Assembly (NCBI GenBank): GCA_032358255.1
Contig: JAULBX010027297.1
Location: 1 to 38,928, forward strand
Length of the DNA: 38,928 nucleotides
Origin: Heterotrichella gracilis
Lineage: Eukaryota; Sar; Xanthophyceae; Tribonematales; Xanthonemataceae
Direction: 5' to 3'
This document shows positions 1-38,928 of this stretch, piece by piece. Each line of letters opens with the position of its first letter. Within the stretch, counting starts at the first letter, position 1. The notes below the pieces were generated by a model, which was given only the letters and a program-made list of their open reading frames with translations, had not been told where the DNA came from and did not search any database. A program made the translations under genes and the position numbers.

Positions 1-57
1 CATCATCGACCTGCGCCTGACCCGCATCGTGCGCGAGGGCGTGTTCCGCTTCACCAG
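1..57 (+). CDS. Partial first exon of the giant gene
   Basis: Reading from base 2 gives IIDLRLTRIVREGVFRFT, then AG at 56-57. Joining AG to the G at 1109 restores an Arg codon in phase 2. That is the same phase and residue as the equivalent junction of the fourth module (10569 to 10932, ...KYR/TGKK). It needs a GC-type donor (AG|GCAGCT), which is not a consensus site, so the exon end is tentative. Reading on instead gives a short Pro-rich stretch and a stop at 188-190, so this could be the 3' end of another transcript form. Confidence 0.4.
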
Positions 58-3000
58 GCAGCTGGCGCCATACCCATCCCCACCACCACCATCCCCACCC
101 AAAGGCCCAGTGTCAGCCAAACTGTGCGAAGAAGACCCTAAACCCTATCGACCCATGAAGGCAGATAAATCAGCCTTGATTTATCTTTAGCTTTGGTATT
201 TTTGGTCAGTTTATCTTTATCCTTGGGGAAAAAATCCTTATCTTAGGTTAACCCTTGCTGGTTCAGGTCTATCTATTTTTCCGTGTGCCCTTGGGCGGGC
301 TAGCCCATCGTTTATCTCTATATGTCAGTCTTTTAGGCCTAATATCCTTATCTCTCTGATTTTCGGGCCATTTAAGTTATCGTATTTATGCCTTTATGGG
401 TCGAACCCTAAACCCTGCACTCAAACTGTACACCCTACATCCTTAACCCTTCTACCCAAAGCGGTGCAGGAAGGCCCTAAATCCCAATCCTGTGCACTAA
501 TAGTACTTATAAGGTTGAACCCGGGTAAGGTTGAACCCCTATTCTTACTCTTGTGTCTCTTCACCCCCACTCTGATCTAGATTCTTACCCTTGCCCTTAC
601 TTATGCTCTATATGCTCTTATGTACTGTGTTCTGCTAAGCTTGAACCCTTACTCTACCTTAGGTTTGGCAAATACTTCGGGAGAGCCTTTGTGAAGCTAC
701 CCCAAAACCTAAACCCTAAACAGGGCTAAGCAGCTTTGTATGATCCACACCACATTCGCCACCGCCGCCACCCTAGCCACCCACCATCACCCCCACACCA
801 CATCACCTCCCCCACACACCCAACCCCACATACCCCACACCATGTCTCCCCCCCCCTTGTCCCCGCGCATCTTCCTCTTCTGCCTCCCATTTCTTGCCCC
901 TTCAATCCTGCATGTCCTGCATTGCCTCTTAGTTGCCGCAAGCCCTCAAGCCCGCTTAGGCGCATGCCATCTAAACCCTAAAACCTGAATGGTGGTGTGC
1001 ATGGTCTTTGCATGAACACAGCTACCCCATCCCCACACGCCCCCCAAAACATATACCACCAGAAAACCAACACCCCACATCCCACACCATGCCTCCCACC
1101 CCCCGCAGGTTCTTCTCCAGCCTCCAGTCTTGCATTGCCTCAAGCATAGCCAACATCACCTCCACATCCGATCCAGTGGTGGTACTTGTGGGGTACAGTA
1201 TCGCGGACGCCACCTTGGGGATGGCGCTGCAGGGGGGCGGGGTGTTGGATGTTATGGATCAGCTCACGGGGTGCTTCGGAACCACCCTAACAGGGTTTTC
1301 GGTCCTGGACCAGGTGAGTCCCTTAACCCTAAATGAAGAAACCCTAATCATTGTTGTGACTCCTATGTGGCTGATCAGCTCACACGGTGCTTGGGGGCTG
1401 TCCTCACAAGGTTTTCGCTGCTAGTGAGTCCCTAAACCCAAATGGGAAGACCCCATCACCTTACAAACCTTACAACCATAGGAATTATAGGAATGCTTGA
1501 CTTTGATGTGGCGTGGCTGCTTGAGGACTGCTTTGGGGTCAACCCTGGTAGGGTTCTGGAGCTGGCGAGGTTTAAATCCTAGTTTTTCCCTTTCACCTGT
1601 TGCAGAACACAATGCCCGCCTCCCCAGACGTGGTGGTCCGCGTGTCCTTCAGCCTCTCAGACAACACCGCCACGCTCAGCCTATCCGGCGGAAGCATGCT
1701 CGGCCTGATGCAGTCCCTACAAACCGCCATTGCCGGGGATGCCGCGGTTGCGTTTCCCCTCACCGGCCCCATGGTAACCGCACTGGCCTCCGGATCCGCG
1801 GTGGTGGTGGTGCAGGGGGCGGGGCTGCGGCTGGCGGGGGTGGAGGTGGGGGGTACCCTCACGCTGCCTGACTTGGCACAGGGGGTTGGGTTTGAGTATC
1901 CCAGTGCGCTCCCTTCCGATGTTATTCAGGTAAGGGCGCATCAAAAAATACAATATATGTGCATGCGGTATAGGGTTGAGGGCGTGGATTGTGGATTTTG
2001 GCAATGCGGGGGCCCCAGGGTGGGTGTGGGGGTAGGGCTGCGGCTGGCGAGGTGGAGGTGGGGGGGTATGGGGGGTATTGTTTGGCTGCGTGATGTTGGG
2101 GGCTGGGGGTGGAGTGGACTAAGGGGGTGGGGGTGGAGTGGACCAGCGCGCATCTTGCAGACATGGTGCAGATGGTGGGTATAACCGTACCATTCTTTAA
2201 TTTTCTGTAAAAGCAATTGAAAAGGTGCAGGTGGAAGGCATACCTTGCGTTTCTTTTTCTCTGCCTACATTATTGTTTGCTCTTGTTTGCCGAAGGTTAC
2301 ACTAGCAATTAGCGGTAATGTCCCAAATCTCTTTTTTTCACCAACTGATATATACATTTGTAATTTGGTATGCAGTGCATTATTGCATGCACTTTGGTAT
2401 ACATATATGCAGTGCAGTGTTTCATGCAATATGCTACTATCTGAGAGTTGTAACCCTTGATGCCTATCCGATCTTACTTTTTTGTGTGTTAGAGGTCGGG
2501 GGCAATCCTCCTTGTCCTGCGGTGGCGATAGCTTCCTTCCCCCTCACTCACCCGCTGCCAATGCTGCCTTAAAAAACATACCAAACCCACATTTATAAGT
2601 GGTTGTCCCATGGCGCAGGTTTCGAACCCCTTCATGATATTTGTGCCCAAGGTGGGTGGCCAAACCTCCTTCGCTTACAGTGGCAACACCTACCCCGCCC
2701 CCTCGCTCACTGTGGGCCTCGGTGTTACCATCCCCGCACTGGATTTGGTGGACTACCAAGCACAAGTCGACATCCTTGGAGCAGTAGGGGCGCATCTCAA
2801 GGTGTGCACGGCCCCGTTTCCCCTGCCGCCTCCGCCCCCCACCACAAAACAATTCAGTGTGTCGTGGCGTTTTGTATTTAGAATGAACGCTTAGCATCCC
2901 GCCCACTGGTCTTGGCGTTGCCATTCCTGCACTGTTCAAAGTTTAGGATTTCTATTTTACTCCCTGACATAGGGGCAGGAGGAATTTAATATATCACCGA

Positions 3001-6000
3001 TATATTAAAGTCTCCTTGATAGGGGGACATACCGGCACAGGGCAAGGGGGCCAAACCTACCGGGATATTTTGATATGTACCAAAAATCCAAATGGCAATC
3101 TTGTGGACTGCCTCAAGTTCCTGTAATTTCGAATTGGTTAGTATATTAAAAAATTGTCCCCGGCGCATCGGCGCACGCGGAGTAATGTGGGTGCCAATTG
3201 TATGTTAGTTGTTATTTGGAGAACATTATTAAAAAAAAATCATCATATTCTGCTATGCCCCTCCTACCCTTCCACGTGGTCCCCTGTCTCATGTCCCTCG
3301 CTAGCTTCAAGTTCAACGCATACAATGGGCCCCTTTATGCAAAAAAAAACAAAACATGTACATTTTTCTAAAAAAGTGTTGGGAAAAGGCACAAAAAATG
3401 ACCCAAAGTCTGGTATGTGCCCGTCACTTTCTCCCCGGTCCCCTCCCTCATGTCCCTCACCAACTTCAATTCGACTCATTAATCACAGCATCCCAACACA
3501 AGCTAACCAACTCTCGGTGTGTGCTCCGCAGTTCCCCACCACCTTCCCCCTGGTTCCCTCCCTCATGTCCCTCACCAACTTCAAATTCGACTCCTCCAAT
3601 GGGGGCCTGTTTGGATCAGGCGTGCTGACTTTTGCCAGCAGCTTTAACGCACTGGCCAACCTCACCATGTTGCCCAAATTTGGCGGTGGCGCAGGGTATG
3701 ACTACAGCTTCCACTTCGCAACTGCGGGAGTGAAGCTGCTCAAGGTGAGGAGTCAGGGTTCAGGGTGAGGAATTAGGGTTTGGGGCGGTTGGACTAGAGG
3801 TTTGGGGTTATTGGAATTTACAGACAGGTTTTTCACGCTGGCCCACCTCAACCTGTTGCCTAAAGCTGGCGAGGGGCATCGTTTACTGCTTGCATTTTGC
3901 CACTGTCGGTGTGAAGCTGCTCAAGGTGAGGGCTTCAGTTGGTATTTAGGCAAAATATAGAAGCCTAAGGAACTGATTGTTTTGGGTTTAGGGATGACGT
4001 TCACTAGTACACCGCCCGCACGCACTGTGGCCAACCTGGAAACAAGACTCCACTGACTAGGGTGTGGCGTCCTTTCCATCCCCGTGTGAAACCCTTGCCC
4101 TCTGTTACTTGACTGAAACTGTCGGTGCGTGTGCTATTTTTTGCAGGGCTTGAAGGCTGTGTGGCAGGATGCGCCCCAGCTCGTGACTGACCAGCTAGCC
4201 ACCATCACCTTCCCATCCCTGGACGTGGCCTCCATCATCCCAGGTGAAAAGAAACTACTTGTGAAACGTAACGGTAGAATTGTGGTGATGTGTTGTAAAT
4301 TAGTGTCCAATGAACCTTGATCAACAATGTGCTGGTCCTCGCCGCCCACCTGAACAATTCCACACCACACCCCTCCCACCTCCCACCAACCACCACTACT
4401 CACCACCACCTCTCCTCCCATAGGCGATTTTGATATTCAGGCCGCCTACAGCGGCACCTCAATCCGGATGGTGCTGGTGGCTCGCTCGCTACGCCTCATC
4501 GCTTTCCACCTAGCGGGGCCTCTCTCTCTGGCATCACTGGCTGCCAAGCTGGGTGTGGATTGGACTGGGACAGGCAGCGGAGTGACTGTGCAAAACATGA
4601 TGTTGGTGTATGTGTCCGCCAATGGTGCGTTTGCTGTGACATACCCTACAACCTGGGCAGAGCATGCACCCAGAACCCTACACCTCAAATCCTAAAATTG
4701 CTGACTGCCAAGCTGGATGTGGATTTACCAGGGGCGGGCAGTGGAGTGGAAACCACGAGGCTGATGTACATGCCAGGCAACAGTGCGTGAAACATAACTT
4801 GTCAGTATCATTTGTGTTGTATCCTAAATCCCCCGCGTTTTCCCCCTTTGCCATGTATGGCTACATTGTCGGCAGCCGCTACGCTGTGGGGGCGACACTA
4901 CGGCTTGGCGTACCCACTGTCACATCACCACTGTCGTTGTTCTAAGAATTCAGGGTACAGAGTGCAGGGTGTAGGGTTTTCGAACACAATGTGACCTTTC
5001 CTTTTCCTCCTCTGCAGCCACTACAGGCTACGACTTTGAGGGTACGCACTATGACCCAGGGGTGTACCTCAATGCCCAGGGGGCGATCCTGGAGCTTGAC
5101 GCACCCAACGTGACCCTGTCGCTGGCGCTGCTCAAGGGGAATGCCACAGTGAACTCCACCGCAGATGTGTCGGTAGGTGGTGGTGGGTGGTTGCGAGGTT
5201 GCCAGAGCTCTTGTGGGTGGGGAGCTTGCGTGTGCTGGTGCTCGGTTGGTTGGTGCTTGGTCAACCATGTGGCGCCAATGCTCACCCCAAAAATTGCATC
5301 TCCAATTTTTCAGGTCCAGGGCGACATCTCTCTCATCCCTGGGATCCTGCTCCTGCATGCGGGCGCCTACTCGTCCAAGGGAGGCGCGCTCTTCCAAGCA
5401 ACACTTGCAGGGACCATCGACTTGTCTTGCGCCATCACATACACCACCGCACAGCAGGTAACAATTAGTCAGTTAGTCAATTATTTACATGCATTTCAGT
5501 CTTGCACATGTGGCGCCCAGCACCTCGTTCGTGGCAGTGATTAGTTCCTGGTACAGTTTATAGACTTATAATGTGGTAACAATGCCAATTATGCCAATGT
5601 TTGAAGCAATATTGACATTTGATGCATGGTTGCAATTTTTAATAAATTGCATATGTATGCTAGATTGCATTTTGAGATACTTGCATGTATCGTTGGTCCT
5701 TGTTATGTATTCGTGGACTATCAAGACCATCATGAAAGGAGTATTGGCATCTCGTTGCGATGGGGCACCACAATGCCCTTGTAGAAATGACCGCGGCAAC
5801 CAGATGCCTGTATTTTTTCCTGCATTTGTGGTGTTGTTCACCCACGCCCGCCACCTGCAGATTTCGGATGGGGCCCCCAAGTTCCTTGTGGACATGAGCG
5901 CGGCAAATGTGGATCTATCGGCTGCGCTGCAGACCTTGTGGCCGGATGTGCCCCAAGCGGTGCTAGACTCGCTTCAGTCAGTCAGCTTCCCTATCCTTAG

Positions 6001-9000
6001 CATAAAATCCGACCTGCAAGGTTTGTGATGAAAAATGTACCCATGAGTTAATTGGGGGACATCCCCTGGATGTCCTATGTTATGTATGCCTCCTAAAAAT
6101 CTTGGCTGAGTCCACCTTAACCTGAAAAAGCTTACCTGAAATGAACTGACCTGGAACCCTACCGACCCTAAGATCCCTATCAACCATCAACTGATCCCCT
6201 CCATTCCGGTTGCCGCAAAACATGGACCCAACCAACTAACCTCTAAATCACGAGTATAACAAGTGTATGAGCTGCTGGCGGTGCACACATCGGGCAGCAT
6301 AGGCAGCATGATCGGCGAGAAGCTGACCTATGCTGACCCGCAAAGATGGTGGAACTTCCTCACAGTGGGCTGACCCAATACCCTACGAACCCTACCAACT
6401 AATATCTACTGTATTGGTTCTGACACTACGGGAATGCACGCAACGAGCTAACCAAGACCCGATTGCCGGCCTGCGGTACATGAGCTACTGGCGATGGCCT
6501 CACCGGGTAACATGATCGGCGCGCAGCTGACCTGCGCAAGGATGGCGTGTCATTCCTCACAGTGGACGGACACAAAACCCTAGGAAACCCTGATGGCCTA
6601 AATAGCCAAAATGCACATAAAGTTGCAGAAGAATCCTGCCAACAAATTTGAATTTCCCGCCTTTTTGCAGGGGTATATGAGCTGCTGGCGGTGCACTCCT
6701 CTGGCAGCATGATCGGCGCGCAGCTGACCCGTAAAGATGGCGTGCTCTTCCTCACAGTGGGCTGGCCGGGTGTCCTTTCCATGTCTACCCTTGCGGCCGA
6801 CTTTGGTTACAGCTGGGACAGCGGGGGCGATGCCATCAGCCTCAGGGGCATCTCGGTGGTCTACGTGTCACAGAACTGTGAGTGCTTCTGGTTCTTCCAG
6901 GCTTTGAAGTCAAAGCCTGGAATTTGCGAGCAGCCAATTTGCTGAGTTTATATTGCAAGTGATGTTGATGTGTAGTATAAAGCCCTTTTCATGTCTACCC
7001 TGGTGGTGGCTTTGGGTACAGCTGGGCCAGTGGGGCCAGTGCATTCAGTCTAAAGGACATCTCGGTGGTGTATGTGTCACAAAACCGGTGAGTTTGTGTG
7101 TCAATTGTGCCCGCGATGTATCGCATTAGCTGCAGCCATGCGCTACATGCGCGGGCATGAGAGATTTCAAGAAATTTTGCACCCCAAATACCCTAAACTC
7201 TGAACCATGGTTGGGTGTAGCTGGGCTGTGTGTGGGTGTGGGTGTGGGTGCGGGGGGGTGGCACGCTATCAGCCTGAGTAGCCTGAGGGGCATCCCCAAC
7301 CCCAAATCAACACCATTGTTAATGTAGTTTTTCATTTTTGTTGCATGCATCCCACGGTGTTGAAATGTGATTCCCCCTTTCAACAGTGACAGCTGGTGTG
7401 ACGGTCAACGGCACTCTCTTCCTGCCCGGCGTGTACCTGCAAGCACTGGTCACCATAGCAGCGCTGGACGCTACTGACGTGGCAGTTACATTTGCGCTGG
7501 CCAAGGGCGATGGGGGCAAACTGAGCCAGCTGGACGTGGTGGTAAGTTTACTAGGTGGGGTGTAACTAGTTAGTTTAGTGGAATCAACCATGTACATTCC
7601 CCCCCACCTGCAGATGGGGATGGCAGTGTCATTATATTTCTCATGTCTTTCCTTTTATCATATACTGTATATGCAACCGTTGGATATGTCAGGCTTGCGG
7701 TGGACAATGGCAACGGGGCAAGTTGAGACGTGTTGGTATGCCATAGGTGGTGCAACATATGGGGTATTTGTTAAATACGTGTTACAATTTGTTGAATATC
7801 TTTTGATAATGATTATGGTGATTTTCTTTTGGTTATTTGGGCGCAACCAGTGTGCTGGTGTCTTTTGCGCTGGTCAAGGGCGACAGGGACAAGCTCAGCC
7901 AGCTGGACGTGGTGGTAAGCTGCGGGTGGTGCAACAGAGTTTCTTTACATATCTGATGTTGTTAGTAAGTATATACATAAAACCTTTGTTCCGGTATCCA
8001 GTAGGTACGGACCAAATTCGGTTATCCATTTGGTACGTTTTGCGCAGCAAATGTGGCGGTACCCATTTGGTATGGACCAGGGCAAGTTCAGGCAGCTAGA
8101 TGTGCTGATGGGCAGTGGGTGCATCTACTTGCGCCTTTCTATCCATATGTATTATCTGCAAAGGGGAGGGTGCACCACACACAGGTGCGCACATGTCCCA
8201 TCCTAAAATTGCCCTCCCATGTCCTTTCCACGGGTTAATGGGAATAAAGGCAAACTGAAGTACCTGAGAAATTCCCCCTTAACTTGTTGTTTTCTGCAGG
8301 TGGCTAAGGACACCACCATCATCGCCACTATCCCCACCCTGCTCTCCCAGCGCAGCGGGGGGTACCACTAGGTTTCATTATTCTATATAGTAACCCTAAA
8401 CTCCTTTGACGCGCTGTTTGCCTAAAGCATCGAACTGCGGCAGCGCTCAGTAATACGAGGAGACTGGGAGGACACTCAGTGTGTACCAACTTTGTTTTTT
8501 TCTGCAGGTGGCTGGGAACATCACCATCATCCCCAAGCTGCTCACGCTGCGCAGCGGGGAGTACCACTCAGGAGGGGGGGCCTCCTTCGACGCGCTCTTT
8601 GCACAAACCATCGACATGGCGGCAGACCTGACTTTCACAACTAAAGCGCAACAGACCGGGGGTGCACCCAAGTATTTGGTGGACATGACTGCAGAGAACG
8701 TAAATGTGGACCAAACAATTGGGGTGATGTGGCCCTCTGCACCCAACTATGTGGCCAATTCCTTGGCCTCTTTTAGCTTCCCAGCAATTGCGTTGAAATC
8801 CGACCTGAAAGGTGCGCAAGAATCAATTAAATCCCTGGAAAGCCCTGTCAAAACCCCGAGAATATAGTGGGAATTTATTGTATGTGATGGGGAGGTGGAT
8901 TTGTGGTTTGGTTTACTCAGCATTGTTCCTTCACGGCACCCGCCACCCTAAATCGTGTAGTTGACACTCTGAACGGCAGGCATCTTTGGGCTAATCGTGA

Positions 9001-12000
9001 GCTTGCACCCATGTTACGCAGGGGTTTACCGCTTTTCGGCATTGCACAGCTCGGGCCTGGCGTTGGCGGCGGCGATGGACAAGTCCCATGGGCTCATGTA
9101 CCTGTCGCTATCCCTCAAGGCATCGACCACTCTCCCTGACCTTGCTTCTGGGCTGGGCTTTGATTGGTCTGCAGACCCGAACGCCTTGGTGGTGTCACAA
9201 CCCCAGGTACAGTGAAACATGCCAAAAACATTTTTATTTATTTGTAAGCTTTTTGGACTGATAAGATTTTTGCTTTGTACATCTGTTTGCCTTGGATTAT
9301 TTTATTTAGGTCAAAGGCAACGAGAGGATTGGTCCAAACGTGTTCTTAAATGCACATCTAATAGTAAACGGGGGCAGCGCTTGCTCCCGATGCGCATGTC
9401 ACCCACTAAAATAATCCGATTGCCCTCGCTTCATGCAGCATCAGTGTTGGAGCTGTGTAGGCATTGGCAATGTAGTCGTAGTTTGATTTATACAAAAACA
9501 AAACAAGAATCGTCCTTAACGTAGGTCAAGTATGTGCCCAGCAAGGCCGGCTACCTGGGATACCAGACAGAGAACGGGTTGCTGGCTCCAGGGGCGTACG
9601 TCTCGGCTGGGATCAGCATGCCCGACCTGCACGTGAGCGGGGTAGCGGCCCAGTTCATGGTCATTGGGCCCACAGGGGCAATCAAGGCAGACATCTCTAT
9701 TGCGGTAGGTGCTAAACCCTAGCAAACCCAAGCAACACCATCATGAACATATCCCACCATCATGAACTACATGAACATATACCATGATGGCCAACCTCAC
9801 TAAGCCCGGTTTGTATGTATTTTGCTACACACATGTTACATAATATCTTATGCATCCTGGCTCGAAACAAATTAAACAAATTCAGAAGATGGACAATGGC
9901 TATAATGTATGTATGTAGTGATTTAAATTCCTCTGCTCTTGTGCATGGGGAGGATTCCTTCTCGCCAACCCTTAACTCCAAAATCCTAGTTCAATCCTCA
10001 ACATGTGTGTTTGTTTTCGTGCAGTGGGATGGCTCCTTCTCGCCCATCGACCACCTCGTCATCACCTCTGCCAGCTTCAACGCAAAGACAGGCGTGGGGC
10101 TCAAGGGCACACTCACAGGTGGGTTAATACCTGCTGTAAGGATTGTAGGGTTTGCACATCCCCACATGTGCAGCTCCCCGTCACCTACATCACCTCCGGC
10201 GCAATGGACATGCACCCAACAACGCCTAAATCATCTGATGTGAGCTTAGTCAGGTTTGTCCGGGTGACATTGGTCAACTGCCGTGGGGTTCAAACCCCAC
10301 AGGCAGCTAAGGCAGCTGACCAGCATCACCTAATTGAAATTAATGCATATCTTCAAATATTGTGCAGGCATGCTGGTGGATGTCCCAGTGTCCGTGACAG
10401 CAGCCCTAGCCTCTGCCACCGACACTACCACCCCAAAAGTGCAGCTGACCATCACCACCGGCGCAATCAATGTGCGCTCCATTGTGTCCACGCTATGGCC
10501 CGACACCCCCGGGGTGGTGCTGGACTTCCTGGACCCCGTCTCATTCACTTCGGTGGTGGTCAAATACAGGTAGGGCACATCTCCCCTCTATTCCATGCCA
10601 ATGCCATGCCATTTCCCCTTGGATGGACCACTTGCAATCAACAATTGGGTAAACAAAGTATGAAGCCTGAACAGTGCCACCAAGGAAGCGCTTATGCATA
10701 AGACTGGTTGTTAAACCTTGTTGTATTGTTGGAGTGCATGTGACTAAAAGCAAGCTCATCAACCGCAAGTATTTAGCTTACCAGTGGTGACACGTAAGAA
10801 AATGGCCATCATTAAAACAAATCATGGCAAAGCGAGCGGATGCCAGAATTAACAGAATTTCCCTATAAATTCCTTGAAATTCCCCTGCCTTTCTTCCTTT
10901 GTTGACCGTCCTTTTGCCTTTCTATGCACAGGACGGGCAAGAAGATGGCCATCGCAGCGGTCCCCAACCTCACATCCAAGCAGGCAGTATTGGACGTGTT
11001 AAATAAACTGTCTCTGAGCGCCTCGGATGTGACCCTGGCGGTGGACCCCGTCACCAACGCAGTGCAGCTGGCGGTGCAGAAGACGTGGCTGTTTGACGCA
11101 GGTGCCCCATTCGTGGGCACATCCCAGGTGCGGATTGGGTAGATGGGGGTGGGGTGGAGGAGAAAAAAAATAATGTGCTACGCTTTCCGGGATTTCCCAA
11201 TGCGTTTGGTTTGAGGCATGTGGAGAGTCGTGGGTACAAGTGTGGTGGTAATGGATAAAATAAAGTAGTTATGAGTGGGGTATTCTGTAATGTAGTCCTT
11301 TTCTTTTGGTGAAATGTGGGGGAATACACGGGTACACCGAGTACACCACTCATTGATCTTGCACGATCTACACGATCTAATGCGATCTAATGGATGTGAA
11401 TGGGAGCAAACAATCAACCAGGGTAATCGCTGGTAATTTGGCATGCATTTGGTTGCGCTGCCTTGTGATGTAAGCATATAAAATGACAAAAAGTGTGTTA
11501 GCATATCAAGCATTTGAATATATTTATCAAAACTCATATTAGTTGGCAAAACTGATTTAAAATACCCTTCAACAGTCTAACGAGCCCGGGTTGCCTCCCT
11601 CTTGACTGTCTCAAAATATTGTAATTCCTGTAGATAGCAAAAGTAATATTATAGATATACTTGATATTTATACATTAATAATTTTTTGCTAATCAATACC
11701 AATTTCAAAAAAAATATCAACCATCTGAAACACAACAATTGCTTTACTTGTATAAATGTTAAAAATGTATCTACGTGTCCACTTTGCAGGTGGATTTTGC
11801 ATTTGGCCTGACAGTCAACGGGCAAGACATTGCGTTTTTCCTAGAGGCGGACTTCACGGCAACCATCGCGATTGACATCTTGGACCCGACAAGTGAGTAC
11901 GGGTATGCATCTTTGTGCCAAATTTTATTCCCGTTGCATTGCACCACCCAGCCAACTATGCGGAGGTGCGAGTTGGAGTGTGTGGTTGGTTACATGCATT

Positions 12001-15000
12001 GCTTTGTAAGTGCATGCGAGGACTTGGTGCACCCTTGATTTGCACCTCGTTGGCCCCGCACATGTCGATTTCTTCATTATAACCTTGGTAGAGGGAGGCG
12101 CCACACGCACCTTCATATACTTCATAACCCCAACCCTAAACCCACAACACCAAACATGAAGGATCTAAACCCAAACTGTAGACATCAAATGTGTCTTGTC
12201 AAGGATGCATACATCATGCTCATATGCCACCGGATGCTTCTCCGCAGATGTCATGTTCTCCATTGGGGCAAGGGTGGAGGGCGGCTCCGGTGGTACATTT
12301 GTGACCTTGAAGGGAGAGGTGCTCACACAGCTAGGGTTCAAGAACTTCCCCTTCATCGCGGTCAAGTACGTCAACTTATACCCGTTGATCGGGTCATTTA
12401 GAAAGCCACAGATTCCAAAACGTAATCATTGGTAAATTCCACCTCACAATTGGCCTTGCAAACGGTGGGCAACTTGTTGTGCATTTAGCTGCCGTTGAAA
12501 GGAAAGTTCCTGAAGAAAGTGCTAAGCTTCAAAGCCTTCCCTTCCTACACTTTCAACCCACACACTAGTCCCTTGGCAGGGTTATTGGCTAGCACACCAA
12601 CTCACACCGTGGATTGCACTACGCCTTAAACCCTAAACTCATATTGGCTAGACCCTGTTGCACAGACCTTTGTGCCTTGCTGCAGGTATCTGCTGGCCAA
12701 TATCATGTTGTGTATCGCCCTACACCCTAAAACCATACAACTCTCGTACCATGTACCCAAGTGTCCTCTGGCAAAGGTCGCGTGAAGGGTAAAGCCCCAC
12801 ACCCTAAAGACCTAAACCCTTAAACCCTAATTGTAAACCCCGATACCCGTTGCAGGTACCTGCTGGCAAAGATCACGTTGAGTGTAGCCCCCACTGCCGT
12901 CACGAGCTTCTACCTAGATGCCTCCACAAGCATCGTTAACGTAAAAGCAAATACAAGTATGGTGTACGACAAATCTGCAAAGGGTTTCGGCTTTATGGTG
13001 CGTGTATGGGGTGGAATAGGTTTCAACTTGGTGGGGGTGTTGTAGCCAAAGATTTGAAGGTGCACTGCGTAGCTCTAGAGCTGTAGCTACTCAATACTCG
13101 TTGATCAACTTAGTCTATAGCTTCAACTAGATGCATCTACCGACATCATGGGAGTGGATGCCAAAACAAGCGTCGTGTACGACTATGTTGCCAATGGATT
13201 TGGCTTCACAGTGAGTAATATTGGGTCGAATGTTTAAATGAAGATGAAGATGAGGGGTTTAGGGTCTAGTGTGACCCCCACCTCTGCCCACAACTTGTCC
13301 CTATCAAGCATGCATTTTTGTGAACAAGGAAGCCAAGCGATGTGTCGGCTTCTTGGTGGTTTCTCTCCAATGGGGCAAACTAGGCAAACCAGGCAAACCC
13401 TCCCAACATGGGCAAGCCCGCCTTGCAGGCGGCCAAACATCTGCAATACCCCCTTTCCCCTCACACTACTCACACCCCTGATCTTGTAGGTGACTATCGG
13501 CTCCTTTGACCTTGAAGGCGCACTCAAGACCATGGGTATCTCCGCCAGCCTTGGACCACTCAACGTGCAATTTTCGAATGTTGCTATTTCATGCGCAACC
13601 AAGACGGTGGTGACCTTGTCAGGTAGGGCCACATATTTTAGAGTTAGGGGGAGGAAAATGGCATAAGGATTGTAAACGATGGTATCTTAAGGGGGGCAAT
13701 ATTTGTTTGGGGATTAGAAATGGTACATGGAGTACATGGGGCGTAGGTAATGTAGGTGATGGTATCATAGGGGGCATGCCGTGTTGGTGGTGACTTTATT
13801 AGGGAGGAGCATAATGACGGGAGGGTTACCTTATCCTACAAATGTAACACATGGCATTGAAAAAGTATCAAGAGCGCATTGCCTTTGTCTTCGCTTGCTC
13901 CACTTCCGTGACCACAATTGTGATAAATGACAATCTGCATAATCGTTCATCCCATCGTTTTTTAGAATTACTCAGTGTACATCCATTCGTATATAGCAAG
14001 GTATTGTGTATTCATCCATCCATTCATCCAAACACTTGTCTTTTTATACATGTATTGCCAATGTGTGGTCTAGCAGTACAAACTATACAAACATACCAAC
14101 AAATATCGATTCATTAAATGCCCCATTTTTTCTCCCTTCAAGGCACCACCATCGACCAGGGTTTCAAGCTAAACGCTGGGATAAATCTGCTTGGCATTCA
14201 ATCCACTGTGTTCTTTCAAATGACCGCAGATGGGGTGGACTTCTCCGTCACACTAAATATGGTGCGTGCCATGTGGGAAATCATTTCTATCTACAAGTAC
14301 AAAATATACAACGAACATGGCATATTCAACTCAACTCACAGACACCATGCACGACATTTTCCACCATTGTATGTGTTATATAAGCAACCTATTGGAGTGT
14401 GCAGTCCATGCGGTGCCTTCTCAACCCTGCTAACCCTACCCGTCACACTGTCTCGGCCATGCCTTGAAAATCCATCCTAACCCTATACCATAAACCCTAA
14501 ACTCTGCCCCACCCCATGCATAGGGTCGGCCACACCCAACTTTTGAAGCTTCATCCTAAACCCTGCCCAACGCCTTGCATTGTATTGGTCACACGTTGGA
14601 AGCTCCATCATAAACGGCAAAACCGTCAACCGCAAACGCCAAGAAGAGGACTCCGTCCTAAATTTATATGTAATTACGAACCTCGAAGTCCTAAACCTTG
14701 AAACCTTAATTAATGTGCAATTTCTGTAGGGAAGCTCAATCAAGACCGTGCTTGACAACGCCCAGAGTGATGTTGACAAGTAAGTATCCTAAACCATAAA
14801 CTATACACAAAAGCAACATGTTTGGGGTTTGTGGCACGCGTGCAACAGGCTGCATATGATTTCCTTGTAAGAGCTCGTGCAAGTGGGTCTCAAGGGCGTT
14901 GGGATTATTGGGAATCATTTAATGGGTCCTATCACCATTTACTATATTTGGTTGACCATTGGGGTGTTGTCCTCCTCGCGCAGGTATGCACCCAAATTAA

Positions 15001-18000
15001 ACCGGGTGTAACATCATTAATGTCCTTCCTAAGCATACTAGGTATCATCTTGGCAAGGTTATGCAAATTTAAGCCACTCGGTGTATCAATGCTATTAGCC
15101 CTAGCCGTAGTGGGATATTAGCGTCGTACGAAGACTTCAAATTAGCGCGAACATAGTCGTAAACAGTTCCCTATCGATCGATTTGGCTTTGGATAGGCTT
15201 AATTTTGCTAATTCCGCTAATTCGGACGTCGAGCGGCGAATTAGCGCAATTAGCGGAGTCGATGAAAAGTTAAATTTGGGCGCGAAATTACCACTGCGGC
15301 TACGGCTAATGTACCTAGGTAATTAAAGTTACTAGCAAACAGCATCAAGCTAATTGTTGGTACTCGTTATACTCGTGCTTTGCAATGAAATGGGCATCAA
15401 GCTGGCCAACCTGGGTATTGTGCTGATTGTGCTCCACAACACCTTGAATTAGAATAATTAGAATCTCATTTAATATAAACTTATTGTACCTAATCTAAAC
15501 CTCATCCAACCTAATCCAAATTGGTCACATGGTGCAGGGCCCTGGGCATCACGTTGTCTGATTTCGGCATTGTGCTCCACAACGCCTTCGCATTCACCTC
15601 AGCCAGTGTGCAACTCAAGATCACCAAATCCGAGGCAAGTTTGATTGGGGCACTTCCATGATTTGGTATACAAACACTTTACACCAATGAAAACTGATTG
15701 GATCTGCTTCGTGTGTGAAGTCAAGCCTCTGTTTTGTGGTTGGCATGCTCTCTTCGAATTTTGCCCACCCACCCCACACCATTTCTCAAGTGCAAGTATG
15801 TAAAATATGCCACATATTCCGTAATGCATCAGTCTTTTTAAGCAAATGTTTCCTATTTAGTTAGTTAGTTAGTTAGTTAGTTACATGCATTCCTCCAATA
15901 CAACCAGGTTAGCAGTCAGTCTTGCACATGCGGTGCCACGCAGCTCTTTCCTGGCACTGTTTGAACCACGTATTGATTCCACGCGACTTGAGGTCCTGCT
16001 GGAGTAGGTCAGCCCACGTGGCCCTTGGCTTACCTATGATACCTACCCCCTTTGCCCCCTCTACCCTATCAAACACCATACATTTAGGGAATCCAATCGT
16101 ATGATTAACGTCCCAAATGCCCCAACCAGCTTAGCCTAATGTCCCTGAGTTTGTCACTGATGCTTTGTTGCCCACACTTCTGGGGCTTCTAACGGAAATA
16201 GGGGTGTGCACCAACCTTGAAACCCCCCACAGAGCCCTTGAATAATTACTATGAAAAACCTGTAATCTATCAAGTTGAGGCTGCGTATTAATAATAGCCC
16301 AGCTGTCAGCCCCATATTAAAGGGTTGCCAGCACCACTGCACTAAAAACCTAGCATTTTGTGCGCAGACTAACTCGCATGTTATGCCACAAAACCCCTCT
16401 GAGCGATGCAAAGGCGCTCATGCACGGCTAAGGCGGTGTGAAATCTCTGCGTCTAAAGTGTTATCACTAGTAAATGTTTCCTATTTACTCCTCAGGTATT
16501 CATGCGTGTGACCGCCGACCTCACCATCCTCAGCCAGCACGTGTCCATCGACCTGAAACTGGGCATAACCAACATGGACGGCGTGCTGGGCAGCATCAAG
16601 GACAGCATTGTGTCATTCTTCACGGACCACTTCATGAAGGGTGAGGTGGCAACTCTAATAACCCTAATTTGGGCCCTAAGACGTTATGACATTGTTCGAG
16701 ACACCGTCACAATGTGCGGGTGGGCAAGCCCTGATCCCTAAAACATGAACCGTACGGCGGCTTTGTGACCTGTCCTCATGGGATGACCAATGGTACAGCT
16801 GATCAAGGGTGTACGAGTAGGAACTCATGATTAAAATCATGGAGTCCAACGAGAACCCAAAAACTTGACATTCAATGTGCGTTGGCTTAGTTGGTTCTCA
16901 CCCTTCAATTCCCCTCCCCCCTTTCTCCCCCCTATTCGACTCCCTTGTTATCTTAGTTATCTTCTTGTGTATTTTCTTAACTTCCTCACTTTTTGCACTT
17001 GTCCATTTGACAAGTCACGACAACCCGCCTTCCCTCCTTTCAGGCTATTGCACCAAGGACACGGTCTTGGTGGACTCGTGCTCTTTGACCAGTCCCAAAT
17101 GCGGCAATTGCGTTGCGGGCACAGACGTGGCAGGCGTGTGCTGGAACTGTGCTGCAGGGTGGGACTTCTTCAAAGACGGATGCGGCAAACCAAGTGCGAC
17201 CCGAATCCATTTGCATTCTACATATGTAGACATTAATTGGATCATGAATACAGTTATGTTTATATTAGTGGTCTCCAATTTGAACATACCGGTATTTTTT
17301 TGAAAGGTATTTTAGGAATTACATGGGCGCATGCCAACTATGCCAACATGCAAGGATGGTAGGACTTCTCAACACCATGGATGCAAAATAAGTGTGATTT
17401 GTGTGTATGTTGTACTAGTATAACTTTGAAATTTTATTCCACGCATTTCATGTGTTTGCCCCTTCTTGCCTAGAAGCCTGGCTTTGGTTTGGGCACTTAT
17501 TCTCAAATCCAGCCAACATCGAATCCCCGGTCCCGGACTCAGTCCCAACCGCGTACATCAAACATGCATGAACAAAAGCTGTCGACAACATTGAAAACAC
17601 CTCACACAGAAAACACCCAAAAGTCTACACGATTGGGGCCCATCCTCGTTCAGCCCTATATCAGCATATGCCTACATAGCCTACATGCTTGGTACCGTTT
17701 GTGCAGGTGGCAAAGACTGCCCCGCGGGTATGGACAATGTGGCAAGTGTGTGCTACGGGCATTGCCCAGACTGGTACGTGTGCCACAATGAAGGGTTGAA
17801 CAATTCAATAGTACTTGCTTAGAGTTCCAATACCACGAAGGGCATGGACTAGTACGTGAAGCAATGGAAGGTTTGATGTTTCACGCGTACCATGGATTAG
17901 GAAAAGGGGGTGTGCTATGTGCAATACCTTGAATGGTGCGTAAATGGGGTTACCTTGAATGGTACAAAATATTAATTCACGCCTTCCATCTAGCTTTATA

Positions 18001-21000
18001 AACGGCGTTTGTGTGATTCCTTATACGCTTTAAACTCCACCTAGCATGCATGTGTAGCTTATGTTGGACTAGTTGGACCTCAAAGGTGCCTTCGTTGTGC
18101 AGGGCTGACAATGTGCTCAACGTTTGCTGGGGCCGTTGCCCCCTCAATTCTCTCGACTGCGGGAGCTATTGCGACGATGGGTCGCTCACCGGGGCCACCG
18201 ACACTTGCACCTTGGACATCACACGCGTGGGTAGCTTCTTCAGCTTGTGCCCCCACACAGTGGTGCCTCCGCCCGTGTGCACCTGCTCCGGGTCAGACGT
18301 TGCAATCACATACAAGGGGGGCATCGGCTCGTTTGTGGGGTCATACCAAGGAATTGCCACACAGTGGAAGGGCAGTGTGACAGTCATGTACTGCCAGAAC
18401 TGCAAGTTGGTGCCCAAGGTTGGTACGGCGGTGACGTTCCAGGTACGGGTGATTAATTAAAGGCAAGGGTTGTTCAACATGTCATTACCATCACAGCTAT
18501 GGCTCGGCCGGCCTCCTAATGTGGGTGCCACACTCACTACAATCACCCTCGACATGACTAGCACAAGCACATGCGAATTTGCAGTTTTGGCTTTGTGAAA
18601 TATTATTGTTGCTCTCTTTTCAAACCTTTTTTTTTTGAAGAATTTTATTTCTTTCAAATGTGTAGTATAAGTACCTGAGCTTCGCGCGCAACCCCACCAA
18701 CTACGACCCGTCAAACCCGCCTCCTGCTGGTTTACTCTCGGTCGCTTTGGGTGCCACCACCGTCATCAACACCAACTCCAAGGGGGTAGCCACGCTCCCA
18801 GACAACTCACCTGGTTGGCAATGCATCCGGAGTGGGGAAGGGTCATATCAGGTCACCGTGGCGCGTGGTTCCGACACCCCCATGCAGAGTGGGGTCATGG
18901 ACATCGACTGCCTAGGTGAGAAGACAACATGTGTAAACTATCATGTGTGGTGCATTATAAACATTTGATTGAAGCGATGTTTGACATTTCAACTATTTCA
19001 ACATGGAGGGGAGTCAAATCCCCACTCATAACATTGAGATGTATACCATTGTTACACGTGTGACGCATACCACATGCCCGTTGTCACCACCAAATATTGG
19101 GCGTTTAGTGTCCTCCTTGCCCAATAAAGGGACACATACATTTGTCATACAAAGCAACCTGCAAGTCTTTTCCCAAACCTTTTTTTTAATCAATAACACC
19201 CCTTGGACTCCTTCTACTCCTTCCCATTCCCAGTAACCCCAACCCTTCTATACGCAGACCCCTATCAAGGGATCACCATCAACTACTGCGTGTTCAATGC
19301 CCTCCAGTCCGACAATGCAGTGGACATGTCGGTGACCATGAACATTGATTGGACCAGCGGCGCAAGCTACGTGTTCCGTCCGCCATGGGGGGACAAGCCG
19401 GGTCCAACGGTGGGTGCCGAAAATACAAATTCGTGCATATCTACATAGTCCACACTAGCACGAAGTGGTCTTGCATATTGATGCCAAGCAGTTTGGACAC
19501 TGTTCGAGTCATTTGTTGTCTACGCGGTCCTTTTGGATTGGAATGAAAATAATGAAATGCGAAAAAAACATGAAAGAGGCATTGGAATACTAAAAAATTC
19601 TGAAAATTCTGCGAAAGTGGTTGAATTAGTGGGGTTGAATTAGTTCGATAATGGCTTACCCCCGCCAGACCAACCCCTTCGCCACGGTGGCTGCCCTAGT
19701 TGCCCAACCGCCTACTTGGTCAATGTCTACATGGAACCCTAAACTCTTGCAAGACAGAGTACCAACAATGTATTATTCTTTCAATGACTTCATCGTGAAT
19801 TCATGCAGTTCACAATGTATTTCATCAAGTTCATACACATGCAGCCTTATTCACCACTTCACTTTCATTCATTCAGGCTCAACTACCCACCCCCCCAATT
19901 CAACCCTTCACTTCATTCAATCCTCCAACCTGGAAAAGAAATACAATTTCTTTTCCAGGCTCAGCCACCCACCCCCCAGTTCAACCCTTCACTTCATTCA
20001 TCCTTCAACCTTGAAATTAAATACAATTTTTTTTCCAGGCTCAGCCACCCACCCCCCCAGTTCAAGCCTTCACTTCATTCAATCCTTCAACCTGGAAAAG
20101 AAATACAATTTCATTTTTAGGCTCACCACCCAGTGTCAGCCTTCGCATCATTCACTCCTTGACCTACGGGAAAGAGTTACCTGTTTTCTTCCTGTCATTT
20201 CCAAACCTTTTGCCCTTGCGCCTGGTCAGCCTAGTCAGCCCCTGCATTCGATGCTTTCCATGGCATGTTTTTTGTTTTATTTTGTTTTCATTGCGAGATC
20301 CGTATCGGTGTGATGGGTGATGATGTTTCCAAAACATACGAAATAAAAAACGCAAACACTGCAGTCGCTCGCTACCAGTTCGTATGTACAACTTGGCTCG
20401 CAGTCCCGTTACAAGTTTTCCGTTACGATCGATGAGATCGGCCGAGATGCGGCCACGCGATTATACAGTCCGCGATTGTAGTTCAAGGTGCCAATTGCCG
20501 GATCGGTAAAGGCCTAACGGCAGAAGGTTTCAGCACACAAAACCATCGCGTTTCCGAAAGTGAAGGATTGAGTGAAGTGAAGCCTGGACGTGGGGGGGTG
20601 GGGGGTCTGGCCTGTGTAGCTTGTGAAAGAAATGTTATTTCTTTCCAGGTTGAAGGAATGAATGAAGCCTGGACCTGGGGGTAGGTCGGTGGCTGGGCCT
20701 GGAAAATAAAATGTATTTCTTTTCCAGGTTGAAAGATTGAATGAAGTGAAGGGTTGAATCAGGGGGGTGGAGCCTGGAATATAAAATTTATTTATTTTCC
20801 AGGTTGAAGGAGTGAATGAAGTGAAGGTTGAAATGGGGGGGGGGGAAGGGACTGAGCATGGAAATGAAAATGCATTTCTTTCCCAAAGTGAAGGATTGAA
20901 TGATAGGCACGAGTGAGGTGAACCCAAACCAGGGTGATAAACAATTATAAATTTTGTTCAAGTTCATAAATCTTGTAAATCTTGTAATAATGAAGTATTT

Positions 21001-24000
21001 TACAGGTTATTTTTGCTATTCATTAAAATTGTCATTTATGTGGTTTCACTCATTAATTTGTTGATTTCACTGCTCAGGCTGTGCTAAACCACACTCTGAG
21101 CATGGGTTTTCGCTGCCAAAGCACACCCCTTCAATACCTACTAGGTTCACTCTTCTTCACTAAAATGCAAGGACTATAATGACCTCTAGTCTTTTGCAAC
21201 CCATATTTCCTCAAGAGCCCTACTACATCCTGGAAATTTCTAAAATTCCACGCTTGCAGTGGGCAATCGAGGTGCGGCCCAGTGGACAACCCACTGTCAT
21301 CACCACGGTGCCCATCCACATCATAAATTCGGTCAACACCTACATTGTGAAGATTGGGAACTTGACGTCGGGGTCCTCTTACTCGTTTGTGCCGGTGGCT
21401 ACTTGGAATGGCGCAAAGGCAGAGGCCAAGGGGACATACGGATACACTGTGCCTGGTGAGTGACCAATATGCAGGGTTGGGACCCAAACCCCATCTATGT
21501 GCACTTTTCCACATGGGATACATGGGAATTGTAGAGTAATTAAGATGAAATAAATTGGTATGTGGGTCCACCTACATGTTGTGCATGTGACTATGTTTGT
21601 GCATATGACTATTTAAACCGGGGTAAACGGGGGTGCACGCAGCTTCACAACGGGTTTTGTGATCAGGCGGACGTTTGAGAGCAAAAGCGGGCAGAGGGGC
21701 TTGAATATGACATACGAGTAGATAATGGTGCTCTTTGGCTCGTTTCAGTTTGCGTATCGCGTAGCTGGTTGTTGTTATTGTCGTTGAGAGTTGGCATGTT
21801 TTGGGTACGCATGCATCAATGTCCCATGGGTCGTAATTTCGACCATGTAGCATAGATTTTGTGTTTTCGAAGTCCAACATATGTGGAGAGCCCGGTTTTG
21901 AGCAGGGATCTTCCTCGGCTACCCCTAAATTATCATATAAGAGGAGTCTGCCTGTACCAAGAGTGTTATAAAAGAGCAATATTGCATATTTTTCTGTGCC
22001 CTCCACTACTAAGGGTTGCCTGACTCAAAGAACCCGCTATATTTGTTTATAGCGGATGATGCTTCCTTGCATATTGTGGCTTCCATGACCCATGCATGTG
22101 CCCAAAAGAAAAGAATTGATACAAAATTGGTGTGAAATTCCGTATAATCTTGCCTATGGCCATTGCTTTTTTTGTTGTTGATGTTGTTGTTTGTTCCCAT
22201 GTATCTTGTACAATTTAATGTACATGTCTCTGGCGCCGCGGCGCTGGACTTCAAGACATTGCGCGTGTACTAAACCAAACTGTATAGCTTCCGTTTGCCA
22301 AAGAAGAAAAATCTCCAATAATCTAATGCATGCGATTGTTCATGACTCCTCTTTGGCACAACGTGGCTCCCTCTAGGCTGTTTCAAAATCCCTAAGATCT
22401 CGCAAATCATGGAAAGTACTACGTCTCTTCAACTATTTATGTATCCATTTGTGTTCTCGTGTAGCCAATGTCGATGCTGTCCCCCCAGCGGCGTTGGACT
22501 TATCCGACCAGACTCTGCTAGTAGGTTACACGGCGACTCCTTTTGGGTTGAAGGCCACTGCAACAGACTGCAACGGGCAGCAAGGTGGCAACTGGGTGGC
22601 ATTCAAGGTGGGTGGGGATGGGGTGATGTACCAGAATATGAACATTCTATTGCGTTGGGGGTACGATGTGGAATATGTGGAAGGAGGTTGTGGAGTGTCA
22701 ATGTAGTGAATGTACTTACATATATCTGAGGTATAGAAGGTTTGCGTATGTGTTTATCGTATCCTTTGTATGTCCTTTGTGATTTTTAGGACGATAATGC
22801 ATGTGTCCCCGCCAGGTTTCAACTAACAACGGGGTCATGGCCAATGCACCATCTGACGCAACCCTCACCACCCTTACTACCGACTCCTCGCTCTTCACAT
22901 ACGCTCTCTCCGATGGCTCCTCTTTCCCTGGCTATGGCGTGGCCATCGCCACCGATGTTGTGTGTGCCAAGCCGGGGGTGGTGACCGCTGTTGCCAAGTT
23001 CTATTGCAGCACGAATGGCAGGAGGGTGGTGTCAAGAAATGCGTCCATCACTTGCGTAGGTACGACAAGATACGATGAGTCCTTTCCTCTTTTACAAATG
23101 GAGTGATACATGAGTCCTTCCCTTGATGTGGGTGGAAGTGGCTACTTGAGCTACACCGTCACAAACCCTTGCCACATGCTGCCTGCAATACCCTTAAGCC
23201 CAAACCCATCCTCACACAAGCCATGGCCAATGACAACAATGTCCTATGTATCCTATGTCACGGGGGGTAGGTTAACCTACCACCCAGCACTCCTAGTGTT
23301 CCCGCATATCCCGCACCATAAAGGAGTGCACCCAACTAATATGGTAGGGGAAACAGTGGACAGAAGGGCAATGCCCTTCTCTTCGCTCAATCCTCTTCCT
23401 AAACCAACGCGCCTGTTCCTGTTCAAGGACAGGCTGCGTATTTGTTTACTTATTTATTATTTTATTTGGCCAATGTCAAACTTGATGCACCTGCGTAGAA
23501 GGACAAGGTCAACATGCACTTTTCCCTAGGACTACTAGGACAAGTTATATTCAAATATTCTTCTTTTCATTTTCTTGCAGGCGAAGGAAACGTCACGGCT
23601 ACCTCCACCACGCAGGATGCAACCCAAAAGGACAAAGTGGCTGTGGCTTTCACAGTGGACATGAATGGGGTGTACAAGCCGGGAAGTCAAACGAAGGGAA
23701 ATTGGTTGTATGCCACGGTGTCGGCCGCATCAAGCACACCCGGGGCAAAAATCCCTAACGCAATATCGGTGGGAATTCATTGCCCTTCCCTAAACCCTAA
23801 ACCATGTACGATGTCAAGCCCTTTGTCTTTGCAATACATGGTCAGTACTAAAAATACGTGAATGAGGTGTAGCTCCCATACAAGACTCTCAACGAGGTCG
23901 CGTGGGGCTCATGTTCAACATAGATCATGCACCAATAACATTCCATTGCATGATTGCATCTCACGATTACATGTTGTCTCTATTTATCTTTGTATTATTA

Positions 24001-27000
24001 TTATTATTACACGCGTACCGGCAACAAAGCCAGATCAGCAATCAGCCGTGCACAAGCATGCGCCACCCGTCCCTATCCTGGCAATGCTTGTACCATTTTG
24101 TGAAGTTTCTCGCCTGCAAGTCCTTAGTGACGAGAGCAGCCCACGTGGCCTTGAGTGCTCCCCTAGACCGCTTTCCAACCAGCTGCCCAATACGCTTGGG
24201 TATTCCGTTGACTGCCATACGTCCTAAGTGCCCCAGCCATTTTAGCCTAATAACCCTGAGCTTTTCCTCAACTGAGGATTGCTTACATTTATCTCTGTAT
24301 GGCTTTTGGCTAATGGGTTGAGATCTTAACCAATCGTCTTACTCCCATCCCGTGAATCCCGTTCCTAAGCGGTAGGCGGTGTAATCACAAAAGAAGCTAT
24401 AATGTTCCCCACATTAGTTAAACGATATAATACAACATGTTTATGTTCTATTCTTTTGTGTATGTAGGTCCAACTTGCCACTTATAGCAACGCCTTGGTG
24501 CCACCGCGCCCCTACCTAGGCAGCGCTGTCAACATAATCGCAACCATGCAAGGGCTGCAGGCTGAGGCGGTGTACACATTCAGCATCAGTGTACGCTACA
24601 TGTCGGGTACCAAGACTGCGGTGACCGGCAACTATAGCTGTGAGTGCCAACTCTAGTACTTTTAGTGCCCATTAGCCTATAGGTATCAGTGTCAATGAAT
24701 CTATCATTTTAGTGTATGTCGTGCAACATGCTGGGAAGTTTGCGGTGCCACATTGTGGTGTCATAGTTGTAGGTTGGAAGAGCAACATTCCAAGAACGGA
24801 TAGTTGATCAACTACTGTTTCTGAGTATCAACTACAACAATTACAACAATGAGCATTGGTCTTTGAATGCATTTGATGGGTGCAGACTCACTTTGTTTTC
24901 TTCCATCGGCCAATACCTTTGCATATAAAATAAACCTTGTTGAATATACTTAATATACTTCTTTGTTTTTGCGTGCAGTCATTTCTCCAAAGCCCATATT
25001 GGGCAGTAGTGCTTTTGTTGAAAAAATGTACTTGAGCGCATTTGGCCAGAGCTCAAACCTCGAGAAGTGCAGCTACAGCAGCTCCAATGACTACATGGTC
25101 CCAGTGTTGATCATGCGGATTAACCCCAATGGCAGCCCGTTGGTTGATGTCACCGTCTCTTGCAGGCGAGTTACTACGAATTGCACAGGATTGCCTATGA
25201 TTGCATGAGCCCAATAGACCTTGCAATATTATGTCTGGGGCGTACGCCCGTATCAACCCCAATTTTGGCTCGGTGGTTGGTGCCGTTGTCTGATGCATAA
25301 AAAATAATCGCACAAAATCTCACATACTCCAATATGATCACTCTTGATCACTTTATTGCAACGTTATTACTTGCTTGCGACTTGCATATTATCAGTAACT
25401 TGCTAAGTTTGCTTGTGGTGCGTGTGCATCAGCTACCCACCTACAGCGTGCTGGCCAGCGTCAATGTCAGGAGGTATTTAGTATATCCTACTTTGCTGAG
25501 GGTACTCGAATAATTAGAGGGGCATACAAACCCATGAAACCCATGTGACCCTAAATTCTTCACCATATCACTAGGCAGCTTAGGCAGCTTGAGTGTAATC
25601 AATACAATGGTCAATGGAGGGGTTGATGACCCTAGGAACCCTTGCATGTTTTGCTTGCGCAAGTCCGAAAGTGTCTCCAACGGCACGCCCCTCAAGGACC
25701 GTGCCGGGTTCTCGCCACTTTCATCTCGATTGTGGTCGGGCCTTTAAAACAAAATTTTGCTTCTTACTGCTATGCACTCTTGCAACGACTAGAAATAAAA
25801 CCTTATCTGCCTAATCCCTGCACCTTTTTTGCTTACGCAGCTCCGGAACCGTTAGCAACGGCGCACCCCTTCAGGATTGCGGCGGGGTCATGAAAGCCAC
25901 AGTCTCGGCGTCCGATGGGTCTGAAAAGTTGTCTGCGTACAACTACTACTATGCCGCACTCCCCCGACTACCCACTGAAGGCTACTACCGCTTCCTCATC
26001 AACACCGCCACCAACTCGCTGGGTGGGATGAGTGACTTCAGTGGCCTAACTGACAACACGCGCGGGTTCCCCTCCCAAAGCCAAGGCATATACTTTGGTA
26101 AGCCGATCACGTTTTATTTGAATAATTCATTGCTGATATCTATATGCCTTGGACGAATGTAACGCATGGATGAATGAACGAACAAATGAAGGAAAGAATA
26201 AAGAAAGAATCATATACCAAACACCAACTTTGACCACCACCCATTTCCTCACGTGCTACACATGCCCTAACACCTCACACTATTCACCATACCCTACACC
26301 ACACCACCTACCGCAGCCTCCACCGGGCCTGCCACGGTTGCCATCCTCAAATCCATCACCACGCCCAACCCCAAGATGAACCGCTACTTTGTATACCCGG
26401 CGCTGGAGTTCGACAGCCAGTCCCTGACGGACTGCGGGCTCCCGTCTGGTTCTCAAATGGGAGACATGAGTTTTCAGGTAATTATAGCAAAACTTGCATT
26501 AAAAAGGAAATGAAAACGGCGGTGGATACGCCGCAGATGGATTCCGGGCAACATGTGGATGGACCGGCAAACATCACCTCTCAGGTATTTACAACAAATT
26601 GTTAACCAACGATATAAACCCAAAATAAAGTTGCCAGTTCAAGTCCAGCGAGACACAGACATGTTGTGAAAACGTGTGTGGGGCTGACATACGTAGTGGT
26701 AGCACTCTAGGCCTAATCCGGGGGGGACAAAGACCATACGATTTGGGCCCCTTCCCTTGATCATACACACTTTTTAAAAAACTTAATATTATTTGGATTC
26801 AGCATGTCGTAATTGATTTACACTCGTGATGTCTCAGAAAATGTGTTTAGGACGCGGGAAGTGGCCATATTATCATCGGAAAATCAAACAGCAACAAAAA
26901 CGTTTTGGACTCGGAGTCAAAATCGCCCAAAATCGACCAGCAAAAACAAATCGAAACGATGTCTGAACAACACAAAAAGTAAATTTAAAAAGCAAAATCA

Positions 27001-30000
27001 CACTTCTTGTCGAGTTACCTTGTTGCGGCGGCTTTCAAAAGTCAGTATTCCGTCAAAAATGGGGACCATGGCCCTCCGCCCCTGAATACCCAGAGTGGGA
27101 ATTTAGAGAGTTCCAGCACGAGGGCTGGCATGACAGACATCACTACTGAGTATTAAAAGCAAAGAGATTTAATAAATGGATTGTAATGACATGGGGATGT
27201 GGTAGATGTGGTTTTATTTCATTCCAATTGTGAAATTCCCTGATTATTAAAGAGATTATTGTTCAAAGCGATGATTTTTTGTTAGAAGTTTGGAATTACA
27301 GCATTGTTGTCCGCCACACATGCTTACATAGTTGGAACGTCCATGCATCTACTAACCCTGTAACTGTTTCTACAGGTGGTCTCGGGTGGATTCTCATGGA
27401 GCAGCGCCACTTGGACGCGCGCCACAGACACATCCCCCGCTTCCTTACACAAGTTCGCCCTGAGTGGCTTCTGCACCCAAGTGGGCGAGGTGCACATTCT
27501 GGCCCGTATGACTTCCTACAACACAGGGCAAGTGGTGCCATACAACATCACCATCAACTGCGGAGGTGGAGTGCAAACCTTTAACTCTGCGCCATTAACG
27601 CTTGGCCCTAAATTGTAAACCCTTCTGCACGCAAGTGGGCGAGGTGCATCTCCTGACCCGCTTGATTGCCAAGGAGCACCGGCCAGGGGAGTAGTGCCAT
27701 TCGACGTTACCATCACTTGGGGGGCTTGGTTGTCGGTGTATGCCCTGTCTAAACTCTAGACTGAACATCTAGAACATCCCCTACTAGCCAGCATGACAGC
27801 AAAATGCAGGGGCCAAGGGGTGTTGGACAATGGGTTGGGAAGGGCTGCCTGGACTGCACAAACACACACAGTTGTTGCCTATTGTTACACCCCGTCACTT
27901 GCGCCCGCTGGTGCCACATGCTTGCGCAGTGCTAGCATTTATAGCAGTGCACAACTCTGTCAACCAGGCATCTCATGATGCATGCCCACCCCATTTCTTG
28001 CCGTTACCACCACCCGCACGTGCTTTGCAGATGCCGTGTGTGGGGACAACAATTGCTCACCCGGGGAGGGCTGTGGCTGTCGGGACTGTATGTACTCAAC
28101 AAAATGCCAACAAGGTGGGTGCTATACCTTAGGATTTGTGTACAACCAAGCACAAATGGTGTGAACAGAATGCTATGAACATTGGGAGTACCCACTACCC
28201 ACCACCATTGGGGTCCACCACCAACCCCTTGATAATGCAACCGCTGGAATACAGGAAATACTGCCCAGCGGACAAAGTGCAAGTTGATATTGTGTTCTTT
28301 TATTTAATTTATGCCACATGGAATACATTTCTGTGTGTAACACATTCATGGCAATTCTGGCTGCATATATTTTTGCCCTTTACCCCCCCCTAGTGTACCC
28401 TTGTTTACCTTGTTTCATCTTCATATCATTGCAAAACCAGGGGTGTTGATGTAAAAAGCAGAAACCTGGTTTATATATCAAACCCCTGCATAAACCCATG
28501 ATTTTGTGCATACCCCCACAAGTAATTAATTTGTTCCATTACTGGTTCATGCCCCTGGACCCCCCGCTGGTGCCACAACTACTACAACACACAGACCCTA
28601 CCAGCAACCAATGCGTTCCAGCCAGTGAGCTATACTGTTATAACTGTTACAGGGGCAAAAAGGCTGTGTAGGAGTGGGAGTTGTCTAACTTGTCGCAACA
28701 TGTTTTTAACAATATGTTACACTTGCAGCCCACTTCACACATTTCTTTCTACTTTAATATTAAGTTTATGTTTATGTGTGTCTCAGGCCCATCCGGCTCT
28801 GGGTGCAAGCCCCTGGACCCTACCAGCTTTTGCTTTGACCGCCGGACGGACCCTACCAATGCACAGTACGACGCAGCATGCGAGCCATACACCATCGGCA
28901 ACTATTGCTACAGATCATACTATGACCCAAGTGGGAACCCAAACCCACCCCCCGACCCAGTGTACCTCAACATCACCGGCGCCACCACCACCTCCGCCAC
29001 CGCCACCACCAGAACCATGCACATCAACGCAGTCATGGACGCAGGTATGGCGGGGGCTTATTGAATAAAGGGTGTTGCCTTTAGCTTCTGCTACCTTTAC
29101 TTCAAACTAGGTACCTGGTATTATATTTGGCACTTGTTGCAGTACAAATCTGGTTTGTACTTTACATGTGTATATATAGGATATATATTTGTGCATTAGT
29201 TTATGCTTGGCTGTATAATTAAGTATTTATTGCTGCTTATTATGTTATTTGTGTGGCTCTTGCAGCGTGGGACATCGATCCGGTGGTCACCGTGGCAGAG
29301 GACGGTACCGACTCCATGCAGAGGCCAGTGAACGTGAAATGCACCGCCATCACCGCCGGAGCCACCTGCCCCGCTGCTCTGCCAGCAAATTTCAACGCCA
29401 CAGTTCCAAATTACACCCCCGGGTGGTTTAACGGGACATTGCCCGTGACAATCGATGTACCCGGCTTTGACAATAGGGCAGCCAGCTACAACATCACGAT
29501 CACTGCTGCGATGTACAAGGTGGAGACGATGGGTTCGGGTAGTGCATTCTCTGTGGATGTAAAAGAGGCGTCCAGCACCCACAGCAAGGTCGTCTCAGTC
29601 CTCGCTACCCCTCCACCACCCCCGCCGTCACCTCCACCAAGGGATCCCCCACCATCCCCTACGCCCCCACCATCCCCCCCACCCCCCAACCCGCCGTCAC
29701 CTCCACCAACGCCCCCACCACCCTCCCCTCCGCCCCCACCCCCTACCCCGCCGTCACCTCCGCCAAAGCCCCCCCCACCACCACCAGCCCCGCCTCCCCC
29801 TTCTCCCCCCCCACCAGCACCTGCAGGTATCACACCAGGCTGACTTGTCACATGCAGTAGATATCTACAAGCATAACCAAATGTCTTGACAACTACTGGC
29901 ATTCGGCTTATTACGGGTGATAAATTGACTAGCCATTCATGCTTATCCTTCTTTTTTAGGGTCATTTATGTTAATCCTCACATTTTTTGTGGAAATGTTC

Positions 30001-33000
30001 TTTATTTTAGGTTAAATTTTGGCTTATTTTTACTTTCTCCTTGGCCCATGAACGCAGTTATCATTATGCTTACCTTTTTTTGCTAATTTTATTTCATTTA
30101 CACGAGATGACTGCATGGAATCAAGCTATCTCTGAACACATATAACACATAACCAGTGATCATCTTGAACTGTTAATCAGAATAAGCGTCCCGGAGGGGG
30201 AGGGGGGGGCGAGCTGGATCCATGGATAATTGCTCTGTCTGCGGCAAAGCACTCGTGTTTGCTCATGATTGGCAATTGCAACAATAGAATGTGCACCAGC
30301 TCAAACACTGACAACATACTGTAGATGTGTACTAGCCCAACATCATTGCTTTGTGTGCAGGTTTGGACGTGGTAGTGCAGTGCTCGTCTACCACTACTGG
30401 AGCTGGATATGACTCAATGGAAGGAGTCGGGCAGAGCTTCAGTCCACTCAGCACCCTTCAAAACATGTTTTTAGACTCTATAGAGGTATTGTATGGATTA
30501 TCATATTGCCTGGGTTGGCTCCCTGAATGTGACTGTCAAATAAAATTTTGTAAAAAAACGCTTGTATATCAAACTAATCAAACCCCGAGTTCCAAACCTC
30601 AAAGCCTTCCATACCTTGGGTCTCAAATCTTACATCCTCGTTTGGACTCTGGAAAGGTTGGAGATGCAGTTTTCCCGGATACCCCTTGTCTTCTTGCCAA
30701 ACCGGTATTTGGAGTAGCGGTGTGTGCTTTGCTGTATTTGCTGTTATAAACATCTTGGCCATAACTCCTTTGTTTCCAAAACAGGCAATGGTGCCCAAAA
30801 TGTGCATCACGCCCCAAATCACCCAAATGCAACATGCTATTCCTATTATTCATATGAAACCGTCCAAAATAATGGGTGACCATTGTATACACATTGTGCA
30901 CGTGCAGGGAAACTCAGAAATGTGAACGACGTGCCAATTGACTTATGATTGATATGTGGTAAAGCTTTATCGAATGATGTTGAAACAGGCTGAAGTAACA
31001 AACACACTCACCCATGGGTGTGGTTCGTATGTAGTAAAACCGTGATGCCATGATCAGCAAACAAGTCATTTGCTGACAATTGCAGGTGTTTGTTGGTGGT
31101 ATTTCTCAACAGACGACAGGTCAACAGCCGACCTACAACTTACAGCTTTACCAGAACTCCTTCTCCGAAGCCTTACTGGGGGTCTCAGCCAACGTGGTTC
31201 TCCCAAAAAACCAGAATCAGGCTGCCTGGTAGGTACAGGCAGACAGCAAATGCATTACGGTGTGGCATTGCAAAAATGAAACGAAATGAATTACTTTGTA
31301 AACCTTTCTGTGCAGGATCAAGTTCCCGTTCTTTGGAAACGGCGCGAGACTTGTGATAAGCGCCGACCTGGTATATGCTTGGAAGCTTGTGCGCTTGACT
31401 GGCTTACCCGGGCTCATCAACTACATCAACTACTGCCCCAACACCATCTCAGGGACCGCATTAACTAGCAACGGATTCGCTGTTCCCGCCAAGGACTACT
31501 CTTTCAGAGTCAACACCATTTACCTCCCCCCACCCTCCCCACCCTTGCCACCGTCCCCTCCAAGCCCCCCCCCCAGGCCACCCTCGCCCTCGCCTCCACC
31601 ATCCCCGCCATCCCCACCATCCCCACCACCACCACCACCAAGTGAGTGCGCCTCAGCCCACAAAGCTCACAAAACTGCAATCATGCAATCACACTATTTG
31701 ATGTACACACATGCAGAGGGGGCCTGGGACACACTGCTAGCTACCGGTACTGCAAACCTGCATGTGTGAAACTCGCAGCAGTACTTGGCAATCCAGGGAA
31801 TCCCAGTAGCCCTTGGCACCTAGCCAGCGCCCAATTTAATGCACTTTTGTGTTTCTGTCACACGTGCTCAGTGTAGGCCCCTTCATCCATCCACCCGCCA
31901 CGTCATCCGCAGCCATGCACCCTTGTTACCCTTATTGACGCATGTAACGCATGTGTTGCCTACCTGCTAGCCCCCCCACCGCCCGCCGCCGACGCGTGCA
32001 TTGTCAACAAGCCTGGACCCTTGTTCTTCCCGGAAGTGAAGACCACAACCGCCGTGTGCCAGGACCCGACGAGGCCAGACTTGGTCGGTTACTTGTGCTA
32101 CAAGTCTTGTTTGGACACATGTGGCAGCGACTACCGCTACCCGTATGGATTGTTGTGCCAGCGCGATCCAAATGGGTGTCCATCGGATTACACGGTAAGT
32201 TGAACCATGTTGGAAGGAATCCAGCAGTTGATGAGGTGTTCCAAGTGTCATGTGGCCACAACAACGTCATGTGGTGGTCGTGTGGCTGTAATGAGGCGGT
32301 AATGTGGGGATTATGTGGTTACCAGTTAACAACACATGGGGGGCCATACAAACATCTGCATGCGCTTTGTTGCATGCACACCGTGCAGCTATTGTCAGCT
32401 CATGCCACTTCACTGTGAACCCGCACTATCCTGCAGTACCCAAAATACCCATCACCTACCAAGCGCACCAATGCATGCACCCCCCCGTTGATTTGTCAAC
32501 CAAGTACAGTTTCCATGCACACACTCTCTTGCACGTCAAACTTGGGAGCGTCTATGTACCTTGCAAACCAGTGGATCAGAGCCATGTGATCAGGCCCATG
32601 TGAGCACAATCACGCTAATCACGCACACATGTCAGGGCAACACACTTCATAGACATACGGATATCAAACACTTCAGCAACAAGATGTTCAGCAGACGCGT
32701 CCTGTTGCTTACCTGTTGCTAGGGTTCCGCCCTGTGTTTTGGTCAGCGCCAGAGGATGTGTATAATGTGTAACGGTGGTGGGTGTGTTTCTGCAGTGGGG
32801 GGTTGTGTACTGCTGCAAGCCCACCACGTTTAACCCGTTTGCGGGCTGCGTGTCCAAGAACTGTGGGAGGTCAATAGATGGTGCGCCAGTCACCCCGTCT
32901 CAAGTGTGCGATAACAGCCAGTACAAAACCAGCGTCTTGGGTGTGGCTGCGTGCTACGACTCTGGGACCTTCACATGCTCCTGTGACAACTACATCAAAG

Positions 33001-35509
33001 GGAACCCAATGAACTACTGTGCGCGAACAAGGTCCGCCTTGAGAAGCCTATCTTGTGTTGGTTGGGGTACTTTTCATCATTCAAGGGCACTGACCTCGGG
33101 GTGGCATTTCTGCTGCATGTGGCATGGGGATACATCAGAAGTGGCACACATATCTGTTGGTTTTGCTGCATGCGTGCGAGTATGTCTGCGCTGTTGATAG
33201 CATGCGTTTCTTGTGAAGGCATAGCGGTTGGGTGTGGGCTATCATGGATGCAAGGTTTTGACATAATGTGTGTTGCCCACCTGCCTGCACCACCATCATG
33301 ACTAGTCACCACCATCATTTCACCCACCCCCACACGCCCGGAACGATGCATGCACCTTCCTTGCAACCTCTTGGTTCATGGTGCTTGCACAAGCCTGACA
33401 TACCTTTTGCTCCTCATTGTGCAGGACACAACTGGCTGTGTACCACCCAGAAATTGCAAACAGGATGGTCCAATATGCCAGTGCAGCGCGTTGCCGCACC
33501 GACAAATTGTCCACTTGGACGTGCTCTACCTGCCTTGCATTCGCCCCCACGTCGATAATGGTGGCTTTCAAGAAAGACATTGGGGTGAATGACGTCATCT
33601 TCATTGTGTATGACACTGTGCTGGATGCGATGGTTCTGGTATTCAGATCCACCTACTGCCCCGATGGTGAGTTAATGGAGTCCTCTCCCACACAATGCGC
33701 AATGTTGCACTGCCTTGTGCATCACATGCATGCATGGCCATGCGGAGAGACACCATATACACACATGCAGGTTGTGTCATCATTCATTGATGAGCACACA
33801 TCTTGGCATCATTTTTTTGCAAAATCATCTTATAGTAACCTTGCTTATTGGGCTTCTCTTGCCTGGTACCAATGCATGTGCACATTTGCACGCGATGGCC
33901 ACAGTAACATCCGCAACGTGGTGATCTCAGGGAGCGACAGCACTGCCGATGACAACTGCCACATGCAATGGCTGAACAATGCAAACAACTTTGTCCTGGG
34001 CTCATCCTGGTCGGGAGCCGGGAAAATTGCAAACGGTACGAACCAGGATGTTGTGGTCCCCATAATATCGGTATGTAGTAAAGTATGAAATCCATGCATA
34101 TGCTGGGGTGTAATTTAATATCAGGTAGTGAATACGGTGCACAGGCAACGTGATGCACAATATGCACAAGGACAATGCATGTTTAAGCTTGTGTGAGCAT
34201 GTGCCCTTCCTCCACCCTCCGCCTCCTCTAGTGTACATGTTCCTAGACCCACAAATTTGCTTCAAACTCACCACCTTCTCAACCCCATAGATTCGTACAA
34301 CAACTTTGGCAAAGTTGTTCATCTTGTACGGGCACCCTGGCTGCAATGAAAGACTGCTGAATGATAAGCCTGACTGCATTTCCCGGAATAAATAAAATTG
34401 GAATAACCGCAAAGTTTTCTGCTTTAGCATTGTCAGCATGCTCAGCAGTTTTCTGCTTCAGCATTGTCAACCCTAGGTCTAAATTATATTTTGTAGTCAA
34501 CCCTAGACTCCAAACTGTAAACATTTTGAGGTCAAACTTCGACCCTGCAACACAATACTTTGTTGCCAAACTGGATTGAATCCTAGACATGTGTGCTGAA
34601 AATGGGATTGCTATGTGTTTACTCCAATTTATGAGCAACCTTGCATTCCACTCAGGTCTGACTTCGGTGTGGGAAACCAACGACCCCACCAACTCCAAGG
34701 GTGCGTTGAAGTTCCCAGTCACGGACATACTGACACAGGCCAGGAGTCACGCCAAGTACCGCCCTGGCATCAAGCTGTACGTTACTGGTCACTCCCGGGG
34801 TGGTGTGCTTGCGGTGATGGGTGCCAACTTCATCAAGTACAACGGCCTCATGCCTGGATCGGACATTGGCCTCTACACCTATGGCCAGTTCCGGCACGGC
34901 AATGACGATTATCGCGATTACATGAATGCCAACTTCCCAGAGGTGAGAGATGTCAGTGCATTCAGTGGCTATTGTATATAAAATGTATTGTTGTTCATAT
35001 TCCAAGTTGTATTACAATGAAATTACATTTACGTTGCCAACCTAATATATAAATCGTAAACACTGTCGACACAGCATTGCCGTCAAAGGCCCTAGACATG
35101 TATGTGTGCACTGTTGATTCTTATGTGATTTCATCAGATTTGCCTGGTCAATATGTCAACATGCTTGCCCCTGGTGCAGTACTTCCGTCACGGTGCAAAC
35201 CGTGACCCAGTGGCCGTTAACCCGGACTTCCCTTATATGTGGCATGCTGGGACTGAGGTGTGGGAGCAAACCCCGGGCACCTTCCCTGGGCTCCCTAACA
35301 ATGTCGGCACTGGCGGAAGCAAATTGTACATTTGTGGCAAGGGCGACAAGAAATGGTTGCCCACCACATCTGCGTCTAGAACCGATCCTGACTACAACCA
35401 TTGCCAGTACCAGTACTGTTTCCAAGGGGCCAGCTGCCTGGAAATCTACAATCATGGCTGGTATCTAGGATATGACATGTCCAACCAACAGTGCGCATCT
35501 AACGGGTGA
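1..35509 (+). CDS. Giant multidomain secreted/surface protein with C-terminal class 3 lipase domain (5' end outside window)
   Basis: One spliced gene; exons by splice signals and continuous phase: (1-57 tentative), 1109-1313, 1606-1929, 2619-2801, 3532-3744, 4147-4243, 4424-4624, 5018-5172, 5314-5457, 5861-6020, 6671-6877, 7387-7541, 8508-8811, 9022-9206, 9525-9704, 10025-10118, 10368-10569, 10932-11127, 11790-11892, 12248-12365, 12856-12997, 13490-13622, 14143-14261, 14730-14779, 15538-15634, 16496-16640, 17044-17193, 17707-17773, 18103-18442, 18666-18915, 19234-19409, 21260-21455, 22465-22607, 22816-23059, 23581-23768, 24468-24639, 24979-25165, 25841-26097, 26317-26477, 27376-27565, 28031-28114, 28787-29044, 29266-29826, 30361-30485, 31086-31228, 31316-31641, 31971-32194, 32796-33031, 33425-33666, 33931-34070, (one unresolved junction), about 34636-34942, 35180-35509. 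No stop falls inside the chain. Many N-x-S/T sequons and Cys pairs suggest passage through the secretory pathway; the signal peptide would lie upstream. It could instead be two adjacent genes, but I see no start or stop that would divide it. Confidence 0.82.
58..1108 (+). other. Long intron with telomere-like motifs and a decayed exon copy
   Basis: No convincing coding sequence. It carries CCCTAAA-type tracts at about 129-143, 404-418, 700-720 and 970-984. Segment 820-932 resembles 1062-1143, the end of this same intron plus the start of the next exon, including a 'CACACCATG(T/C)CTCCC' stretch and the 'TGCATTGCCTC' of the exon. The acceptor is ccccgcag at 1101-1108. ORFs predicted here are Pro/His-rich low complexity. 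Confidence 0.55.
1109..2801 (+). CDS. Module 0: beta-rich repeat region, exons 1109-1313, 1606-1929, 2619-2801
   Basis: Three exons, phase 0 at both internal junctions, with donors gtgagt, gtaagg and gtgtgc. Exons 1 and 2 encode a tandem sub-repeat: VVVLVGYSIAD followed by a GGGVLDVMDQL helix-like stretch in the first, and VVVRVSFSLSD followed by GGSMLGLMQSL in the second. Exon 2 ends with the anchor LTLPDLAQGVGFEY, matching LA..LG.DW anchors in modules 1-3. Exon 3 (61 codons) matches the third anchor, which reads PGVYL in other copies and appears here as NTYPAPSLTVGLGVTIPALD. I do not recognise the family. The alternating hydrophobic pattern suggests beta strands, and the lack of charged clusters or membrane segments suggests an extracellular fold. 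Confidence 0.78.
1361..1587 (+). pseudogene. Two decayed copies of the 3' end of exon 1109-1313
   Basis: Segment 1364-1459 repeats 1248-1355 (CTGATCAGCTCACACGGTGC against ATGGATCAGCTCACGGGGTG) and continues across the splice donor into intron sequence. Segment 1505-1587 is a third, more diverged copy. The in-frame tag at the first copy's donor and frame breaks make both non-coding. The real intron runs 1314-1605. Confidence 0.65.
1930..2618 (+). other. Intron with a partial exon duplicate, otherwise empty
   Basis: Segment 2024-2080 repeats 1812-1853 of the preceding exon (shared AGGGCTGCGGCTGGCGxGGTGGAGGTG pattern). The remainder, 2200-2580, is T-rich unique sequence in which I see no gene. 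Donor gtaagg, acceptor ggcgcag. Confidence 0.6.
3270..3480 (+). pseudogene. Two decayed upstream copies of the 5' part of exon 3532-3744
   Basis: At 3276-3335 and 3424-3480 the sequence repeats 3540-3607 (shared core CTCATGTCCCTC followed by an AACTTCAA-like stretch). Read in the matching frame they give PCLMSLASFKFNAYNG and PSLMSLTNFN against PSLMSLTNFKFDSSNG in the exon. Both lack a matching donor and break off in A/T-rich DNA, so they are remnants inside intron 2802-3531. Confidence 0.65.
3532..5172 (+). CDS. Module 1: unknown beta-rich repeat, exons 3532-3744, 4147-4243, 4424-4624, 5018-5172
   Basis: First complete copy of the module. Anchor 1 is VWQDAPQLVTDQLATITFP (exon 4147-4243), anchor 2 is LSLASLAAKLGVDW (exon 4424-4624) and anchor 3 is DPGVYLNAQGAILELD (exon 5018-5172). 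Intron phases are 0, 1 and 1, and the last exon ends in phase 0. The first intron falls between VKLLK and GLKAVW, a position where module 2 has no intron. Sequons GNAT and NST occur near the end. No enzyme motif is visible; a structural or ligand-binding surface domain is an inference only. Confidence 0.8.
3827..3935 (+). pseudogene. Decayed copy of the 3' part of exon 3532-3744 in its downstream intron
   Basis: Segment 3827-3935 repeats 3643-3750, including TGTGAAGCTGCTCAAGGTGA across the splice donor. Frameshifts relative to the exon make it non-coding. It lies in intron 3745-4146. Confidence 0.7.
4690..4800 (+). pseudogene. Decayed copy of the 3' part of exon 4424-4624
   Basis: CTGACTGCCAAGCTGGATGT at 4698 onward repeats CTGGCTGCCAAGCTGGGTGT of the exon. 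The similarity runs through the GGCAG(T/C)GGAGTG stretch to a donor-like AGTGCGTG. Telomere-like ACCCTA tokens lie just upstream (4640-4690). Confidence 0.7.
5314..7541 (+). CDS. Module 2: unknown beta-rich repeat, exons 5314-5457, 5861-6020, 6671-6877, 7387-7541
   Basis: Second complete module. Anchor 1 is LWPDVPQAVLDSLQSVSFP, anchor 2 LSMSTLAADFGYSW and anchor 3 FLPGVYLQALVTIAALD. Exon 7387-7541 is 155 nt, the same length and phase as its module-1 counterpart 5018-5172. Exons 5314-5457 (144 nt) and 5861-6020 (160 nt) together correspond to the single 304-nt exon of module 3. The start of each exon is set by a pyrimidine-rich tract and an AG that keeps the phase (0, 0, 1, 1). Confidence 0.82.
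5460..5550 (-). mobile_element. Short 3' fragment of a non-LTR retrotransposon, at the 5' end of an intron
   Basis: On the minus strand this matches the C-terminal codons of the element at 15860-16471: CHERGAGRHMCKTE here against CQERAAWHRMCKTD there, followed by a TTAG/TTAGTC-rich tail (5466-5482) and an ACATGCAT stretch shared with the larger copy. The tail begins within about 8 bases of the splice donor at 5458. No full coding domain remains. Confidence 0.6.
6258..6580 (+). pseudogene. Two tandem decayed copies of the 5' part of exon 6671-6877
   Basis: Copies at about 6262-6373 and 6477-6574 both repeat TATGAGCTGCTGGCGGTGCA (second copy TACTGGCGATGG) through CTCACAGTGG of the exon. Spacing is about 200 bases, matching the distance from the second copy to the real exon. 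Each copy is followed by CCCTA-rich text. Indels and stops show they are not used. Confidence 0.75.
6988..7095 (+). pseudogene. Decayed copy of the 3' part of exon 6671-6877
   Basis: Segment 6990-7092 repeats 6778-6885: TTTCATGTCTACCCT, GGTACAGCTGGG, then ATCTCGGTGGTGTATGTGTC and a donor-like gtgag. An internal deletion breaks the frame. Confidence 0.7.
7542..8507 (+). other. Long intron with copies of both flanking exons
   Basis: Segment 7853-7922 repeats the end of the upstream exon (CTCAGCCAGCTGGACGTGGT, followed by a gtaag donor). Segment 8296-8440 repeats the start of the downstream exon 8508-8811 including its acceptor (GCAGGTGGCT, then CAGCGCAGCGGGGGGTACCA), but stops appear early. 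Between them, 7990-8080 holds three loose repeats of a GGTA(T/C)CCA..(A/T)GGTA(C/T)GGACCA motif. Confidence 0.65.
8508..9704 (+). CDS. Module 3: unknown beta-rich repeat, exons 8508-8811, 9022-9206, 9525-9704
   Basis: Third complete module, with three exons instead of four. Exon 8508-8811 reads through the position of the module-2 intron at 5458-5860 with unchanged coding length (304 = 144 + 160). Anchor 1 is MWPSAPNYVANSLASFSFP, anchor 2 TTLPDLASGLGFDW and anchor 3 LLAPGAYVSAGISMPDL. The entering phase of exon 9022 (phase 1, completing GGG before VY) is the same as in modules 1 and 2, so GVYRFSALHSSG aligns with GVYELLAVHSSG. Confidence 0.82.
10025..11892 (+). CDS. Module 4: unknown beta-rich repeat, exons 10025-10118, 10368-10569, 10932-11127, 11790-11892
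   Basis: Fourth module, most diverged in its second half. Anchor 1 is LWPDTPGVVLDFLDPVSFT in exon 10368-10569. The intron before that exon lies upstream of the module-2 intron position, so this copy has its own intron pattern. Exon 10932-11127 (VPNLTSKQAVLDVLNKLSL) and exon 11790-11892 (FGLTVNGQDIAFFLEADFTA) carry the second half. Phases run 0, 1, 2, 0. Function not recognised. Confidence 0.78.
10272..10321. other. Strong intronic hairpin
   Basis: GGTCA, CTGCC and GTGGGG on the left arm pair with CCCCAC, GGCAG and TGACC on the right around a 6-base TTCAAA loop. It lies inside intron 10119-10367 of module 4. A GGTTCAAACCC core resembles an RNA polymerase III box B. Confidence 0.5.
11128..11789 (+). 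other. Intron, nothing recognised
   Basis: A 662-base A/T-rich intron with small CGATCTA-type repeats near 11365-11390. It has no ORF with support, no transposon signature and no clear exon copy. Donor gtgcgg, acceptor ctttgcag. Confidence 0.5.
12248..16640 (+). CDS. Beta-rich linker region, exons 12248 to 16640
   Basis: Exons 12248-12365, 12856-12997, 13490-13622, 14143-14261, 14730-14779 (50 nt), 15538-15634 and 16496-16640. Phases are 1, 2, 0, 1, 0, 2 and 0 on entry. The stretch GFKLNAGINLLGIQ in exon 14143-14261 resembles module anchor 3 (GVYLNAQGAILELD), so this region may be worn module copies. Exon 16496-16640 (VFMRVTADLTILSQHVSIDL...) ends just before the Cys-rich block. Exon 15538-15634 ends at a GC-type donor (GAG|GCAAGT). 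Alternating polar/hydrophobic residues suggest strands; no catalytic motif is seen. Confidence 0.75.
12480..12790 (+). pseudogene. Decayed copies of exons 12248-12365 and 12856-12997 in the intron between them
   Basis: Segment 12490-12560 resembles the end of the upstream exon (TTCAAAGCCTTCCCTTCCTAC against TTCAAGAACTTCCCCTTCATC). Segment 12680-12720 repeats the downstream acceptor and exon start (GCAGGTATCTGCTGGCCAAT against GCAGGTACCTGCTGGCAAAG). A shorter piece lies at 12764-12790. CCCTAAA tokens separate them (12624, 12721, 12800-12840). Confidence 0.6.
13112..13216 (+). pseudogene. Decayed copy of exon 12856-12997
   Basis: AGCTTCAACTAGATGCATCT and the run to GGCTTCACAGTGAGT repeat 12904-13003 of the exon. 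It still reads TDIMGVDAKTSVVYDYVANGFGFT beside TSIVNVKANTSMVYDKSAKGFGFM and ends at a donor-like gtgagt. It has no matching acceptor (the start corresponds to mid-exon) and the start is out of frame. Confidence 0.7.
14455..14620 (+). repeat. Degenerate tandem copies of the exon 14730 start, mixed with CCCTAAA
   Basis: Three loosely repeated ~70-base units carry a TCGGCCA or TGGTCACA start and a GAAGCT(T/C)CATC motif resembling GGAAGCTCAATC of exon 14730-14779. In two units the part that corresponds to exon text is interrupted or replaced by CCTAAACCCT or ATAAACCCTAAAC. Confidence 0.5.
15094..15310. mobile_element. Terminal-inverted-repeat element, copy 1 (MITE-like)
   Basis: About 217 bases bounded by inverted repeats ATTAGCCCTAGCCGTAGT (15094-15111) and ACTGCGGCTACGGCTAAT (15293-15310), with two mismatches between arms. 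A second copy lies at 36420-36648 and shares long stretches such as GATAGGCTTAATTTTGCTAA. Internally, CGCTAATTCG and CGAATTAGCG around ACGTCGAGCGG form a hairpin. No ORF is present, so it would be non-autonomous. No clear target-site duplication was found. It sits in intron 14780-15537. Confidence 0.75.
15390..15460 (+). pseudogene. Decayed copy of exon 15538-15634
   Basis: TGGGCATCAAGCTGGCCAAC and GTATTGTGCTGATTGTGCTCCACAACACC repeat the exon's CTGGGCATCACGTTG...GGCATTGTGCTCCACAACGCC, with insertions that break the frame. Confidence 0.6.
15844..16487 (-). mobile_element. 5'-truncated non-LTR (LINE-type) retrotransposon insertion with 16-bp target-site duplication
   Basis: The direct repeat AAATGTTTCCTATTTA occurs at 15844-15859 and 16472-16487. 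The 612 bases between read on the minus strand as the C-terminal end of a LINE reverse-transcriptase protein: LRDIRLSWLGHLGR, a damaged middle with a stop, then GKPRATWADLLQQDLKSRG and FKQCQERAAWHRMCK, stop, and a (TAAC)n-type tail at 15860-15883. The WLGH and QDR/QER..W motifs are typical of the region after the RT domain in non-LTR elements. It is antisense to the host gene in intron 15635-16495. Part of the right target-site copy now lies in the pyrimidine tract of the host acceptor. Confidence 0.88.
17044..18442 (+). CDS. Cys-rich segment, exons 17044-17193, 17707-17773, 18103-18442
   Basis: Exon 17044-17193 encodes GYCTKD...SPKCGNCVAG...CWNCAAGWDFFKDGCGKP with eight Cys. Exon 17707-17773 encodes a DCPAGMDNVASVCYGHCPDW unit. 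Exon 18103-18442 continues with ADNVLNVCWGRCPLNSLDCG and six or more Cys. The repeated 'NV..VC(Y/W)G.CP' pattern shows two tandem short Cys units split exactly at an intron (phase 2, between the two W/A residues). The second half of exon 18103-18442 (CTCSGSDVAITYKGG...MYCQNCKL) begins the beta-sandwich-like region. Disulfides in the secretory pathway are inferred. Confidence 0.8.
18666..27565 (+). CDS. Tandem Ig/FN3-like beta-sandwich-like region, exons 18666 to 27565
   Basis: Eleven exons: 18666-18915, 19234-19409, 21260-21455, 22465-22607, 22816-23059, 23581-23768, 24468-24639, 24979-25165, 25841-26097, 26317-26477, 27376-27565. Segments repeatedly end in a strand of the type MDIDC, ASITC, VTVSC or ITINC. 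Stretches such as IGNLTSGSSYSFVPVATWNG and LQAEAVYTFSISVRYMSG look like the E-F-G strands of fibronectin III or REJ-like domains; this is a pattern call, not a profile match. For exon 19234 I chose the upstream of two in-frame acceptors because VTPTLLYADP then aligns with FISPKPILGS of exon 24979. The donor of exon 24979-25165 is GC-type (CAG|GCGAGT). Sequons are frequent. Confidence 0.75.
19410..21259 (+). other. Largest intron in the window (1,850 bases)
   Basis: Donor gtgggt, acceptor cttgcag. It is occupied mainly by the foldback array (19876-20910). Flanks 19410-19800 and 20950-21250 are A/T-rich without recognisable genes. The 220-residue ORF at 19651-20313 is low-complexity Ser/Thr/Pro/His translation of the repeat and is not a gene. 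Confidence 0.65.
19876..20910. repeat. Foldback (long inverted) minisatellite
   Basis: Left arm 19876-20190: about 3.8 direct units of 80-82 bases starting GGCTCA(A/G)C(C/T)ACCCACCC and containing CTTCACTTCATTCA. Right arm about 20560-20910: the same units in inverse orientation, starting GGTTGAA and containing GAATGAAGTGAAG. Each unit also carries its own palindromic core, for example TGGAAAAGAAATACAATTTC followed by TTTTCCA. The spacer 20190-20560 is unique and GC-mixed. This can form a long hairpin and many small ones. Confidence 0.8.
22228..22275 (+). pseudogene. Short decayed copy of exon 22465-22607 start
   Basis: GCCGCGGCGCTGGACTTCAA and the following GACATTGCGCGTGTACT resemble GCGGCGTTGGACTTATCC..GACTCTGCTAGTAGGT of the exon. 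It lies in intron 21456-22464, which otherwise shows nothing recognisable. Confidence 0.4.
23990..24390 (-). mobile_element. 3' fragment of a non-LTR retrotransposon
   Basis: The minus strand is open from about 24340 to a stop at 24042-24044 and reads LRVIRLKWLGHLGRMAVNG, then IPKRIGQLVGKRSRGALKAT and WYKHCQDRDGWRMLVHG. This is the conserved end of LINE ORF2 proteins (WLGHL.RM, GKRSRG..K.TW, W...CQDR..WR). After the stop comes a short UTR and a (TAA)n-like tail (TATTATTATTATTATTAC, 23991-24009 on +). The upstream part is missing. It lies antisense in intron 23769-24467. Possible worn target-site duplications (ACATGTT...TTTGTA on both sides) are not convincing. Confidence 0.82.
25640..25745 (+). 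pseudogene. Decayed copy of exon 25841-26097 start
   Basis: TGCTTGCGCAAGTCCGAAAG and TCTCCAACGGCACGCCCCTCAAGGAC repeat GCTTACGCAGCTCCGGAACC and TTAGCAACGGCGCACCCCTTCAGGAT, including the acceptor region. A second piece at 25430-25475 has splice-like ends but would force a stop, so it is not used. Confidence 0.65.
26478..27375 (+). other. Intron, nothing recognised
   Basis: An 898-base intron. A weak echo of the preceding exon end (ACATCACCTCTCAGGTATTT) appears at 26570-26590. 26640-26730 has tRNA-like words but no foldable tRNA. The rest is A/T-rich unique sequence. Confidence 0.45.
27610..27730 (+). pseudogene. Decayed copy of the 3' part of exon 27376-27565
   Basis: CTTCTGCACGCAAGTGGGCG, then GAGGTGCA and a worn ATTGCCAAGGAGCACCGGCCAGGGGAGTAGTGCC, repeat 27467-27560. 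A stop (TAG at the GGGGAGTAG position) and indels make it non-coding. It lies in intron 27566-28030. Confidence 0.7.
28031..29609 (+). CDS. Cys-motif and globular segment, exons 28031-28114, 28787-29044 and the first part of 29266-29826
   Basis: Exon 28031-28114 is a self-contained 28-residue unit, AVCGDNNCSPGEGCGCRDC..., both ends in phase 1. The CGD..C..GE.C.C.DC pattern is a recurrent small Cys motif in secreted proteins of bacteria and algae; calcium or disulfide roles are inference. Exon 28787-29044 has six Cys (SGCKPLD...FCF...ACEPY...NYCYRS) and then a Thr/Ala-rich tail. The start of exon 29266 gives a beta-rich domain with sequons NAT, NYT, NGT and NIT, ending in VVSVLAT before the proline run. 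Confidence 0.8.
29610..29826 (+). CDS. Proline-rich (hydroxyproline-type) linker 1
   Basis: Seventy-two codons of PPPSPPP, SPPPPPP, PSPPP and PTPP text ending PPPAPA, inside exon 29266-29826. Such SP/PP repeats in green-alga cell-wall and pherophorin-type proteins are hydroxylated and O-glycosylated into a stiff rod. Here it separates the upstream modules from the small domain at 30361-31526. The Gly-rich ORF on the opposite strand is a shadow of this composition. Confidence 0.88.
30361..31526 (+). CDS. Small globular segment between the two Pro-rich linkers
   Basis: Exons 30361-30485, 31086-31228 and the first ~70 codons of 31316-31641; phases 1, 0 and 2. It encodes GLDVVVQCSSTTTGAGYDSM..., VFVGGISQQTTGQQPTYNLQ..., and IKFPFFGNGARLVISADLVYAWKLVRL...NYCPNTISG. 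Only two Cys are visible. About 160 residues in all. Not recognised. It could be a carbohydrate-binding or pherophorin-like lobe, since pherophorins place globular domains on both sides of a Pro rod, but no diagnostic Cys pattern supports that. Confidence 0.75.
31527..31987 (+). CDS. Proline-rich linker 2, split by intron 31642-31970
   Basis: The end of exon 31316-31641 reads LPPPSPPLPPSPPSPPPRPP and further SP repeats. After the phase-1 junction, exon 31971 adds TPPPPAA before the Cys-rich domain. The intron therefore interrupts the rod itself, with donor a|gtgagt and acceptor ctgctag. Confidence 0.85.
31971..33031 (+). CDS. Cys-rich domain preceding the lipase, exons 31971-32194 and 32796-33031
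   Basis: About 150 residues with at least 17 Cys, for example LCYKSCLDTCGSDYRYPYG, LLCQRDPNGCPSDYT, VVYCCKPTTFNPFAGCVSKN and FTCSCDNYIKGNPMNYC. The junction is phase 0 (ACG|gtaagt to TGG GGG). The second exon ends in phase 2 at a weak donor (AG|gtccgc) and joins at 33425 to give RTQLAVYHP, the lipase start. A folded, disulfide-stabilised extracellular domain is inferred; I cannot name the family. Confidence 0.78.
32195..32795 (+). other. Intron, nothing recognised
   Basis: A 601-base intron with donor gtaagt and acceptor tttctgcag. It contains short ACCCGCACTATCC and CATGCACC-rich text. No mobile element and no supported ORF. Confidence 0.5.
33425..35509 (+). CDS. C-terminal class 3 lipase domain
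   Basis: Exons 33425-33666, 33931-34070, an unresolved part, to 34942, and 35180-35509. The order matches fungal-type class 3 lipases. N-terminal part: AVYHPEIANRMVQYASAARC. Core strand: DAMVLVFRST. HSGLTSVW is the usual H-x-GF position. The nucleophile elbow is YVTGHSRGGVLAV (Ser codon 34793-34795), followed by LYTYGQFRHGNDDY. The acid is FRHGANRDPVAVNP (Asp 35204-35206), then MWHAGTEVW and finally NHGWYLG (His 35453-35455). Predicted role: ester hydrolysis of acylglycerols or related lipids outside the cell. Oddity: Arg replaces the common Leu in GHSLGG. I chose acceptor 35179 over 35138 because YFRHGANRDPV then follows directly, as in the family. Stop TGA at 35507-35509. Confidence 0.88.
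33667..33930 (+). other. 264-base intron that is open in the host frame
   Basis: Donor gatg|gtgagt, acceptor gatctcag|gg. The length is a multiple of three and there is no in-frame stop, so the ORF runs unbroken from 33417 to 34088. Splicing joins CPD to GSDSTADDNC. Retention would insert 88 residues in the lipase core. Confidence 0.65.
34071..34655 (+). other. Unresolved splice region within the lipase domain
   Basis: Exon 33931-34070 ends in phase 0 at gtatgt, but the next clear coding text (AFHSGLTSVW) cannot be entered in phase 0. Options: a small exon around 34291-34324 (tag|ATTCGTACAACA to tt|gtacgg) joined to acceptor 34635; donor 34078 (a|gtaaag) joined to 34586 or 34655. The first keeps the HSG motif and phase. 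34420-34460 contains a short direct repeat (TTTCTGCTT(T/C)AGCATTGTCA twice). Confidence 0.45.
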
Positions 35510-36419
35510 CTTTGATCATGTGCCAATTGGGTACCCAAATGGCAATCGCGTGCACTGTTTTATTTGTGGAGTACCCGCCTTGTAGTACAAGACTAACAAG
35601 ACACATGCTTCTTTCTACACTCATTTGCCAGGTGTAGAGCATCTTGCCAAATTGATTGAATGTTTTTACCGCCCACAACGGTTGATCAACACACGGAGTT
35701 GCCATGGTTGCTGCCTCAAGATCTACATTCTTTTGTCACAACAGTTGCAATTGTTTCGTATCTACTAGCAATTATTTATTATCTACATACTATGGCCTGC
35801 GCCAATGTCTTTGTGTTGTTTTGTCATATGTACTGGACATTTTTTATAATTCACTAGGCTAGCCTTAGGCTAGTTTGGGCTACTGGATGCCTTTTCAATC
35901 ATCTATCAGATTGTAATCATGACCAGGCATACGAAAGAAAGAGACGGCAATTGGTGAGTCGCCTGTGGGCGTCAGACACCCAAATGGTAGACCAAATATT
36001 TCCTGTAGATTGAAATGTGTTATCGTAATTGGCTTCAATGAATATAAAAAAATGGTTAAATCATATAACCATTCAATGAGATAAAACAACTGTTGTAATA
36101 TTGATTGCTCATCGGGGTCTACCACCGTGCGGTGGATGGATCCTTGGATTTATCATTTACTGAATGATGAATTGTATGCCACGAATGACAGCTCAGCAAT
36201 GCTGAGGTGCTGATAGTATCAGAATCTGGCTTGTCAAGTGCTTGCACTCATAGGCATTTAATAATTTATAACCGCATGACATTGTATGACAATCATGATG
36301 CATTTGATTAATTGATGCATTTTGCCGCCCTCTTACAACCCGAGTGTAATATTTAGTCCATATATGCCTTACGATAACTATACTATACTATTAGTCTTAA
36401 CCTGGTATTAATCTAAGCT
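35510..36419 (+). other. 3' flank and intergenic DNA
   Basis: A/T-rich, with no ORF beyond chance length and no recognised gene. A small palindromic AGGCTAGCCTTAGGCTAG lies at 35857-35874. I could not identify the poly(A) signal with confidence. Confidence 0.5.
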
Positions 36420-36648
36420 AATAGCCGTAGCCGTAGTGACCACGTTAATACCAGTGTCAACGTCGTACGTTACTAACGCTTCAAATTAACATAGTCGTAA
36501 AAAGTCCCCTATCGACCGATTTGGCTTCGGATAGGCTTAATTTTGCTAATTCCGCTAATTCGAACGTCGAGCGGCGAATTAGTGCAATCAACGGAGTCGA
36601 TTAAAAGTTAAATTTGGGCGCAAAATTACCAATGCGGCTACGGCTATT
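36420..36648. mobile_element. Terminal-inverted-repeat element, copy 2 (MITE-like)
   Basis: About 229 bases in the same orientation as 15094-15310. Arms are AATAGCCGTAGCCGTAGT (36420-36437) and ATGCGGCTACGGCTATT (36632-36648). The internal hairpin CGCTAATTCG/CGAATTAG around ACGTCGAGCGG is conserved, as are CCTATCGA(T/C)CGATTTGGCTT and AAAAGTTAAATTTGGGCG. The two copies differ by small indels near the left end. It lies in intergenic DNA. Confidence 0.78.
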
Positions 36649-37956
36649 GTCAATTGATTATATCTGTCGACAGCCCTCAAAACCACATGGCTGCAGCCTC
36701 TCAGATTTAAGCGATATTTGATATCAAGTGACCATACCAGGTACTTTTAGGCATTTTTCTATAATTACGAACACTAGTTACACTAGAACTACAATTATAT
36801 ATAGCCGATTATAGCTGTAGACAAGTATATCCACAAGCTCGTTAGAATTTCTTGCAACCCACGCGCTGATTAATTTTATGGGTAATGTACCCAACTAGCA
36901 TTACTGAGACATTTCTATTGCTGATTGGCAATGAATTGCCAAGTGGTGACCCCCAGCCTCCTGTCCCTTGAGCATGCATTAAAGCACCCTAAACACCCCA
37001 CTCCACCCCAGCCCCACAGTGTACGCAGTGTGTCGCTCCGCAGACCCCTCACTGTTGAACACTCCATTCAAAGCATGGTTAGCATGGCTCCCCATCACAT
37101 TATGGTTACCCAAGCCATGTTCCGCTCTAGCTGTTGCCGGCGGCCAGTGTGTTTTTCAGTGCTGCTCATTCCTGGCTGCAGCCACATGCGATGTGCCATT
37201 ATGTCACAGTGCCGCGCGGGCGCGCCGGGTGTGCCGGGGATCCCACGCCAACATTTTGTGGGATCCCTCTCCTCCCCAGCCCACCCTTCCCTGCCCACCC
37301 CCGTCACCAGGGCCTGGCTCGTGAACCATACTCACCCCTCAACAAATCAGAAGAAGGAAACAGAACGTCAATGTGGAATCCCCCCACACAGCCGCGTGGT
37401 ACACCACAGTGTGATTACATCTTACTCACATGGCACCAATGATCGCCCGCTCCTACCTAACGGTTAGCCAGCAAAAGGCGTTCTCTACTCGCCCAGCCCG
37501 TCGTGGGCAACCTCTTCCTTACTCTTCCCACAGCCCACTCCAGCTCCATCTTTGGCAACACCCACACCCCACACAATCCCACCCACATTGCCCAGTCTGA
37601 GACACAGCAGATCGTTGGCGCCCGTTATGCTCCCTCTCACCATCATGAGCCGTTGCCCCTTTGTCTCTGCACTCCTCTCCCGCCCTTGCCCACCCCTCCC
37701 CGTATTTTACATCACCTAACGGTAGTTTCACCTCCCTTCCTCGCCACCCCCGCGTGCTCCCTGCCGACCCTACCCCTTCCTCCACCGCCTCCATCGCCTT
37801 ATCCCCGGTGCGTGATGGCTTTTCCTGACGATGTCCATTATATGGGGGTTACGCATGTTTGTTATGCCACCTTCTGCAGGCCCTGGCTTTGGGCTTTGAG
37901 GTTTGTTTCTTTTCCAAAAAGGTTTATTTTTCCTTACTCTGTTCTTTATGCTTTAG
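36649..37956 (+). other. Intergenic or untranslated DNA, C-rich in its second half
   Basis: 36649-36950 is A/T-rich. From 36960 the composition becomes C-rich with Pro/Ser/His-type ORFs in several frames (for example 36925-37467 and 37503-37970), none showing a recognisable motif. A micro-exon-like GCCCTGGCTTTGGGCTTTGA (37880-37899) sits between ctgcag and gtttgt. This could be the 5' part of a next gene. Confidence 0.35.
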
Positions 37957-38477
37957 GCTATGCCTTGTGATCCCCGTCTTCCGGTGGTTATCCAAGTGAA
38001 ATACACCCAGTGTGCTGTACCTGGCTTGGCACCTGTGGACGTCCAATGGGCCCCACAACATGGGAATCACTTACTTTCTACTCTAGTCACTGTGTGCACT
38101 GTGCCACATATTCAATTAAATATTGAATTGGATATTAATAACAAGAAATTCCTGGACCACAGGCTGGATGCAGATGATGCACACACAATTGTTAAGTTTG
38201 CACGGCATGGGCCAGGGAAGGATGGAAGGACAGCAGAGGTTTCAGCACATGCATCAGCATGTGTATGTAACCATAGACCATAGCAGTCAAATTTACCGTA
38301 AATTTGATGATCAACCATGGCGGCCACATGTGCAGTTTCCGTCCGATGTAGTACGTTTGATCATGATAGTACAATTCTGTCACTCTCATTTTTAAAACCA
38401 CAATAGGCAACGGCAATTTATCTATTTCTGGCCTACATGTGCAGGTGGCCAGACTGGAGGCTGCTACTTTCAAATGA
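37957..38477 (+). CDS. Possible exons of an unrecognised gene
   Basis: Exon candidate 37957-38238 follows an acceptor-like ttatgctttag and ends at gcagag|gtttca in phase 0. It encodes AMPCDPRLPVVIQVKYTQCA, then PVDVQWAPQHGNHLL and LDINNKKFLDHRLDADDAHT to GRTAE. A phase-0 acceptor at 38444 (tgtgcag) would add VARLEAATFK and a stop at 38475-38477. An alternative frame from 38446 continues as an Ala/Pro-rich ORF to 38682. Codon third positions are less GC-rich than in the giant gene. I recognise no family; it may be a gene, a transposon remnant or chance. Confidence 0.28.
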
Positions 38478-38928
38478 AGGGACCAGGCTAGTGCAGAGCC
38501 AACCCCATTTGCCCGCTCCAGCCCCTGTTGTCACCCATGCGCCTGTGGCTGCGCTGCCCGCACCTGCCCCACCCTCCCAGGCACCCACTCTTGCAACATC
38601 AGTACCACTCCTGCCGCCTGCACGTGCACAGCCAACACCATCACAAGTTCTGGTTCACAAGTTGTGGATCACAACCCACTAACCACCTCGAAATAGTGAA
38701 GGGAATAATCTTGCTCAATGGTACCACCAACACAAATCCCATGCACGAATAAGAATAAAAATAACTAGTAGGACCCGAAAACTTTGCCAGGAAATGATTT
38801 TTTAATATTAAAATAATCGAGGGGGTCTCGCAAATGTGCAACATTTCCGGCATGTTGACGGAGCAGAATTAGGTCCCGTGACCCAACGCACCCATAACTT
38901 CAGCTTGTCCGACCGCAACACCCAAGTC
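38478..38928 (+). other. Window end, no supported gene
   Basis: C-rich Ala/Pro-coding-like text to about 38640, then A/T-rich DNA. No splice-consistent exon or RNA gene found. Confidence 0.4.

Follow-up and report, generated by a model that had tools for sequence, protein, structure and literature searches.

Decayed local exon copies in the introns of a Heterotrichella gracilis gene, and telomere repeats between direct duplicates

Nickase studies in rice and other plants reportedly find small tandem duplications arising from fill-in of staggered breaks. Four reports describe the closest systems. Small tandem duplications formed by CST-Pol alpha-primase fill-in of staggered breaks provide a precedent (PMC8355091). 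In mammals, telomeric sequence is inserted at double-strand breaks; the target was duplicated in some cases (6 of 130 rodent and 4 of 25 primate telomeric insertions), and interstitial telomeric loci number 83 in human and 244 in mouse (PMC2246262). Interstitial telomeric repeats have already been noted in Chlamydomonas reinhardtii, with chromosome fusion suggested as their origin (PMC6549138), and tandem genomic duplication has been described as a route to the gain or remodelling of introns (PMC4974935).

The window analysed here, the whole 38,928 nt stretch of contig JAULBX010027297.1, carries a long gene whose introns hold short direct copies of exon edges, and similar pairs in samples from elsewhere in the genome enclose spacers enriched in telomere repeats. 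Titles and abstracts, with subscription journals mostly outside reach, yielded no report of this combination in a green alga.

Exon copies in the introns of the host gene

A sequence-only reading of the window had described worn exon fragments throughout the introns of this gene, always in the same orientation and ranging from close to very diverged. The gene and the copies are listed below; each of the 22 copy windows was picked by eye, together with its exon.

1109..29825, + strand: host gene; one or more open frames in each of 43 tentative exons; ends by eye, accurate to a few bases
820..928, + strand: decayed upstream copy, acceptor and start of exon 1109-1314 (source 1067-1162); 0/200 shuffles, alignment
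1373..1458, + strand: decayed downstream copy, exon end, donor and intron start (source 1257-1350, with a telomere-like run, 1320-1333, at its end); self-BLAST, shuffle test, alignment
1502..1571, + strand: possibly another, older downstream copy of that exon end (source 1245-1315); score 13.5 in a by-eye alignment only
2023..2065, + strand: copy of an exon interior (source 1809-1853); shuffle test, alignment
3268..3334, + strand: upstream copy, start of exon 3532-3744 (source 3542-3608); self-BLAST, alignment
3420..3477, + strand: upstream copy, start of exon 3532-3744 (source 3535-3593); identity about 90%; self-BLAST, alignment
3821..3931, + strand: downstream copy, end and donor of exon 3532-3744 (source 3636-3750); self-BLAST, alignment
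4701..4788, + strand: downstream copy, end and donor of exon 4424-4625; a telomere-like run (4668-4696) comes before it; alignment
5759..5799, + strand: upstream copy, start of exon 5861-6020; self-BLAST (E 0.03), alignment
6263..6375, + strand: upstream copy, start of exon 6672-6876; self-BLAST, alignment
6475..6565, + strand: upstream copy, start of exon 6672-6876; self-BLAST, alignment
6984..7093, + strand: downstream copy, end and donor of exon 6672-6876 (source 6774-6883); self-BLAST, alignment
7864..7919, + strand: downstream copy, end and donor of exon 7389-7542, 89% identical; self-BLAST, alignment
8080..8107, + strand: possible second downstream copy, end of exon 7389-7542; score 14 in a by-eye alignment only
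8281..8443, + strand: upstream copy, acceptor and start of exon 8508-8811; split by an insert that contains a telomeric word (8394); self-BLAST, alignment
12482..12599, + strand: weak downstream copy, end of exon 12247-12366; score 18.5, reached by 1/200 shuffles
12681..12720, + strand: upstream copy, acceptor and start of exon 12857-12997; telomere-like runs (12718-12734, 12811-12840) lie between copy and exon; self-BLAST, alignment
12765..12790, + strand: possible further upstream copy, start of exon 12857-12997; score 13.5 in a by-eye alignment only
13119..13225, + strand: downstream copy, end and donor of exon 12857-12997; self-BLAST, shuffle test, alignment
15391..15450, + strand: upstream copy, start of exon 15538-15633; shuffle test, alignment
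25640..25711, + strand: upstream copy, acceptor and start of exon 25841-26099; shuffle test, alignment
27622..27722, + strand: downstream copy, end of exon 27376-27564, with a telomere-like run (27575-27623) directly before it; self-BLAST, alignment

The host gene has a proline-rich stretch near its end, a lipase class 3 domain follows it at 34589-34981, and a transposon-like cluster lies at 19.9-20.9 kb of the window. Introns, proline-rich repeats and telomere type give the sequence a green-alga-like look.

Self-BLAST of the window found 17 separated direct pairs less than 1 kb apart at E ≤ 1e-3, of which 15 lie outside the transposon-like cluster; all six inverted pairs at this threshold fall within it. 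Twenty dinucleotide shuffles of the whole window gave no pair at E ≤ 1e-3, and 20 shuffles of 500-bp blocks gave none at E ≤ 0.1. Each of the 15 originally reported fragments was also aligned to the 700 bp on either side and compared with 200 dinucleotide shuffles. In all 15, the better direct match to a nearby exon region (score 20-57.5) was reached by 0/200 shuffles, and reverse-complement scores on the same side were 9-16. The weakest fragment was 15390-15460 (score 20 against a shuffle maximum of 16.5), and the significant match of fragment 12490-12790 rests on the part 12627-12720, since 12490-12599 alone was reached by 1/200 shuffles. Identity to the exons runs from about 60-65% up to 90%. 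The similarities thus exceed shuffled background, and the copies, their common orientation and their range of divergence were borne out. Their presence throughout the gene holds in so far as copies occur along it, but the distribution is uneven, with 13 of the 15 fragments before 15.5 kb and two beyond (25.6 and 27.6 kb). In addition to these fragments there is a candidate copy at 5759-5799, those at 6263 and 6475 may count as two, and three weaker candidates were placed by eye (1502-1571, 8080-8107 and 12765-12790).

Exon-start copies lie upstream and exon-end copies downstream of their exon in 21 of 22 window alignments (one-sided binomial 5e-6 against an even split, three of the 22 being weak, by-eye placements), the sole exception being the copy of an exon interior at 2023..2065. 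This side rule is the topology of a direct duplication that spans a single exon-intron boundary. No alignment among the 22 takes in both splice sites of its exon, and the recognisable duplicate is part of one exon with at most a little adjoining intron. The intron beside the copy weakly resembles that beside the exon in 6 of 18 window copies (z 2.3 or more). In several pairs near 90% identity the homology, judged by eye, extends no more than a few bases past the splice site into the intron.

Paralogous genes, with strongly diverged introns, occur on C566 and C513 and carry their own local copies at other exon edges; one C513 pair retains about 100 bp of duplicated intron. The window copy 4701..4788 resembles an intronic stretch (4840-4922) of the C566 paralog, and a fragment before the latter's own exon (6604-6653) is similar to copy 6475..6565. 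A C566 intron is resembled by the intron after copy 6984..7093 (z 2.4) and not by the intron after the exon (z -1.2).

The copies behave as neutral fossils, as judged by frame-breaking gaps and private changes. Among gaps in the 22 window alignments, 36 of 46 (a count that includes flanking intron columns) are not multiples of three, and nine copies carry 108 private changes against 32 on the exon, a rate about 3.4 times as fast. Eleven copies were tried in this comparison, all with a C513 counterpart exon and nine with one on C566; the two at exon 3532-3744 lack the latter. Several copies retain splice-site consensus, as functional alternative exons would, but that explanation was rejected on the frame-breaking gaps and relative rates, and the failure of any alignment to span both splice sites adds to its being extremely improbable. 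It is just as hard to credit that unmerged haplotypes or raw-read patches created the copies in assembly: one young pair does adjoin a run of N (C566 4197), but copies diverge by about 10-40% with graded ages, and all 43 tentative exons are open, the short ones possibly by chance.

Spacing and spacers of local pairs in a genome sample

The same pattern was found in other genes, with local pairs in 9 of 17 other stretches and a density, as still visible, of 0.2-0.9 pairs per kb. A 274-kb sample held 95 direct pairs (merged by diagonal) against two inverted ones (unmerged). Window pairs starting at 19.8-21.0 kb, in the transposon-like cluster, were left out of this count and of the flank-edge, telomeric-content, strand and spacing counts.

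Direct pairs are closely spaced, 75 of 95 at 225 bp or less and 83 at most 300 bp. The protein modules of the host gene recur every 2.1-3.2 kb, and local duplication as the source of this multi-kb array, earlier suggested as a possibility, is not supported and was rejected on grounds of scale. Spacing is bimodal, at 58-117 and 160-223 bp, with only 5 of 67 pairs at 118-159 bp (bins chosen after looking); the 160-223 bp class holds 40 of 69 pairs against 21.9 on permutation. The constrained quantity is spacing rather than copy length.

Pairs take the form A-J-A', where J is a spacer; its median length is 82 bp in 69 first-order pairs, and some spacers measure 14-51 bp. The flank-edge, spacer-versus-flank, strand and telomeric-content tests also omit overlapping tandem pairs and those spaced more than 300 bp apart. 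Anchored comparison of spacer with flank gave z ≥ 3 in 12 of 126 cases, against 11 of 126 with wrong anchoring, and among pairs at 90% identity or more the spacer resembles the flank (z ≥ 3) in just 2 of 16. Spacers are mostly unlike flanks. Of the local tandem duplication of exon-intron units first proposed, the local, direct-only, recurrent and mixed-age character stands; the unit does not, being part of an exon with little intron, and most pairs appear not to be head-to-tail.

Simple local tandem duplication, whether by replication slippage or by unequal exchange, followed by neutral decay of the part lying in the intron, would give direct, local pairs obeying the side rule, and the constrained spacing, the weak intron resemblance in the window copies and the duplicated intron in C513 fit it. 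The telomeric words would then be unrelated. This explanation appears unlikely, given that spacer-flank likeness is no commoner than in wrong-anchor controls and that spacer enrichment is specific to the telomere repeat, as set out below; perfect head-to-tail units are unsupported for most pairs by the spacer test, the window copies with weak intron homology notwithstanding.

Telomere repeats in and around the spacers

TTTAGGG is the telomere repeat of this organism, since perfect arrays of this type open at least six contigs (C70, C140, C526, C609, C717 and C770). The genome encodes a telomerase RNA-binding domain and has Ku-domain matches, one in a stretch with two internal stops.

The repeat accounts for 458 bp of spacer sequence against 119.6 expected, a 3.8-fold enrichment reached by 0/2000 random placements, and 19 other motifs of the same composition are at most 1.57-fold enriched. 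For this test, 6 of the remaining 75 pairs were set aside as well, their spacers containing another copy. The enrichment is concentrated within about 45 bp of copy edges. Some junctions are almost purely telomeric; in L009, for example, copies of 97 bases are separated by 14 bases (7133-7342) and copies of 46 bases by 51 bases (8249-8391). An exact telomeric 7-mer is present in 27 of 69 first-order spacers, and 42 lack one; among C566 pairs enrichment is not clear (21 against 15.5 bp), and the flank after copy 2 is enriched too (274 against 145 bp).

Seen from the repeats, direct duplicates (score 24 or more) flank 31 of 115 telomere-like clusters, against 26 of 314 control points and an inverted count of 1 of 115. 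(L013 was left out of the cluster-flank, short-duplication and strand-bias counts.) At perfect 16-base telomeric sites such duplicates occur in 3 of 20, one of which (L035) also scores 26 inverted, so that most telomeric insertions lack a long duplication. Short direct matches (score 8 or more) flank 17.6% of 136 telomeric runs against 8.5% of 669 controls (inverted, 1.5%), an excess only, and short target-site duplications at every telomeric run were rejected.

The CCCTAAA orientation predominates on the sense strand, in 27 of 36 clusters of three paralogous genes, which are not independent, and in 12 of 17 in the window gene. Such a bias would suit selected intronic or regulatory motifs of the telo-box kind lying beside duplicates by chance. 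This is quite improbable, as enrichment peaks at copy edges and is 3.8-fold relative to the same contigs, and the two strands of the 16-base word are equal genome-wide (1832 and 1863).

Telomeric strand shows no bias towards one copy edge (11 against 8 for CCCTAAA, 6 against 5 for TTTAGGG), and a retroelement tail was rejected. Four spacers were searched against the whole genome and three match only themselves, which speaks against a dispersed repeat family; an arbitrary 60-base control stretch also matched itself only. The fourth, L012 3374-3458, has a second genomic match and also resembles window 19767-19815. Within the sample, 16 of 67 spacers have a match elsewhere, a lower share than among flank controls (37 of 133), and these matches look telomeric, apart from those among the three paralogous genes and that of L012 3374-3458. 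Target-site duplications are usually shorter than the 40-170 bp seen here. Short mobile elements inserted by target-primed reverse transcription or transposition, with the copies as very long target-site duplications, would explain the A-J-A' form and the L012 spacer; the three of four searched spacers that match only themselves, the length of the copies and the lack of strand bias make them improbable.

A possible repair origin and its relation to known systems

We consider that the intronic exon fragments have about an even chance of being scars left by the error-prone repair of staggered breaks, in which a sizeable minority of the joins took up telomeric filler. If the two ends of a break lay far apart, through two nicks on opposite strands some tens to about 170 bp apart or through long overhangs, the break would be filled in on both sides and re-joined, probably by end joining, leaving the region between the nicks twice, close together and in the same orientation. 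Telomere repeats could enter the junction through telomerase extending 3' ends or through capture of a telomeric fragment before joining, and other joins would take non-telomeric filler. Selection would remove events inside exons. Events straddling a boundary could be tolerated, since they leave an intact exon on one side; start copies would then pile up upstream and end copies downstream, to decay neutrally in the intron. In favour of this reading are the near-absence of inverted pairs, the side rule, the neutral decay of the copies, the telomeric content of the spacers with its concentration near copy edges, the almost purely telomeric junctions, the direct duplicates around telomere-like clusters, the identity of TTTAGGG as the telomere repeat, the encoded telomerase RNA-binding domain, the Ku-domain matches and the published precedents for fill-in duplication and telomeric insertion. 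Staggered breaks, fill-in, selection, end joining and telomerase as the source of the repeats are inferred.

Several observations sit uneasily with a repair origin. Most first-order spacers lack an exact telomeric 7-mer, C566 pairs lack clear enrichment, the flank after copy 2 is enriched as well, and few perfect telomeric sites have long flanking duplicates. Neither the bimodal spacing nor the stop of homology near the splice site is predicted, the weak intron resemblance fits plain tandem duplication, and no clean empty site was caught for any event.

A broader proposal, which we regard as doubtful, is that in this organism the telomere-maintenance machinery, telomerase with C-strand fill-in, serves as a routine processor of intrachromosomal breaks. 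The resulting duplications would be quantised in length (about 100 or 195 bp, which nucleosomes perhaps set) and joined via telomere repeats; they would have seeded thousands of interstitial sites and be a main source of intron growth and pseudo-exons.

If the repair origin is true, the sequence of one nuclear genome preserves a large number of repair events, dated and tied to telomere repeats. Two questions could then be put to the test: the frequency with which telomerase works on internal breaks, and a contribution of break repair to the growth and gain of introns. Any mechanism must reproduce the bimodal spacing, which serves as a quantitative signature. New here are this spacing, the spacers mostly unlike flanks and their telomere-repeat enrichment.

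As in intron gain by tandem duplication (PMC4974935), a boundary-crossing duplication leaves an exon copy within an intron, but here the copies are decayed and lie inside existing introns, with no new intron demonstrated. Chlamydomonas reinhardtii likewise has interstitial repeats, and the accessible text on them mentions no flanking duplications (PMC6549138). The primate and rodent loci share short telomeric runs at breaks, sometimes with target duplication; they number 83 in human and 244 in mouse, against 3,695 overlapping matches of the 16-base telomeric word in 68.5 Mb here, with differing counting criteria (PMC2246262). The duplications attributed to CST-Pol alpha-primase are also short and direct; they are adjacent and are explained by nearby opposite-strand nicks and end joining (PMC8355091); those described here differ in a bimodal spacing of up to about 225 bp, in long and often telomeric spacers and in a density of 0.2-0.9 pairs per kb.

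Worn exon copies in the window gene

Each of the 15 stretches that the sequence-only reading took for worn copies of neighbouring exons matches local sequence, no more than 700 bp away, in direct orientation. These matches score 20–57.5, a level reached in none of 200 dinucleotide shuffles, whereas the reverse complement on the matching side scores 9–16. This observation is confirmed. At E ≤ 1e-3, the window holds 17 separated direct pairs less than 1 kb apart, compared with 0 in 20 shuffles. Fifteen of these lie outside a transposon-like cluster at 19.9–20.9 kb, and the six inverted pairs found at the same threshold all fall within it. The window is one entire contig (C479) of a 68.5 Mb assembly of 903 contigs, and its features are as follows.

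1109–29825, plus strand: window gene, 43 tentative exons (ends placed by eye), all of them open in at least one frame
34589–34981: lipase class 3 domain, after the 43-exon gene
4147–9703: multi-exon protein modules, period 2.1–3.2 kb, 24–47% identical in protein-level comparison
19860–20903: clustered direct repeats of ~80 bp with an inverted counterpart ~0.7 kb off, in the intron between tentative exons 19234–19410 and 21258–21456; transposon-like in appearance, with long repetitive ends in inverted orientation
15127–15312 and 36471–36650: direct copies of one partly palindromic repeat, 89% identical
5496–5542, 10700–10747, 15881–16155 and 24007–24266: related dispersed repeat pieces, found also at 1–77 and 35176–35252 of contig C513; as these two lie at both of its ends, contigs may break at that repeat

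The position of a copy predicts which exon edge it resembles. Among 22 copies picked by eye, three of them weak (1502, 8080 and 12765), upstream copies match the exon start (11/11) and downstream copies the exon end (10/11, the exception being 2023–2065). Such sidedness is not expected of scattered copying, and would follow from direct duplication over one exon-intron boundary, because the exon stays whole on one side.

Decay and age of the copies

In the same 22 copies, mismatches to the exon at codon positions 1, 2 and 3 number 99/494, 84/489 and 143/487. Of the 46 alignment gaps, which include some in flanking intron columns, 36 have lengths not divisible by three. The pattern fits a copy that drifts freely and an exon whose changes fall mainly at third codon positions, so that the copies look like neutral fossils.

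Paralogous genes are carried by two further contigs, C566 (exon-sized matches ~82–93% identical) and C513 (other strand, ~70–86%), and each shows its own local copies, at other exon edges. In a three-way comparison with the C566 gene, private changes number 108 in the copy, 32 in the exon and 41 in the paralog (9 of 11 copies, those with a counterpart exon in C566). With C513, all 11 copies could be counted, and paralog-only changes exceed exon-only changes (165 vs 43), as they do in 10 of the 11 individually (exception 13119–13210). Most copies therefore seem to postdate the split from the C513 gene. Copies 4701 and 6475 are similar to C566 fragments at corresponding sites, and the change counts give no proof of common origin for these.

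Spread and architecture of the pairs

Across 274 kb (the window, C566, C513 and 17 other stretches), local pairs (spacing ≤3 kb, E ≤ 0.01, window pairs starting at 19.8–21.0 kb left out) are direct in 95 cases and inverted in two. The pattern extends to other genes, as the earlier reading had proposed to check, in a sample of 168,654 bases (~0.25% of the genome): direct pairs spaced ≤300 bp (one or more per stretch) turn up in nine of the 17, of which one, L024, resembles an ordinary larger tandem repeat. Larger tandem repeats at L024 7965–8654 and L026 4970–6651 (spacing ~165–234 and 566 bp) are apparently a different phenomenon. Stretch L013 (C1:100001–110000; 33% GC, few telomeric words) is without local direct pairs and is perhaps organelle or contaminant.

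If the pairs were head-to-tail units, the spacer between the two copies should be like the flank. In anchored comparison, such likeness (z ≥ 3) was seen in 12/126 cases, no oftener than with wrong anchoring (11/126), which speaks against simple tandem repeats; among pairs at ≥90% identity it was 2/16. Introns beside exon and copy resemble each other weakly in 6/18 window copies (z ≥ 2.3), so duplicates at times take in some intron. The earlier view of a continuing local tandem-duplication process was right in spirit but incomplete.

With a search reach of 3 kb, 75/95 pairs are spaced ≤225 bp. Spacing among the 69 first-order pairs ≤300 bp apart is bimodal, with 22 at 58–117 bp, 5 at 118–159, 40 at 160–223 and 2 above (bins set after looking at the data); shuffling copy lengths and spacers among pairs gives 21.9 in the 160–223 bp class. 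In several young pairs, homology judged by eye tends to break off on the intron side no more than a few bases from the splice site; selection against a second functional acceptor region might be the reason.

Telomeric sequence between the copies, and a possible repair origin

Of the 140 seven-letter words that share the composition of AAACCCT, the top seven in the sample are this word and its six rotations. Telomere-like clusters occur 116 times, compared with twice in shuffled sequence. The 16-mer AACCCTAAACCCTAAA is matched 3,695 times across the genome (overlapping matches included; reversed control, 0), and the first 100 places listed are scattered along contigs. Perfect arrays of 44 bases open at least six contigs, identifying the motif as the organism's telomere repeat.

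Telomeric words cover 458 bp of the spacers of the 69 pairs, compared with 119.6 expected and as much in none of 2000 random placements; for the other 19 cyclic words of that composition the enrichment is at most 1.57-fold. They occur in 27/69 spacers (window 7/10, C566 2/9, C513 8/22, other stretches 10/28) and gather within ~45 bp of copy edges. Conversely, direct duplicates flank 31/115 telomere-like clusters vs 26/314 control points, and 3/20 perfect 16-base sites (one of the three scores inverted too). Thus most telomeric insertions lack a long duplication, and in most duplications no telomeric word can be detected. CCCTAAA is on the sense strand in 27/36 cases, from three paralogous genes that are not independent.

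We favour error-prone repair of staggered-end breaks as the source of the copies. Fill-in from both sides would leave two direct copies of whatever lay between the nicks, with filler, partly telomeric, kept at the join. A mobile element as spacer source is spoken against by genome-wide searches, in which three of four spacers match only themselves and the fourth has one more match. The genome encodes a telomerase RNA-binding domain and has Ku-domain matches, and we infer that the telomeric filler may come from telomerase itself and not from captured telomeric fragments. Break repair leaves unexplained the two spacing modes, the homology stop near the splice site and the CCCTAAA sense-strand bias.

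The new element is that, in a genome-wide sample, local direct duplications are linked to telomere repeats. No report of this combination in green algae was found in open-licence literature, a result that supports novelty weakly. Interstitial telomeric repeats by themselves have already been noted in Chlamydomonas (PMC6549138). Fill-in duplication by CST-Pol alpha-primase, the enzyme that also fills telomere ends, is reported from mammalian cells (PMC8355091), and telomeric insertion at breaks, in some cases with target duplication, from primates and rodents (PMC2246262).
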